This document shows, piece by piece, positions 1 to 64,000 of a DNA stretch of 64,000 nt. The stretch spans positions 1,826,873-1,890,872 of the forward strand of contig NZ_CP017074.1 of the NCBI RefSeq assembly GCF_001717465.1, read 5' to 3'. The notes beneath the pieces are model-generated. The model was not told where the DNA came from. It was given only the letters and a program-made list of their open reading frames with translations, and did no database searches. The translations under genes were made by a program, and so were the position numbers. Position 1 is the first letter of the stretch. The number at the start of each line of letters is the position of its first letter. The stretch is from Luteimonas sp. JM171. Lineage in GTDB: Bacteria > Pseudomonadota > Gammaproteobacteria > Xanthomonadales > Xanthomonadaceae.

Positions 1-537
1 GACCTTGGGCGAATCGAAGTACTTCGGGTCCGGCCAGAAGCGCAGCCGGGTGCCGGTGTTGCGCTTGCCGACGCTGCCCACCATCTCCAGCGCGGTGGCG
101 CGGTCGCCGTCCCTGAACGACATGGCGTACTCGCTGCCATCGCGGCGGATGCTCACGTCCAGCCGGGTGGAAAGCGCATTGACCACGCTCACGCCCACGC
201 CGTGCAGGCCGCCGGAGAAGGTGTAGCTGCGGTTGCTGAACTTCCCGCCGGCGTGCAGGCGGGTGAGGATCAGCTCGACGCCCGGCACCTTCTCCTCCGG
301 ATGGATGTCCACCGGCATGCCGCGCCCGTCGTCGCTGACCTCCGCGCTGCCGTCCTTGTACAGCGTGACCTCCACCACCTTCGCGTGGCCGGCCAGGGCC
401 TCGTCCACGGAGTTGTCCACCACTTCCTGGACCAGGTGGTTGGGGCGGGCGGTGTCGGTGTACATGCCCGGGCGGCGCTTGACCGGATCCAGGCCGGAGA
501 GGACTTCGATGTCGACGGCGTTGTAGCGCGTGCTCAT
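1..537 (-). CDS. parE: DNA topoisomerase IV subunit B (5' part only)
   Basis: The first 179 codons of a type IIA topoisomerase ATPase subunit; the rest lies beyond the window edge. The GHKL ATP-binding fold is visible: the EVVDNSVDEA helix with the Mg-binding Asn near residue 42, DDGRGMP near 69-75 and the GLHGVG lid near 110-115. The N-terminus reading PVKRRPGMYTDTARPNHL is typical of ParE; GyrB normally has a longer 'MYIG' version here, so I prefer ParE over GyrB. With ParC the enzyme decatenates daughter chromosomes. The start is ATG at 537. About 280 bases without a clear gene separate it from the next, divergent gene. Confidence 0.93.
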   Translation of the reverse strand, partial: MSTRYNAVDIEVLSGLDPVKRRPGMYTDTARPNHLVQEVVDNSVDEALAGHAKVVEVTLYKDGSAEVSDDGRGMPVDIHPEEKVPGVELILTRLHAGGKFSNRSYTFSGGLHGVGVSVVNALSTRLDVSIRRDGSEYAMSFRDGDRATALEMVGSVGKRNTGTRLRFWPDPKYFDSPKV

Positions 538-815
538 GCAGGGACTGCAGTGGAAAAAGGGCGCCTAGCTTACCAGCGCCGTCCCGGGCCCCCGGACCTG
601 ACCGGGCCTGGAACGGCCTGCGCGGGCCCTGCTCCCGAAGCACATCGTCCCCGGGTTGAAAAGCTGGGGAAAACCCTTTGTGACCAAGGGGTTGGGGCCG
701 GATCGTTAAGAGATTGTTGTTCAGTATCGATACCGGGGAGGGCCGCTACCGTTCGGGCCGTCGCTGTAAGGGGAAGCGGCTACTTGGAACATTTTTGATT
801 CTGGAGACGAGACCC

Positions 816-1088
816 ATGAGCAAGCGCAATATCCTGTTTTCCGCCCTGATCGCCGCCGCCTTTGCGGCCCCGTCCGCCTTCGCCCAGGAGGTCGACGACC
901 AGGCCCTGACCGACGCCCAGCGCGCTGCCCAGCAGGCTGCCGAAGCCGCTGAGGCCGCCGAGGCCACCGAGCAGCAGGCCGACGCCGCCGAGGCCCAGGC
1001 CGAGGACGCTGCGGCCGCCGCCGAGGATGCAGCCGCCGCCGACGAGTGGCCGGTGGAAGAGGAAGAAGAGGACGAAGATCCGGCCTGA
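816..1088 (+). CDS. small exported Ala/Glu-rich acidic protein
   Basis: A 90-residue protein of unknown function. Residues 1-23 form a classical signal peptide ending in AFA before Gln24, so export to the periplasm is likely. The mature part is almost entirely Ala, Glu, Asp and Gln arranged in AAEAAEAAE-like repeats that should form an acidic helix or coiled coil. It ends in a run of Glu/Asp before PA. GGAGAC lies upstream of the ATG, and a strong terminator follows within 30 bases, so it is a single-gene transcript. The export signal, Shine-Dalgarno and terminator make it a real gene despite low complexity. I do not recognise a family. Confidence 0.75.
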   Translation: MSKRNILFSALIAAAFAAPSAFAQEVDDQALTDAQRAAQQAAEAAEAAEATEQQADAAEAQAEDAAAAAEDAAAADEWPVEEEEEDEDPA

Positions 1089-1112
1089 TCCAGGGATGGA
1101 ACGCGGATCCTG

Positions 1113-1146
1113 GAAACGCCCCGCACCCGCGGGGCGTTTCCTTTTC
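1113..1146 (+). terminator. intrinsic terminator
   Basis: A perfect 12-bp stem (1113-1124 with 1129-1140), a 4-base loop and a following CTTTT run. It lies 24 bases after the stop of the small acidic exported protein. Confidence 0.85.
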
Positions 1147-1220
1147 CGGGCATGCATTGATCGCGCGCAAGGACGTGCGGGCCGGCGCCGGGAGAATGGG
1201 GGCTTTTTTGGGGAAGCCTC

Positions 1221-1652
1221 ATGTCCGACCAGTACGAAGACCTGCAGCAGAGCTATGGCCGCTGCCTGCGCGACAAGGACTTCATCAACCGGTTCTACGA
1301 CGTGTTCCTGGAGAGCCATCCGTCGATTGCGCCGATGTTCGCCCATACCGACTTCAGCAAGCAGCGCATGGCGCTGCGGCGCGGCATCAGCGCAGCGATC
1401 TTCCATGCGGCCGGCAGCGCGCTGACCCGGCGGACGGTGGAGCAGATGGCCGACGTGCACGGCCGGAACGGCCGCTGCCCGGTGGATCCGGGCCTGTATC
1501 CCTACTGGATCGAGAGCCTGCTCACGGTGGTGGAGCAGACCGATCCGGAAATGGACGAGCGCCTGCGCGCGCGCTGGCGCCAGGCCATGGGCGTGGTCTG
1601 CAACACCTTCATCCAGCGCTACGAGGGCGTCGGGGCAGGCCGCGCGGTGTAG
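1221..1652 (+). CDS. single-domain globin-family haem protein
   Basis: 143 residues, the length of one globin fold. The candidate proximal haem ligand is His80 in MADVHGRNGRCPVDP, followed by the aromatic-rich helix LYPYWIESLL that is normal after the F helix. The first half has the A-B helix pattern FINRFYDVFLESHPSIAPMF. Such bacterial globins bind O2, NO or haem in the cytoplasm, or act as sensor domains; nothing here decides which. No output domain is attached. Its stop codon overlaps a TAGAAT at 1650-1655 that could be the -10 element of pyrG. Confidence 0.75.
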   Translation: MSDQYEDLQQSYGRCLRDKDFINRFYDVFLESHPSIAPMFAHTDFSKQRMALRRGISAAIFHAAGSALTRRTVEQMADVHGRNGRCPVDPGLYPYWIESLLTVVEQTDPEMDERLRARWRQAMGVVCNTFIQRYEGVGAGRAV

Positions 1653-1657
1653 AATAG

Positions 1658-5549
<3,892 letters not shown>

Positions 5550-5561
5550 GGCCGGGCCACC

Positions 5562-5909
5562 GTGCGCGCCCTGTGGATGGTGCTGCTGGTGCTGGTGCTG
5601 CTGCTGGGCTGGCTGCAGTACCGGCTGTGGTTCGGCACCGGGGGCGCCGGGCAGGTGGCCCAGCTCCAGGAGCAGGTGGCGCAGCAGGCGCACCAGAACG
5701 ACGGGCTGCGCGAACGCAACGCGGCGCTGGCCGCGGAGGTGGCCGACCTGAAGTCGCCCACCGGCGAGGCGGCGGTGGAGGAGCGGGCGCGCAGCGAGTT
5801 GGGGATGATCCGGCCGGGGGAGACGTTCTACCGGGTGGTGGAGGGTGCGCCGGTGCGGCGCGCGCCTCCTGCGCCGGCGGATGCCGATGACGGGGAGCCC
5901 GCGCGATGA
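5562..5909 (+). CDS. ftsB: cell division protein FtsB
   Basis: A 115-residue divisome protein that forms the FtsQLB complex and relays the signal for septal wall synthesis. Residues 1-20 are one membrane segment rich in Val/Leu, followed by the periplasmic coiled coil with heptads of Leu, Val and Gln (about 30-65) and the conserved [15 protein letters not shown] segment. Start is GTG at 5562. The C-terminal Pro/Ala-rich tail is not conserved in the family. The stop overlaps the ispD start as ATGA; the ftsB-ispD pair is a standard gammaproteobacterial arrangement. Confidence 0.93.
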
Positions 5910-6589
5910 TCTGGGCGGTGGTGCCGGCCGCGGGGCATGGCAGCCGCTTTGGCGGGGAGATTCCCAAGCAGTACCTGGAGGTGGCCGGCGAGCCGCTGCT
6001 GGGCCACACGCTGCGCGCGCTGCTGTCGCACCCGGGCGTTGCCGGGGCGGTGGTGGTGCTGGCGCCAGCGGACCGGCATTGGCCGGGGTGGACGGAGCGC
6101 GACGGGAAGCCGGTGTTGACCTGCGTGGGCGGGGAGTCGCGGGCGGATTCGGTGCTGGCGGGGCTGCAGGCGCTGCCGGAGAGCGTGCGGGCGGATGATT
6201 TCGTGCTGGTGCACGATGCGGCGCGCCCGAACCTGGATCCCGGGGACCTGACACAGCTGCTGGAGCGGGGGCGTTCGGATCTGGTGGGGGCGATCCTGGC
6301 GGCGCCGGTGCGCGATACGCTGAAGCGGGCTGGCGACGATGGCGGGATCGATGGCACGGAGCCGAGGGAGCGGCTGTGGCGGGCGCTGACGCCGCAGCTG
6401 TTCCGGCGGCTGCAGCTGGGGCGGGCGCTGGAGGCGGCGCGCGAAGCGGGGGTTGCGGTCACGGACGAGTCGATGGCGATGGAGCGCAAGGGCGCGCGGC
6501 CGCTGCTGATCGAGGGGCGCGAGGACAACATCAAGATCACCACGCGGGCGGATCTGGCTTATTTCGAATTCTTGTTGTCGCGAAAGTGA
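5906..6589 (+). CDS. ispD: 2-C-methyl-D-erythritol 4-phosphate cytidylyltransferase
   Basis: Third step of the MEP isoprenoid pathway: transfers CMP from CTP to methylerythritol phosphate. The 227 residues begin with the nucleotide-binding motif [12 protein letters not shown], followed by PKQYLEV; further family motifs are VHDAARP and [11 protein letters not shown]. It overlaps ftsB by four bases. In many relatives ispF follows directly, but here 247 bases containing a palindromic repeat element separate the two genes. Confidence 0.96.
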
Positions 6590-6639
6590 GTGCCGCTGGA
6601 TCAGCGCTGCTTCTTCGGTCGGCGGCGCGGTGACCTGAG

Positions 6640-6753
6640 GGGCCCCGCCGCGGCCGGGAGGCCTTTTCGCTCCATGTCCCCCGGCCTGCGCTTCGCTCCG
6701 GCCTCCTCCTTTACTTGCGCGAAAAGGCCTCCCGGCCACGGCGGGGCTCGGCT
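6640..6753 (+). repeat. 114-base dispersed palindromic element, copy A
   Basis: Lies between ispD and ispF. The outer arms (about 30 bases each, one mismatch) begin with GGGCCCCGCCGCGG and end with its near complement. The centre holds a smaller hairpin around 6691-6711 and a purine/pyrimidine-biased stretch. An inverted copy at 63705-63818 matches at 110 of 114 positions by my hand alignment. Two of the four differences swap a G-C for a C-G pair in the central hairpin, which preserves pairing. No coding capacity is supported. It behaves like a REP- or MITE-type dispersed repeat; no transposase gene lies in the window. Confidence 0.85.
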
Positions 6754-6836
6754 TGCGGAGAAGGCGTGGGTCCCGGCAGGCGCTGCAGCAGTGGCCTCCG
6801 CTCCTCCGCGGTTGGGGTTGGCGGTAGCATTGCGGG

Positions 6837-7328
6837 ATGACTGAAGGCATTCCATTCCGGGTTGGGCAGGGCTTTGATGTGCATGCCCTGGGCGAGGGCG
6901 ACCATGTGGTGATTGGCGGGGTTCGGATCCCGCACGGGCGCGGCTTCGTGGCGCACAGCGACGGGGATGTGGCGCTGCATGCGCTGTGCGATGCGATGCT
7001 CGGAGCGTTGGCGCTGGGGGATATCGGAACGCATTTCCCGCCCAGCGATGCGCGCTGGAAGGATGCGGACAGCCGGATGTTCGTGCGCCACTGCCGGGCG
7101 CTGGTTGAAGGCCGCGGTTGGCGGCTGGGGAATGCGGACATCACGATTGTGTGCGAGCAGCCGAAGATCGGGCCGCACGCGGGGGAGATGCGGGAGCTGA
7201 TCGCGGCTGATCTGCAGGTGGATGTCGGGGCGGTCAGCGTGAAGGCGACCACCAATGAACGGCTTGGCCACCTGGGGCGCGGGGAGGGCATTGCCGCGCA
7301 CGCGGTGTGCCTGCTGGTCCGCGGGTGA
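6837..7328 (+). CDS. ispF: 2-C-methyl-D-erythritol 2,4-cyclodiphosphate synthase
   Basis: Fifth step of the MEP pathway, releasing CMP to form the cyclic diphosphate. 163 residues, full length. The zinc ligands are Asp14 and His16 in GFDVHAL and His48 in [14 protein letters not shown] (40-44), GDIGTHFP and the C-terminal [21 protein letters not shown] are all family hallmarks. ATG at 6837. The stop overlaps the truD GTG start, so the two are translationally coupled. Confidence 0.96.
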
Positions 7329-8401
7329 GCGATCACGGGGGCGGCGCGGGGGCGCAGCAGCCGCGGGCGTGGGGCGGGCCGGTGCTGGAAGCGGTGATGC
7401 GCAGCGCCCCGGAGGATTTTTTCGTCGAGGAGCTGGACGGGTTCGAGGCGAGCGGGAGCGGGGAGCACCTGCTGTTGACGGTGCAGAAGCGGGGGTTGAA
7501 CACGCTTGAGGCGGTTCGCCGGATCGCGCGCTGGGCAGGCGTGGGCGAGCAGGCGGTGGGGTATGCGGGCCTGAAGGACCGGCATGCGGTGACGCGCCAG
7601 CGCTTCAGCGTGCACCTGCCGGGGCGGGAGGCGCCGGCGCTGGCGGAGCTTGAGGACGCGGGGCTGGAGGTGGTGGCGCAGGCGCGGCATGCCAGGAAGC
7701 TGCCGCGCGGGGCGCTTGCCGGGAACCGGTTCGTGCTGGTCCTGCGCGAGGCGCAAGGCGCGCGCGCCGAGGTTGAATCACGCCTGCGCCAGGTGGCGGC
7801 AGAGGGAGTGCCGAACTGGTTCGGGGCGCAGCGGTTCGGGCGCGGCGGGGGCAACGTGGCGGCGGCGCTGGCGATGTTCGCCGGGCGGCGGGTGCGCCGG
7901 GACAAGCGCAGCCTGCTGCTGTCGGCGGCGCGCTCGGAGCTCTTCAACCGGGTGCTCGCCGAACGGGTGCGCGATGGCAGCTGGAACCGGCCGCTGGAGG
8001 GCGAAGCCTGGATCCTGGACGGGAGCCGGAGCGTGTTCGGTCCCGAGCCGCTCACGCCCGGGCTGGAGGCGCGCCTGGCCCGGTTCGACATCCACCCCAG
8101 CGCGCCGCTTTGGGGGCGGGGCGAGCTGCGCAGCCAGGGGCGCGCACGGGCAATCGAAATGGCGGCGCTGGAAGGTGCCGACGCCGAGGCGCTGCGGTCC
8201 GGACTGGAGCAGGCCGGGCTGCGGCAGGAGCGGCGTGCCACCCGCGTGCGGCCCGGCGCCCTGGCCTGGAACTGGCAGGGCCCGGGGACGCTGGAGCTGT
8301 CGTTCACCCTGCCGCCGGGGGCGTACGCGACAACGGTCCTTGCAGAAATCGGGGTGGTGCGGGATGCCGCCGATCGGCAATCAGCGCCGCCTGTCGGATA
8401 A
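7325..8401 (+). CDS. truD: tRNA pseudouridine(13) synthase
   Basis: Isomerises U13 of tRNA-Glu. 358 residues from GTG at 7325, which forms a GTGA overlap with ispF; the homologous region already begins in AWGGPV near residue 15, so the internal ATG at 7397 would cut into the fold. The catalytic Asp85 sits in [26 protein letters not shown], the SRLNR-like [15 protein letters not shown] and a C-terminal [15 protein letters not shown] also match TruD. Position after ispF is conserved in gammaproteobacteria. Confidence 0.93.
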
Positions 8402-8495
8402 ATGGGGGTCAAGCCGCCGGGACCGCAGCAGCGGGGTATAACGGAATCGGGTGCAGGCAATCGCGCCCGCGCCCGTCAACGCACGGGAGGGTCCC

Positions 8496-8738
8496 ATGAA
8501 CACCCTGCTTCGTTGCTGCATCGCCACCGCCACGCTGGTCCTGCTGGCCGGCTGCGCCCATCAGGGAACGATGCCCCACCAGCCTGCTCTGGCGGCACCC
8601 GGCGCGACGCACCAGCCCGACGGCGCCTACATCCATGCCGTCGAAGCCAAGGCGCGCGTCCGGGGAGTTGACGTCCACTGGGTGAATCCGCCGGTCAAGC
8701 GCATGGTCGCAGCCGCCGACGACGCCCACTCCGACTGA
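8496..8738 (+). CDS. small putative lipoprotein
   Basis: 80 residues. The N-terminus has a basic start, a hydrophobic stretch and the lipobox LLAG before Cys20, so lipidation and membrane anchoring are likely. The mature part contains AKARVRGVDVHWVNPPVKR, which I have no functional assignment for. A good Shine-Dalgarno (GGGAGG) precedes the ATG. A TATAAC hexamer at 8437-8442, about 54 bases upstream, is a possible -10 element. It is probably an independent gene between truD and the convergent Smr gene. Confidence 0.7.
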   Translation: MNTLLRCCIATATLVLLAGCAHQGTMPHQPALAAPGATHQPDGAYIHAVEAKARVRGVDVHWVNPPVKRMVAAADDAHSD

Positions 8739-8756
8739 CGCAGGACAACTGCCGCG

Positions 8757-9302
8757 TCACCGCGGCCGCAGCAGCACCAGTACCGCGCCGGTCCCGCCCT
8801 GGGCGGGCGGCGCGGAATGAAACGCCAGGACGTCCGCACGCTGGCGCAGGACCCGGTCGACCATGTTCTTCAGCGCCGGCGCGCCATCGGCGTGCAGGCC
8901 CTTGCCGTGGATGATGCGCACGCAGCCGCCGCCCCCGTCGCGCGCCTCGGCGAGGAACCTGCGCAGCATCGCTTCCGCCTGGCGCAGGTCGGCGTGGTGG
9001 AGGTCAAGCTCATCGCGCACCGCATAGTGGCCCCTGGCCAGGCGCCGGAGCATGCGCGGGCTGATGGTGTCGCGGCGGTAGCGCATGCTGTCGCCGGCCT
9101 CCAGCGGGCCTGATTGCAGCAGCCGCTCGAACTCGCTGCGGGCCTCGCGCTCGTCGCGTTCGGCCATCTTCGGCCGCGGCGCGGGCGGCGGCCGGCCAGG
9201 GGGCTCGGGCGCCTCGGGCAGCCGGCGGACCGGACCGATCGCCTCGCGGAACAGGAATGCGTCGTCGTCCCCGCCATCGCCGTCTTTGCGCCTGTTGCCC
9301 AT
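8757..9302 (-). CDS. Smr/MutS2-type domain protein
   Basis: 181 residues. The C-terminal half is an Smr domain: [19 protein letters not shown] (a variant of the LDLHG motif) and, later, [11 protein letters not shown] matching the HGKG motif. Stand-alone Smr proteins of this size are proposed nucleases or nucleic-acid binders; the SmrA/SmrB group includes a ribosome-collision endonuclease in E. coli, but sequence alone does not place this protein in SmrB. The N-terminal 60 residues are Pro/charge-rich. Start ATG at 9302. It is transcribed divergently from surE. Confidence 0.85.
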
Positions 9303-9395
9303 GGCCCTCAGGGTACCCCGGCGCGCGGCCAGCCACATGTGTGCATCCGCTATCATGTGCCCCGGTTCAACACACGGGACGGCGCGGAAAACTGC

Positions 9396-10178
9396 ATGCG
9401 GATTCTGGTCAGCAACGACGACGGCGTGGATGCGCCGGGCATCCGGATCCTCGCCGACGGCTTGCGTGATGCCGGCCATGAAGTCCTGATCGTCGCGCCC
9501 GACCGCGACCGTTCCGGCGCCAGCAATTCGCTCACCCTCGACATGCCCCTGCGGGTCGCGCAGGTTGAAGAGGGCGTCTGGCGGGTCCACGGCACTCCCA
9601 CCGATTCGGTCCACGTCGCCATTGCCGGCATGCTCGACCGCGAACCCGACATCGTGGTTTCGGGCATCAACAACACCGCCAACATGGGCGACGACGTGAT
9701 CTATTCCGGCACCGTGGCGGCGGCGATGGAAGGCCGTTTCCTGGGCCTTCCCGCGGTGGCGATGTCGCTGGTCACGGCCGACCACGTGGGCAAGCACTAT
9801 GAAACCGCGGCGCGCGCGGCGGTGGAGATCGTCGAGCGCCTGAAGGCCGATCCGCTGCCGGCCGACACCATCCTCAACGTCAACGTGCCGGATATCCCCT
9901 GGCGCGACATCCGCGGCTTCGAGGTCACCCGGCTGGGCAACCGCCACCGTTCGGAGGCGTGCGTGCCGATCGAGGACCCGCGCGGGCGCAGCTGGTGGTG
10001 GATCGGGCCGGCGGGCCCCGAGCAGGATGGCGGCCCGGGCACCGATTTCCACGCGGTGCGCGCTGGCAACATCTCGATCACGCCGATCCTGGTGGATCTC
10101 ACGCGCTACCAGGCCCTGGAGCAGGTCAGCACCTGGGTGGGCGGGCTGGCCGCCGAGCTGAAGGAGGGCGGGGCATGA
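9396..10178 (+). CDS. surE: 5'/3'-nucleotidase SurE
   Basis: 260 residues. A survival-protein E phosphatase that dephosphorylates nucleoside 5'- and 3'-monophosphates in a metal-dependent way. The N-terminus [15 protein letters not shown] carries metal ligands Asp8/Asp9; SGASNS and [23 protein letters not shown] complete the active site. ATG at 9396. A TATCAT at 9351-9356 is a possible -10 element. It overlaps pcm by four bases (ATGA), giving the classical surE-pcm-nlpD stress operon. Confidence 0.96.
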
Positions 10179-10858
10179 TGACGCCGCGCCTGCGCCTGCA
10201 GCCCGAGGCGATCGGAATGGGGCTGACCTCGCAGCGGGTCCGCGACCGCCTGATCGAGCGCCTGCGCGAATCGGGCATCAGCAACGAGCGGGTGCTCAAC
10301 GTCATCCGCGTGCTGCCCCGGCACCTGTTCGTGGACGAGGCCCTGGCCACCCGCGCCTACGAGGACACCGCGCTGCCGATCGGCCACGGCCAGACCATTT
10401 CCCAGCCGTGGGTGGTGGCCAAGATGACCGAGGAGGCGCTCGCCCACGGCATGCCGGCCACGGCGCTGGAGGTGGGCACCGGCTCGGGCTACCAGGCCGC
10501 GATCCTGGCGTCGCTGGGCGTGCAGGTGTACACGGTCGAGCGCATTGGCGAGCTGCTGCGGGTGGCGCGCAAGCGCTTCCGTTCGCTGGGCCTCAACGTG
10601 CGCAGCCGCCATGATGACGGCCGCATCGGCTGGCCCGAGCATGCCCCGTTCGATGCGATCCTGGTCACCGCCGGCGCCCCGGCCCTGGTGGACGGCCTGG
10701 TCGACCAGCTGGCGCCGGGTGGCGTGCTGGTGGCGCCGGTTGGCGGCGCCGATGGTCAGGTCCTGGTCAAATTGCGCAAACGCGCGGATGGCACCATCGA
10801 GCGCAGCGAAATCGCGCCGGTGGTGTTCGTGCCGCTGCTTCCCGGAGTGATCGACTGA
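10175..10858 (+). CDS. pcm: protein-L-isoaspartate O-methyltransferase
   Basis: 227 residues (or 226; two adjacent ATGs at 10175 and 10178). Methylates isoaspartyl residues in damaged proteins, using SAM. The SAM site is [16 protein letters not shown], and [15 protein letters not shown] is the conserved substrate/active-site segment with the essential Ser-Gln-Pro. [10 protein letters not shown] is motif II. It overlaps surE and nlpD (TGATG), so all three are co-translated. Confidence 0.96.
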
Positions 10859-11619
10859 TGCGTGTATTCCGCGTTGCCCTGCTGGTCGTGGCCGCAAGCC
10901 TGTTCCTCGCCGCCTGCGGCACCAGCAAGGTGGTGCGCGAAGGCGGTACGCCCGGGGCCGGTGCGTCGACGCCGCGGCCGGGCCAGACCGTCACCGTCAA
11001 GCGCGGTGACACGGTGTACCGGCTCGCTGTCAACAACGGCATCAGCCCGCTGGATCTGGCGACCTGGAACAACATCGCGCCGCCCTACACGATCTATCCG
11101 GGCCAGAAGCTGCGCCTGTACCCTTCAGGCCGCAGCGGCGCTTCGTCGTCGCGCACCGCCTCCACGCCGTCCCGCACCACCCCTGCGCAGCGCCCGTCCA
11201 CGCCGCCTGCCGCAGCGCCGGATCCCGCGCCGCCCCCGGCCCGGAGTTCCGTTGCGTGGCGCTGGCCGGCGGAGGGCCAGCTGGTGAACCGTTTCGCGGC
11301 CGGGGATCCCACCCGCCAGGGCATCGGCATCGCCGGCAGCAGCGGCCAGGCCGTGGTGGCCGCCGGGGATGGCGTCGTCGTGTACTCGGGTTCGGGCCTG
11401 GTGGGCTACGGCGAGCTGATCATCGTCAAGCACGACGACGAGTGGCTGTCCGCCTACGGGCACAACCGCTCACGCCTGGTCAACGAGGGCGAGCGCGTGC
11501 GCGCGGGCCAGCAGATCGCCGAGATGGGCCGCACGGGTGCCGCCCGCGACATGCTGCACTTCGAGATCCGCCACAACGGGCGTCCGGTGGACCCCATGGC
11601 GCACCTGCCGCGGCGCTGA
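10858..11619 (+). CDS. nlpD: NlpD-like lipoprotein, LysM plus inactive LytM domain
   Basis: 253 residues. A lipobox (LAAC, Cys19) anchors it in the outer membrane, a LysM peptidoglycan-binding domain spans roughly 45-88, then a Pro/Ser/Thr-rich linker and a LytM/M23 domain from about 135. The M23 zinc motifs are broken: the first His/Asp pair is replaced in TRQGIGIAG and the HxH reads MLHFE, so it should be an activator of an amidase (AmiC in E. coli) and not an active endopeptidase. It is the third gene of surE-pcm-nlpD. In E. coli rpoS would follow; here a convergent gene does. Confidence 0.9.
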   Translation: MRVFRVALLVVAASLFLAACGTSKVVREGGTPGAGASTPRPGQTVTVKRGDTVYRLAVNNGISPLDLATWNNIAPPYTIYPGQKLRLYPSGRSGASSSRTASTPSRTTPAQRPSTPPAAAPDPAPPPARSSVAWRWPAEGQLVNRFAAGDPTRQGIGIAGSSGQAVVAAGDGVVVYSGSGLVGYGELIIVKHDDEWLSAYGHNRSRLVNEGERVRAGQQIAEMGRTGAARDMLHFEIRHNGRPVDPMAHLPRR

Positions 11620-11628
11620 TCCCGCCGC

Positions 11629-12006
11629 TCAACCGGCCGGGAAGATGAAGGCCGCCACCACGCGCCGGCCTTCGCCGGCGAGCACGTGGTAGGTGCGCGC
11701 CGCCGAATCGTTGGTCATGCTCTCCAGCGCGATCCCGCGCGACAGGCTCGCGCCCAGGACCTCGGCCGGCGGGAACTCCTGCCTGGCGCCGGTGCCAAGC
11801 AGGATCAGTTCGGGTTCCAGGGCGAGGAGCGCGTCCAGGTCCCCGGCCTGCAGGGCGGCGGCATCGTGCACCGGCCAGTCCTCCACCAGGGTGTTGGGGG
11901 AGATCACGAAGCTGCGGCGGATCCGGCGCTCATTGACCAGCGCCGAGGCGCCGTCGGCGCCGCGCAGGAAATATTCGTAGTCGGGCTTGTCGAGGTGCAG
12001 TTCCAT
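11629..12006 (-). CDS. Mth938-like domain protein (DUF498/NDUFAF3 family)
   Basis: 125 residues, one domain. Recognised by [15 protein letters not shown], the central [14 protein letters not shown] and the ending [17 protein letters not shown], the usual pattern of the Mth938/NDUFAF3 family. Its biochemical role in bacteria is not established; the mitochondrial relative assists respiratory complex I assembly. Start ATG at 12006. It ends 10 bases from the nlpD stop (convergent) and lies 25 bases downstream of yhbY on the same strand, so the two are probably co-transcribed. Confidence 0.85.
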
Positions 12007-12031
12007 GGGGAAGCGTGGCGGGCCGGGCCGC

Positions 12032-12337
12032 TCAAGGGCGGGGCAGCACGATCTGGCGCTTGCCGGTGGACGGCCGGTACAGCACCGCGACGTTGCCGAT
12101 GCGCTGCACCAGCGACGCGCCGCTGCGGTCCGCCAGCTCGGCGACGATGTCATCGCGGGCGACGCGGTCCTCGGCCGTGATCTTCACCTTCACCAGCTCG
12201 TGGTGCTCCAGGGCGCCGTCGAGTTCGGCCAGCACCGGATCGGTCAGGCCCTTGCCCCCGACCTGGAGGATTGCCTTGAGGTCATGTGCCTGGCCGCGGA
12301 GGAATCGGATCTGGGCGGCAGTCAGGGCGGCTGGCAT
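12032..12337 (-). CDS. yhbY: YhbY/CRS1-type ribosome-assembly RNA-binding protein
   Basis: 101 residues, one CRM domain. The GxxG-type loop is in [19 protein letters not shown] and [12 protein letters not shown] are conserved strands. YhbY binds pre-50S ribosomes. It is divergent from rlmE, which in E. coli also lies beside yhbY (yhbY-rlmE-ftsH). The 87-base gap between the two genes should hold both promoters; a TTATCAT near 12372-12378 may serve rlmE. Confidence 0.92.
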
Positions 12338-12424
12338 ACGGGGCTTGGGCAGCGGAAGGGGAGCGGCAGGTTATCATGCCCGCGGGCCTTCCCCGCCCGC
12401 TTCCGCCGCCTTCCCCCCCTTCCC

Positions 12425-13069
12425 ATGGCCCGCAGCAAGAGCAGCCAGCGCTGGCTGAAAGAGCATTTCTCCGACCCGTACGTGAAACGGGCCCAGGCGG
12501 AGGGCATGCGCTCGCGCGCGGTTTACAAGCTCGAGGAGCTCGTGGCCCGGGACCGGCTGCTCAAGCCGGGCATGACCGTGGTGGACCTGGGCGCCGCCCC
12601 GGGGGGCTGGTCGCAGTGGGTCCGCCAGGAGCTGGACCGGATGGATGCCTCGCGCCCGGGCCGGGTCATTGCGCTGGACATCCTTGAGATGCCGCCGCTG
12701 GCAGGCGTGGAGTTCCTTCAGGGCGATTTCAGGGAAGATGCGGTCTTATCGAGGCTTGAGACGGCGCTGGGGGGCCGGCCCGTGGACCTTGTTTTGTCGG
12801 ACATGGCCCCCAACAAGAGTGGCATGGGTGCCGTGGACCAGCCGCGGATGATGTACCTGGCCGAGCTGGCCATGGATTTCGCCGACCGCCACCTGAAGCC
12901 GGGCGGCGCGTTTCTGATCAAGCTGTTCCACGGCGTGGGCTTCGATGACTACGTCCGGGAACTGCGGCGGCGCTACGACCGGGTCGTCATCCGCAAGCCC
13001 TCGGCATCGCGCCAGCGGTCGCCGGAAGTCTATGCCCTTGCACAGGGCAAGCGCACCCATATCAAGTAG
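12425..13069 (+). CDS. rlmE: 23S rRNA (uridine2552-2'-O)-methyltransferase
   Basis: 214 residues. Methylates the ribose of U2552 in the A loop of 23S rRNA late in 50S assembly. The catalytic tetrad is complete: Lys35 (RAVYKLEEL), Asp126 (VLSDMAPN), Lys166 (LIKLFHG) and Glu201 (SPEVYAL), matching E. coli K38-D124-K164-E199. The SAM motif is [16 protein letters not shown] at 12425; ftsH follows after 31 bases, the conserved ftsJ-ftsH order. Confidence 0.97.
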
Positions 13070-13100
13070 CATGGCGCCGATGCGCACGGGAATGAACTGA

Positions 13101-15014
13101 ATGAACGATCTGGTCAAGAATCTGCTGCTCTGGGTGGTGGTCGCCATCGTCCTGATGATGGTGTTCCAGAGCTTCAGCCCCAACACCGCCGGGCCGCAGG
13201 AGGTCCAGTACTCGCAGTTCATGGAGGACGTGCGGAACAACCGCATCCGCCGCGTGGACATCGCCGAGGACGAGCGCACGGTGACCTTCGAGCGTACCGA
13301 CGGCGCGCGCGGCACCGTGATCGCGCCGCGCCGCGACGAGCGCATGATCGACGACCTGATCAACCACGACGTCGACATCAAGCAGGCGCCCCCGTCCACC
13401 GGCCCGTCGCTTGCGTACATCCTGATCAACTTCCTGCCGGTCCTGCTGATCATCGGCTTCTTCTTCTTCATGATGCGGCAGATGCAGCAGGGCGGCGGCA
13501 AGGGCGCCATGAGCTTCGGCCGCTCCCGCGCCAAGCTGCTCAACGAGGAGCAGACCAAGGTCACCTTCAACGACGTGGCCGGCTGCGACGAGGCCAAGGA
13601 AGAGGTGTCGGAGCTGGTCGAGTTCCTGCGCGATCCCTCGCGGTTCCAGAAGCTGGGCGGCAAGATCCCGCGCGGCGTGCTGATGGTGGGCCCGCCCGGC
13701 ACCGGCAAGACGCTGCTGGCGCGCGCGATTGCCGGCGAGGCCAAGGTGCCGTTCTTCTCGATCTCCGGCTCCGACTTCGTCGAGATGTTCGTCGGCGTGG
13801 GCGCCTCGCGCGTGCGCGACATGTTCGAGCAGGCCAAGAAGCATTCGCCGTGCATCATCTTCATCGATGAGATCGACGCCGTCGGCCGCCACCGCGGCGC
13901 CGGGCTGGGCGGCGGCCACGACGAGCGCGAGCAGACCCTGAACCAGCTGCTGGTGGAGATGGACGGCTTCGAGGGCGGGGAGGGGGTGATCGTGATCGCG
14001 GCCACCAACCGTCCCGACGTGCTCGATCCGGCGCTGCTGCGCCCGGGCCGCTTCGACCGCCAGGTGGTCGTGGGGCTGCCGGACGTGAAGGGCCGCGAGC
14101 AGATCCTCAAGGTGCACATGCGCAAGGTGCCGCTGGATGACGACGTGGACGCGATGATCGTGGCCCGCGGCACGCCCGGCTTCTCGGGCGCGGACCTGGC
14201 CAACCTGGTCAACGAGGCGGCGCTGTTCGCCGCCCGCGAGAACGCGAGCGAGGTGCGCATGGACCACTTCGACCGCGCCCGCGACAAGATCCTGATGGGC
14301 GCCGAGCGCCGCTCGATGGCCATGAGCGAGGAGGAGAAGGAGCTGACCGCCTACCATGAGGCCGGCCACGCCATCGTCGGCCGCCTGGTGCCCGAGCACG
14401 ACCCCGTCTACAAGGTCACCATCATCCCGCGCGGCCGCGCCCTGGGCGTGACCATGTACCTGCCCGAGGGTGACAAGTACTCGATGAACCGCGTGGCGAT
14501 CGAATCCCAGCTGTGCTCGCTGTACGGCGGGCGCGTGGCCGAGGAGCTGATCTTCGGCGAGGACAAGGTCACCACCGGTGCCTCCAACGACATCGAGCGC
14601 GCCACCAAGATCGCCCGCAACATGGTCACCAAGTGGGGCCTGTCCGACGAGATGGGGCCCATCGCCTACAGCGAGGACGAGGACGAGGTGTTTCTGGGCC
14701 GCTCGGTCACCCAGCACAAGAGCGTCTCGGACGACACCGCGCGCAAGATCGACGAGGTGGTGCGCGGGATCCTGGACCGCGCCTACGAGCGCACGCGCCA
14801 GATCCTCACCGAGAACATCGACAAGCTGCACGCGATGGCCAAGCTGCTGCTGGAGTACGAGACCATCGACGTGCCCCAGATCGACGCCATCATGGAAGGC
14901 CGCGATCCGCCGCCGCCGATGGGCTGGGACAAGTCGCGCCGTGATGGCGGCGGCGATGGTGGCGACGGCGACAGCAAGCCGATCCCGATCGGCGGGCCGG
15001 CCGAGCAGACCTGA
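13101..15014 (+). CDS. ftsH: ATP-dependent zinc metalloprotease FtsH
   Basis: 637 residues. A membrane-anchored AAA+ protease that degrades membrane proteins and regulators such as LpxC. Two membrane segments (about 5-24 and 105-125) flank a periplasmic domain. The AAA domain has Walker A GPPGTGKT near 197-204, Walker [10 protein letters not shown] and the second-region [19 protein letters not shown]. The zinc site is HEAGH at 419-423. The Gly/Asp-rich C-terminal tail is variable. HflK and HflC, encoded further on, are its known membrane regulators. Confidence 0.98.
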
Positions 15015-15029
15015 CGCCGGCCCCGGCCG

Positions 15030-15929
15030 ATGTTCGACACCACCCCAACGCTTGACTGCGGCGGGCGCCCCTTGGCGCTCGACCGCCCCCGGGTGATGGG
15101 GATCGTCAACGTGACCCCGGATTCGTTTTCCGACGGCGGGTCGCACTTCGACCACGACGCGGCGGTTGCGCATGGATTGGCGCTGGCCGGCGAAGGCGCC
15201 GACATCCTCGACATCGGCGGGCAGTCCACCCGGCCGGGATCGGAAGAGGTGCCGCTGGAGGAAGAGCTGCGGCGCACGGTCCCGGTCATCGAGCGTCTGG
15301 CCCGCGAAACCCGGCTGCCGCTGAGCATCGACACCTCGCGCCCGGAGGTGATGCGCGCGGCCGTCGAGGCAGGCGCGGGGATGATCAACGATGTCTACGC
15401 GCTTCGCCGCGAGGGCGCGCTGGACGCTGCGGCGGAGCTGGGCGTGCCGGTGGTGCTGATGCACATGCTGGGTGAGCCGCGCTCGATGCAGGATGCGCCC
15501 CACTACGACGACGTGGTCGGCGACGTGCACCGGTTCCTCGCAGAACGCATTTTTGCCGCCGAAATGGCAGGGATCGACAAGCGCCGGATCATCGCCGATC
15601 CCGGCTTCGGCTTCGGCAAGACCACGGACCACAACTTCGCCCTGTTGGCACAGTTCGAGCGCTTCGCCGAGCTGGGCGTGCCGGTGCTGGCGGGCTTTTC
15701 CCGCAAGCGCAGCATTGGCGAAATCACCGGGCGTGATTCCCCTCGCGAGCGGGTGGCCGGTTCCGTCGCGGCGCACCTTGTGGCCGCCCAGCGCGGCGCG
15801 CGGATCGTTCGCGTGCACGACGTTGCGCAGACCGTTGACACACTGAAGGTCTGGGCCGCCGTGGAGGCGGTTCCCATGCCCCGGAAGCCGGCGCCAGGCC
15901 CGGCGGTCAGCTGGCCGGAAGACGTCTGA
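15030..15929 (+). CDS. folP: dihydropteroate synthase
   Basis: 299 residues. Joins p-aminobenzoate to dihydropterin pyrophosphate in folate synthesis; the sulfonamide target. The two signatures are MGIVNVTPDSFSDGG (23-37) and GADILDIGGQSTRPGS; LSIDTSRPEV, INDVYAL, MHMLGEP and DPGFGFGKT follow in order. It lies 15 bases after ftsH, the usual ftsH-folP pair; glmM, which often follows, is absent here. Confidence 0.96.
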   Translation: MFDTTPTLDCGGRPLALDRPRVMGIVNVTPDSFSDGGSHFDHDAAVAHGLALAGEGADILDIGGQSTRPGSEEVPLEEELRRTVPVIERLARETRLPLSIDTSRPEVMRAAVEAGAGMINDVYALRREGALDAAAELGVPVVLMHMLGEPRSMQDAPHYDDVVGDVHRFLAERIFAAEMAGIDKRRIIADPGFGFGKTTDHNFALLAQFERFAELGVPVLAGFSRKRSIGEITGRDSPRERVAGSVAAHLVAAQRGARIVRVHDVAQTVDTLKVWAAVEAVPMPRKPAPGPAVSWPEDV

Positions 15930-16030
15930 TCCCCGCTTTGGGGTCCGTACGCCGGGCTGCATCGATGTTCAAGCTGCGTTAGGCTGCGCCGTCGCTGCCG
16001 CCCGTCCCGCGGCTGAAATCGCGAGGAACA

Positions 16031-17536
16031 ATGATCCAGTCCAGCACGCCGCTCATCGTCACCTTTCTCGTTTACCTGGCCGGAATGCTGTTGATCGGCT
16101 ACTACGCCTGGCGCTCGACCAAGAACTTCGACGACTACATCCTGGGCGGCCGCAGGCTCAGCCCCACCACCACCGCGCTGTCGGCCGGTGCGTCGGACAT
16201 GAGCGGCTGGCTGATGATGGGCCTGCCCGGGGCGATGTACCTCAACGGCCTGTCCGAGGCCTGGATCGGTCTTGGGCTGGTGACGGGCGCGTGGCTCAAC
16301 TGGCACTACGTGGCCGGTCCGCTGCGGGTCTATACCGAGCGCACCGGCAATGCGCTGACGTTGCCGGACTACATGACCAACCGCTTCAAGGACACCAACA
16401 AAGTGCTGCGGGTGCTGTCGGCGCTGGTGATCCTGGTGTTCTTCGCCGTGTACTGCGCGTCGGGTGTGGTTGCCGGCGGGCGGCTGTTCGAGAGCGTGTT
16501 CGGGATGAGCTACACGCAGGCGATCCTCTGGGGCGCGGCGGTGACCGTGGCCTACAGCCTGGTGGGCGGGTTCCTGGCGGTGAGTTGGACCGACGTGGCG
16601 CAGGGCACGATGATGCTCTTCGCACTGCTGGTCACGCCGGTGCTGGTGCTGATGCACAGCGGCGGTCCGGTCGACGCCCTGGAGGTCATCCGCGAGCTCG
16701 ACCCGACCAGGCTCAACTGGATCGGCGCCGGCGGCGTAATCGCGATCATCTCGGCGCTGTCCTGGGGGCTGGGCTATTGCGGGCAGCCGCATATCCTGGC
16801 GCGCTTCATGGCGGCCGAAAGCATCCAGTCGATCCCCAAGGCGCGCCGCATTGGCATGGGCTGGATGATCCTGTGCATGGTCGGATCGCTGACGGTGGGC
16901 TTTTTCGGCATCGCGTATTTCGCCCTCAACCCGGATGCGGCGGGGCCGGTGGAGGCCAATCCGGAGCGGGTGTTCATCATCGCGGTGGAGCTGCTGTTCA
17001 ACCCGTGGATCGCGGGCATCATCCTGTCGGCGATCCTGGCGGCAGTGATGAGCACGCTGTCGAGCCAGCTGATCGTGTGTTCCAGTGTGCTGTCGGAGGA
17101 CTTCTACCGCGGGTTCGTGCGCAAGGACGCCAGCCAGCGCGAGCTGGTGTGGGTGGGCCGCGCCAGCGTGCTGCTGGTTGCGCTGGTGGCGCTGTGGCTG
17201 GCGCGAGATCCCGACAGCCGCGTATTGGGTCTGGTGGCATACGCCTGGGCCGGGTTCGGTTCTGCGTTCGGCCCGGTGCTGATCCTTTCGCTATTCTGGG
17301 GCCGGATGACCCGCAACGGGGCGCTGGCCGGGATGGTCACCGGCGCGGTGGTGGTGATCGCCTGGAAGGAAATCGTGGTGGAGCAGCTCGGGTTCGCCCT
17401 GTATGAAATGGTGCCGGGCTTCATCGCGGCCACCCTGGCGATCGTCGTGGTCAGCCTGCTGGGCAGGGAGCCGGACGAGGAGATCCAGGGCACGCACAAG
17501 CAGGTGCGCCTGTCGCTGCGGGAGACGGGTTACTGA
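16031..17536 (+). CDS. putP: sodium/proline symporter
   Basis: 501 residues with about 13 hydrophobic helices, the sodium:solute symporter (SSS) fold. Imports proline with Na+. Family markers are LSAGASDMSGWLMMGLPGA early in the protein, GLGYCGQPHILARFMA in the middle and AAVMSTLSSQL later; the tail is short and charged. A GAGGA Shine-Dalgarno precedes ATG 16031. No putA is adjacent, so the catabolic partner must lie elsewhere. PutP over PanF is supported by the overall length and the SGWLMMGLPGA stretch. Confidence 0.9.
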   Translation: MIQSSTPLIVTFLVYLAGMLLIGYYAWRSTKNFDDYILGGRRLSPTTTALSAGASDMSGWLMMGLPGAMYLNGLSEAWIGLGLVTGAWLNWHYVAGPLRVYTERTGNALTLPDYMTNRFKDTNKVLRVLSALVILVFFAVYCASGVVAGGRLFESVFGMSYTQAILWGAAVTVAYSLVGGFLAVSWTDVAQGTMMLFALLVTPVLVLMHSGGPVDALEVIRELDPTRLNWIGAGGVIAIISALSWGLGYCGQPHILARFMAAESIQSIPKARRIGMGWMILCMVGSLTVGFFGIAYFALNPDAAGPVEANPERVFIIAVELLFNPWIAGIILSAILAAVMSTLSSQLIVCSSVLSEDFYRGFVRKDASQRELVWVGRASVLLVALVALWLARDPDSRVLGLVAYAWAGFGSAFGPVLILSLFWGRMTRNGALAGMVTGAVVVIAWKEIVVEQLGFALYEMVPGFIAATLAIVVVSLLGREPDEEIQGTHKQVRLSLRETGY

Positions 17537-17568
17537 TGCCATGACCGCCGCTGGCCGATAATCCGGGG

Positions 17569-18537
17569 ATGTCCATTGATTCCCGGCCGCCGGTCATCGC
17601 GATCATGGGCCCGACCGCGTCGGGCAAGACCGCCTTCGCGGTGGAGTGCGCGCGCGCGCTGGACGGGGAGATCATCAGCGTTGATTCCGCGCTGGTGTAC
17701 CGCGGGCTGGACATCGGCGCGGCCAAGCCGACGCTGGAAGAGCGCGGCGGCGTCCCGCACCACCTGATCGACGTCCGCGATCCCTGGGAGCCCTATTCCG
17801 CGGCCGAGTTTGCGATCGATGCGCGGGCGGCGCTGGATGCCATTGCCGCCCGGGGGCGGCTGCCTATCCTGGCCGGCGGCACAGGTCTGTATTTCCAGGC
17901 GCTGCTGCGCGGCCTTTCGGCGATGCCGGCGGCCGACCCCGATGTCCGCGCGCAGCTGGCGCACGAGGCCGGCCACCGGGGCTGGGCCGCGCTGCATGCG
18001 GACCTGGCGCAGGTGGATCCGGAAGCCGCCCGGCGCATCCACGCCACGGATGCGCAGCGGATCCAGCGGGCGCTGGAGGTCTACCGGCTGACCGGTCGCC
18101 CGATCAGCGCACTGCAGCGTGAGGCGCCGCGGCGACTGCCGTACCGGGTGCTCAAGCTGGTGCTGGCGCCGGCGGACCGGGCGGTGCTGCACGGGCGGAT
18201 CGCCCGGCGCTTCGATGCCATACTGCGCGCCGGGTTCCTGGCCGAAGTGGAGGCGCTGCGCGCGCAGCCGCGCCTGCGCGACCACCCGGCGCCGCTGGAC
18301 CTTCCCGCGCTGCGGGCGGTGGGATACCGGCAGGCGTGGGAGCATCTTGATGGCGCCACTTCCGCCGATGTCTTCGTTGAACGGGCGATCGCCGCGACCC
18401 GCCAGCTGGCCAAGCGCCAGCTGACCTGGCTGCGGGGCGAACTGGATGCGCGGTGGTTCGATCCGGCGCACGACGCGCGTGGCCTGGACGATGCCATCGC
18501 CAAGTTCCTCGGCATACCGGGGGTGGCGGCGCCCTGA
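17569..18537 (+). CDS. miaA: tRNA dimethylallyltransferase
   Basis: 322 residues. Adds dimethylallyl to A37 of tRNAs reading UNN codons. Walker-type P-loop GPTASGKT at about 14-21, then [40 protein letters not shown] and the tRNA-binding [16 protein letters not shown]. Full length for the family. It precedes hfq, as in E. coli (miaA-hfq-hflX-hflK-hflC), and probably shares its transcript in part. Confidence 0.96.
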
Positions 18538-18684
18538 ACCGCGGCAGGGGCCTCGAATCGCGGCCTCCGGGACTGCCGGCGCCCATTGTTTGTGTACCAT
18601 CGGCGGCGTCACCGCCCAGGGGATGCAGGGCGAGTGGCGCGGCCGGAGGAGCCGCCACAACAATAACCGAGCTGGGGAACACCA

Positions 18685-18966
18685 ATGTCCAAGGGACAGT
18701 CCTTGCAGGACCCTTTCCTGAACGCCCTTCGCCGCGAGCGCGTTCCGGTTTCGATCTATCTCGTCAACGGCATCAAATTGCAGGGCACCATCGAGTCGTT
18801 CGACCAGTTCGTGGTGCTGCTGCGCAATACCGTCAGCCAGATGGTCTACAAGCACGCGATCTCCACCGTGGTTCCCGCGCGCAACGTGCGGGTTGGGCCA
18901 GGCGGGGGCCATGTGCAGGCGGCGGGCGAGGGCAACGGCGAGCCCGCGCCAACGCAGGGCGAGTGA
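18685..18966 (+). CDS. hfq: RNA chaperone Hfq
   Basis: 93 residues. Hexameric Sm-like protein that pairs small RNAs with mRNAs. Sm1 motif: [29 protein letters not shown] is split over residues 8-36; Sm2 contains [12 protein letters not shown] with the conserved YKH. The C-terminal 25 residues are Gly/Glu-rich and disordered. ATG at 18685. The 147-base gap from miaA leaves room for its own promoter. Confidence 0.97.
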
Positions 18967-19060
18967 TGTCCCCGGGGCAGCCCCGGCGGGGCAGAGGGGC
19001 TTGACATCAGCGCCCCGCGGCCTCATGTCAGGGGCTTGACCCCCCAGGAGCGCATGCCGC

Positions 19061-20368
19061 TTGTTTGAACGCAGCCGCAAGGGCGAACACGCCCTGCTGA
19101 TCCAGCCCCACGCCGGTGGCGCGCCCGATGAGGACGCGCTGGAAGAATTCTCCGAACTGGCGCGCTCGGCCGGTGCCACCGTGGCCACCGTGCTCGGCGC
19201 GCGGCTGGACCGGCCCAACCCGGCCACGCTCGTGGGCAGTGGCAAGCTGGAGGAAATGCGCGCCGCCGCGGACGCCACCGGCGCCGACCTGGTGCTGGTC
19301 AATCATCCGCTCACCCCGGTGCAGGAGCGCAACTTGGAAAAGGCGCTCGAGCGGCGGGTGGTGGACCGCACCGGCCTGATCCTGGACATCTTCGCCCAGC
19401 GCGCCCGCAGCCACGAAGGCAAGCTCCAGGTGGAACTGGCGCAGCTGCGCCACATGGCCACCCGCCTGGTGCGGGGCTGGACCCACCTGGACAGCCAGCG
19501 CGGCGGCGCGATCGGGCTGCGCGGCCCGGGTGAAACCCAGCTGGAAACCGACCGCCGCCTGCTGCAGAAGCGGGTGGACCAGCTGCAGAAGCGGCTGGAG
19601 AAGGTGGAAGTGCAGCGCGGGCAGATGCGCCGGGCGCGGATCCGCAGCGAGCTGCCGCGGGTGGCGCTGGTGGGATATACCAATGCCGGCAAGTCGACCC
19701 TGTTCAACGCGCTGACCGGTGCCGGCGCCTACGCCGCCGACCAGCTGTTCGCCACGCTCGATCCCACCGTGCGGAAGATCTCGCTGCCCGGCGGCAACGT
19801 GGTGCTGGCCGATACCGTCGGCTTTGTGCGCGATCTGCCGCACGAGCTGGTAGCGGCGTTCCGCTCCACCCTTGGCGAGGCCCGTGACGCGGACCTGCTG
19901 CTGCATCTGGTCGATGCCGCCGATCCGCTGCGCGACGAGCGCATCGCCCAGGTGGATGCGGTGCTGGAGGAGATCGGCGCCGGCGATATCCCGCAACTGC
20001 TGGTGTTCAACAAGATCGACCGCATCGAAGGCGCCGCGCCGCGCCACGACCGGCCGCATGGCGCCGCGGGCAACGGCCAGCCGCAGCGCGAGCGGGTCTG
20101 GATCTCAGCGCGCGATGGCGACGGGCTGGACCTGTTGCGCACGGCCCTGGCAGGCAGCCTCGGGCTGAAGCGCGTGACCGGCGAGCTGGAGCTGCCCTCT
20201 TCGGCCGGCCGGCTGCGCGCGCAGCTGCACGAACTGGACGCGGTGCGCGAGGAAAGCCACGACGAGCGCGGCTGGCACCTGCGCATCGACCTTCCGCACG
20301 GCGATGCGGCGCGGCTTGCCGCCGGCCCGGAAGGACAGCCGCTGCGCACGCTGCTCGCCGCCCGGTGA
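19061..20368 (+). CDS. hflX: ribosome-rescue GTPase HflX
   Basis: 435 residues. Binds 50S subunits and splits stalled ribosomes under heat stress. The N-terminal nucleotide-binding domain is followed by the helical linker ETDRRLLQKRVDQLQKRLEKV and a GTPase domain with G1 GYTNAGKST (about 205-213), G3 DTVGFVRDLPHELV and G4 NKID. I use the TTG at 19061, which has AGGAG 11 bases upstream and gives the family's usual LFERSRKGEHALL N-terminus; the ATG at 19054 is in another frame. TTG may keep expression low. Confidence 0.93.
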   Translation: MFERSRKGEHALLIQPHAGGAPDEDALEEFSELARSAGATVATVLGARLDRPNPATLVGSGKLEEMRAAADATGADLVLVNHPLTPVQERNLEKALERRVVDRTGLILDIFAQRARSHEGKLQVELAQLRHMATRLVRGWTHLDSQRGGAIGLRGPGETQLETDRRLLQKRVDQLQKRLEKVEVQRGQMRRARIRSELPRVALVGYTNAGKSTLFNALTGAGAYAADQLFATLDPTVRKISLPGGNVVLADTVGFVRDLPHELVAAFRSTLGEARDADLLLHLVDAADPLRDERIAQVDAVLEEIGAGDIPQLLVFNKIDRIEGAAPRHDRPHGAAGNGQPQRERVWISARDGDGLDLLRTALAGSLGLKRVTGELELPSSAGRLRAQLHELDAVREESHDERGWHLRIDLPHGDAARLAAGPEGQPLRTLLAAR

Positions 20369-20493
20369 TCAGTCCCCATGGCCGCCGCGCTGCCCCCGGC
20401 CGGGCGGGCGCGGCGGGAAACTCCTTGTAGAATGTGCGTCCCGCACGGGCCGGCCTGGCCCGCAGCGGCGTGAATCCAAAGACTGGAGCAGGC

Positions 20494-21642
20494 ATGCCCT
20501 GGAACATTCCCGGCAACAACAACCGCGGCGGACGAGGCGGCGGATCCGGCGGCGACGGCGGCAGTCCGTGGCGGCCTTCCGGCGGCGGACGCGGCGGTGG
20601 CGGCGGGTTCGATGACATCATCGCCCGGGTGCGCAACCTGTTTGGCGGGGGTTCGGGCGGCGGCAACCCGCTGCGCTGGCTGGTCATCGCGGTCGTGGCC
20701 TGGCTCGTGCTCACGTCCTTCGTCCTGGTGGGCGAACGTGAGCGCGGGGTGGTGCTGCGGTTCGGCCAGGCGGTGCGGATCATGCAGCCGGGCCCCAACT
20801 TCAAGTTGCCCTGGCCGGCCGAGCGCGTGATCAAGGTCGATGCCACCGGCATCCGCACCTTCACCAACACCGTGCCGGTGCTGACGCGCGACGAGAACAT
20901 CGTGGTGGTCTCGCTCAACGTGCAGTACCGGGTCGGCGATCCGGAGCTGTTCCTGTTCGGCACCCGCGATGCGGTGCGCGTGCTGGAGCAGGTTGCGCAG
21001 GGCGTGGTCCGCGAACAGGTTGGCCGCGCCGACCTGGACACCGTGCTCGGCGCCCGCGGTCCGCTCTCGGCGGTGGCCGCCAAGCAGCTGCAGGATTCGC
21101 TGGACATCTACCGCACCGGCCTGATTGTCACCGAGCTCAACCTGCAGGACGCGCGCCCGCCGGACCAGGTGAAGCCGGCCTTCGACGAGGTCAACAGCGC
21201 CCAGCAGGTGCAGGAAAGCCTGATCAACGAGGCCCGCGCCTACGCTGCCCGGATCGTGCCCGAGGCGCGAGGCGAAGCCGCACGCACCCGGACCGTGGCC
21301 GAGGGTTACAAGACCGCGGCGATTGCCCGCGCCACCGGCGACGCGACCCGCTTCTCGCTGCTGCTTGACGAATACCGCAACGCCAGCGAGGTGACCCGCA
21401 AGCGCCTGTGGCTGGAGACCGTGGAGCAGGTGCTGGCCGACAACCGCACGGTGGTGGGCGGCGACGGCCGCCAGCTGATCTACGTGCCGATGGCCGAGGG
21501 CCAGGCGCCGCCGCGCAGCGGCTCGGCACCACCGGTGCTGCCGGTGGAGGTGCCGGATGCCGGGAGCAGCTCAGGCGGTTCGGAACAACCAACGTCGGCG
21601 CAGCGCCTGCCGCGCCCGACGCGTGAAGGAGGCCAGCGATGA
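20494..21642 (+). CDS. hflK: FtsH protease regulator HflK
   Basis: 382 residues. With HflC forms the large membrane cage around FtsH. A Gly/Asn/Arg-rich cytoplasmic N-terminus (1-50) precedes one membrane helix (about 68-86), then the SPFH/band-7 domain beginning VGERERGVVLRFGQAV, a helical region and a Pro/Ser-rich tail. ATG 20494. A TAGAAT at 20428-20433 upstream could be a -10 element. The stop overlaps the hflC start (ATGA). Confidence 0.95.
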   Translation: MPWNIPGNNNRGGRGGGSGGDGGSPWRPSGGGRGGGGGFDDIIARVRNLFGGGSGGGNPLRWLVIAVVAWLVLTSFVLVGERERGVVLRFGQAVRIMQPGPNFKLPWPAERVIKVDATGIRTFTNTVPVLTRDENIVVVSLNVQYRVGDPELFLFGTRDAVRVLEQVAQGVVREQVGRADLDTVLGARGPLSAVAAKQLQDSLDIYRTGLIVTELNLQDARPPDQVKPAFDEVNSAQQVQESLINEARAYAARIVPEARGEAARTRTVAEGYKTAAIARATGDATRFSLLLDEYRNASEVTRKRLWLETVEQVLADNRTVVGGDGRQLIYVPMAEGQAPPRSGSAPPVLPVEVPDAGSSSGGSEQPTSAQRLPRPTREGGQR

Positions 21643-22505
21643 GGCTCAAGGCATTGATTCCGGTCCTGGCCGTGCTGGTGGTGATCGGGCTGATGGGTTC
21701 GATGTACATCGTGCGCGAGGGCCAGGTGGGCCTGGTGCTGCAGCTGGGCCGGGTGGTGCGCACGGACGTGGGTCCGGGCCTGCACTTCAAGATCCCGCTG
21801 ATCCAGAGCGCGCAGGTGTTCGACCGGCGCTTCAACGCGGTGGATTTCTCGCCCGAGCGCTACCTGACGTCTGAGCGCAAGGACGTGAGCGTCGACTTCG
21901 TGGCCATCGTGTTCATCTCCGACGTGGCGGATTTCTATCGCGCCACGGCGGGTGACATGGCCGTGGCCGAGGACCGCCTGGCGCCGATCATCAAGGATTC
22001 GCTGCGCAACGAGATCAACGCGCGCACGCTGACCCAGCTGGTGTCGGGCGACCGTTCCGATGTGATCGCCAAGCAGCTGGCGGCGATCAACGAGGGCGCG
22101 GAAACGCTCGGGATGCAGATCATCGACATCCGCCTGAAGCAGATCGACCTGCCCACCGACAGCGACGTGATCAATCAGGTCTACAACCGCATGCGCGCCG
22201 AGCGCAAGCAGGTGGCGGCCAGGCTGCGCGCCGAGGGCGAGGAGCAGGCGCGCGAGATCCGGGCGCAGGCCGACCGCGACCAGGCGGTGATCCTGGCCGA
22301 GGCGGAGCGCGATGCGCAGACGCTGCGAGGCGAGGGCGATGCGGAGGCGACCCGGATTTACGGGCTGGCTGCGAACCGCGATCCGTCGTTCTATGCGTTC
22401 CAGCGCAGCCTGCAGGCGTACCGGGACGCGTTCGAGGACGGTGAGGCGGTGATCGTGCTGGAGCGCGACGATCCGTTCCTGCAGTACCTGCGCAGCGATC
22501 GATGA
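21639..22505 (+). CDS. hflC: FtsH protease regulator HflC
   Basis: 288 residues. Partner of HflK. One N-terminal membrane helix (5-24), then the SPFH domain (YIVREGQVGLVLQLGRV), and a long charged helix rich in Arg/Glu/Ala (AERKQVAARLRAEGEEQ). Overlaps hflK by four bases and yjeT by four bases, so the three are co-translated. Confidence 0.96.
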   Translation: MRLKALIPVLAVLVVIGLMGSMYIVREGQVGLVLQLGRVVRTDVGPGLHFKIPLIQSAQVFDRRFNAVDFSPERYLTSERKDVSVDFVAIVFISDVADFYRATAGDMAVAEDRLAPIIKDSLRNEINARTLTQLVSGDRSDVIAKQLAAINEGAETLGMQIIDIRLKQIDLPTDSDVINQVYNRMRAERKQVAARLRAEGEEQAREIRAQADRDQAVILAEAERDAQTLRGEGDAEATRIYGLAANRDPSFYAFQRSLQAYRDAFEDGEAVIVLERDDPFLQYLRSDR

Positions 22506-22696
22506 GCGATCTGTGGGCGGCGCTGTGCCTGGTGGCGGTAATCGAGGGGCTGCTGCTGTTCGTGGCCCCCGGCAGCTGGAAGCGGGCGGCGGCGCAGCTC
22601 ATGATGCTGCCCGAACGGCAGATCAGGGTCATCGGCGGCGTGGTGCTCGGGATCGGTTTGGTTGCCCTGTACCTGGTCAGGAACGCGGGCAGCTAG
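22502..22696 (+). CDS. yjeT: YjeT-like small inner-membrane protein (DUF2065)
   Basis: 64 residues with two hydrophobic helices (about 4-22 and 42-59) separated by the conserved PGSWKRAAAQLMMLPERQIRVIG loop region. DUF2065 members are found between hflC and purA in many gammaproteobacteria, exactly as here. Function is unknown; the ATGA overlap with hflC suggests a link to the HflKC membrane complex. Confidence 0.9.
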   Translation: MSDLWAALCLVAVIEGLLLFVAPGSWKRAAAQLMMLPERQIRVIGGVVLGIGLVALYLVRNAGS

Positions 22697-22711
22697 CCGG
22701 CCGGTTGATGA

Positions 22712-24163
<1,452 letters not shown>

Positions 24164-24190
24164 CACCGGCGGGCGGAAGCCCCCCGGGCG

Positions 24191-24421
24191 CTATTTCTTG
24201 GCGTGCCACTTGTCGTCGTCGCCCTTCTCATATTTCTCCTTGACCGCCGACCAGGCGACGCGGTGGGCGACCTCCTCGCGCGAAGCGTCGCCGCGGCGGT
24301 CATCGGGATCCTTGTACTGGTCCCAGGCGCTGTTGTACGCCTCCTTGTAGATCTCCTGGCCGTGCTTGGGGACGTTGTCGCGCACCGCTTCGGGCAGGTC
24401 GCTGATGCTGTCGTAGGGCAT
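24191..24421 (-). CDS. chaB: ChaB family protein
   Basis: 76 residues. The ChaB fold is recognised from YDSISDLPEAVRDNVPKHGQEIYK and the later DASREEVAHRVAWSAVKEKYEK. E. coli ChaB was named a regulator of the cation antiporter ChaA, but the role is poorly established and ChaB proteins occur widely without ChaA, as here. The lysine-rich tail suggests nucleic-acid or acidic-partner binding (inference). It is convergent with purA (27-base gap) and divergent from the Nmad3-like gene (55-base gap). Confidence 0.88.
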   Translation of the reverse strand: MPYDSISDLPEAVRDNVPKHGQEIYKEAYNSAWDQYKDPDDRRGDASREEVAHRVAWSAVKEKYEKGDDDKWHAKK

Positions 24422-24476
24422 GGGAGCGCTCCGCTTGGACCTGGGCCAAGCCTGGGGCAGGGCGGGTGAGCCGACC

Positions 24477-25379
24477 GTGATCCACCGCCTGGTGCTCTCG
24501 CGCAAGGGATTCGACTCCGGCTACGGTGGCATGGCCAGCCCGATCCTGCCCGATGGACGACTGCTGCCGCTGCCGATCCCGGCGGAACAGGACGATTTCC
24601 GCCTCGCCGATCTCAATGCCCCCGGGGTGGGGCTGGGGCCCCTGCTGCGGGATCTGTCGGGGGGCCGGCATTCGCGGTGCAGGCGCGTGCACATGGATCC
24701 GGACCTGGACCGCCGCCCCGACCTGCGGCTGCCCGGCTGGCGGCCGGCGCTTGGCCAGAACGGTGCCGCGCAATCGCACCTGGCCCGGCAGGGCGTGGGG
24801 CCCGGGGCGGTGTTCCTGTTCTTCGGCTGGTTCCGGGAAGTCGAGCGGCATGCGCGGCGCTGGCGTTACGTGCCCGGGGCGCCGGACCTGCACCTTCTGT
24901 ACGGTTGGCTGGAGGTGGCGGAGGTGCTACCGGTCGTGTCCGGCCGGGCGGAGAGCCTGCGACGGCATCCGTGGATCGCCGACCATCCCCATGTCGCCAA
25001 TCCCGGCCATTACCGCGGCGCCGACAACGTGCTGTACGTGGGGCGCGAACGCTCAAAGTTTGCCGCGGGCCACGCCGGCGGCGGCGTATTCCCGCGCTAT
25101 GCCGAAGGCCTGCGGCTGACGGCCGCGGGCGCCAGCCGCAGCGTGTGGGCGCTTCCGGAATGGTTCCATCCGGCCACGGGGCTGGCACCGCTGAGCTATC
25201 ACGCCAATCCGGCCCGCTGGAGTTCGGAGGCGGGTCGCTGCCTGCTGCGCAGCGTGCCCAAGGGCCAGGAGTTCGTGCTCGATACCGGCGGACGCCCGGA
25301 GCCCGCCGCGTGGGTGCGGGAACTGGTGGCGCAGCATGCCGGCCGCCCGCAGGACGGGGAGCGGCAGGGCGCGAGCTGA
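24477..25379 (+). CDS. Nmad3-like protein (putative nucleotide-modification-associated)
   Basis: 300 residues from GTG at 24477. The N-terminus VIHRLVLSRKGFDSGYGG, followed by SPILPDGRLLPLPIP, matches my memory of Nmad3 ('nucleotide modification associated domain 3'), a family predicted by Aravind and colleagues to occur in DNA base-hypermodification contexts. Other features are HMDPDLD, the FLFFGWFRE strand and HVANPGHY. No partner modification or restriction gene is adjacent, so a role in DNA modification is only a family-level guess. The ORF could begin earlier (24420), but GTG 24477 gives the conserved family start. Assignment is from pattern memory, not a search. Confidence 0.65.
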   Translation: MIHRLVLSRKGFDSGYGGMASPILPDGRLLPLPIPAEQDDFRLADLNAPGVGLGPLLRDLSGGRHSRCRRVHMDPDLDRRPDLRLPGWRPALGQNGAAQSHLARQGVGPGAVFLFFGWFREVERHARRWRYVPGAPDLHLLYGWLEVAEVLPVVSGRAESLRRHPWIADHPHVANPGHYRGADNVLYVGRERSKFAAGHAGGGVFPRYAEGLRLTAAGASRSVWALPEWFHPATGLAPLSYHANPARWSSEAGRCLLRSVPKGQEFVLDTGGRPEPAAWVRELVAQHAGRPQDGERQGAS

Positions 25380-25436
25380 GAGGCGGGCGGGGTCCCGATT
25401 GCCGCCCGGCCGGCTCACGTGGCGGGCACGGGCGGA

Positions 25437-26435
25437 ATGCTCCACTGCCCGTTCATGCTGACGATCGCGCCATCGCCAACCCGGACCAGCACGCTGGAGG
25501 AGAGCGCCCGCGCGGCGTTGCGCAACCTGCCCACCCTTCCGTTCCCGGGGCACGGGGCGACGCTGGAGCGGTGGCGGGCGCTGGCCGGGTGGGGCGGGCA
25601 GGATCTGGCATTGGCCAAGGTCCTGGAAGCCCACCACGATGCGCTGGCGATCCTTGCCGAGCTGGGAGCAAGCGGGCCCGGCGGCGCGAGCCTGCTGGCG
25701 GTCTGGGCGGCCGAGGGGCCCGAGTCGACCGTGCGGATCGAGAACGGGCCGGCCGGCCCCCGGCTGGTCGGCCGCAAGCCCTGGTGTTCCGGCGCGCGGT
25801 TCGTGGATGCGGCCCTGCTCACCGCGGCCTCCGGCGATGCGCGCCAGCTCGTGCTGGTGCGGATGGACCGGCCCGGGGTGCACTGCGTGTCCGGTGACTG
25901 GAACGCGGTGGGCATGGAGGCGATCGAAAGCGGTGCCGTGGAGTTCGATGCGGTGCCCTGCCGGGTGATCGGCGCACCCGGGGCCTACCTGGCGCGTCCG
26001 GGCTTCTGGCACGGCGGCGCGGGCATTGCCGCCTGCTGGCATGGGGCCGCGGCCGCCATCGCGCAGCGGATGACGGATCCCGGACGCGTCGCGGGCGATC
26101 CCCACCTGGCGGCGGCACTGGGGCGCTGCGACATGGCCCTGGGCAGCGCGGCTGCGTTGTTGCGGGAACTCGCCGCAATGATCGACGCGAGCCCGCAGCA
26201 GGCGTTTGAGCGCGAGGTCGTGCGGGTGCGCTCGGTGGTGGAGCGTGCATGCCAGCAGGTGCTGGACCTGGCCGGCCGCAGCCTCGGCCCGGCACCGCTG
26301 TGTCGGGACGGAGAACATGCGCGGCGCTGCGCGGATCTGGCGGTGTTCATCCGCCAGAGCCACGCCGATCGCGACTGGGCGGCGCTGGGCAGGCAGGTGG
26401 CGCCGATCGAGGGCTCGCAGCGATGGCCGCTGTAG
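25437..26435 (+). CDS. divergent acyl-CoA dehydrogenase-like protein, first gene of a four-gene cluster
   Basis: 332 residues from ATG 25437 (alternatives: GTG 25419, ATG 25455). An Ala-rich helical N-terminal domain, a middle beta domain (VRIENGPAGPRLVGRKPWCSGA resembles the FAD-domain strand of acyl-CoA dehydrogenases) and a C-terminal helical domain ending ADLAVFIRQSHADRDWAALG. It is shorter than ordinary acyl-CoA dehydrogenases and I cannot see the usual catalytic Glu region, so its substrate and even its activity are uncertain. Its end overlaps the PIG-L gene by 13 bases. The three following genes all overlap, so the four products very likely act together. Confidence 0.7.
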   Translation: MLHCPFMLTIAPSPTRTSTLEESARAALRNLPTLPFPGHGATLERWRALAGWGGQDLALAKVLEAHHDALAILAELGASGPGGASLLAVWAAEGPESTVRIENGPAGPRLVGRKPWCSGARFVDAALLTAASGDARQLVLVRMDRPGVHCVSGDWNAVGMEAIESGAVEFDAVPCRVIGAPGAYLARPGFWHGGAGIAACWHGAAAAIAQRMTDPGRVAGDPHLAAALGRCDMALGSAAALLRELAAMIDASPQQAFEREVVRVRSVVERACQQVLDLAGRSLGPAPLCRDGEHARRCADLAVFIRQSHADRDWAALGRQVAPIEGSQRWPL

Positions 26436-27169
26436 AGCGGCCCCGCATCGTCGGCGCGGGCCACGCGGAAGCCGGGTGGCGCGCCTCGGCCTGGCTGGCG
26501 GGGCTGGGCCAGCGGACAGACGCGGAGGTGCTCGATGGCCACCGGCGACTGGTCGTGGTGTCGCCACATCCGGATGACGAAACGCTGGCCTGCGGCGGCC
26601 TCATGCGTGCCGCCACCCTCGCTGGCCGGGAGCTGCTCGTGGTAGCAGTAACTGATGGCGAGGCTTGCTATCCGGACGGGCAGGAGTGGACCGCCGACCG
26701 CCTGCGGCGGGTCCGGCCGCAGGAACTGGAGGATGCGCTGGACACCCTGGGCGCGCGCGGGAGCATCGATCGGCTCGGCCTCCCTGACGGCGCCGTGTCC
26801 CGCTACGCGGATGAACTCCTAGGCGCCATCCGCGACAGGCTGGCGCCCGGCGACCTGGTGCTGGCCCCATGGCAGCAAGACGGCCATCCCGACCACGATG
26901 CGACCGGCCGGGCCGCGATCGCCGCCGCCCCGGCGCGCGGCGCCCGCCTGCTCCGCTACCCGGTCTGGGCCTGGCATTGGCTGGACCCGGATGCGCCGCG
27001 CGCGCCGTTCCGGGCGTTCCGGATGCCGCTCGATGCGCAGGCGCACACCCGCAAGCAAGAGGCCATCCGGTGCTTCACCAGCCAGATCGCCCCCGGCGGA
27101 CCCGCGCCGATCCTGCCTGACCATGTGCTGGCCCGCTTTGACCGGCCTTTCGAGGTCTACCTGCCATGA
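26423..27169 (+). CDS. PIG-L/LmbE family deacetylase
   Basis: 248 residues. A zinc-dependent N-acetyl hydrolase of the family acting on GlcNAc conjugates (GlcNAc-PI, mycothiol and bacillithiol precursors, antibiotic sugars). The zinc motif is SPHPDDE near residues 47-53 and the second ligand segment is DGHPDHDATG. Start ATG at 26423 lies inside the end of the dehydrogenase gene. The stop overlaps the methyltransferase start (ATGA). Context suggests it exposes a free amine on a sugar for the next enzyme. Confidence 0.85.
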   Translation: MAAVERPRIVGAGHAEAGWRASAWLAGLGQRTDAEVLDGHRRLVVVSPHPDDETLACGGLMRAATLAGRELLVVAVTDGEACYPDGQEWTADRLRRVRPQELEDALDTLGARGSIDRLGLPDGAVSRYADELLGAIRDRLAPGDLVLAPWQQDGHPDHDATGRAAIAAAPARGARLLRYPVWAWHWLDPDAPRAPFRAFRMPLDAQAHTRKQEAIRCFTSQIAPGGPAPILPDHVLARFDRPFEVYLP

Positions 27170-27762
27170 GCGCGGCGGCGCATCTCGACCAGGTCTGGCA
27201 GACATCCGACGACCCCTTCGGCTATCGCACGCGCTGGTACGAGCAGCGCAAGCGGGATCTGCTGCTGGCGGTGTTGCCATGGCCGGGTTTCGGGCGGGGC
27301 TGGGAAATCGGTTGCGCCAACGGGGAGCTGACGCATGCGCTGGCCGGACGGTGCGGGTCGCTCCTGGGCACCGACCTGCACCCGCGGGCAGTGGCCGCGG
27401 CCCACGCGCGATGCAGCGCACTGGCGCACGTGGAGGTGCGTCAGATGGAGCATCCGCGCGAATGGCCCGACGGCCGCTTCGACCTGGTGGTGGTGGGCGA
27501 GGTGGGCTACTACCTGGACGCGCCTTCCCTCGCGCGCTTCGTTGCCCGGCTGGAGGAAAGCCTGGCCCCCGGCGCGGTGGTGGTGGGCTGCCACTGGCAG
27601 CATGACTTCCAGGGCCGCCGCAGCAGCACCGCGGCCGTGCACGCGTGCCTGGCTGCGGTCCCGGGGCTGGCCAGGCTCGCGCGGTACAGCGATGCGGACG
27701 TTCTGCTGGAATGCTGGAGCCTGGGGCCGGTGTCGGTCGCCGCGCGCGAGGGCCTGCGATGA
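27166..27762 (+). CDS. NodS-like SAM-dependent methyltransferase
   Basis: 198 residues. The SAM site is GWEIGCANGELTHALA (about 45-60), followed by LGTDLHPRAV. The N-terminal DDPFGYRTRWYEQRKRDLLL pattern resembles NodS, which N-methylates the deacetylated terminal glucosamine of Nod factors. That resemblance fits the preceding PIG-L deacetylase, but it is from memory. Four-base overlaps on both sides (ATGA) couple it to its neighbours. Confidence 0.8.
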   Translation: MSAAAHLDQVWQTSDDPFGYRTRWYEQRKRDLLLAVLPWPGFGRGWEIGCANGELTHALAGRCGSLLGTDLHPRAVAAAHARCSALAHVEVRQMEHPREWPDGRFDLVVVGEVGYYLDAPSLARFVARLEESLAPGAVVVGCHWQHDFQGRRSSTAAVHACLAAVPGLARLARYSDADVLLECWSLGPVSVAAREGLR

Positions 27763-28415
27763 TCGGGGTGCTCGTGCCCGCACATGACGAAGAGGCACTC
27801 ATCGGGGACTGCCTGCGGTCGCTCCAGGCGGCCGCCCTTTGCCCGGGACTCGCCGGCGAGCCGGTCGAAATCCTGGTTGCGCTGGACAGCTGCACGGACG
27901 CCACGGCCGCCGTCTGCGCGGCGCACGGGGTCCGCACAGTGGCGCTGCAGGCGCGCTGCGTGGGCTGGGCGCGGGCCACGGCGGCGGACGTGCTGCTTGC
28001 CATGGGAGCACGCTGGATCGCCACCACCGACGCCGACAGCCGGGTTCCCGCCGATTGGCTTTCGGCGCAGCTTGCCTGCGGCGCGGATGCGTTCTGCGGC
28101 ACCGTGCGGGTGGCCGACTGGCTCGACTTCGCGCCGCGCGTGCGGGCCGCGTTCCTCGCCGGCGAACGGTATGAGGACGGGCACCCGCACGTGCATGGCG
28201 CCAACCTCGGGGTGTCGGCGGCGGCGTACCGTGCGGTGGGGGGCTTCCTGCCGCTTGCGGCGCACGAGGACCAGGCCCTGGTGGCCGCCCTGGAACGGGA
28301 TGGATTCCTGCTGGCGCGACGCGCCCATCCCGCCGTCGTGACCAGCGCAAGGCGCGATGCGCGCGCCCGCCACGGGTTCGGCGACTACCTGCTGGCGCTG
28401 GAGGCCGCCGGCTGA
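27759..28415 (+). CDS. family 2 glycosyltransferase
   Basis: 218 residues, a compact GT-A fold without membrane segments. The nucleotide-binding start is IGVLVPAHDEEALI, the metal motif is TTDADSRVP (DxD) and the acceptor region has HGANLGVSAAAYRAVGGF and AHEDQALVAALE with the ED motif. It should move a sugar from a nucleotide donor to an unknown acceptor. It is the last gene of the cluster and is followed by a hairpin shared with convergent mfd. Confidence 0.83.
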   Translation: MIGVLVPAHDEEALIGDCLRSLQAAALCPGLAGEPVEILVALDSCTDATAAVCAAHGVRTVALQARCVGWARATAADVLLAMGARWIATTDADSRVPADWLSAQLACGADAFCGTVRVADWLDFAPRVRAAFLAGERYEDGHPHVHGANLGVSAAAYRAVGGFLPLAAHEDQALVAALERDGFLLARRAHPAVVTSARRDARARHGFGDYLLALEAAG

Positions 28416-28435
28416 GGCCGGGGGCCGGGCCTCAG
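28412..28435. terminator. possible bidirectional terminator hairpin
   Basis: An 8-bp perfect stem CTGAGGCC / GGCCTCAG with an 8-base G/C loop, spanning the stop of the glycosyltransferase and the end of mfd on the other strand. There is no T run, so it may be a weak or Rho-assisted end. Confidence 0.4.
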
Positions 28436-31400
28436 GGCCCGGGCGAGAGTGCGATGAGCAGGCCGCGCGCGGCCTTGAGCCGGTCGGCGGGCTCGGGCAG
28501 TTCGAGCGTGATGCGCACCTTGTCCGGCCCGTCCATGCGGTAGTGCTTCGGCTGCCCCTGGATCAGGCGGATCACCGCCATCGGGTCCACCTTGGGCTTC
28601 TCGATGAACTGCACGCGGCCGCCCTCCGGCCCCAGGTCCAGCTTGCGGATGCCCAGCGCCGTGGCCTCGAGCTTCAGCTCGGCGGTGGCGAACAGCATCT
28701 TGGCCTGGTCGGGCAGCAGCCCGAAGCGGTCGATCATCTCCACCTGCAACTCGCGCAGCTCGCCCGCGTCGCGGGCGCTGCTGATGCGCTTGTAGAGGGT
28801 CAGGCGGGTGTGGACGTCGGGCAGGTAGTCCTCGGGGATCAGGGCCGGGGCATGCAGCTCGACCTCGGCGCCGCGGTCCGGCTCCTCGTCCATGTCGGGC
28901 AACTTGCCCAGCCGGATCGAGCGCACCGCGCGCTCCAGCAGCTCGGTGTACAGGCTGAAGCCGACCTCGGCCATCTGCCCGCTCTGGTCCTCGCCCAGCA
29001 GCTCGCCGGCGCCGCGGATCTCCAGGTCGTGCGTGGCCAGGGTGAAGCCGGCGCCCAGCTCGTCCATCGAGGCGATGGCCTCCAGCCGCTTCTTTGCATC
29101 CGCGGTGATCGAGCGCTTGTCCGGCACCACCAGGTAGGCGTACGCGCGGTGGTGCGAGCGGCCCACCCGTCCGCGCAGCTGGTGCAGCTGGGCCAGCCCG
29201 AAGCGGTCGGCGCGGTTGATGATGATGGTGTTGGCGTTGGGGATGTCGATGCCCGACTCGATGATGGTCGTGCACAGCAGCACGTTGAAGCGCTGCCGGT
29301 TGAAATCGAGCATCACCTGTTCCAGCTGGCGCTCGGGCATCTGCCCGTGGGCCACGCCGATGCGGGCCTCGGGCACCAGCTCCTCCAGCTCGCGCTGCAT
29401 GCGCCCGATCGACTCCACGTCGTTGTGGAGGAAATACACCTGGCCGCCGCGGGAGAGCTCGCGCTGGAAGGCTTCCCGCAGCATGGCGCCGTCCCACTCG
29501 CCCACGAATGTCTGCACCGCCATGCGGTGCGCGGGCGGGGTGGCGATGATCGAGAGGTCGCGCATGCCGGCCATGGCCATGTTGAGCGTGCGCGGGATCG
29601 GCGTGGCGGTGAGCGTGAGCAGGTGCACGTTGGCGCGCAGCGCCTTGAGCGCCTCCTTCTGGCGCACGCCAAAACGCTGCTCTTCGTCCACGATCACCAG
29701 GCCCAGGTCCTTGAACTTCACGTCCTTCTGCAGAAGCCGGTGGGTACCGACGATGACGTCGATCTCCCCGCGCGCCAGCTTCTCCAGCTCGGCCTTGATC
29801 TCCTTCGTGCTCTTGAAGCGCGAGAGCACCTCGACCCGGATCGGCCAGTCGGCAAAGCGGTCGGCGAAGTTGCGGTAGTGCTGTTCGGCCAGCAGGGTCG
29901 TGGGCACCAGCACCGCCACCTGCTTGCCGGCATTGGCGGCCACGAACGCGGCGCGCACGGCCACTTCGGTCTTGCCGAAGCCGACATCGCCGCAGACCAC
30001 GCGGTCCATCGGCTGGCTCGAGCCCAGGTCCCGGATCACCGCCTCGATGGCCGCAAGCTGGTCCGGGGTCTCCTCGAACGGGAACGCGGCGGCGAACGGC
30101 TCGTACTCGGCACGGTCCACGTCCAGCGCCAGGCCGCTGCGGGCCATGCGCTTGGCGTGGATCTCCAGCAGCTCGGCGGCCACGTCGCGGACCTTCTCGG
30201 CGGCCTTGCGCTTGGCCTTCGTCCATTGTTCGCCGCCCAGCGAGTGCAGCGGCGCGGTTTCAGGCGAGGCGCCCGAATAGCGGTTGATCAGGTGCAGCTG
30301 GGCGACCGGGACGTACAGCCGGTCGCCCTTGGCATATTCGATCTCCAGGTATTCTGCCGGGCTGCCGCCGGCCTCCAGCACCACCAGGCCGCGATAGCGG
30401 CCCACGCCGTGGTCCTCGTGCACGATCGGCGCGCCCTCGGCGAGTTCGCCCAGGTCGCGGATGATCGCCTCGGGCTCGCGGCCCGCGCGACGGGCCCGGC
30501 GCGGCTGGCTGGCCCGCTCGGGGAACAGCTGGCGCTCGGTGAGCACCGTCACCTGCGGCTTGTCGACGGCGAAGCCGTTCTCCAGCGGCGCCACGGCCAA
30601 GGCCGGGGTGCCAGGCTCCGGCGGCGTTTCCAGGAAGGCGTTGAAGTCCGGCAGCACCTGCGGCCGGATCTCGGCCGACTGCAGCATTTCCTGCAGCGCC
30701 TCGCGGCGCCCCGGGCTGTCGGCCGCCACCAGCACCCGGCCCGGATAGCTGGCCAGGAACGACTTGAGCGCCGCCGCCGGCTCCTCGTTGCGCACCGTCA
30801 GGGGCAGGTCAGGCGCGGGCTGGTCGCCCAGGGCCACGGCGTCCGCGTGGCGCGGGTGGCCTTCTCCGGCCACCTCCACCCGCTCTCCGCGGTTGAGGCG
30901 CTCGCGGACCGCATCGGGCGGGAGCCACAGCTCGCCCGGCGGCAGCAGGGGCCGCTCGACGTCGTGCCGGCGCTGCTCGTAGCGATCGGCCACCTGCGCG
31001 TGGAATGCGTCGGCGGCCTCGCGGGCGCCGGCCGAAATCACCGGCAGGGCGTCTTCTGCCAGATAGTCGAACAGGGTTGCCGTCACCGGCTGCGAAGGCG
31101 CGGCCCCGAAGCGCTCCCGCGGCGCCTCGAAGAACAGCGGCAGGTAGTACTCCACGCCCGCCGGCGCGCTGCCCGCCTTGAGGTCCTGGAACAGGGCGCT
31201 GCGGCGCTGGTCCAGGTCGAAGCGCTCCACCAGCGCGTCCATGGCCCGCCCGCGCGCATCCTCGTCCAGCGGCACCTCGCGGCCGGGCAGCATGTGGATC
31301 GCTTCAACCTTGTCCAGCGAGCGCTGGGATTCCGGGTCGAAGCGCCGGATCGATTCGATGTCGGTGTCCAGCAGCTCGATGCGGAAGGGCGCATCCGCGC

Positions 31401-31944
31401 CCATGGGATACACGTCCAGCAGGCCGCCGCGCACCGAGAACTCGCCCGGGTCCATCACCTGCGGCACATGCCGGTAGCCGGCCGATTCCAGGCGCAGCTT
31501 CTCGGCGTCCAGGTCCAGCGCCTGGCCCACCTGGAGGTCGAAGGTCTGGCCGATGACGTAGTTGAGCGGCGGCAGCCGCTGCATCAACGTGGCCACCGTC
31601 ACCACCACGATCCCGCGCTTGAGCGTGGGCAGCCGGTGCAGGGTTGCCAGGCGCTGGCTGACGATCTCCGGGTGCGGGCTGAACTGGTCGTAGGGCAGCG
31701 TTTCCCAGTCCGGCAGCGGCAGCACCGGAATATCCGGGTCACTGCCCAGCAGGGTATGCAGGTCGCCTTCCAGCTGGTGGGCGTGCTGGTTGTCGCGGGC
31801 AACCAGCAGCAGCGGGCGGCCGTGCTCGCGCGCGGCGGCGGCCAGCATCCAGGCAAGCGCGGACGGCGAGGCCGGCGCACGCCAGAAGGCGCGCTGCTGG
31901 CCGCGTCGCGGCAGCGGCGGGGCGGGAGGGGAAGGGGGCGTCAT
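28432..31944 (-). CDS. mfd: transcription-repair coupling factor
   Basis: 1170 residues, full length. Displaces RNA polymerase stalled at lesions and recruits UvrA. Domains in order: UvrB-homology module (1-340), RNA polymerase interaction domain with HEDHGVGRYRGL near 515-526, translocase with GDVGFGKTEVA (about 650) and DEEQRFG, SATPIPRT-like TATPIPRTLN, and the C-terminal TRCF domain. Start ATG at 31944. A TACAAT lies only 10 bases before the ATG, inside a perfect 7-bp inverted repeat, so the mRNA may have almost no leader. UvrA is encoded 28 kb away in the same window. Confidence 0.97.
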   Translation of the reverse strand: MTPPSPPAPPLPRRGQQRAFWRAPASPSALAWMLAAAAREHGRPLLLVARDNQHAHQLEGDLHTLLGSDPDIPVLPLPDWETLPYDQFSPHPEIVSQRLATLHRLPTLKRGIVVVTVATLMQRLPPLNYVIGQTFDLQVGQALDLDAEKLRLESAGYRHVPQVMDPGEFSVRGGLLDVYPMGADAPFRIELLDTDIESIRRFDPESQRSLDKVEAIHMLPGREVPLDEDARGRAMDALVERFDLDQRRSALFQDLKAGSAPAGVEYYLPLFFEAPRERFGAAPSQPVTATLFDYLAEDALPVISAGAREAADAFHAQVADRYEQRRHDVERPLLPPGELWLPPDAVRERLNRGERVEVAGEGHPRHADAVALGDQPAPDLPLTVRNEEPAAALKSFLASYPGRVLVAADSPGRREALQEMLQSAEIRPQVLPDFNAFLETPPEPGTPALAVAPLENGFAVDKPQVTVLTERQLFPERASQPRRARRAGREPEAIIRDLGELAEGAPIVHEDHGVGRYRGLVVLEAGGSPAEYLEIEYAKGDRLYVPVAQLHLINRYSGASPETAPLHSLGGEQWTKAKRKAAEKVRDVAAELLEIHAKRMARSGLALDVDRAEYEPFAAAFPFEETPDQLAAIEAVIRDLGSSQPMDRVVCGDVGFGKTEVAVRAAFVAANAGKQVAVLVPTTLLAEQHYRNFADRFADWPIRVEVLSRFKSTKEIKAELEKLARGEIDVIVGTHRLLQKDVKFKDLGLVIVDEEQRFGVRQKEALKALRANVHLLTLTATPIPRTLNMAMAGMRDLSIIATPPAHRMAVQTFVGEWDGAMLREAFQRELSRGGQVYFLHNDVESIGRMQRELEELVPEARIGVAHGQMPERQLEQVMLDFNRQRFNVLLCTTIIESGIDIPNANTIIINRADRFGLAQLHQLRGRVGRSHHRAYAYLVVPDKRSITADAKKRLEAIASMDELGAGFTLATHDLEIRGAGELLGEDQSGQMAEVGFSLYTELLERAVRSIRLGKLPDMDEEPDRGAEVELHAPALIPEDYLPDVHTRLTLYKRISSARDAGELRELQVEMIDRFGLLPDQAKMLFATAELKLEATALGIRKLDLGPEGGRVQFIEKPKVDPMAVIRLIQGQPKHYRMDGPDKVRITLELPEPADRLKAARGLLIALSPGP

Positions 31945-31948
31945 CGAA

Positions 31949-31965
31949 CCCGCTATTGTAGCGGG
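31949..31965. repeat. short inverted repeat just before mfd
   Basis: Perfect 7-bp arms CCCGCTA and TAGCGGG with a TTG loop, in the 31-base gap between the GNAT gene and mfd. On the minus strand it contains TACAAT (31960-31955), a good -10 hexamer, although I see no matching -35. It could be an operator over the mfd promoter or a small terminator for the gene upstream. Confidence 0.45.
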
Positions 31966-31975
31966 CGCGGCGGGC

Positions 31976-32527
31976 TCAAGCCTGCCCGGCGCTGTCCAGG
32001 TCCAGCACCATCCGCACCAGACCGTCGCGGGGGTCGCCTTCGCGGCGGAAGCCGACTGATCCGGCCAGTGCCAGCATCGGCTCGTTCTCCTCGGGCACGT
32101 CGCCGTAGAGGCGCTCCAGGCGCTTGCCGCGCGCCCAGCGCACCAGCCGCAGCATCAGCTGGCGGCCCACGCCCATCCCGGCCAGGTACTGGCCCACGAG
32201 GATCGCGAACTCGCCTTCGCCGCTGCCGGCAGGTGCGTGGACGCGCGCGATGGCGCCGATTACGGCCTCGCCGGCCGGGAGGTTTTCGCCGGCCACGAGC
32301 ACGAACGTGGTCTTCGGGTCGGACCGGGTCAGGCGCTGGGCCATCTCCGGGGTGAGCTCGCTCATCTCCCGCAGGAAGCGATGGCGCAGCGTCTCTGGCT
32401 GGAGCAGGCTGAACCCGGCGCGCACCGGCAGCGCGTCGTCGGGCCGGATGGGACGGATGAGGATCTCGCGCCCATTGGCGAGCCGGACTTCATCGTGCCA
32501 CGGCGGGAGTCGGTTTCTAGCGGCCAT
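31976..32527 (-). CDS. GNAT family N-acetyltransferase
   Basis: 183 residues, one GNAT fold. The acetyl-CoA motif A is VGQYLAGMGVGRQLMLRLVRWA, close to the Q/RxxGxG/A pattern, preceded by the strand EFAILV. N-terminal LIRPIRPDDALPVRAGFSLLQPETLRHRFL is a pattern shared with the acetyltransferase domain attached to acyl-CoA synthetase-like proteins (Pat type) and with stand-alone relatives. Substrate unknown. Same strand as mfd, 31 bases upstream of it. Confidence 0.82.
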   Translation of the reverse strand: MAARNRLPPWHDEVRLANGREILIRPIRPDDALPVRAGFSLLQPETLRHRFLREMSELTPEMAQRLTRSDPKTTFVLVAGENLPAGEAVIGAIARVHAPAGSGEGEFAILVGQYLAGMGVGRQLMLRLVRWARGKRLERLYGDVPEENEPMLALAGSVGFRREGDPRDGLVRMVLDLDSAGQA

Positions 32528-32647
32528 TGGGTGGGGATGCTGCCATGCTGGAAGTGAAGGATTTGCTTGTTCAGCCCGCCCCAGTGTGGCCCCGCGCGGC
32601 TGAATCCGGCCTCCACATGGCGCTGGCGGGTGCAGGACCGCGCCCGC

Positions 32648-33505
32648 TCAGGTGGGCGCCCGCAGCCAACGCATGTCGTGGTCCGCGCCGGCCTCGCCCA
32701 GCGCGCTGCACAGGTGGGCCAGCGCGGGTGCCAGCGCCGCTTCGATCCGCCACGGGGCATTGAGCAGGAGCATGCCGCTGCCGTTCATGCGCAGCGGCGA
32801 GTCGTCGGGGCGCACCAGCAGTTCACACGTCAGGGCGGACCTGGCTTCCAGCGCGGCCGCGCGGCGCAGGAACGGCTGCAGGCTGCGCCGCTGCTTGATC
32901 GGGTACCACAGCGCAAAGCAGCCCTGCGGCCAGCGGGCGAGGCCTTCCTGCAGCGCCGGGATCGCCTCGTCGAACTCCGCCAGCTGGCGCTCATAGGGCG
33001 GATCCATCAGCACCAGGCCGCGCGCGAACCGGGTCTCGCCCCGGCGCGGAGGCAGCAGGGCACGCATGGCCGCGTAGCCATCGCGCTCGTGCACGGTCAC
33101 CCGGCGGTCGGCGCGAAGGACAAGCCTGAGCGCCGCCGCTTCCCCGGGCTGCAGTTCGCAGCAGGCGATCGCATCCTGCGCGCGCAGCGCATGGGCGAGC
33201 AGCCACGGGGAGCCGGGATAGGCGCCATCGCCGTGCTCGCTGCGGCAGCGGGCTATCGCCTCCAGGTACCGCTGCACCGCCGGCGGGGCGCCGCTGCCGT
33301 CGCCGAGCCGGCCAATGCCGTCCAGCGCCTCGCCGGTGCGCGAGGCCTCGCCGCCTTCAAGCTCGTACAGCCCGCGCCCGGCATGGGTGTCCAGGGCAAA
33401 GCAGGCGGCCGGCTTGGCAACGAGCGCGTCGCAGAGGGCCAGCAGGACGACGTGCTTGAGGACATCGGCATGGTTGCCGGCGTGGAAGGCGTGGCGGTAG
33501 TTCAC
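32648..33505 (-). CDS. rlmJ: 23S rRNA (adenine2030-N6)-methyltransferase
   Basis: 285 residues from GTG at 33505. Methylates A2030 of 23S rRNA. The N-terminus VNYRHAFHAGNHADVLKHV is nearly that of E. coli RlmJ. FALDTHAGRGLYEL and the catalytic VLMDPPYE motif identify the N6-adenine class. The only nearby ATG (33513) is out of frame and stops at once. It is 35 bases downstream of the PAP2 gene on the same strand. Confidence 0.95.
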   Translation of the reverse strand: MNYRHAFHAGNHADVLKHVVLLALCDALVAKPAACFALDTHAGRGLYELEGGEASRTGEALDGIGRLGDGSGAPPAVQRYLEAIARCRSEHGDGAYPGSPWLLAHALRAQDAIACCELQPGEAAALRLVLRADRRVTVHERDGYAAMRALLPPRRGETRFARGLVLMDPPYERQLAEFDEAIPALQEGLARWPQGCFALWYPIKQRRSLQPFLRRAAALEARSALTCELLVRPDDSPLRMNGSGMLLLNAPWRIEAALAPALAHLCSALGEAGADHDMRWLRAPT

Positions 33506-33540
33506 CCGCCCATGGTAGCCGGCTGCGGCTGGCCGGCTGC

Positions 33541-34098
33541 TCAGCCCATGACCGGCAGCGCGACGCCGGGGGCAAGCGCGATGGAAATCCCGGCCAGGAC
33601 GCTCCCGATCAGCGTGGCCGCAAGCACGTCGCTGGGGTAGTGCAGGCCGAGTACGACGCGCGAGACCGCCACGCTCGCCGCGAACGGCAGCAGCAGCCAG
33701 GCCAGCAGCGGGTAGTGGGCGAGCGCCACGAGGGTGAACGTCACGGCGTGCAGGGTATGGCCGGATGGGAAGCTGAACTCGTCCAGGGGGGCGGTCCATG
33801 CCTGGATGCGGCCGTCGGAGGCGAAGGGGCGGGGGCGCCGGGTCCAGCGCTTGAGCCACTTGTACAGGCTCAGGGCCGCGATTCCCGCCAGCGCCAGGTG
33901 GACCGAGGCCGCCAGGCCGTCGCGCCCGTCGACGACGATCATCGCCGCCATCAACACGTACCAGAACACCCCATCGCCCAGCCGGCTCACCGCCTGGAAG
34001 TAGGCGCGTACGGCCTGCCTGGTCCCCATGCGGTTGGCAGCCAGGCACCAGCCGGAGTCGCTGGCCAGCAGGCGCTCACGCAGTGGCGACGGTTCCAT
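33541..34098 (-). CDS. PAP2 family membrane phosphatase
   Basis: 185 residues from ATG at 34098. Several membrane helices surround the three PAP2 motifs: KWLKRWTRRPRPF, FPSGHTLHAV and SRVVLGLHYPSDVLAA (His and Asp). Such enzymes remove phosphate from phosphatidic acid, phosphatidylglycerophosphate or undecaprenyl diphosphate. It overlaps the end of the upstream family 4 glycosyltransferase by 23 bases. Given the Pho-box-like site ahead of that gene, a role in making diacylglycerol for phosphate-free glycolipids is attractive but unproven. Confidence 0.88.
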   Translation of the reverse strand: MEPSPLRERLLASDSGWCLAANRMGTRQAVRAYFQAVSRLGDGVFWYVLMAAMIVVDGRDGLAASVHLALAGIAALSLYKWLKRWTRRPRPFASDGRIQAWTAPLDEFSFPSGHTLHAVTFTLVALAHYPLLAWLLLPFAASVAVSRVVLGLHYPSDVLAATLIGSVLAGISIALAPGVALPVMG

Positions 34099-35218
34099 GG
34101 ACGTGCTCCCAGGTGGCGATGTCATGCAGCAGGCGGTCGAAGTCGGCCGCAACCTTGTCCGGGTGCAGGCCGGCGACCGCGCTGCGGGCGCGCCGGCCCA
34201 TGGCCGCGCGCAGATCGTCGTCGCAGCCGATATCCACCACGGCCTGGATGAAGTCGTCCTCGCCGGCCACGCGCGCGCCGTGGATGCCGGCGCGCAGGTG
34301 TTCGCGGGCCGCGCCGTAGTCGAACGCGACGGTAGCGATCCCGCTGGCCATGGCCTCCAGGGTCACGTTGCCGAAGGTTTCCGAAAGGCTGGGGAAGACG
34401 AACAGGTCCGCGCTTGCGAAATGGCGGGCCAGCTGTGCGCCGCGCTGGATGCCGCAGAAGATGAAGTCCGGGTTGTCACGGGCCAGCGCCGCACGCATCG
34501 GGCCATCGCCCACCCAGACCATCCGCGCCCGCGGCCGGTGGGCCTGCAGCTCCCGGAAGGCGCGCACGGCCAGCCCGAGGTTCTTCTCCGCAGCGATCCG
34601 TCCGACATGGATCGCGACCACTTCGTCGGTGCCCGCTCCCCACGTGTTGCGCAGGCCGCGATCGCGCAGCGCCGGATCAAAGCGTGCGGTGTCCACGGCG
34701 CGCGCGAGTCGCCGGGGGCGCTCAAAGCCCGCGTCGCGCAGGAACCCTTCCAGCTCGCGGGTGGGCGCCAGGGTCACGTCGGCGCGATTGTGGAAGTGGC
34801 GCATCCAGCGCAGGGCCAAAGGCTCCAGCAGCGGCACGCCGTAATCGCGCATGTACAGGTCGAAGCGGGTATGCACCGCCGAGGCCACGGGGATGCGCAG
34901 CCGCCGCGCCGCGCGCAGCGCGCTCCACCCCAGAGGCCCTTCGGTGGCGATGTAGATCGCATCGGGGCGATCGGCGGCCCAGGCGCGCTGCAGCCGGCCC
35001 GCCGGCACCAGGCCCAACCGCAGCCCGGGATAGCGCGGCACCGGGGCTCCGCGCACCAGCAGTTCGGCCGCAGCGGCGACCTGCTCCGGATGTTGCGCCG
35101 GCCGCACCACGCTGACCCTGCGGCCACGGCGCTCCAGTCCGCGCTGCAGGCTGCGCACCGTCAGGGCGACGCCGTTGACTTCAGGGGGCCAGGTTTCGGT
35201 GACGAGCGCGTAATGCAT
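34076..35218 (-). CDS. family 4 glycosyltransferase, candidate lipid glycosyltransferase
   Basis: 380 residues, GT-B fold. N-terminal MHYALVTETWPPEVNGVALT is characteristic of the GT4 branch that includes lipid glycosyltransferases and mannosyltransferases (SqdX, MgtA, Agt type). The C-terminal donor site has HVGRIAAEKNLGL, VWVGDGPM and FPSLSETFGNVTLEAMASG (EX7E). Start ATG at 35218. It overlaps the PAP2 gene, and a Pho-box-like repeat lies 58 bases upstream in the correct orientation. The acceptor could be diacylglycerol; a polysaccharide role is also possible. Confidence 0.83.
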   Translation of the reverse strand: MHYALVTETWPPEVNGVALTVRSLQRGLERRGRRVSVVRPAQHPEQVAAAAELLVRGAPVPRYPGLRLGLVPAGRLQRAWAADRPDAIYIATEGPLGWSALRAARRLRIPVASAVHTRFDLYMRDYGVPLLEPLALRWMRHFHNRADVTLAPTRELEGFLRDAGFERPRRLARAVDTARFDPALRDRGLRNTWGAGTDEVVAIHVGRIAAEKNLGLAVRAFRELQAHRPRARMVWVGDGPMRAALARDNPDFIFCGIQRGAQLARHFASADLFVFPSLSETFGNVTLEAMASGIATVAFDYGAAREHLRAGIHGARVAGEDDFIQAVVDIGCDDDLRAAMGRRARSAVAGLHPDKVAADFDRLLHDIATWEHVHGTVATA

Positions 35219-35276
35219 CGGGAACTCCGGTTTGACCCAGAATCCCCCCACGCGGTGTCACCGCCATTGCGCTTCG

Positions 35277-35294
35277 ATGACGCAGGGGTGACAT
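35277..35294 (-). promoter_or_regulatory. Pho-box-like direct repeat upstream of the GT4 gene
   Basis: Read on the minus strand: 7-mers ATGTCAC and GCGTCAT with a 4-base spacer, 10 of 14 positions matching CTGTCAT/CTGTCAY by hand count. A further GTGACAC falls in register 33 bases after the first. The box ends 58 bases before the start codon, close to the 60-61 bases seen at three other sites in this region. Confidence 0.5.
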
Positions 35295-35311
35295 CGCCAC
35301 CCCGGCAAGCC

Positions 35312-36457
35312 TTACCAGGCCAGCTGGACCCGGGCCTGGATGCTGGAAGGATCAACATCCAGCCAGCCCGTCGTCGCGCCCGCGTCGCGCCGGGTGTCGG
35401 CCTCGACGTAGTTGAGCGCCAGCTTCAGGTGCTCGCCGTGGTACCAGTTCACCCCGGCCGTCCACACGTCCATGGTGCCACCGGCGATCCCGGCGCCTGG
35501 ATCGTCGAGGTCCAGGCGGTCGTAGCGCACGCCCAGCTGCCACAGGCCGGCGGGCTCACCGCCTGCGCCCGGGGTGCGCGGCACGCCCTCGCGATAGTCC
35601 CAGGTCTGCCCGCCAGGCTGCCACACCACCGAGGCATAGCCGCCCGACCCGTCGAAATCCCGGCTGTCGCGGCGCTCCACGGTGGACTCGAACCATTCCG
35701 CCTGCACCTTGACCGGGCCCTGGATCCACATGGCTTCCGCGCCCACCGTGGTGGCCCGCCGCGCATCCGCGATCGCGCCGGTATCGAGCAGGCGGATCTC
35801 GGCCAGGTCCATGTTGGGCCGGGCGCGCAGGCGGATGCCATCGTCCGGGGCATCGCGGCGGCTGGCCGAAACGCCCAGATGCAGGACCCGGCCTTCCCCG
35901 CGCAGGGGAGCCCAGGTCCCGCGGGCGGCAAAGCCGTCGCCTTCGGCTTCATTGCGGGTCAGCTCGCGGTCAAACCAGCTGGCCGAAACGCTCCAGTCGC
36001 CCTGGTCGATGCCCCAGCCCACGCCCAGCCGGCGCGACACCGCGAAGGTATTGGTGGCGGCCGCCTTGGCGATGAAGTCGTTGGTGGTCGACGAACTCAG
36101 CTCCTCAAGCCCCGTGGGCTGCTTGAACTGTCCGACGCGTACGTGCTGGCTGCGCCCGTCAAATTGAATGCGGGCGTTGACGTCCAGCCACTTCTCGGAT
36201 TTGGAGTCGTAGCCCACCACCCAGTCGAATCCACTGGCGTGCGCGCCCTTGAGCACCAGTTCCGCACGCCGCACGTCGGTGTCGTCGCCCAGGTGGCTCC
36301 AGTCATCGCGGTAGCGGTATCCGTCGACCTGGAACAGGCCTTCGAACGACAGTTCGAAATCGCCGACTTCGCCGAGGTCGATCGCGTGTGCCTGCGGGGA
36401 TGCCGCAAGAAGCACGGCCAATGTCAACGGAGCGGATGCTGTGCGGATTCCAGCCAC
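35312..36457 (-). CDS. OprO/OprP-type phosphate-selective porin
   Basis: 381 residues, start GTG at 36457. Signal peptide about 1-25 (AHA cleavage), then a 16-strand-type outer-membrane barrel. The family stretch is visible: FELSFEGLFQVDGYRY, DDTDVRRAELVLKG, RVGQFKQPTGLEELSSS, and the C-terminus ends in Trp, as in barrel proteins. OprO/OprP porins take up ortho- and polyphosphate and are induced by phosphate starvation in Pseudomonas. It sits directly downstream of gspN, with four Pho-like 7-mers in the 106-base gap. Confidence 0.88.
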   Translation of the reverse strand: MAGIRTASAPLTLAVLLAASPQAHAIDLGEVGDFELSFEGLFQVDGYRYRDDWSHLGDDTDVRRAELVLKGAHASGFDWVVGYDSKSEKWLDVNARIQFDGRSQHVRVGQFKQPTGLEELSSSTTNDFIAKAAATNTFAVSRRLGVGWGIDQGDWSVSASWFDRELTRNEAEGDGFAARGTWAPLRGEGRVLHLGVSASRRDAPDDGIRLRARPNMDLAEIRLLDTGAIADARRATTVGAEAMWIQGPVKVQAEWFESTVERRDSRDFDGSGGYASVVWQPGGQTWDYREGVPRTPGAGGEPAGLWQLGVRYDRLDLDDPGAGIAGGTMDVWTAGVNWYHGEHLKLALNYVEADTRRDAGATTGWLDVDPSSIQARVQLAW

Positions 36458-36492
36458 GGAGACGACTCGCGAATGGGAGGGGGGCGAAGCTT

Positions 36493-36532
36493 ATGTCATC
36501 AAGCTGACACGTGTCTGCCACCCCATTGTCAT
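36493..36532. promoter_or_regulatory. tandem Pho-box-like ladder upstream of the porin
   Basis: Four 7-mers on the plus strand at 36493, 36504, 36515 and 36526, exactly 11 bases apart: ATGTCAT, CTGACAC, CTGCCAC, TTGTCAT. Each pair resembles one PhoB box (12/14 and 11/14 to the E. coli consensus). The best reading is opposite to the porin gene. Since TGNCA is nearly symmetric, the minus strand also fits, more weakly; there the distal pair ends 57 bases before the porin start. Confidence 0.6.
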
Positions 36533-36563
36533 CGCAGGCAGGTCGCAGTGCGGTGAATTGCCG

Positions 36564-37271
36564 TCAATCCATCCGCCCGCGTTTCACCCGGCTCCAGCCG
36601 CCGGGGCCGGGCAGGAAGCCCGCCGCCTCGAGAGCGATCCGTGCCGAAGGGTGCTCGACCACGGGGATCCGCGCCTCAAGTTCCCACTGGCCATCCGCAT
36701 GCACGCGCAGGCTCGCCTGCATCCGAGCCAGTGGCCCTTCGCCCGCCACGGCCGCCAGCGGCAGGACGGCGGCGCGGCCCTCGCAGGCGGGCGAGCCTTC
36801 AAGCACCAGCATGGGGGCGCCCGCCGCGGCGTCCGAAGACAGCACCACCCGCCCGCTGGCGGCGTGGCAGGCGTCGTCCGCGAACAGCACCTGCAGCCCG
36901 TCTGCCTGCACCTGGACCGGCAATGCCGAGGCCAGGGCGTGCGTGGGCAGTGAAAAGTGGCCGTGGAGGTCCTGTACGCCCCATCGACGGCCCGCGAGGA
37001 CTTGCGCCCGCAGGCCCGGTGTCGAAATCCACACCGCGCGGTCGCCGGCCAGCAGCCGCAGTGGGAGCAGGCGAGCCTGCGCGTTACCCAACGCCAGGCC
37101 GCGGATGCTGGCGTCCAGGAGGCGGCCGTTCCAGATGTTTCCACCGGCATGCCTGGCCGACAGGCCCCACTTCCGTGCACCGGCGGTCTCCAGGGCCAGC
37201 CCCAGCGGAAGCGTCGCCGCAAGCATGGCCGGCAACAGCAGAACGAAGAGGAGCAACAGGCGGCGGGTCAT
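36564..37271 (-). CDS. gspN: type II secretion protein N
   Basis: 235 residues. One N-terminal membrane helix (4-26) then a periplasmic domain. GspN is the optional last component of some type II systems. The pattern ARKWGLSARHAGGNIWNGRLLDASIRGLALGNAQARL is typical of the GspN family (WxG...G.A.L). It overlaps gspM by four bases (ATGA) and is the last gene of the secretion operon. Confidence 0.8.
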   Translation of the reverse strand: MTRRLLLLFVLLLPAMLAATLPLGLALETAGARKWGLSARHAGGNIWNGRLLDASIRGLALGNAQARLLPLRLLAGDRAVWISTPGLRAQVLAGRRWGVQDLHGHFSLPTHALASALPVQVQADGLQVLFADDACHAASGRVVLSSDAAAGAPMLVLEGSPACEGRAAVLPLAAVAGEGPLARMQASLRVHADGQWELEARIPVVEHPSARIALEAAGFLPGPGGWSRVKRGRMD

Positions 37272-37771
37272 TGGGCGGGAGCGAACCGCAGCTCCGCCCG
37301 GAGGCGGCCCTCGCGCCGTTCCACGTCCACTGCCACCGGGGCCACTCCGTGTTCCAGCCGTAGCCCATCGAGCCAGTTGAACAGGGTGCCTGCGGCAACA
37401 GCGTCCACCGCAACCTCAAGCCCGCCATCGGCAGTCTCACCGCAACGGTCGAAGCTGATTCCCGCCGCCCCGGCGCTGTCGGTGACCAGCCGCTGCAGCG
37501 CGTCGGCGGACAGGGTGTCGCCCGCCGGTCTTCCAGAGGCTGCAATGGCCGCCAGCGCGTGCTCGATCTCCGCCGCGTCCATCAAGGCGTCCGCATGCCG
37601 GTCCGCCGCGGCCTGGCGTACCCCCTGCAGCGGACCCAGCAGGCCGTACCAAGCGACGAACGCCGCGATGGCCGCGCACATGCCGGTGAGCATCCAGCGC
37701 TCGCGCGGGGCCCGCGCGTACCACCAGGCCACTGCGCGCCGAGCGAGCCTGGTGCCGCACCCACCGGTCAC
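37268..37771 (-). CDS. gspM: type II secretion protein M
   Basis: 167 residues from GTG at 37771, which forms a GTGA overlap with gspL. Cytoplasmic N-terminus, one membrane helix (about 27-48), then a periplasmic ferredoxin-like domain ending LEVAVDAVAAGTLFNWLDGL. GspM pairs with GspL in the inner-membrane platform. A much longer frame extends upstream, but that part is Arg-rich antisense of gspL and is not coding. Confidence 0.82.
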   Translation of the reverse strand: MTGGCGTRLARRAVAWWYARAPRERWMLTGMCAAIAAFVAWYGLLGPLQGVRQAAADRHADALMDAAEIEHALAAIAASGRPAGDTLSADALQRLVTDSAGAAGISFDRCGETADGGLEVAVDAVAAGTLFNWLDGLRLEHGVAPVAVDVERREGRLRAELRFAPAQ

Positions 37772-38898
37772 GGGGCGCTCTCTATCAAATCGACCTCGCT
37801 GTGCAGGCGGCCATCCACGCGCCGGGTGCCGGCGGCCACCAAGGTCAATCCATGGCTCGACGCGTGGTTGCCGAGCGCATCCAGCTGCGCGGCGTCGGAA
37901 TGTTGCACGAGGGCGCGCAGCGGCGAACCGGCCTGCCACGTCACCCGTTCGATGGCGGCGCCGTCCAGCTCCTGCATGCCGCTGGCAAGCGCCCGGAACG
38001 CGATCGGGAAATCATCGCGCGCCCGGTTCCGCGCCAGTCCTGCCCGAGCCGCCAGCACCGGATCCGCGTCCGCGCCAGGTCCCGGCAGGGCCTTCATCAC
38101 CCGTGCCTCAGCGTCCGACTCGAGTTTGCGCGCTGCCAGCAGATGGCCGGCGGCTTCCACGGTCCACAGCAGGGGGACCGAAACCGCCAGGGCCCCCGCC
38201 AGCACCGCGGCACGACGCCAGGCACGCCATCCCGTGGGCCGCCCGTCGGCCGCTGCGTACGGTCCCTGCAGCAGGTCAAGTGGCGCGGCCAGGGCACCCT
38301 TTGCCAGCAACGCCTCGACCGTTTCAGGTTCCCTGATCGGCGCGGTTGCATCGCCGATGATGGTGGCGGCAAGTTCCGCCTCCACCCTGAATGATCGCCG
38401 GGCCGAGCGGGCCAGGCAGTGGCCTTCCCGGATCACTGCGACCCAGCCTTCCGGATCGTCCGGCGCGGACAATGCCAGGTGGTCGGGAACCATCCTGTCG
38501 GCACGCACACCCAGGGCTTGCACGCGCGCGAGCCAATCCTCCATGGCCGCCTCGGCCACGGCGACGACCGGGCGCGGTTCCGCAGGCGCTGCCGCGTGGC
38601 CAACCGCTACATGGATGGCATCGACAGCGGCGAGTTCCTCACCGGCCTGGGCGCGCGCCGCGGCCCGCGCCTGCGCATCGCTGAACGCCGTGGGCTGCAG
38701 CCAGCGCGCCGGGGCATCGGTGCCGGGGACCAGCACCACGGTGAACGGTCCACGCTCCGGGACCTGCGACGGCCCGGACCCGATGCCCAGCAGCTCGCGT
38801 GACAGTACGCGGCCGTCGCCGGCCACGGCCAGGCGCACGGCCGGTTCTTCCGCCAGGGCAGGCAGGAGGACCACGTGGATCGGATCGGGCGGCTTCAT
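37768..38898 (-). CDS. gspL: type II secretion protein L
   Basis: 376 residues. A cytoplasmic actin-like domain (1-235) that holds the ATPase GspE, one membrane helix near 240-262 (VLAGALAVSVPLLW) and a periplasmic ferredoxin-like domain. Motifs are weakly conserved, but size, topology and position between gspK and gspM settle the call. ATGA overlap with gspK upstream. Confidence 0.85.
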   Translation of the reverse strand: MKPPDPIHVVLLPALAEEPAVRLAVAGDGRVLSRELLGIGSGPSQVPERGPFTVVLVPGTDAPARWLQPTAFSDAQARAAARAQAGEELAAVDAIHVAVGHAAAPAEPRPVVAVAEAAMEDWLARVQALGVRADRMVPDHLALSAPDDPEGWVAVIREGHCLARSARRSFRVEAELAATIIGDATAPIREPETVEALLAKGALAAPLDLLQGPYAAADGRPTGWRAWRRAAVLAGALAVSVPLLWTVEAAGHLLAARKLESDAEARVMKALPGPGADADPVLAARAGLARNRARDDFPIAFRALASGMQELDGAAIERVTWQAGSPLRALVQHSDAAQLDALGNHASSHGLTLVAAGTRRVDGRLHSEVDLIESAP

Positions 38899-39884
38899 TC
38901 CTCTGGACTCCAGCGTCTTGCCAGCAGGCGGGTGGGAGCGCCGGGCTCATCCTCCCGGTGTTCAATCAGCGTGCTGACAACCACTTGCGCCGGACCGCTG
39001 TCGACCTCGGCATGCAAGCGGAAGTAGCGGCTGCGCAGGTGCACCTGTTCCAGCACGCTGTTGTCGGGGATAGCCTCGGCCAGGCCCGGACTGGCCCAGA
39101 ATTCATCGGGGCTGCGCCAGCCGTGCACGGGACGGGAGGCAATGACCCGCCGCGCGCGTTCGACATCGATTGCGCCGGCGGCAAGCATCGCCAGCACGGG
39201 CGCATCCTGGTCCTGCAGGGTGTTGACGTTGACGGGCGAGAGCGCAGTCGTGGGCAGGGCGCACACGTGTGGACGCAGGCGTGAATATACGGCCGGCGTG
39301 TAGCCGTGGATCGCCCGCAGCTCGCTCGCTTCGGCGAGCAGGGTGGCGCCGGTGCGGTAGCCGTCGCGCCCGCGTGCATAGCCGGGATCTTCATGGCCCA
39401 GCCCCTCCCGCTGCTGGTCGCTGTCGATCCAGTCGGCCAGAGCGTCGGCCAATGCGCGCGCCTGCGCCGCGGGAAAATCCAGCGCGAGCAGCAGCAATTC
39501 GTACTGGGCCACGCCGGCTTCGTGGCGGGTGAGCAGTTCGCCGGCGCCATGCACCACGCTGTTGAGGTTGAAACAGGCAGTGGCGTCGGACAGCGTGGCG
39601 CGGATCATGCCGTCGTCCACCGGGAACAGGAAGCTGCGCCCGTTCCAGCCGCCGGCCAGGGTGGTCACCCCCGGGTCGCGCCGCGCCAGGCGTTCGATCT
39701 GTGCCATCGCAAGGGCCTCGGCACCGAGCGCATGCCATCGCGCCTGCGCGACCGCCTGGGCGTTCGCGGCCCGGCGCAGGCCGAAGCGGATGTCGTCGAG
39801 CATCGCCACCACCAGCACTGCCATCACCGCCACCAGCAGCAGCACGGTGAGCAGGGCGACCCCGCGCTGTCGGCGAGCGCTCAC
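38895..39884 (-). CDS. gspK: type II secretion minor pseudopilin K
   Basis: 329 residues from GTG at 39884 (GTGA overlap with gspJ). Large tip pseudopilin. The prepilin site is RRQRG then VALLTVLLL; the residue at +5 is Thr and not Glu, which is the hallmark of GspK. After the hydrophobic stem come the helical SAM-like repeats with SPVNVNTLQDQDAPVLAML. It forms the pseudopilus tip with GspI and GspJ. Confidence 0.9.
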   Translation of the reverse strand: MSARRQRGVALLTVLLLVAVMAVLVVAMLDDIRFGLRRAANAQAVAQARWHALGAEALAMAQIERLARRDPGVTTLAGGWNGRSFLFPVDDGMIRATLSDATACFNLNSVVHGAGELLTRHEAGVAQYELLLLALDFPAAQARALADALADWIDSDQQREGLGHEDPGYARGRDGYRTGATLLAEASELRAIHGYTPAVYSRLRPHVCALPTTALSPVNVNTLQDQDAPVLAMLAAGAIDVERARRVIASRPVHGWRSPDEFWASPGLAEAIPDNSVLEQVHLRSRYFRLHAEVDSGPAQVVVSTLIEHREDEPGAPTRLLARRWSPEE

Positions 39885-40468
39885 GGCCACTGTCCCTGCA
39901 TCAGGAACGCCTGCTCGACGCGACCGATGCGTTCCAGGTCCAGCGTGAGCCGCACGGCTTCGGGCACGCGGTCCATGCCGCCGGGCCAGCCGTCCATCCA
40001 TGCGCCCTGGAACCGGTACTGCACCCGCGCGCCCTGCACGCCGTCGATCACCAGCTGGGGTGGATCCATCCGCGCGCCGTCGAGCATTGGCCGCGCGCTG
40101 CGTTCCAGCCGGCCGTCCTGCAGCCGGTACTCCACGTACTGGAGCGAGGCCCGCGGCGCCCCCTGCGGGTTCTCCCAGCCGTACCGGGTGAGGGCGAACA
40201 ACAGCCCCGTGCCCGGCTCGGCGGTGCCGGTGAAGGCCTGCACCGCGGCGATGCCGGAGGCGTTGCGGGTGCGCCGCGGCGCCGCCTGCGCCAGGTCGGC
40301 CTCCAGCAGCGCACGCGCGCGCTGCAGATCGCCCACGTGCGCCATCCGCGCCTGGGTGACGCCCTGGCTGGCGCTGGCCCAGGCCATCACCGTGACCCCG
40401 CCGGCGGCCAGCAGTGCGAATACCGCCAGTGCCACCAGCATCTCCACCAGGGTGAATCCCCGCACCAT
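39881..40468 (-). CDS. gspJ: type II secretion minor pseudopilin J
   Basis: 195 residues. Very short leader, cleavage after Gly4 (MVRG) followed by FTLVEMLVALAVFALL with Glu at +5. C-terminal half has LQYVEYRLQDGRLERSARP, typical of GspJ. The start overlaps the gspI stop by one base (TGATG), so translation is coupled. Confidence 0.9.
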   Translation of the reverse strand: MVRGFTLVEMLVALAVFALLAAGGVTVMAWASASQGVTQARMAHVGDLQRARALLEADLAQAAPRRTRNASGIAAVQAFTGTAEPGTGLLFALTRYGWENPQGAPRASLQYVEYRLQDGRLERSARPMLDGARMDPPQLVIDGVQGARVQYRFQGAWMDGWPGGMDRVPEAVRLTLDLERIGRVEQAFLMQGQWP

Positions 40469-40848
40469 CAGCGTGCATTCCGGAACAGCACCGTTTCGGC
40501 GGCGATGCGGTCGCTGCCCGCCGCGTACACCGCGATGTCGATGCGCAGGATGTCGGCGTCGTCCGTGGCCGAGACAGCGCGGGTCCAACGCCACTGGCGA
40601 TCGCCCAGCTGCTCTTCGCCCTGGCCCTGCGCGGCCACCATGTCCAGCGGCTCCACCGCGGCTTCCACCGCACGGTTGCCGGCGACGATCCCGGCCAGCA
40701 CGCGTTCCTCCACGATGACCGCGGTGCGGGTGCTTTCCCCGGCCAGGTTGAGCAGCGCCAGCACCACCAGCGAGAACACCGCCAGCGCCACCAGCAGTTC
40801 CAGCAGTGAGAATCCGGCCCTGCGGCCGGGGCGATGGATCCTGGTCAT
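40468..40848 (-). CDS. gspI: type II secretion minor pseudopilin I
   Basis: 126 residues. Prepilin peptidase site after Gly12 (RRAG), then FSLLELLVALAVFSLVVLA with Glu at +5. Size and the conserved DRQWRWTRAVSATDDADILRI region match GspI. Overlaps gspH by four bases. Confidence 0.9.
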   Translation of the reverse strand: MTRIHRPGRRAGFSLLELLVALAVFSLVVLALLNLAGESTRTAVIVEERVLAGIVAGNRAVEAAVEPLDMVAAQGQGEEQLGDRQWRWTRAVSATDDADILRIDIAVYAAGSDRIAAETVLFRNAR

Positions 40849-41333
40849 GGCGCTTCCGCCACCCGCACGCTGCCGTCGGCATCCACCTGTACCTGCAGGA
40901 CGCCGCGGCCGTCGCCGAGCACCAGCGCGGCCGGTTCCGCCGTGCCGATGGGCTCGAAGGTGAACCAGACCGGCGCGTCGTCGGCGCCGTCCTGCACCGG
41001 CGCGACGCCTGGGGTCCACGCCGCCGGATCGAACGGACGCCCGGACAGCGGCTGCCAGCCCCCGCCGCGGGCGATGAGGAACCGGTAGCCGGCGTCGTCA
41101 GCCTGGACGCGCAGCGCGCGCGTGGACAGGATCGCCTCCTGCCGGGCCTGTGCAAGCCGGGTCGCCAGCGTGTCCGCATCGCGCCGCAGCGCCGTGTCCG
41201 GTGACGGGCCGGTCAGCAGCACCGCCGCGCCCAGCAATCCCACCACGGCCAGCACCACCATCAGCTCCACCAGGGTGAAGCCGCCGACGGCGCGGAACCG
41301 CGCACTTTGGCCAGGGGTGGTGCGCGCGGGCAT
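40845..41333 (-). CDS. gspH: type II secretion minor pseudopilin H
   Basis: 162 residues. Cleavage after Gly18 (VGG) then FTLVELMVVLAVVGLLGAA. The body has TRLAQARQEAILSTRALRV, the GspH pattern. Starts three bases after gspG ends. Confidence 0.9.
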   Translation of the reverse strand: MPARTTPGQSARFRAVGGFTLVELMVVLAVVGLLGAAVLLTGPSPDTALRRDADTLATRLAQARQEAILSTRALRVQADDAGYRFLIARGGGWQPLSGRPFDPAAWTPGVAPVQDGADDAPVWFTFEPIGTAEPAALVLGDGRGVLQVQVDADGSVRVAEAP

Positions 41334-41336
41334 CCG

Positions 41337-41783
41337 TCAGTTCCAGTTGCCGATGTCGGCCGCGTCGCCTTCGCCGCCCTCGCTGCCGTCGCTGCCGTAC
41401 GAGAACACATCGAAAGCCCCGCCGCGGCTGCCGGGATAGCGGTACTCGTAGGGATTGCCCCACGGATCCTCCGGCAGCCGGCGGACATAGCCATCGTGGC
41501 GATAGCGTTCGGGCCGCGCCAGGCCCGCGGGAGGGCGCAGCAGGGCATTGAGGCCATCCTGCTGTGGCGGATAGGCGAGGTTTTCCAGGCGGTAGGTCTC
41601 GATCGCCTGCTCGAGCACCGAAATGTCCGCGCGCGCCTTCTCGGCCATGGCGCGGTCCTGGCTGGGCATGACGTTGATCATCACCACCGTGGCGAGCAGG
41701 CCGATGATGACCACGACGACCATCACCTCCACCAGCGTGAAGCCGGTGCTGCGGGATCGGGAGGGAAGGGAGGGATTGCGCAT
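41337..41783 (-). CDS. gspG: type II secretion major pseudopilin G
   Basis: 148 residues. The main subunit of the pseudopilus. Cleavage after Gly14 (RSTG), then FTLVEVMVVVVIIGLLA. The GspG core is clear: AEKARADISVLEQAIETYRLENLAYPP, DPWGNPYEYRYPG and the Asp-rich calcium-site loop FDVFSYGSDGSEGGEGDAADI. No prepilin peptidase (gspO) is present in the locus, so PilD encoded elsewhere must process it. Confidence 0.97.
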   Translation of the reverse strand: MRNPSLPSRSRSTGFTLVEVMVVVVIIGLLATVVMINVMPSQDRAMAEKARADISVLEQAIETYRLENLAYPPQQDGLNALLRPPAGLARPERYRHDGYVRRLPEDPWGNPYEYRYPGSRGGAFDVFSYGSDGSEGGEGDAADIGNWN

Positions 41784-41800
41784 GTAGATACTCCGTGGAA

Positions 41801-43003
41801 TCAGCCCAGCACGAGGCTGTTGAACTGCAGGATCGGCAGCAGGATCGAGAGCACGATCAGCGCCACCAGCACGCCCATCACCACGATGATGGCCGGCTCC
41901 AGCAGGCTCATCGCGGCCGAGGTGAAGGTGGTGAATTCGCGCTCCAGGTAATCGGCGGCGCGCTCGAGCATTGGCGCCAGGCGCCCGCTCTCCTCGCCGC
42001 TGGAGGCCATGTACAGCAGGGTTGGCGGGAATACGCCCGCGCGGCGCATCGCAGAAGACAGGCTGGCACCTTCGCGGATGTCGTCGGCCATGCCGTCGGT
42101 GGCCGCGCGCAGGACGCGGTTGCCGACGGTGCGGGCGGTGATGCGCAGGCCCTCCAGCACCGGCAGTCCGCTGGCCAGCATGATCGCCAGCGTGCGCGCC
42201 AGGCGCGCCGCGTGCAGGTCGCGCAGCAGGCGGCCGAGGAAGGGCGCGCGCAGCAGCACGGCGTCAAAGCGCAGCCGCGGACCGGGCCTGCGCAGCAGCG
42301 CGGCCAGGCCGACGCCGGCCACTACCAGCAGCGCCAGCATCAGCAGGCCCCAGCCGGTCATGGCCTCCGATACGCCGATCACCGCCCGGGTCAGCCAGGG
42401 CAGGGTCCGGCCCATGGAGTCGAACTGCTCCACCACCCGCGGGACCACGAACGTCATGAGCGCCGCGATCACCACCAGCGCCGTGGCCGCGAGCGCGGCC
42501 GGATACACCAGCGCGGCCACCAGCTTGCCGCGCACCTGCTGCTGGCGCTCGAGCAGGTCGGCCAGGCGTTCGAGGATCTCCGGCAGTGCGCCGGTGCCTT
42601 CGCCCGCAGCCACCATGGCCCGATACAGCGGCGGAAACGCTTTGCCTTGGCGGGCCATGGCATCGGAGAGGCGGAAGCCTTCGACCACCGCGGCATGGGT
42701 CGCCAGCAACACGCGCCGGGTGCCCGGGCGCTCGGCCTGGGTACCGATGGTGCGCAGCGCCTCCTCCATCGGTGCCACCGCGGCGAGCGTGGCCAGCTGG
42801 CGCGTGGCGAGGGCGAGATCGCGGGTGCCGAAGCGGCCGCGTCCGGCACTGGCGGGCGAGGCCGCCGGATCCAGGCGCACCGGCACCAGCCGGCGGCCGG
42901 CGAGGCGTTCGCGCGCCTCGCGCTCGCTGCCGGCCGACACCGTGCCGGTGCGGCTGCGGCCCCCGGGATCCAGCGCCTCGTATTCGAACACCGCCACGCT
43001 CAC
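41801..43003 (-). CDS. gspF: type II secretion inner-membrane platform protein F
   Basis: 400 residues from GTG at 43003. Polytopic platform protein with two repeated GspF domains (about 70-190 and 270-395) and three membrane helices. FEYEALDPGGRSRTGTVSA is the conserved N-terminus; AMVAAGEGTGALPEILERLADL and MASSGEESGRLAPMLERAADY are the paired family motifs. GTGA overlap with gspE. Confidence 0.96.
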   Translation of the reverse strand: MSVAVFEYEALDPGGRSRTGTVSAGSEREARERLAGRRLVPVRLDPAASPASAGRGRFGTRDLALATRQLATLAAVAPMEEALRTIGTQAERPGTRRVLLATHAAVVEGFRLSDAMARQGKAFPPLYRAMVAAGEGTGALPEILERLADLLERQQQVRGKLVAALVYPAALAATALVVIAALMTFVVPRVVEQFDSMGRTLPWLTRAVIGVSEAMTGWGLLMLALLVVAGVGLAALLRRPGPRLRFDAVLLRAPFLGRLLRDLHAARLARTLAIMLASGLPVLEGLRITARTVGNRVLRAATDGMADDIREGASLSSAMRRAGVFPPTLLYMASSGEESGRLAPMLERAADYLEREFTTFTSAAMSLLEPAIIVVMGVLVALIVLSILLPILQFNSLVLG

Positions 43004-44484
43004 GCGCCTCCCTCGCCGCGCTCGTCCTGGCGCACCACGCGCAGCGCTTCCTCCGCCGTGGTGGTGCCGGCGGCGACGCAGGCGCGGGCGGAGTCGGCCA
43101 GCCAGTCGCCGGAGACCGCGGCCTCGCGCGCGAGCGCATCCTCATCGGCGCCCGCACCGATCAGCGCGCGCAGGCGCTCGTCGATGGGCACGGCCTCATA
43201 GACCCCGATGCGCCCGGAAAAGCCGGTGTGCTGGCATTCGCCGCAGCCGGCAGCCGCGTACAGAGGCCCGGCGTAATCGGCCCCCATCAGGCGCGTGCTC
43301 AGCGCATCCGGCGCGCGCGGCTTGCGGCAGTGCTGGCACAGGCGACGGATCAGCCGCTGCGCCAGCACCAGCCGCACGGTGCTGGCGAGCAGGAAGGATT
43401 CGGTGCCCATGTCGCGCAGGCGGGTAATCGCGCCCAGGGCGTCATTGGTGTGCACGGTGGACAGGACCAGGTGCCCGGTGAGGCTGGCCTGGACGGCGAT
43501 CTGCGCGGTCTCCGGGTCGCGGATTTCGCCCACCATCACCACGTCCGGATCCTGGCGCAGGATCGCGCGCAGCCCGGCGGCGAACGTCATGCCGACCTTG
43601 GCATTGACCTGGGTCTGGCCCACGCCTTCGACCGCGTACTCGACCGGGTCTTCGACCGTGAGGATGTTGCGGCTGCCGTCGTTGAGCTTCTGCAGGCCGG
43701 CGTACAGGGTGGTGGTCTTGCCCGAGCCGGTGGGACCGGTGACCAGCACGATGCCGTTGGGCTGGGCCAGCGCGGCGCTGAACGCGGCCAGCACCTGTGG
43801 CGGCATGCCCAATTCGTCCAGGCCGCGTGCGCCCTGGTCCTTGTCCAGGATGCGCATCACCACCCGCTCGCCGTTGCGCGCGGGCAGGGTGGAGACGCGC
43901 ACGTCCAGCGCCTTGGCGCCCATCGCCAGCGAGATCCGGCCGTCCTGCGGCACCCGCCGCTCGGCAATGTCCAGCCGCGCCATCACCTTGACCCGCGAGA
44001 CCAGCATCGGCGCCAGCCGCGGCGGCAGGCTCAGCGACTCACGCATCACGCCGTCGATGCGGAAGCGCACCCGCAGGGCGCTTTCAAACGGCTCGATGTG
44101 CACGTCCGAGGCGCCGCTGCGCGCGGCCTCGGCGATCAGGCCGTTGATCAGGCGGATCACCGGGGCATCGTCCTGGGCATCGAGCAGGTCCTCGGCGGCA
44201 GGCAGGTCGTCGGCCAGCGCGTCCAGGCCGCCGGCATCCTCCAGTCCGTCGGTCGCGGCCAGGCCGTTGCCGGCGTAGGTCTCCGACAGGCGCCGGTCGA
44301 ACTCCGCCCGCGGCAGCACCTCCACGTCCAGCGGGCGTCCCAGCGCGCGCCGCGCCTCCACCAGCCCGTCGGGCGGGCTGCCCTCGCGCAGGCCCAGCCG
44401 GGCGCGCTCGCCCAGCGCCAGCAGCACCAGGCCGTGGCGGCGGGCGAAGGCGTAGGCCAGTGCGGGGGCAGCGGCTTCGCTCAC
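43000..44484 (-). CDS. gspE: type II secretion ATPase E
   Basis: 494 residues from GTG at 44484 (GTGA overlap with gspD). Hexameric ATPase that powers pseudopilus growth. Walker A GPTGSGKTTT near 250, the Asp box, Walker B RQDPDVVMVGEIRDPETA and the His box TGHLVLSTVHTNDA. The Zn-binding C-terminal module has CQHC and CGEC. All catalytic motifs are intact. Confidence 0.97.
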   Translation of the reverse strand: MSEAAAPALAYAFARRHGLVLLALGERARLGLREGSPPDGLVEARRALGRPLDVEVLPRAEFDRRLSETYAGNGLAATDGLEDAGGLDALADDLPAAEDLLDAQDDAPVIRLINGLIAEAARSGASDVHIEPFESALRVRFRIDGVMRESLSLPPRLAPMLVSRVKVMARLDIAERRVPQDGRISLAMGAKALDVRVSTLPARNGERVVMRILDKDQGARGLDELGMPPQVLAAFSAALAQPNGIVLVTGPTGSGKTTTLYAGLQKLNDGSRNILTVEDPVEYAVEGVGQTQVNAKVGMTFAAGLRAILRQDPDVVMVGEIRDPETAQIAVQASLTGHLVLSTVHTNDALGAITRLRDMGTESFLLASTVRLVLAQRLIRRLCQHCRKPRAPDALSTRLMGADYAGPLYAAAGCGECQHTGFSGRIGVYEAVPIDERLRALIGAGADEDALAREAAVSGDWLADSARACVAAGTTTAEEALRVVRQDERGEGGA

Positions 44485-46598
44485 GGTCCCTGTTCCTCCG
44501 CGGCGGGCAGCGGGGCCGGTGGCGCCACCGGGGCGGTGGTGCCGAAGTAATCCTGGATCAGCGCGTCGAGCAGGGCGCGGCCGTCAGCGGTGGTGCCGCC
44601 GCCGCCGAGCTGGCGGGCGCGCATGTAGTCGTAGCGCGGCGCGGTGATGGCCTGCGCCTGGGCCGAATCACGCACGATGGTGGGGCGGATGAACACCATC
44701 AGGTTGGTCTGGTTGCGCTCGCGCGCGGTGCTGCGGAACAGCGCGCCCAGGCCGGGGATGTCGCCCAGCACCGGCACTTTGTTGACGGTGTTGCGGTCGG
44801 CCTGGTCGAGCAGGCCGCCCAGCACCACGATCGAGCCGTCGTCGGCCAGCACCCGGGTGTCGATCTGGCGCTTGCTCAGGATCAGCTCGTTGAAATCCTC
44901 GCTCACCGGGCCGGCGATCGACGACACCTCCTGGCGCAGGGACAGGGTGATGCCGCCCCCGGCGTTGATCTGCGGCCGCACCAGCAGCTGCACGCCCACG
45001 TCCTGGCGCTGGATGGTGCGGAACGGGTTGCTGTTGGAATCGCCCAGCACCTCGCCGGTGGTGATCGGCACTTCCTGGCCAACGAGGATCCGGGCCTCCT
45101 CGTTGTCCAGGGTCAGGATCGAGGGCGTGGAGAGCAGGTTGGAGGCGGTGTCGCTCTTCACCGCGTCGATGATCAGGCCGAACACCGCGCTGCCGGTCTC
45201 GCCGGCCAGGCCCATGAGGCCGCCGTTGTAGCCCAGCAGCGAGCGCAGGGCGTTGTTGACCGCGGGCGAGTCGAGGTTGCCATCGCGGGCCGCGGCAGCG
45301 CCCGCGGCCAGCTCGCCCACGCCCGGGGCATTGCCCGGGAAGTTGGTGTAGCCCAGCGGAATGTTGCCGTCGCGGCCCGCCACCATGAGCTGCGCACCGA
45401 GCTTGCGCGCTGCGGCATCGGAAATCTCCACCACCAGCGCTTCCACCAGCACCTGCTCGCGGCGTACGTCGAGCTGGGTGATCACGTCGACCAGCATCCG
45501 CTGCGTTTCTGGATCGGCGTTGATGATGATGGCGTTGGCGCCGGGGTAGCGGGCGATCGTGGCGCGGCGGCCAGGTGCCACGGTCACCGACGCCGAGAGC
45601 GGCGAGCCATGGGCGGAGGCACTGCGGTCCAGGGCCATGGCGGTGTCCATCAGCCCCTGCGCGCCGGCGTCGGATGCCGGCGTGGACAGTTGGCGGGCGT
45701 GGGCGACGCCGTTCGCGGCGCCCCACTGGCCGGCCGCAAGCTGCGTTTCCTCCGGATTGCCGAGCACCTGCTGCAGCACCGGCAGCAGCTCCTCGGCGTT
45801 GGCGTGCTGCAGGCGGATCACGCGCACGTCGCCGCTGCTCTCGGCGCGCCGGTCCAGGTCCTCGACCACCCGGCGCACCGTGTCCACCAGCTCCGCGTCG
45901 CCGCGCAGCATCACCGCGTTGCTGCTCTCCACCGGCAGCACCGTGAGCACGCCGCCGCGGCCCTGGCCGCCGTACAGGCCGTTCACCACGCTGGCGATCT
46001 CCCGCGCCGAACTGTTGCGCAGGCTCACCGCCTCCACCCGCGAGCGATCCTGGTCGATCTGCCGGACCAGGCCGCGCAGGCGGCGCAGGTTGTCCACGTA
46101 GTCCGCCACCAGCAGGCTGTTGCCCTGCGGCGTGGCCAGCACCACGCCGCCGCGGCCCACCAACGGACGCACCGTATCGACCGCCGATGCGGCATCGACA
46201 TGGCGCAGGGTGAACACTTCGGTGGAGAAGCCGGACCCCCCGGCCGTGGCCGCACCGGGCTGCTGGGCAGCGGTGTCGTCGGGCACCACCCGGTAGATGC
46301 CGTCGCCAGCCGGCACCGCGATCTGGCCGTTGGCCCGCAGGGTCGCCACGAGGATCCCGAGCAGCTCCGGTTCGGTCAGCGGCTCCTCGTTGGACAGGGT
46401 GATCGTGCCCTGCACCCGTGGATCCACCAGGAACGTGGTGCCGGTGGCGCGGGCCACGTCCTGGATGAAGGCGCGGATATCGGCGTTCTGCACGCTGAGC
46501 GCCGGGGCCGGAGCGGTCGCATCCTGGGCACTGGTGGCGAAGGGCGCGGACGCGGCGAGGGCGGCTGCAAGCAGCCACGGGAAGATTCGAGGGTTCAA
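44481..46598 (-). CDS. gspD: type II secretion outer-membrane secretin D
   Basis: 705 residues. Signal peptide (about 1-24), N0 domain with VQNADIRAFIQDVARATG, N1-N3 repeats, and the secretin core with VPITTGEVLGDSNSN, VGVQLLVRPQI and VPVLGDIPGLGALFR. Start is TTG at 46598, overlapping the gspC stop (TTGA), so its translation is probably coupled to gspC. No pilotin gene (gspS) is adjacent. Confidence 0.96.
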   Translation of the reverse strand: MNPRIFPWLLAAALAASAPFATSAQDATAPAPALSVQNADIRAFIQDVARATGTTFLVDPRVQGTITLSNEEPLTEPELLGILVATLRANGQIAVPAGDGIYRVVPDDTAAQQPGAATAGGSGFSTEVFTLRHVDAASAVDTVRPLVGRGGVVLATPQGNSLLVADYVDNLRRLRGLVRQIDQDRSRVEAVSLRNSSAREIASVVNGLYGGQGRGGVLTVLPVESSNAVMLRGDAELVDTVRRVVEDLDRRAESSGDVRVIRLQHANAEELLPVLQQVLGNPEETQLAAGQWGAANGVAHARQLSTPASDAGAQGLMDTAMALDRSASAHGSPLSASVTVAPGRRATIARYPGANAIIINADPETQRMLVDVITQLDVRREQVLVEALVVEISDAAARKLGAQLMVAGRDGNIPLGYTNFPGNAPGVGELAAGAAAARDGNLDSPAVNNALRSLLGYNGGLMGLAGETGSAVFGLIIDAVKSDTASNLLSTPSILTLDNEEARILVGQEVPITTGEVLGDSNSNPFRTIQRQDVGVQLLVRPQINAGGGITLSLRQEVSSIAGPVSEDFNELILSKRQIDTRVLADDGSIVVLGGLLDQADRNTVNKVPVLGDIPGLGALFRSTARERNQTNLMVFIRPTIVRDSAQAQAITAPRYDYMRARQLGGGGTTADGRALLDALIQDYFGTTAPVAPPAPLPAAEEQGP

Positions 46599-47407
46599 GG
46601 CGATGTCGTCCGCAGGGTGAGGGTCTGCAACTGGCCGTTGCGCTGTACGGTCAGGCGGACCTCGTCGCGACCGGCGAGCTGGGACTCCAGCTCCGCCAGC
46701 CGTTCGGGATTGAGCTGGTTGCCATCCACGGCCACCAGTACGTCGCCGGCCTGGAGACCGGCCTGGCGCAGCGCTTCGCCGCCGCCGCGGGGAATGAGCG
46801 TGTAGCCGGTGACCCGTCCGCCTTCGGTGCGGGCGCGCAGGCCGGCCTGGGCGAGCAGCGCAGCCGGGTCGACCGCGGCGTCCGCGCTGGCCGCGGGCGG
46901 CGGCGCCGCCGAAGGCAGGCTGGCCGCGACCGGGGCGGTGCGGGCGGGCAGGGTGGATGCTCCGGGGTCAAGCTCCAGACGCTGCTCGCCGCCGCCCGTG
47001 CGCAGTACCGCGTGCCCCGCGCCGACGGCCGCAAGCGTGATCCCGGGAGCCACTTCGTCGCCGACCTGGAAGGCAGCCTGGGGGTCCCCGTCCTTGGTGG
47101 AAAGGATGGCCGAGCCGGAATCGCCAGACACTCGCACCGCGTGCAGGCGGAAGCCGCTGGCGCTGGCCGTGGCCGGCCCGCTGCGGGCGTCAGGATGGAA
47201 GGGGTCGAAGGCCAGGGCGATGGCTGGCGCGGGGCCGGCGGCGCGGCCCGTATCGGCAGGCGGCCAGTCGCCCACCGGGCCCGGTGGCGCGGCCAACAGC
47301 CATGCCAGGCGCGCGGCCTGGGCGGCGAGCAGCGCAACCAGGATCACTTCAACGACGGTCCGCAGCAGGGTGCTGCGATTGACGTGTATCAGGGACTGCA
47401 ATGACAC
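46595..47407 (-). CDS. gspC: type II secretion protein C
   Basis: 270 residues from GTG at 47407; an in-frame ATG at 47446 would add 13 residues. One membrane helix (about 15-38), the periplasmic HR domain that contacts the secretin, a Pro/Ala linker and a C-terminal PDZ-like domain (GYTLIPRGGGEALRQAGLQAGD, VDGNQLN). I prefer GTG because a Pho-box-like site would then lie 61 bases upstream as at sister promoters, whereas ATG 47446 would leave almost no leader. Neither start has a clear Shine-Dalgarno. Confidence 0.85.
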   Translation of the reverse strand: MSLQSLIHVNRSTLLRTVVEVILVALLAAQAARLAWLLAAPPGPVGDWPPADTGRAAGPAPAIALAFDPFHPDARSGPATASASGFRLHAVRVSGDSGSAILSTKDGDPQAAFQVGDEVAPGITLAAVGAGHAVLRTGGGEQRLELDPGASTLPARTAPVAASLPSAAPPPAASADAAVDPAALLAQAGLRARTEGGRVTGYTLIPRGGGEALRQAGLQAGDVLVAVDGNQLNPERLAELESQLAGRDEVRLTVQRNGQLQTLTLRTTSP

Positions 47408-47468
47408 AGGGATTCTGGGCACGGGCGTCCGCGATCGCGCGGCCATGTGTCAGGAGTCCGCACAGGAT

Positions 47469-47486
47469 GCGACTGGTTGATGACAG
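47469..47486 (-). promoter_or_regulatory. Pho-box-like direct repeat upstream of gspC
   Basis: Minus strand: perfect 7-mer CTGTCAT, spacer CAAC, then CAGTCGC; 12 of 14 positions match the E. coli Pho box by hand count. It ends 61 bases before the GTG start of gspC and would place the whole secretion operon under PhoB. Confidence 0.55.
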
Positions 47487-47520
47487 TTCGGGGTCAGCTG
47501 CCACATTGTGCGGCCGCCGG

Positions 47521-47547
47521 CCCACCCGGCCTGCGGGGCCGGGTGGG
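47521..47547 (-). terminator. GC-rich hairpin between the TonB-dependent receptor gene and gspC
   Basis: Perfect 11-bp stem CCCACCCGGCC / GGCCGGGTGGG with a 5-base loop, 15 bases past the receptor stop codon in the direction of transcription. No T run follows, so it may be a weak terminator or an mRNA-stabilising stem that separates the receptor message from the secretion operon. Confidence 0.5.
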
Positions 47548-47561
47548 GGCGGGAAGGCCGG

Positions 47562-50189
47562 TCAGAACGAGGTCGACAGGCTCAGCGTGTAGGACACGCC
47601 GGGTTCGTAGCGGTACACATCCACCTTGTTGCCGCCGGCCTGCTGGTACTGGCGGAAGTCGGTCTCCAGCAGGTTGCGCGCGCTGAAGCCCAGGGTCACC
47701 GGATTGCGGCCGAAGTTGAACTCCTGGCGGAGCACGAAGTCCAGCGAGGTGCCCGGGTTTTCCATGTAATCCGGCTGTCCCGGCCGGCCGCGGGCGCTGA
47801 CCCGCTCGCCGACGTAGTTGGCGATGAGGGTGGCCTGGGTGGTGTCGCCCTCGATGCCGATCTGCAGGTTGCCGATGTGGTTGGACTGGCCCTGCAGCTC
47901 GCTGCCGTCGCGCACGAACAGGGTCGCGTCCTGCGGGCTGGCGAAGCCGTAGGGATGGACCAGATCACCGTCCTTGACCTCGACCTCCGAATCCGACCAG
48001 GTGTAGTTGGCCGCCAGGTACAGGCGCTTGTCGCCCCACCAGCTCGCCTGGACGGGAAGGTCGAAGTACTTCTTCACCTCGGTCTCAAAGCCGAACAGCG
48101 TGGCCGACGGGGCGTTGAGGAAGCTTTGCAGGATGCCGCCGCCGGGGGCGTCGTTGACGTTGCTTTCGATCGGGCGGTCGATGTCCTTGTAGAAAGCGCC
48201 GACCGTGAAGTACTCGCCGGAGCCGAAGAACCACTCGTAGCGGGCGTCCAGGTTCACCAGTTCGCTGTCGACCAGGTACGGGTTGCCGTAGAAGACGCGG
48301 TCGATGTCGGGGTCCAGGTACTGCAGCGGCGACAGCTCGCGGAACTGCGGCCTGGCGATGGTCTTGGACGCGCCGAAGCGGATCTGCTGGTTGTCCGAGA
48401 AGTTCCAGGTGACCGTCGCCGCCGGCAGCACGTAGCTGTTGCGCAGGGGATCCACGCCCCCCTGCCGCTCGCCGGTGAAGATGTTGTAGGTGTGGACCGC
48501 CTGGGTCGCGTCCTCGTAGCGCACGCCCACGGTGGCACGCACGAACGGGTTGATCTCGGCCTCGGCCTGCAGGTAACCGGCCTTGACCTTGAGGGTGGCG
48601 TCGTAGGCGGCGTCGCCGGAGTTGCCGGTGACCTCGCGCAGGCGCAGCAGGTCCTGGCTCAGGTTGTAGTCCGAGAACAGGTAGTCCGGCCGCTGGTAGC
48701 GGTTGTAGTGCGGCAGCGGGCCATCGAGCGCCAGGAACCGGAACTCGCGGTTCTCGGCATTGCGGTCGTTGTCCGAATACGCCGCGCCGCCGGCCAGGGT
48801 GATGTCGCGCTCGACCGGCAGGCGCCAGGTCACGTCGACACCGCCGCTGGCGACCTCGTCCTCGACGTTGCTGAAGCGCATGTAGTTCTGCACCCGCGAC
48901 GCGTCGTGCGACCAGTAGCCGTCAATGTTCTCGTAGCGGATGCCGGTCTCGTAGGGTGCATCACGGGTCGCCCGTGCCACCGCGCCGCGCCACTCGATCT
49001 TCAGGTCGTCGTATTCGCCGAAGGCGTGGCTGCCCGTGACCTGGTTGTTGATCAGCTCGCGCTCGAACCACTCCGTGTAGTCATCGCGGACGTCGAAGCC
49101 GGCCAGGGTGTCGTGGCCGTCGCGGGTGCGGGTTTCCTTGAGCGTGTCGTGAACATACAGCGAGGTCAGCGACACGCGGTGGCGCGGGCTCTCCCAGCCG
49201 GCGCCCAGCAGCACGTTGACCTTGGCGTTGTTGGTGGTGGAAAGGAAGTCGTAGCTCGAGTTGTACTGCACCGCCTGGTCGATGAAGACCGGGTCCTGCT
49301 GGACCCCAAAGCGCGTGCGCCACTCGTTGTCGAAGCCACCCACGGCGATGAAGCCGAGCCTGGCATCGTTGCCCATGTCCATCGACCAGCCGGCGCTTCC
49401 GCCGAAGCTCAGGTCCGGGTCGATGCTCTTTTTTTCCTGCAACACGCGGATATTGGCGTTCTGCAGGCTCCGGCCGATCCGGCGGATGTCTTCGCGCCCG
49501 AACTCGCCCAGGTCGACGCGGCGACCGCTGGCCATCGCATCGCGCAGTTCGCGCGGAATCTTGCGGGTGCCGTCGTCGTAGCCCCAGTAGTCATCGTCGG
49601 AACCGAAGTAGGTCAGGCCCTTCTCGAAGGTGGTGACGCTGTTGCCGCCGGTGCCAATGGACAGGTTGAGGAAGGGCTCGTCAGGAACCGCCAGCGACTG
49701 GAGGTCGATCACGCCGCCGCCAAACTCGCCGGGGTAGCGCGCCGAATAGGTCTTCTGCACGGTGACGCTCTCGAGCACTTCACTCGGGAACAGGTCCAGC
49801 GGCACCACGCGCTGCAGCGGCTCGGGGCTGGGCAGCGGCGAGCCGTTGAACAGCGCCGAGGAATAGCGCTCGCCCAGGCCGCGCACATACACGAATTTGC
49901 CGCGTACCAGGCTCAGGCCGGTGACCCGGGTCAGCGCCGCCGCGGCGTCGCTGTCGCCGGTGCGCTCGAAATCCTCGCGGGTGACGAACGAGGCCACCTC
50001 GGAGGTCTGGAGCATCGGCTCGGGGATGTATTCGCCACGTACCTGGATCGCGTCCAGCTGCACGGCGTCCTGGCCGGCGGTGTCTTCAGGAGTCTGCTGG
50101 GCCAATGCGGCGCACGGCGCCAGCAGCGCGGCGATCGCCAGCGACAGGTGGCGCCGGGCCAATCGGTTTCGTTTCAGGTTGGATTTCAT
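47562..50189 (-). CDS. TonB-dependent outer-membrane receptor
   Basis: 875 residues. Signal peptide ending ALA-Q near residue 31, a plug domain (EVASFVTREDFERTGDSDAAAALTR..., with VYVRGLGERYSSALFNG) and a 22-strand-type barrel ending in Phe. It has no N-terminal signalling extension. The position, between a surface lipoprotein gene and a type II secretion operon with Pho boxes, suggests uptake of a phosphate-containing compound; no ligand can be read from the sequence. GC-rich hairpins lie on both sides. Confidence 0.92.
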   Translation of the reverse strand: MKSNLKRNRLARRHLSLAIAALLAPCAALAQQTPEDTAGQDAVQLDAIQVRGEYIPEPMLQTSEVASFVTREDFERTGDSDAAAALTRVTGLSLVRGKFVYVRGLGERYSSALFNGSPLPSPEPLQRVVPLDLFPSEVLESVTVQKTYSARYPGEFGGGVIDLQSLAVPDEPFLNLSIGTGGNSVTTFEKGLTYFGSDDDYWGYDDGTRKIPRELRDAMASGRRVDLGEFGREDIRRIGRSLQNANIRVLQEKKSIDPDLSFGGSAGWSMDMGNDARLGFIAVGGFDNEWRTRFGVQQDPVFIDQAVQYNSSYDFLSTTNNAKVNVLLGAGWESPRHRVSLTSLYVHDTLKETRTRDGHDTLAGFDVRDDYTEWFERELINNQVTGSHAFGEYDDLKIEWRGAVARATRDAPYETGIRYENIDGYWSHDASRVQNYMRFSNVEDEVASGGVDVTWRLPVERDITLAGGAAYSDNDRNAENREFRFLALDGPLPHYNRYQRPDYLFSDYNLSQDLLRLREVTGNSGDAAYDATLKVKAGYLQAEAEINPFVRATVGVRYEDATQAVHTYNIFTGERQGGVDPLRNSYVLPAATVTWNFSDNQQIRFGASKTIARPQFRELSPLQYLDPDIDRVFYGNPYLVDSELVNLDARYEWFFGSGEYFTVGAFYKDIDRPIESNVNDAPGGGILQSFLNAPSATLFGFETEVKKYFDLPVQASWWGDKRLYLAANYTWSDSEVEVKDGDLVHPYGFASPQDATLFVRDGSELQGQSNHIGNLQIGIEGDTTQATLIANYVGERVSARGRPGQPDYMENPGTSLDFVLRQEFNFGRNPVTLGFSARNLLETDFRQYQQAGGNKVDVYRYEPGVSYTLSLSTSF

Positions 50190-50239
50190 GGAAGCAAGGC
50201 CTTGGCTGCGGACGGCGGGGTCCCGGTTGTCATTGCAGC

Positions 50240-50261
50240 GGGGCGGCGTTGCCGCCGCCCC
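50240..50261 (-). repeat. intercistronic hairpin before the receptor gene
   Basis: Perfect 9-bp stem GGGGCGGCG / CGCCGCCCC with loop TTGC, in the 94-base gap between the lipoprotein stop and the receptor start. It is likely a stem that stabilises the lipoprotein mRNA or partly terminates it, setting a higher dose of lipoprotein than receptor (inference). Confidence 0.5.
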
Positions 50262-50283
50262 GTGCTCGATTGGCTGGTGCCGG

Positions 50284-51747
50284 TCAGCAGCCAGGGCTGT
50301 CGTCGGTCAGCCCGCAGGTCCAGCCCTCCCACCAGGTGTCATTGGCATCGCGGACGGCGCCGATGTAGTCCACGTCCTCGAAGAATCCATGCACTTCGCT
50401 CAGGCCCTGGTACGCAGGCACGGCGTTCTCATTGGCGCCGTTGATGAAGCCGTTGAGCGTCGACGAACCCACCACGTTGTTGGTGCCGGCCTCGAAAGCG
50501 TCCTGCGCGCGCTGGTCTTCGAACGCCACCGGGCATGAGAAGTGCACCGAGTGGAAGGTGCCGGTGGTGTTGGCGTCGCGGATTTCCAGGCAGCGTTCGC
50601 CCGAGCCGCTTCCGCCCGCCGGTCGGGTGACCACCGAGTTGTAGAACGAGGCCTGGGTACCCTGGTTGAGGTGGATCGCAGCGCCCCCGCCGGCACGGCC
50701 GATGTAGGTCATGTTGGCCACGCGCGGCTGCGAATAGGGCTCGCGGTTGATGCTGCTCCACTCGTTCATGCGGTCGCCGCCACCCGCCCGCTGGATGACG
50801 ATGCCGAACTGGATGCCGCCGTCCCAGCCGGTATCGGTGTCGATGGAGTCGTCGTCGGCCCCGGTCACCACCAGGTAGCGCGCGTTGAGGGTGCCGCCGA
50901 AGATCTCGATGCCGTCATCGGAACTGTTGTGGATATGGAAGTACTCGAGCACCGTCCCGGCGCCCGCGCCGGCGGCGGTGATGCCCTGCAGCTCGTTGTT
51001 CGGGGAGATCTCGAAGCCGGAGTACTTGACCTGCACGTAGCGGATGCGGCCGCTGCTGTCGTTGGGCGCGTTGCCGCCGTAGAACGCGTTGGTGCCCTCG
51101 ACCTGACTCTGGCACTGCGGGGTGCCGGAGACGGTGTCGCCGGGGCAGGCGTTGATCGGCGCGCGGCCGGCCAGGATCAGGCCGCCCCACAGGCCGATGG
51201 TGTCCGCGGTGGTCTCGCCTTCGACGTCGGCGCGCGCGGTGAAGATGATCGGCTCCTCGGCGGTGCCCTCGGCATGGATCTCCGAGCCGCGGTTGACGAT
51301 CAGGTAGTCGTTGCCCGAGGAGGCGAACAGGGTCACGCCGGGCTCGATGGTGAGCGAGCCGCGCGGCACCGGGTTCGGGTTGGAGGCGTCACCGCCCTGG
51401 TCCTGGCCGACCTGCACCGCGCCGGCGATGGCATACACCGTGCCATCGCGCTTGGGCACAACCAGGTTGCCGGTGATCAGCTGGGGCAGCCGGCAGGCGC
51501 GCAGCGAGCCGTCGGCGACGGTGCCCACGTTGGAAAAGCCGGTTGGGCAATCCTCGGCCGGGCCCGCGCTGGGGGGTGGCGGCTCGCTCGGCGGCGGCGG
51601 AGCCGGCGGCGGCGGGGCAGTCGGCGGGGGCGGCGGGAAGGCGCCTTCGCCAGGGGATGCAACGCGGTCGGCGCCGTTGCCGCACGCGCTCAGGGCGAGT
51701 GCCGCGCCAAAGGTCATCAGCAAGGTCCGGTAGTTGTTCGCAGCCAT
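50284..51747 (-). CDS. surface/secreted lipoprotein, ElpS-like by context
   Basis: 487 residues from ATG 51747 (GGAGAG upstream). Lipobox LSAC at residues 19-22, a Pro-rich spacer (about 36-60), then a large beta-rich domain with GNLVVPKRDGTVYAIAG, LTIEPGVTLFASSGNDYLIVNRGSEI, IIFTARAD, WGGLILAGRAPIN, DDSIDTDTGWDGGIQFGIV, patterns seen in right-handed beta-helix surface proteins. Two Cys lie near the C-terminus. In Caulobacter the phosphate-starvation lipoprotein ElpS is encoded next to a 12-gene type II system, as I recall; the same layout here suggests the same role. Homology itself is unchecked. Confidence 0.75.
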   Translation of the reverse strand: MAANNYRTLLMTFGAALALSACGNGADRVASPGEGAFPPPPPTAPPPPAPPPPSEPPPPSAGPAEDCPTGFSNVGTVADGSLRACRLPQLITGNLVVPKRDGTVYAIAGAVQVGQDQGGDASNPNPVPRGSLTIEPGVTLFASSGNDYLIVNRGSEIHAEGTAEEPIIFTARADVEGETTADTIGLWGGLILAGRAPINACPGDTVSGTPQCQSQVEGTNAFYGGNAPNDSSGRIRYVQVKYSGFEISPNNELQGITAAGAGAGTVLEYFHIHNSSDDGIEIFGGTLNARYLVVTGADDDSIDTDTGWDGGIQFGIVIQRAGGGDRMNEWSSINREPYSQPRVANMTYIGRAGGGAAIHLNQGTQASFYNSVVTRPAGGSGSGERCLEIRDANTTGTFHSVHFSCPVAFEDQRAQDAFEAGTNNVVGSSTLNGFINGANENAVPAYQGLSEVHGFFEDVDYIGAVRDANDTWWEGWTCGLTDDSPGC

Positions 51748-51859
51748 CGTGAAACTCTCCGATTCGTGTCGGTCAAACGGTTGGATGAAAGGGGTGTGCT
51801 GGCACCGGGACGCGAGGTTGGATCCAGCATTCGCGCCCCTGGCTCCCCCGGCGGGGCGA

Positions 51860-51915
51860 AAGACAGCGCTTTTGTAGTGGCCGCCGATGACAATTCCGGG
51901 TCGCCGGGATGACAC
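51860..51915 (-). promoter_or_regulatory. scattered Pho-like 7-mers upstream of the lipoprotein gene
   Basis: On the minus strand: GTGTCAT (51915-51909), TTGTCAT (51893-51887) exactly 22 bases on, and CTGTCTT (51866-51860). The first two are two 11-base steps apart, but the intervening 7-mer matches poorly. This is a weak candidate for PhoB control. Confidence 0.3.
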
Positions 51916-51965
51916 CGGCCTCCCGCGGGTGCTTTTCCCACCGCAGCAGGGGTCGCGGCGCGCAG

Positions 51966-51983
51966 ATGTCATTTCTCCGTCAA
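51966..51983 (+). promoter_or_regulatory. Pho-box-like direct repeat upstream of the dioxygenase gene
   Basis: 7-mers ATGTCAT and CCGTCAA separated by TTCT, 11 of 14 positions matching the consensus by hand count. It ends exactly 60 bases before the GTG start, as at the tonB-like gene. Confidence 0.55.
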
Positions 51984-52043
51984 CCCCAGGCACTAGCCTC
52001 GCGAGGCCATAAGCCAGCCGGCGCAAACCGGACAGGAGATCGC

Positions 52044-52892
52044 GTGCAAAAGCAGGCCAACCCCGAACTTGAAGCCTGGATCCTTGACCAGGTGCGCGCG
52101 GGCCATTCGCCCGAAGCGGTGGTCGCGCCGATGCTTGATCAGGGCTGGCAGGAGCAGGCGGCCATTGACGCGGTGGAAACCGTGGTCCGCCGCCACCTGG
52201 AGGAACACGCCCGTGGAAGCGGGGTTCCGGTGCCGGTGCCCGTGCCCGCGCCGGTGGCCTGGAACGGCCCTTCCGTGCTGAACGCGGGCGATCGCGAAGT
52301 GCAGGTGCTGGCGCACCTGGTGCATCCGCAGGTGGTGGTGTTCGGGGGGCTGCTTTCACACGAGGAGTGCGATGGGCTGGTGGAGCTCTCGCGCGGCCGG
52401 CTCGCGCGCTCGTCCACCGTCAATCTGAATACCGGCGCCGACGAGGTGCACGCGGCACGCACCAGCCAAGGGGTGTTCCTGCGCCGGGGCGAGAACGCGC
52501 TGGTGGCCCGGATCGAGGCGCGCATCGCGGCGCTGCTGGAATGGCCGGTGGAAAACGGGGAGGCGATGCAGGTGCTGCGCTATGGCGTGGGCGCGGAGTA
52601 CCAGCCGCACCATGATTACTTCGACCCGGACCGGCCCGGCGTCGGCCGCATACTCGCCCGCGGAGGCCAGCGCGTGGCCTCAGTGGTGATGTACCTCAAC
52701 ACGCCCACGCGCGGAGGCGCCACCACCTTCCCCGATGTGCGCTTCGAAGCCGCCGCGGTCAAGGGCAACGCCGTCTTCTTCAGCTACGACCGGCCCCATC
52801 CGATGACCGCCACCCTGCACGCCGGGGCGCCGGTGCTTGAAGGCGAAAAATGGGTGGCAACAAAGTGGCTGCGTGAGCGCGCGCACGCCTGA
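52044..52892 (+). CDS. prolyl 4-hydroxylase-like 2OG-Fe(II) oxygenase
   Basis: 282 residues from GTG 52044, preceded by AGGAG. N-terminal helical part (LEAWILDQVRAGHSPEAVVAPML), a Val/Pro-repeat linker near 65-73, then the P4H domain. Iron ligands are His and Asp in YQPHHDYFDPD and the distal His in MTATLHAG; Lys in EKWVATKW binds 2-oxoglutarate. ASVVMYLNTPTRGGATTFP is a strong family stretch. It is divergent from the lipoprotein gene and downstream of a Pho-box-like site. A target among the exported proteins is possible but not shown; no signal peptide is visible. Confidence 0.88.
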   Translation: MQKQANPELEAWILDQVRAGHSPEAVVAPMLDQGWQEQAAIDAVETVVRRHLEEHARGSGVPVPVPVPAPVAWNGPSVLNAGDREVQVLAHLVHPQVVVFGGLLSHEECDGLVELSRGRLARSSTVNLNTGADEVHAARTSQGVFLRRGENALVARIEARIAALLEWPVENGEAMQVLRYGVGAEYQPHHDYFDPDRPGVGRILARGGQRVASVVMYLNTPTRGGATTFPDVRFEAAAVKGNAVFFSYDRPHPMTATLHAGAPVLEGEKWVATKWLRERAHA

Positions 52893-52982
52893 CCGCGGTT
52901 ATTTTCGGGTCGACAGAGGAGTTTTTCTTTCCGGGATTCCGTTCGTCGGCGAGAAGCGACCGATCGTCTGAAAAAAGGGTGG

Positions 52983-53000
52983 ATGTCATGTGACTGTCAT
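52983..53000 (+). promoter_or_regulatory. near-perfect Pho box upstream of the tonB-like gene
   Basis: 7-mers ATGTCAT and CTGTCAT separated by GTGA, 13 of 14 positions matching the E. coli Pho box. It ends 60 bases before the start codon. CATTAAT follows directly. The strongest PhoB-site candidate in the window. Confidence 0.75.
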
Positions 53001-53060
53001 CATTAATCCGCCCTCCCTGGTGTGTCATGGGGCCCACGCAACTCATGGCGGGGGTCGGGA

Positions 53061-53780
53061 ATGAAGCGGTTTCTCCTTGGTGTTGCAGCGCTTGCTGCGC
53101 TGGCATGTACGGGCCCGGCAGCCGTGGCTGCCGATGGCGGGCAAGCGGTGGGGCAGCGCGTTTACACCTACGCGGTGCAGATTGATGGCAACGGCAGGAT
53201 TGGGCAGATTGCCCGCCATGGTGGACCGCAGGACGCGCTTGGCCGGGAATTGGCGGCCGAGGCGCGCACATGGTTGTTCAGCCCGGACACCAGGCCGGGA
53301 GAGTCCAGCGGCGCGGAATACCACACCTTCCTGCGGCTGGTGGTTGCGCCCGGTGCGGAGCCTGGCAACTACGAACTGGTCTCTGCGACCACGGGTCCGG
53401 CGCCCCGCGAGCTGGTCCTGCCGCACTATCCGGTGCGCGAACAGCGTGCCGGATACGAGGGCACGGTGGTAATGAAACTGGCGATCGGCGAGGACGGCCG
53501 GGTCCTGGACGCCCAGGTGGACAGCGTGCACGGCAAGGTCTCGCGCAGCATGGTCTCCGCTGCCAGGCGGGTTGCTCCGCAATGGAAGTTCGTGCCCGAG
53601 CGGGTGGACGCGCGGCCGGTGAGCAGCACGGTGCTGTGGCCGGTGTGCTTCCTGGGCGCGGCCAGCAGCGCCACCGAGTGCGCATGGAACGGCCCGGAGG
53701 CCCAGCGCTACTCCAGCAAGATGGTGCTGGCGCTGGACCCGGTGGCGCGCCGCGTCACGCCGCTGGCCTTTGAGCGCTGA
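53061..53780 (+). CDS. TonB C-terminal-domain protein with signal peptide
   Basis: 239 residues. The N-terminus (1-24, ending VAA) looks like a cleavable signal peptide and not the uncleaved membrane anchor of true TonB. The region after residue 120 fits the TonB C-terminal domain: PHYPVREQRAGYEGTVVMKLAIGEDGRVLDAQV, then VAPQWKFVPER. It may be a periplasmic TonB-like accessory and not an ExbBD-coupled energiser. It lies three genes from the receptor and has the best Pho box of the region. ATG 53061. Confidence 0.75.
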   Translation: MKRFLLGVAALAALACTGPAAVAADGGQAVGQRVYTYAVQIDGNGRIGQIARHGGPQDALGRELAAEARTWLFSPDTRPGESSGAEYHTFLRLVVAPGAEPGNYELVSATTGPAPRELVLPHYPVREQRAGYEGTVVMKLAIGEDGRVLDAQVDSVHGKVSRSMVSAARRVAPQWKFVPERVDARPVSSTVLWPVCFLGAASSATECAWNGPEAQRYSSKMVLALDPVARRVTPLAFER

Positions 53781-53786
53781 CGGACC

Positions 53787-54476
53787 TCACTCCGCGGGCG
53801 CGGTCTTGTCCGGCCAGCGGCACAGGTCGTGGATCACGCAGGCCGGGCAATCCGGCCTGCGTGCCTTGCACACGTAGCGGCCGTGCAGGATCAGCCAGTG
53901 ATGGGCGTCCTGCAGATAGTGCCTGGGCACGCGCTTGAGCAGCGCATCCTCAACCTCGCGCACGTTCTTGCCCGGCGCCAGCCCGGTGCGGTTGGAGACC
54001 CGGAAGATGTGGGTGTCCACGGCCATGGTCGGCTCGCCGAAAGCGGTGTTGAGCACCACGTTGGCGGTTTTGCGCCCGACCCCCGGCAGTGCCTCAAGCG
54101 CGGCGCGCTCGCGCGGGACTTCGCCGCCGTGCTGCTCAAGCAGGATGCGGCAGGTGGCAATGACGTTCCTGGCCTTGGCGTTATAGAGGCCGATGGTGTT
54201 GATGTAATCCTTCAGCCGTTCTTCTCCCAGGTCCGCGATCGCCTGCGGCGTGTTGGCCACGGGGAACAGCCGCCGGGTGGCCTTGTTCACGCCCACGTCG
54301 GTGGCCTGGGCGGACAGGATCACCGCGATCAGCAGCTCGAACGGCGTGGCGTACTCCAGCTCGGTGGTCGGGTTCGGGTTGAGTTCCGACAGCCGCCGGA
54401 ACATCTCCTCGATCTCCTCCCGGGTCATCCGCCTGCCGCGCCGGCGCCGCGGCGCAGTCACCGCCGTACCGCTCAC
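53787..54476 (-). CDS. nth: endonuclease III
   Basis: 229 residues from GTG 54476, in GTGA overlap with the upstream gene; ATG 54428 aligns with the E. coli start and is an alternative. Bifunctional DNA glycosylase/AP lyase for oxidised pyrimidines. Helix-hairpin-helix LPGVGRKTANVVL with catalytic Lys, catalytic Asp in AVDTHIFRV, and the 4Fe-4S site C-X6-C-X2-C-X5-C (CKARRPDCPACVIHDLC). Nearly collinear with E. coli Nth. Confidence 0.97.
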   Translation of the reverse strand: MSGTAVTAPRRRRGRRMTREEIEEMFRRLSELNPNPTTELEYATPFELLIAVILSAQATDVGVNKATRRLFPVANTPQAIADLGEERLKDYINTIGLYNAKARNVIATCRILLEQHGGEVPRERAALEALPGVGRKTANVVLNTAFGEPTMAVDTHIFRVSNRTGLAPGKNVREVEDALLKRVPRHYLQDAHHWLILHGRYVCKARRPDCPACVIHDLCRWPDKTAPAE

Positions 54477-54819
54477 TGGGCGCCACCTCCAGCCCGCTGG
54501 CGCGCGCGGGCCAGCGCGGCCGCGGCGGCAGGCGGCAGGGCGGGCCGTTTGCCGGCCGGGGCCGGCGCCGAGCGCGCCTGGCGCCTGGCGCGCAGCTCCA
54601 CGGCCTTGCGGGCCAGCCGCGCGTTGCGGGCGCGGTGGCGGTCACGCGCCGCCCAGGCGTCCAGCAGCCTGTCGCGCGCAGCCAGCAACCGCTCCCGCTG
54701 CGCTGGCCCGAGCAAGGGGCACGCCTGCGGGTCGAACCCGGCCAGCCCGGCGTCGATGGCGCCGTCCAGGTCGTCCGCGTCCAGCAGTTCGAGCAGCCGC
54801 AGCGCGAGCGCGTCTCCGC

Positions 54820-54823
<4 letters not shown>
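54473..54823 (-). CDS. small Ala/Arg-rich protein of unknown function
   Basis: 116 residues from GTG 54823, GTGA-coupled to the enoyl-CoA hydratase upstream and to nth downstream. Helical N-terminal half (ALRLLELLDADDLDGAIDAGL) and a basic C-terminal half rich in Arg, Ala and Pro that may bind nucleic acid. I recognise no family. The perfect overlaps at both ends support that it is translated. Confidence 0.65.
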
Positions 54824-55602
<779 letters not shown>

Positions 55603-55684
55603 GAGTACCTGGGCAAGAATCAACGGAAATGAGGGAAACGGCGGAACTTTCCGCCCGTCGGCGGGGTCGCAGAGCCCGTCCTAA

Positions 55685-55714
55685 GTGACAGTTAAGCGGC
55701 CCGGCCGCTATCCT
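55685..55714 (+). promoter_or_regulatory. possible sigma-70 promoter of the FKBP gene
   Basis: GTGACA (55685-55690), an 18-base spacer and TATCCT (55709-55714), about 85 bases before the FKBP start. The hexamers match the consensus at 5 of 6 and 4 of 6 positions. Confidence 0.4.
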
Positions 55715-55798
55715 ATCGCGTTCGCCCGCAGGTGGTCCTCCGCTGGCGCGGACGGATCCGATGCCCCGAACCACCCCGGAAATCTGGAGAATCACTGC

Positions 55799-56503
55799 AT
55801 GAAGTTGCGCCTTCTGGCCGCTACCGTCGCGGCCCTTACCCTGGCCAGCGGCGCCGCCGCAGCCCAGGACACGTCCACCGAGCAGGGCCAGCTGAGCTAC
55901 GCGCTGGGTTATGACCTTGGCCGGAACCTCGTCGAGAGCGGCGAGCAGATCAACGTCGAAACGGTCGTCCAGGCGCTGCGTGACGGCTACGCCCGCAAGG
56001 ATCCCACCGTTCCCGTCGAACAGCTGCGCACCGCAGTGGAGAACATGCAGCAGCGCCAGATGGCGCGGGCGCAGGAAGCCTTCAACCAGGCCTCCGCCGA
56101 GAACAAGACCAAGAGCGACGCCTTCCTTGCCCAGAACCGGGCGAAGTCCGGCGTGCAGACCACCGAGAGCGGCCTGCAGTACCGGGTGATCGAGGCCGGA
56201 AGCGGCGCCCGCCCCACCGCCCAGAGCCAGGTGCAGGTGCACTACAAGGCCAGCCTGCCGGAGGGCCCGACCTTCATCGACACCAGCGCCCCGCGCGAGG
56301 GTGGCCAGCAGGGCGGCCCGGTGACCATGACGGTCGGCGAGATCCCGCTGGCCGGCCTGCGCGAGGCCATCGGCATGATGCAGTCCGGCGCCCGCTGGGA
56401 AGTGGTGCTGCCACCGGACATCGCCTACGGCAACACCCCGCAGTCGCCGATCGGCCCGAACCAGGCGGTCGTCTTCGAGATCCAGCTGGTCGGCATCAAC
56501 TGA
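55799..56503 (+). CDS. FKBP-type periplasmic peptidyl-prolyl isomerase
   Basis: 234 residues. Signal peptide (1-21, ending AAA before QD), an N-terminal dimerisation domain (LSYALGYDLGRNLVESGE, long charged helix around 75-115) and a C-terminal FKBP domain with VQVHYKASLPEGPTFIDTS, GLREAIGMMQSGARWEVVLPPDIAYG and VVFEIQLVGI. This is the FkpA/Mip arrangement for envelope protein folding. CTGGAGA precedes the ATG. Confidence 0.93.
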   Translation: MKLRLLAATVAALTLASGAAAAQDTSTEQGQLSYALGYDLGRNLVESGEQINVETVVQALRDGYARKDPTVPVEQLRTAVENMQQRQMARAQEAFNQASAENKTKSDAFLAQNRAKSGVQTTESGLQYRVIEAGSGARPTAQSQVQVHYKASLPEGPTFIDTSAPREGGQQGGPVTMTVGEIPLAGLREAIGMMQSGARWEVVLPPDIAYGNTPQSPIGPNQAVVFEIQLVGIN

Positions 56504-56579
56504 CGTCCGGCTGCGTCCACTGCGCCGCAACGACAGCCGCGTCGGCGCAAGCCGGCGCGGCTTTTTTCATCGGTATGAC

Positions 56580-56765
56580 ATGAACTTCGAGCTCCGTGCC
56601 GTCCTCACCCCCTGCATCGGCGTCTGCGCCCTCGATGGCGAGGGCATCTGCATGGGATGCCACCGTACGACAGACGAAATCGCGCGCTGGGGGCAGATGG
56701 ACGATGCCGAGCGCCTGCGCCTGATGGACACCGTCCTGCCCGAGCGCGAGGCGGAGCGCTCGTGA
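56580..56765 (+). CDS. DUF1289 family small Cys-rich protein
   Basis: 61 residues. The four Cys lie in TPCIGVC...GICMGCHRTTDEIARW, the DUF1289 pattern, presumed metal or Fe-S binding. Function unknown. The gene is GTGA-coupled to the NUDIX gene that follows. Confidence 0.88.
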   Translation: MNFELRAVLTPCIGVCALDGEGICMGCHRTTDEIARWGQMDDAERLRLMDTVLPEREAERS

Positions 56766-57403
56766 GCCCCGAAGCGCGGCTGGCCGATCTTGTCCGCGCG
56801 CTGCATCCCCTGCAGGCGCCGCCGAGCGACGACGGCTGGAATTTCGACGAAGTGGCCGACCTGCTGCCACCGCGGCGTCCTCTCCGCCAGGCTTCGGTGC
56901 TGGTGGGACTGGTGCCGCGCGACGATGGCCCGTACGTGGTGCTCACCCGCCGCACCGAGGTGCTGCGCCACCACCCCGGCCAGGTGAGCTTCCCCGGTGG
57001 CGGCGTGGAACCCGGCGACCGCGACGCGCTGGCGGCGGCGCTGCGCGAGGCCCATGAGGAAGTGGGCCTGCTGTCCACGCAGGCCAGCCCGCTGGGCTGG
57101 CTGGATCCGGTGGTGACCGTGAGCGGCTACCGCGTGTTGCCGGCGGTGGCGGCGATCGACCCGGGCTTCGTGGCGATCCCCGATCCGGGCGAGGTGGCGG
57201 ACGTGTTTGAAGTGGAGCTTGGCTTCCTGCTCTCGCCCGACAACCTGCGACGCCTGCAGATCGAGTACGGCGGTCGTCCGCGCGAGGTTCTCGAGTACCG
57301 CGGCGAGCCCGAACTGGTCCCGCACCGGATCTGGGGCGTGACCGCATCGATCCTGTACAACCTGCGTGAGCGATTGGCGCGCGCACGGGAGATGGCCACA
57401 TGA
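56762..57403 (+). CDS. nudL: NUDIX hydrolase, CoA pyrophosphatase type
   Basis: 213 residues from GTG 56762. The NUDIX box GX5EX7REUXEEXGU is complete (GGGVEPGDRDALAAALREAHEEVGL, counted over 25 residues). RRTEVLRHHPGQVSFPGG just before it is the CoA-pyrophosphatase (UPF0035/NudL) signature. It should hydrolyse CoA to 4'-phosphopantetheine and ADP. Four-base overlaps join it to DUF1289 and sseA. Confidence 0.88.
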   Translation: MSPEARLADLVRALHPLQAPPSDDGWNFDEVADLLPPRRPLRQASVLVGLVPRDDGPYVVLTRRTEVLRHHPGQVSFPGGGVEPGDRDALAAALREAHEEVGLLSTQASPLGWLDPVVTVSGYRVLPAVAAIDPGFVAIPDPGEVADVFEVELGFLLSPDNLRRLQIEYGGRPREVLEYRGEPELVPHRIWGVTASILYNLRERLARAREMAT

Positions 57404-58257
57404 CCAAGGGCTGGCAGACGGTGGTGCAGGCGGAGGCGCTGGCCGCCGCGCTGGGCCGCGAAGAGCTGGCGGTGGTGGATTGCCGCCACTCGCTGGCCGA
57501 TCCCGACGCCGGCAATGAGGCTTTCGCGGCCGGCCACGTGCCAGGCGCCGTCCACGCGCACATGGACCGGGATCTGTCCGGCACCGCGGCCCACGGCGGC
57601 GGGGCAGGGCGTCATCCGTGGCCGGACGCGACCGTGTTCTGTGCGCGCCTGGGCGACTGGGGGATCACGCCGCACCACCAGGTCGTGGCCTACGACGGCG
57701 GCGACGGCGCGTTCGCCGCCCGCCTGTGGTTCCTGCTGCGCGCGCTGGGCCATGTGGACGTTGCCGTGCTCGATGGCGGCTGGGCGCGCTGGCGCTCGCT
57801 GGGGCTGCCGGTGGAAACGGTCACCGCGGCGCCTGCCCCGGCCCGCTACAGGGCGGATTTCGATCGCTCGCGGCTGCTGGACGCCAGGGCGGTGGAATCC
57901 CATCTCGAGGACGGGGGACTGCTGGTCGACGCGCGCGGTGCCGAGCGGTTCAGTGGGGTTTCGGAGCCGATCGATCCGGTGGCCGGACACGTCCCGGGAG
58001 CGGTAAACCGGCCGTACCTGGAGAACGTCGGCGGCGACGGCCGCATCCGCGACCCGCAGGCGCTGCGCGACGGGTTCCAGGGATTGATGGCCGGGCGCGA
58101 TCCCGCCCAGGTGGCGGTGATGTGCGGTTCCGGCGTGACCGCCTGCCACCACTTGCTGGCGATGGCGCATGCCGGCTTGCCCGGCGCGAAGCTCTACACG
58201 GGCTCGTGGAGCGGCTGGATCGAGGACCCGGAGCGTCCGGCGGCCACCGGGGCCTGA
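57400..58257 (+). CDS. sseA: 3-mercaptopyruvate sulfurtransferase / rhodanese
   Basis: 285 residues, two rhodanese domains. The active-site loop MCGSGVTAC in the C-terminal domain carries the catalytic Cys; CGSGVTA is the mercaptopyruvate-preferring form. GHVPGAVHAHMDRDLSG in the first domain is also characteristic. Last gene of the DUF1289-nudL-sseA unit and convergent with the next gene. Confidence 0.92.
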   Translation: MTKGWQTVVQAEALAAALGREELAVVDCRHSLADPDAGNEAFAAGHVPGAVHAHMDRDLSGTAAHGGGAGRHPWPDATVFCARLGDWGITPHHQVVAYDGGDGAFAARLWFLLRALGHVDVAVLDGGWARWRSLGLPVETVTAAPAPARYRADFDRSRLLDARAVESHLEDGGLLVDARGAERFSGVSEPIDPVAGHVPGAVNRPYLENVGGDGRIRDPQALRDGFQGLMAGRDPAQVAVMCGSGVTACHHLLAMAHAGLPGAKLYTGSWSGWIEDPERPAATGA

Positions 58258-58269
58258 CCAGCGCCCAAC

Positions 58270-59034
58270 TCAGCCCTTCCCGAGCCTGGCCACCATCGCC
58301 CGCAGGGCCAGCTGGGTGTCCTCGCTGCGCCAGGATTCCAGGCATTGTCCCAGCTGCATGTTCTCGGGTGAGAGGGCGTCCTGGAGGTCCTTGCGCAGCA
58401 CCCGCCGGGTTTCCAGCATCGGTCCGCGCGGCAGGTCCAGGAGGAGGTCGAGGCGGGCCATGGCGCGGGTCACCACGTGGTCGATGCCGGCCAGCTCGTC
58501 CACCAGGCCGATCTGCAGCGCCTGCTCCGACTCCACCATCTGGCCGGGCACCAGCATCGCTTCCGCGCGGCGCGGGCCGACCGTGCGCTGCAGGAGCTGC
58601 ATGATCCCGGGCGGGATGGCGATGCCCACCTGGGTTTCGTTGAGGCCGATGGTGAAGGGGCCCTCCGCCATCACCCGCCAGTCGCAGCACAGCGCCAGCA
58701 CACAGCCGCCGGCGGGGGCATGGCCGGCGATCGCCGCCACCACCGGGACCGGGCTGGCGGCCAGGGCGCGTGCGGCGTTGAAAAAAGCGTTCCAGGCGTC
58801 ATGCAATGCCTGCCGGTCGTCCTGGATGGTGAGCAGCCACGGCACGTCCAGGCCGGCGGAGAAGACCTTCGGCCCGCCGGAGAGCACCAGCCCTTCGGCG
58901 CCCGCGCCCACGGCTGCATCGATGGCGCCGATCAGCGCCGCGCACAGCCCCGAGTTGATGGCGTTGACCGGTGGGCGCGCCAGGCGCAGCTCGTGGATGC
59001 GACCGTGCGGAATCGACTCGACCAGTTCGCTCAT
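58270..59034 (-). CDS. enoyl-CoA hydratase/isomerase family protein
   Basis: 254 residues from ATG 59034 (AAGGAA upstream). Crotonase fold with VFSAGLDVPWLLTI and AGHAPAGGCVLALCCDWRVMAEG. At the usual catalytic Glu positions it reads LNETQVGIAIPPGIMQLL, so only part of the hydratase active site is present; an isomerase (enoyl-CoA delta isomerase type) is more likely than a hydratase. A TACAAT at 59067-59062 may be its -10. Confidence 0.85.
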   Translation of the reverse strand: MSELVESIPHGRIHELRLARPPVNAINSGLCAALIGAIDAAVGAGAEGLVLSGGPKVFSAGLDVPWLLTIQDDRQALHDAWNAFFNAARALAASPVPVVAAIAGHAPAGGCVLALCCDWRVMAEGPFTIGLNETQVGIAIPPGIMQLLQRTVGPRRAEAMLVPGQMVESEQALQIGLVDELAGIDHVVTRAMARLDLLLDLPRGPMLETRRVLRKDLQDALSPENMQLGQCLESWRSEDTQLALRAMVARLGKG

Positions 59035-59157
59035 GTGAATTTCCTTCAAAGGAGTGGGCCGATTGTAGGGCGGGCGTTGAGCCGCCGCCCGGGACCGACC
59101 ATGGAACGGCGGGTCGAACCCGCCTGCGAGCGCGATTGGTCAGGTCGGTCGGGCGGA

Positions 59158-59570
59158 TCAACCGCCCGCGGCGCGGCGGACGGCGTCCGGCAGCGCAGTC
59201 GGCCGCCCGCTGGCGCGCTCCACCCACACCATCACCACGTGGCCGTCGGCGTAGAGCGTTGCGCCGTCCCGGCTGGTGATGCGGTGGCCGATGGTCACGC
59301 TGGTGTTGCCCAGGCGCTCGCAGTGCAGCGCCACCACCAGTTCAGCCGGGTAGGGGATGGGCATGCGGTAGTTCATCTGCACCGCGGCCAGCAGCGGCGC
59401 GGTTTCCTCGGTCACCCACTCCTCGTCGAGCGAATCGAACCAGCGGATCCGCGCTTCCTCCAGATAAGTGAGGAAGTTGGAGTTGTTGACGTGGTTGAAC
59501 GCGTCCAGGTCGCGCCAGCGAACGCTCAGCGGCATGCGGAACAGCGCGTTGGGGGTCTTGTCGTCCATGT

Positions 59571-59574
<4 letters not shown>
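59158..59574 (-). CDS. 4-hydroxybenzoyl-CoA thioesterase family acyl-CoA thioesterase
   Basis: 138 residues, one hot-dog fold. [24 protein letters not shown] contains the catalytic Asp and the conserved HVNN. It probably hydrolyses acyl-CoA esters (YbgC-like group), substrate unknown. The ATG at 59574 overlaps the uvrA stop by four bases. Confidence 0.9.
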
Positions 59575-62522
<2,948 letters not shown>

Positions 62523-62687
62523 GGAAAGTCCGGGGGATGGCCCGGCGCGCGCCGAGCGGGTGGGGGAAAGGGCGGGCAGTTGATCAGCCTACCGAGGCAC
62601 AGATATGGGGGCAAACCGGAGTTTTTCCACGTTCCCGGGAGCATGACCGGTGCCTGTCGCAGCATCCGCGACGGCGCAGCCGGCCTG

Positions 62688-62717
62688 TTGACCCCAAATC
62701 GCTGATTCCCCTACAAT
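62688..62717 (+). promoter_or_regulatory. rplU: sigma-70 promoter of rplU-rpmA
   Basis: TTGACC (62688-62693), an 18-base spacer and TACAAT (62712-62717), 5 of 6 matches each. It leaves a leader of about 70 bases before rplU, which could serve an autoregulatory role; I see no clear hairpin there. Confidence 0.7.
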
Positions 62718-62791
62718 TCCGCTTCTGTCCGCCCTCGACGGTGGCCAGATCAAAGAATAACTACAGAACCGAACACCACGAGAGGCACGTC

Positions 62792-63112
62792 ATGTACGCA
62801 GTACTGGTCACCGGCGGTAAGCAATACCGCGTGGCGCAGGGCGAAACGCTCCGCGTCGAAAAGCTCGAGGCCGATGCCGGCAGCGAGGTCACGTTCGACA
62901 ACATCCTGATGCTGGGCGACAGCGATGGCATCAAGGTCGGCGACGCCGTCAACGGCGCCTCCGTCACCGCCAAGGTCGTGGCCCATGGCCGCGCCGACAA
63001 GATCAAGATCATCAAGTTCCGCCGCCGCAAGCACCACATGAAGCGGCAGGGACATCGCCAGCACTACACCGAATTCGAGATCACCGGCATTGCCGGTGGC
63101 GACAGCAAGTAA
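62792..63112 (+). CDS. rplU: 50S ribosomal protein L21
   Basis: 106 residues, full length. [25 protein letters not shown] is the L21 N-terminus and [18 protein letters not shown] the rRNA-binding basic segment. Twelve bases separate it from rpmA; the rplU-rpmA-obgE order is near universal. Confidence 0.98.
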
Positions 63113-63124
63113 GGAGCAGCAGCC

Positions 63125-63385
63125 ATGGCACACAAGAAAGCAGGCGGTTCGACCCGCAACGGCCGCGACTCCAACCCGAAGTTCCTGGGTGTGAAGATCT
63201 ACGGCGGCCAGGCCATCGAGGCCGGCAACATCATCGTCCGCCAGCGTGGCACCAGGTTCCACCCCGGCAACGGCGTCGGCCTGGGCCGCGACCACACGCT
63301 CTACGCGCTGGTCGATGGCACCGTGGAGTTCACCACCAAGGGCGCCAACAAGCGCCGCACGGTGAACGTCGTCGCCGCGGACTGA
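63125..63385 (+). CDS. rpmA: 50S ribosomal protein L27
   Basis: 86 residues. [22 protein letters not shown] is the L27 N-terminus that reaches the peptidyl-transferase centre; no N-terminal extension needing protease trimming is present, unlike in Firmicutes. [18 protein letters not shown] is conserved. Confidence 0.98.
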
Positions 63386-63411
63386 CCCCGCGCGACAACC
63401 CGATGCACCAG

Positions 63412-63438
63412 AAAGGCCCCGCCAGACGCGGGGCTTTT
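63412..63438 (+). terminator. intrinsic terminator after rpmA
   Basis: Stem GCCCCGC / GCGGGGC extended by AAAG / TTTT, loop CAGAC, followed by TTTTC. It lies 26 bases after rpmA and separates the ribosomal genes from obgE. Confidence 0.85.
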
Positions 63439-63495
63439 CGTTGGTGCCGATCCTTGGGGTGTGTGGTGTGAGGGGGGGCCGGCTTCGGATGGACG

Positions 63496-63610
63496 CCGCG
63501 CCCTGCCGGCCGGGGGTATCGCTTCTCCCGCGGCAGGGCGTCCTGCCCTGACGCGCGCGCAATACATCCATGTATTGCTTGTCGCGATACCCCCGGCCGG
63601 CAGGGCGCGG
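63496..63610 (+). repeat. composite palindromic element
   Basis: Perfect 27-base inverted arms (63496-63522 and 63584-63610) starting CCGCGCCCTGCCGG, around a 61-base centre with two further hairpins: GGCAGG/CCTGCC (63532-63547) and GCAATACAT/ATGTATTGC (63559-63578). It fills part of the 561-base gap between rpmA and obgE. The rest of that gap is the rpmA terminator, this element, the 114-base element at 63705-63818 and the obgE leader; I see no gene in it. Confidence 0.85.
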
Positions 63611-63704
63611 CTCACCGCAACGGTGAGACTTGCTCCTTCGGACGGCTGTCGGGTCCATGGTTGAGCACGCCGTTATGGAGATGCATACCCCGCCGCCCAC
63701 CCGG

Positions 63705-63818
63705 AGCCGAGCCCCGCCGTGGCCGGGAGGCCTTTTCGCGTAAGTAAAGGAGGAGGCCGCAGCGCAGCGGAGGCCGGGGGACATGGAGCGAAAAGGCCTC
63801 CCGGCCGCGGCGGGGCCC
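63705..63818 (-). repeat. 114-base dispersed palindromic element, copy B
   Basis: Inverted relative to copy A at 6640-6753 and identical at 110 of 114 positions by hand. It lies upstream of obgE and 94 bases after the composite palindrome. Flanking sequence is unrelated to that of copy A, so the ends of the element are well defined. Confidence 0.85.
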
Positions 63819-63946
63819 GTCAGCTGCCGGCGTCCTCTCGAGTGCCCAACCCCCATCAAGCCTCACCTGCCACTCCGAACCCTGCCTCAAGCACCACGAC
63901 CCACCCGTTAAACTCGTCCAGCCATCTTTCCGACCGAACTCCGCCC

Positions 63947-64000
63947 ATGAAACTTGTAGATGAAGCCGAAATCACCGTCATTGCCGGAAAGGGAGGCAAC
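63947..64000 (+). CDS. obgE: GTPase Obg (first 18 codons)
   Basis: MKLVDEAEITVIAGKGGN is the conserved start of the Obg glycine-rich domain; the rest lies beyond the window. Follows rplU-rpmA as expected. Obg is an essential ribosome-associated GTPase. Confidence 0.9.
   Translation, partial: MKLVDEAEITVIAGKGGN

Follow-up and report, generated by a model that had tools for sequence, protein, structure and literature searches.

A candidate phosphate-starvation island around the second type II secretion system of Luteimonas sp. JM171

What is the second type II secretion system (T2SS) of Luteimonas sp. JM171 for? We analysed a window of 64,000 nucleotides (the whole stretch of DNA considered here; contig NZ_CP017074.1, positions 1,826,873 to 1,890,872) in which its gspN..C genes share one place, an island of ~20 kb, with genes for a PAP2-family phosphatase, a GT4 glycosyltransferase, an oprO-type porin, a TonB-dependent receptor (TBDR), an ElpS-like lipoprotein, a 2OG-Fe(II) oxygenase (2OG) and a TonB_C-domain (tonB-like) protein. 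The order is elpS-TBDR-gspC..N-oprO followed by GT4-PAP2, with the 2OG and TonB_C genes divergent from elpS. A preliminary description of this DNA had listed gspC-N, TBDR, lipoprotein, porin, GT4-PAP2, 2OG and tonB-like genes, every one of which we found in its place. It had also reported Pho-box-like repeats upstream of several of them. Pho boxes of E. coli consist of two 7-mers with a 4-base spacer, and sites were scored out of 14 against the strict consensus CTGTCAT-N4-CTGTCAT or a variant allowing C as the last base. The features are as follows.

33541..34098, minus strand: PAP2-family phosphatase, directly after GT4 (Pfam PF01569, 1e-20)
34076..35218, minus strand: GT4 glycosyltransferase, lipid glycosyltransferase-like (Pfam PF13692/PF13439)
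35277..35294, minus strand: Pho-box-like repeat of GT4, 58 bases before the ATG; 10/14, or 11/14 with C allowed
35312..36415, minus strand: OprO/OprP porin, start uncertain, reading frame open to 36457 (Pfam PF07396, 2e-73)
36493..36532, no strand assigned: ladder of four 11-bp units upstream of the porin, reading best on the plus strand, opposite the porin
36564..47407, minus strand: type II secretion operon gspN,M,L,K,J,I,H,G,F,E,D,C (12 genes)
43000-44484, minus strand: gspE
44481-46598, minus strand: gspD
46595-47407, minus strand: gspC, GTG start
47469..47497, minus strand: Pho-box-like repeats, 61 bases upstream of the gspC GTG; 11/14 strict, 12/14 with C
47562..50189, minus strand: TonB-dependent receptor, TonB-Xanth-Caul-like (Pfam Plug and barrel)
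50284..51747, minus strand: ElpS-like lipoprotein with lipobox Cys22, proline-rich linker and predicted right-handed beta-helix
51887..51914, minus strand: candidate elpS Pho box, TGTCAT twice at a distance of 22 bp (2 x 11), ~140 bp before the ATG, recognised by eye
51966..51983, plus strand: Pho-box-like repeat, 60 bases upstream of the 2OG GTG; 11/14
52044..52892, plus strand: 2OG-Fe(II) oxygenase, prolyl-4-hydroxylase homologue, GTG start (Pfam PF13640)
52983..53000, plus strand: Pho-box-like repeat, 60 bases upstream of the tonB-like start at 53061; 13/14
53061..53780, plus strand: TonB_C-domain protein, signal-peptide-like start (Pfam PF03544, 7e-13)

The T2SS gene set is complete from gspC to gspN: gspD, E, F, G, I, J, K and L score above NCBIfam cut-offs and gspC, M and N above Pfam cut-offs, while gspH falls under its own (67 bits vs 80), so that its assignment leans also on gene order. 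Against TIGR01782 the TBDR reaches 219 bits, under the cut-off of 310. The porin matches Porin P (PDB 2o4v, E=1.5e-18) and belongs to the OprO/OprP family. For GT4, the best NCBIfam match was GlcN_PG_synth at 133 bits, under the cut-off of 480, and no PDB sequence matched at 1e-10. A GT4 homologue occurs in 128/149 genomes of the family, and PAP2 follows it on the same strand in 30/30 loci (the best 30 of the 128 GT4 matches). The tonB-like protein carries a TonB_C domain and, by eye, a signal-peptide-like start with no later anchor seen; 7 other loci have a homologue, flanked by an nth-like gene and a 2OG gene, and there the best upstream sites score 9-13/14. The predicted structure of ElpS has low confidence over residues 1-60, then a confident beta-helix. 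Searches of Pfam with the protein and of PDB sequences with its profile gave no match; 1/13 relatives matched Beta_helix at 0.004.

Are the repeats real regulatory sites? We used a fixed consensus, that of E. coli and also given in the preliminary description, in place of a matrix; an EM matrix built from phoB and pstS promoters was dropped after it locked on promoter-specific letters of units 2-3. Strict scoring returned the earlier values for the 2OG (11/14), tonB-like (13/14) and GT4 (10/14) repeats, and the distances measured (58, 60, 60 and 61 bases for GT4, 2OG, tonB-like and gspC) agree with the range of 58-61 first reported. The 12/14 given for gspC holds with C allowed at the last base but drops to 11/14 when strict. 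Likewise, the four-unit porin ladder exists, but its best readings (three of 12/14, C allowed) run opposite to the porin's strand, with 10/14 in the porin's direction; where relatives have the porin on the same strand (9 loci), a forward site of 10-13 of 14 precedes it. A site of its own was not found for the TBDR.

Across the 2.99-Mb genome, the pattern TGTCAY-N5-TGTCAY with 0-1 mismatch occurs at 16 sites, vs 3 for the reversed pattern used as a control. The enrichment anticipated in the preliminary description, tested here with this fixed pattern, was borne out: 4 of the 16 sites lie inside the 20.2-kb island, where 0.11 would be expected (Poisson p 5e-6, or 2e-4 with the porin ladder counted once). 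The GT4 repeat is among the 16, the sole site with zero mismatches precedes the tonB-like gene, and 2 further sites precede phoB and pstS.

Conservation was assessed as the mean best direct-repeat score against 1200 permuted motifs, in Xanthomonadaceae with 16 deduplicated loci (4 near-duplicates dropped). No permuted motif scored as high as the consensus for the promoters of gspC (10.86 vs 8.91, n=14), elpS (10.0 vs 8.77, n=15), 2OG (10.71 vs 8.72, n=14) or oprO (11.6 vs 9.01, n=10). For GT4 the means were 11.46 vs 8.95 (n=26 deduplicated loci; 2/1200 as high), and for tonB-like 11.62 vs 8.83 (n=8; 3/1200, all three being shifted registers of the motif). By this fixed consensus the island means of 10.0-11.62 rank with those of the positive controls in deduplicated related genomes, phoB (11.5) and pstS (11.56), a ranking that the preliminary description had put in question form. 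Negative controls gave 8.44 for the elpS-TBDR gap and 8.43 for 37 other window genes, the latter being the cleaner control because the gap stretches include part of the elpS coding end. The period peaks at 11 bp for gspC, 2OG, oprO, GT4 and tonB-like promoters; for elpS in Xanthomonadaceae a gap of 9 does slightly better than one of 4 (10.27 vs 10.0), and reverse-strand scores are raised too for 2OG (10.14) and oprO (10.4). Outside Xanthomonadaceae (62 loci), the signal recurs before elpS (10.80 vs 8.95, n=54; 0/1200) and gspC (10.81 vs 8.69, n=21; 1/1200), with a control of 8.89 vs 8.79 (n=44; 385/1200). Pho boxes before both elpS and gspC are found across relatives, with 12/14 for gspC in the window itself and just 10/14 for elpS, whose best forward 11-bp-period match lies away from the two TGTCAT units. 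Second-class ElpS-like proteins (19 of 23 fetched), which have no gsp genes nearby, were left out of these tests.

The island is also physically linked to phosphate genes. The island's end is occupied by pstS in 13/20 genomes, same-strand with elpS and 6-18 kb downstream of it, and pstS comes directly after the porin in 9/10 relatives with a same-strand porin at the island. GT4 shares a strand with phoB in 13/20 genomes, 5-11 kb further downstream, and lies inside the island in the window's genome and one other (G097). Given these genes, the conserved Pho-type repeats and the linkage to pst and phoB, all computed here, we consider it probable (about 0.8) that the island is a PhoB-controlled phosphate-scavenging unit around the genome's second, Xcs/Caulobacter-type T2SS, with PhoB binding in this strain, the T2SS cargo, the ElpS-TBDR ligand and the lipid product inferred. 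Under low phosphate, phosphorylated PhoB would bind the 11-bp direct repeats and turn the genes on; the T2SS would export phosphate-releasing hydrolases from the periplasm; ElpS, as a surface beta-helix lipoprotein, would act with the TBDR as a pair that captures and imports a phosphorus-bearing ligand; and OprO would admit phosphate or polyphosphate. GT4-PAP2 might convert phosphatidic acid to diacylglycerol and then to glycolipid, sparing phosphorus, and the TonB_C protein and the prolyl-4-hydroxylase (P4H) homologue would be switched on as well.

A second, phosphate-regulated T2SS is also known from Pseudomonas aeruginosa (Hxc), where we know of no ElpS/TBDR/pst island. Closer is Caulobacter crescentus, where published work describes ElpS (CC0170), TBDR (CC0171) and gspC-N (CC0172-0184) in the same lipoprotein-receptor-gspC..N order, an order already noted for Xanthomonas (PMC2996285; PMC11208175). 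That locus has a phosphate/PhoB link, as is probable for the island, and its ElpS is a lipoprotein with a region cut on release, to which the linker of the island's ElpS may correspond. Because the Caulobacter T2SS belongs to the PhoB regulon by transcriptome (PMC11208175, in the part available), a PhoB-linked T2SS is a known kind, and this, together with the conserved repeats and the pst and phoB linkage, supports the whole phosphate-scavenging programme proposed in the preliminary description. Phosphate starvation specifically elicits Caulobacter ElpS, whose release depends on the T2SS (PMC2996285). Against the reading, the same 2010 paper reports that the T2SS is expressed in rich medium too (gspE/gspL mRNA just 1.7-fold up in poor medium), that a receptor is induced in both media, and that phosphatase activity did not change when elpS was lost. 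Unlike C. crescentus, the island adds oprO (relatives also pstS), TonB_C, the P4H homologue and GT4-PAP2, a pair comparable with the lipid-degrading enzymes and glycosyltransferase described under PhoB in Caulobacter lipid replacement (PMC11208175, in part). In a Caulobacter sp. locus (L226) with the same elpS-TBDR-gspC-N order, ElpS is 48% identical (best segment) and its linker glycine-rich rather than proline-rich. The Xanthomonas Xcs T2SS is, in the portion of PMC2585010 available, a single 12-gene operon C-N with TBDR and further genes upstream, as in the island. In five Xanthomonas loci (L207-L210, L228) ElpS is 66-68% identical and the order the same including the 2OG gene, with modest gspC sites (10-11/14); unlike the island, the four genus-g18 loci showed no same-strand porin in their cluster, and pst lies elsewhere (>1 Mb away in X. 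phaseoli).

Could the system instead be a general or host-associated one like Xps, with incidental repeats? T2SSs often export plant-wall enzymes, which would fit, but two bacterial classes keep the repeats with the right position and period, the same genome's Xps-like T2SS has no intergenic site of at least 10/14 in 19 kb, and up to 2008 no virulence-affecting xcs mutation was on record (PMC2585010); we regard this as very unlikely. Somewhat less remote, though still quite unlikely, is that ElpS and TBDR serve another nutrient such as iron or an oligosaccharide and neighbour Pho genes by chance. The best, weak fold matches of ElpS are polysaccharide-lyase-like beta-helices (E 8.6e-4; TM-scores mostly 0.2-0.4), and TonB receptors beside 2OG oxygenases are common in iron uptake. 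Against this, repeats recur in elpS promoters over the 54 deduplicated loci; elpS-TBDR still adjoin pst in two genomes (G047, G131) where no T2SS stands beside them; 4/80 named loci (L242, L249, L256, L273) have homologues of pst, phoU-phoB or phoA no more than 10 kb from elpS; and there is the starvation-specific Caulobacter ElpS (PMC2996285). No shared enzyme family emerged among the 76 proteins encoded upstream of elpS at 27 loci from beyond the Xanthomonadaceae, the best 25 of 125 families each occurring in at most 3 proteins. Consensus matches by themselves cannot name the binding protein, so a different OmpR-family regulator with a TGTCA-type direct repeat could bind; the same motif with a like score before phoB and pstS in the same genomes, and island linkage to pst and phoB, make this highly improbable.

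Within the probable PhoB-controlled unit, the 2OG protein was unexpected. Its nearest solved relatives are P4H (3itq/5hv0 E=3e-42, 2jig 9e-34), and HxD...H plus a downstream Lys, which we take to be the iron triad and a Lys with the roles these residues have in P4H, are invariant in 14 sequences. Its gene diverges from elpS and has a Pho-type repeat to itself, and the ElpS linker is proline-rich (PPPP, PTPTPT, PAPAP). Among 71/80 named loci that could be parsed (9 skipped), with a 0.2 Pro cut-off chosen after seeing the data, the linker was proline-rich in 30/30 loci with a P4H-like gene, and 0/23 proline-poor linkers had one (Fisher p 8e-8 and rank test 1e-6, both uncorrected for phylogeny). 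A strong homologue (>200 bits) occurs elsewhere in 9/14 genomes of the 18 proline-rich linkers without an adjacent gene, and in 0/17 genomes of the 23 proline-poor ones. Since P4H-like genes accompany only ElpS with proline-rich linkers, ElpS may be a P4H substrate. It is a speculative and rather doubtful idea that phosphate starvation turns on a P4H acting on this linker, with hydroxyproline tuning stiffness, proteolytic release or glycosylation. In its favour, the loci with a P4H-like gene are spread over three distinct regions of the ElpS tree and show three gene positions. Shared ancestry is an alternative: groups without the adjacent gene largely follow order (sphingomonads vs Caulobacterales). 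The homologue could also act on another substrate such as EF-Tu. ElpS can thereby be named as a specific candidate for what a phosphate-controlled prolyl hydroxylase of bacteria would modify.

Within the literature searched, the joining of a T2SS locus to oprO-pst appears new, as does the proposal that the Xcs T2SS of Xanthomonas serves phosphate starvation. Xcs was described as unclear in role or without known function in the available part of a 2024 review (PMC11292268), and phosphate-starvation control would give a job to this T2SS of Xanthomonas relatives. Since relatives conserve the Pho-type promoters and show linkage to pst/oprO, Xcs function should be sought at low phosphate, not in virulence. 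As a single inherited unit, the island would combine capture by TBDR and lipoprotein with type II secretion, phosphate transport and lipid replacement.

The phosphate-starvation reading of the island at 33541..53780, which the preliminary description had proposed, is supported by several kinds of sequence evidence, namely the conservation of its promoters and its linkage to pst and phoB, with expression, cargo and lipid product as putative parts of that reading. The window covers bases 1826873-1890872 of a single-contig genome of 2.99 Mb, and gene calling together with family searches gave the following island genes:

50284-51747, minus strand: elpS-like lipoprotein
47562-50189, minus strand: TonB-dependent receptor
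minus strand: gspC-D-E-F-G-H-I-J-K-L-M-N
minus strand: OprO/P porin, GT4 and PAP2
52044-52892, plus strand: 2OG oxygenase
53061-53780, plus strand: TonB_C protein

On the plus-strand side the island is bounded by an nth-like gene, as judged by eye. Eight type II secretion system (T2SS) genes (gspD, E, F, G, I, J, K and L) scored over their NCBIfam cut-offs and gspC, M and N over their Pfam cut-offs, while gspH scored under its cut-off. A second secretin above cut-off lies at 408960-410888 within an Xps-like cluster of the same genome, so the island T2SS is an additional one.

What had been observed of the island was confirmed with small corrections to the gspC count and the strand of the porin ladder. 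Scored as matches out of 14 to a CTGTCAT/Y-N4-CTGTCAT/Y repeat, the site counts claimed earlier were reproduced except that gspC has 11/14 by strict consensus and 12 when the last base may be C. The ladder at 36493-36532, which precedes the porin, scores highest in the orientation opposite to that of the porin; its direction is ambiguous because the TGNCA units are nearly palindromic. Relatives carry forward-strand porin sites. The genome has 16 matches to TGTCAY-N5-TGTCAY that carry no more than one mismatch, versus 3 for the reversed pattern, with 4 of the 16 inside the 20.2-kb island, 1 before phoB and 1 before pstS. The remaining ten comprise 3 inside called genes (L003, L012, L128), 2 without a called gene nearby (L005, L009) and 5 that are intergenic (L004, L006, L007, L008, L129), and the only perfect site in the genome is upstream of the TonB_C gene.

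Among the one-mismatch sites, that of L004 (G000:C1:59000) lies about 250 bp ahead of an Oar-like TonB receptor, and that at L007:1501-1517 (G000:C1:879783) precedes a gene (1611-2870) with a DNA/RNA non-specific endonuclease domain, which is possibly a further member of the Pho regulon. To the left of the window, at a distance of about 17 kb, a PhoA-family alkaline phosphatase (L290:4063-5640; G000:C1:1808158-1809537) has an 11/14 site in its upstream intergenic region and is a candidate cargo of the T2SS.

Of the 21 relatives with >50% identity, two partial matches were excluded, and promoter conservation was assessed in the other 19, in stretches of at most 20 kb surrounding the elpS orthologue. 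Seventeen of these 19 stretches contain gsp genes and 18 contain the 2OG gene, the exception for 2OG being a 7-kb contig. For each promoter, we took the best CTGTCAY-N4-CTGTCAY score in at most 200 bp, averaged it across deduplicated loci and compared this mean with those of 1200 permuted motifs. The means for gspC, elpS, 2OG and oprO exceed all 1200 permutations. GT4 (11.46; 26 loci left after deduplicating the best 30) is reached by 2/1200 permutations, and TonB_C (11.62; 8 loci) by 3/1200, all of them shifted registers of the motif. The positive controls phoB and pstS scored 11.5 and 11.56. As negative controls, 37 other window genes averaged 8.43, with 587/1200 permutations as high, and the elpS-receptor gap, which includes some of the elpS coding end, was equalled or exceeded by 761/1200. 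Reverse-strand scores were somewhat elevated too for 2OG (10.14) and oprO (10.4). The score peaks at the 11-bp period for every promoter except elpS, where another spacing is slightly better in the relatives (10.27 vs 10.0). Outside Xanthomonadaceae, in 62 mostly alphaproteobacterial loci, elpS (54 deduplicated) and gspC (21) were again distinct, at a period of exactly 11 bp; the control stretch was not raised.

Comparison of coordinates placed pstS on the elpS strand, 6-18 kb downstream of that gene, in 13/20 genomes (G087, G001, G055, G019, G003, G123, G093, G021, G047, G066, G131, G109 and G018). It is not so linked in the window's genome, G097 or four genus-g18 genomes, and in G136 the short contig ends. 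In 9 of these 13 genomes a same-strand porin sits between elpS and pstS; G123 and G047 have a porin homologue on the opposite strand, and G001 and G131 gave no porin match in the stretch. Genes for pstC, pstB and phoU follow pstS in L067 and L071, and pst-phoU genes were recognised by eye in L190, L191 and L192. Downstream of pstSCAB-phoU in L190 and L191 are genes resembling, by eye, those of DUF2282/DUF692 peptide systems. Provided that the contigs are identical, coordinates suggest that pst is linked in Pseudoxanthomonas spadix and in Luteimonas deserti; the distance to pst is >1 Mb in X. phaseoli and about 350 kb in Luteimonas granuli. GT4 homologues occur in 128/149 family genomes. In 13 of the 20 genomes GT4 is on the phoB strand, 5-11 kb downstream of that gene, the intervening genes resembling phoR, ppk and ppx (by eye) where inspected. 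GT4 is 75 kb away in G087, on a different contig in G066 and G047, not matched in G003 and G136, and after oprO in the window's genome and G097. The pstS-elpS and phoB-GT4 linkages thus tie the larger pieces of the island independently to Pho genes; for the 2OG and TonB_C genes, the assignment to Pho is by promoter and position.

The window ElpS has a lipobox cysteine (Cys22), a low-confidence linker and a predicted right-handed beta-helix (mean pLDDT 88.5). Among the best 80 of 470 ElpS loci, some on short contigs, 76 have a receptor homologue and 54 a gspD or gspE homologue, three of these being a gspE-like match of 31-32% only; for a Caulobacter sp. locus, an ElpS match was found in 11/31 genomes of that genus. 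In Caulobacter, released ElpS is cut at position 38, counted from the acylated cysteine (text) or the N-terminus (legend), and the T2SS is required for its release while surface display is T2SS-independent (PMC2996285). That cut would correspond to a position in or near the linker. T2SS-independent display fits relatives without a T2SS beside elpS, and G047 and G131 keep elpS-receptor-pst with the T2SS not matched at that place.

A second class of ElpS-like proteins (L162-L180; 19/23 such loci taken) has 30-37% identity in local comparison, a TonB receptor in 13/19 and no gsp genes in the vicinity; a phoB homologue follows immediately in L174. In the alphaproteobacterial loci L222, L224, L227, L243, L256, L267 and L276 a gspC-like stretch lies immediately upstream of elpS, and two proteins upstream of elpS in loci outside Xanthomonadaceae have Pfam T2SSC matches.

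The nearest solved structures to the 2OG protein are prolyl 4-hydroxylases (P4Hs), and its HxD...H and one lysine are invariant across 14 sequences. Its gene adjoins elpS, whose product has a proline-rich linker. In the 71 of 80 ElpS loci with parsable linkers, the linker was proline-rich in 30/30 loci with a P4H-like gene (tblastn match, 30-76% identity), 0/23 proline-poor linkers had such a gene, and 18 proline-rich loci lacked one in the stretch examined; in the long-flank subset (57 loci) the figures were 23/23 and 0/20. A whole-genome follow-up covered 34 genomes, including 3 controls having the adjacent gene. Strong homologues (>200 bits) were found in 9/14 genomes (of 18) with a proline-rich linker and no adjacent gene, and in 0/17 (of 23) with proline-poor linkers. 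Weaker ones (100-158 bits) occurred in 6/17 proline-poor genomes and were the top match in 3/14 proline-rich genomes. Both cut-offs were chosen post hoc, after the data had been seen. On the ElpS tree (70 sequences), parsimony gives 7 changes of linker type and 9 of the P4H label, P4H-bearing loci occupy three separate regions, and the co-occurrence spans Xanthomonadaceae, Hyphomonas-like and Sphingomonadales loci. Shared descent is a serious alternative explanation of this association.

A functional study of the two Xanthomonas T2SSs, Xcs and Xps, reportedly dates from 2010. A 2008 account describes xcs as possibly non-functional, with no virulence mutation in xcs reported by then (PMC2585010), and a 2024 paper calls the role of Xcs still unclear, citing reduced xcs expression in stringent-response mutants (PMC11292268). 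The lipoprotein-receptor-T2SS order was described by Le Blastier et al. 2010, who noted it in Xanthomonas campestris too (PMC2996285), and the Caulobacter PhoB regulon, as given in a 2024 study, includes the T2SS, TonB receptors, PstSCAB and glycosphingolipid genes (PMC11208175). A literature search of limited depth, with subscription journals largely outside it, found no earlier report of the pst/oprO-T2SS junction. Given the Caulobacter precedent and this junction, the proposed phosphate-starvation island is a new and larger form of a known kind, and it gives the Xcs T2SS a function open to test.
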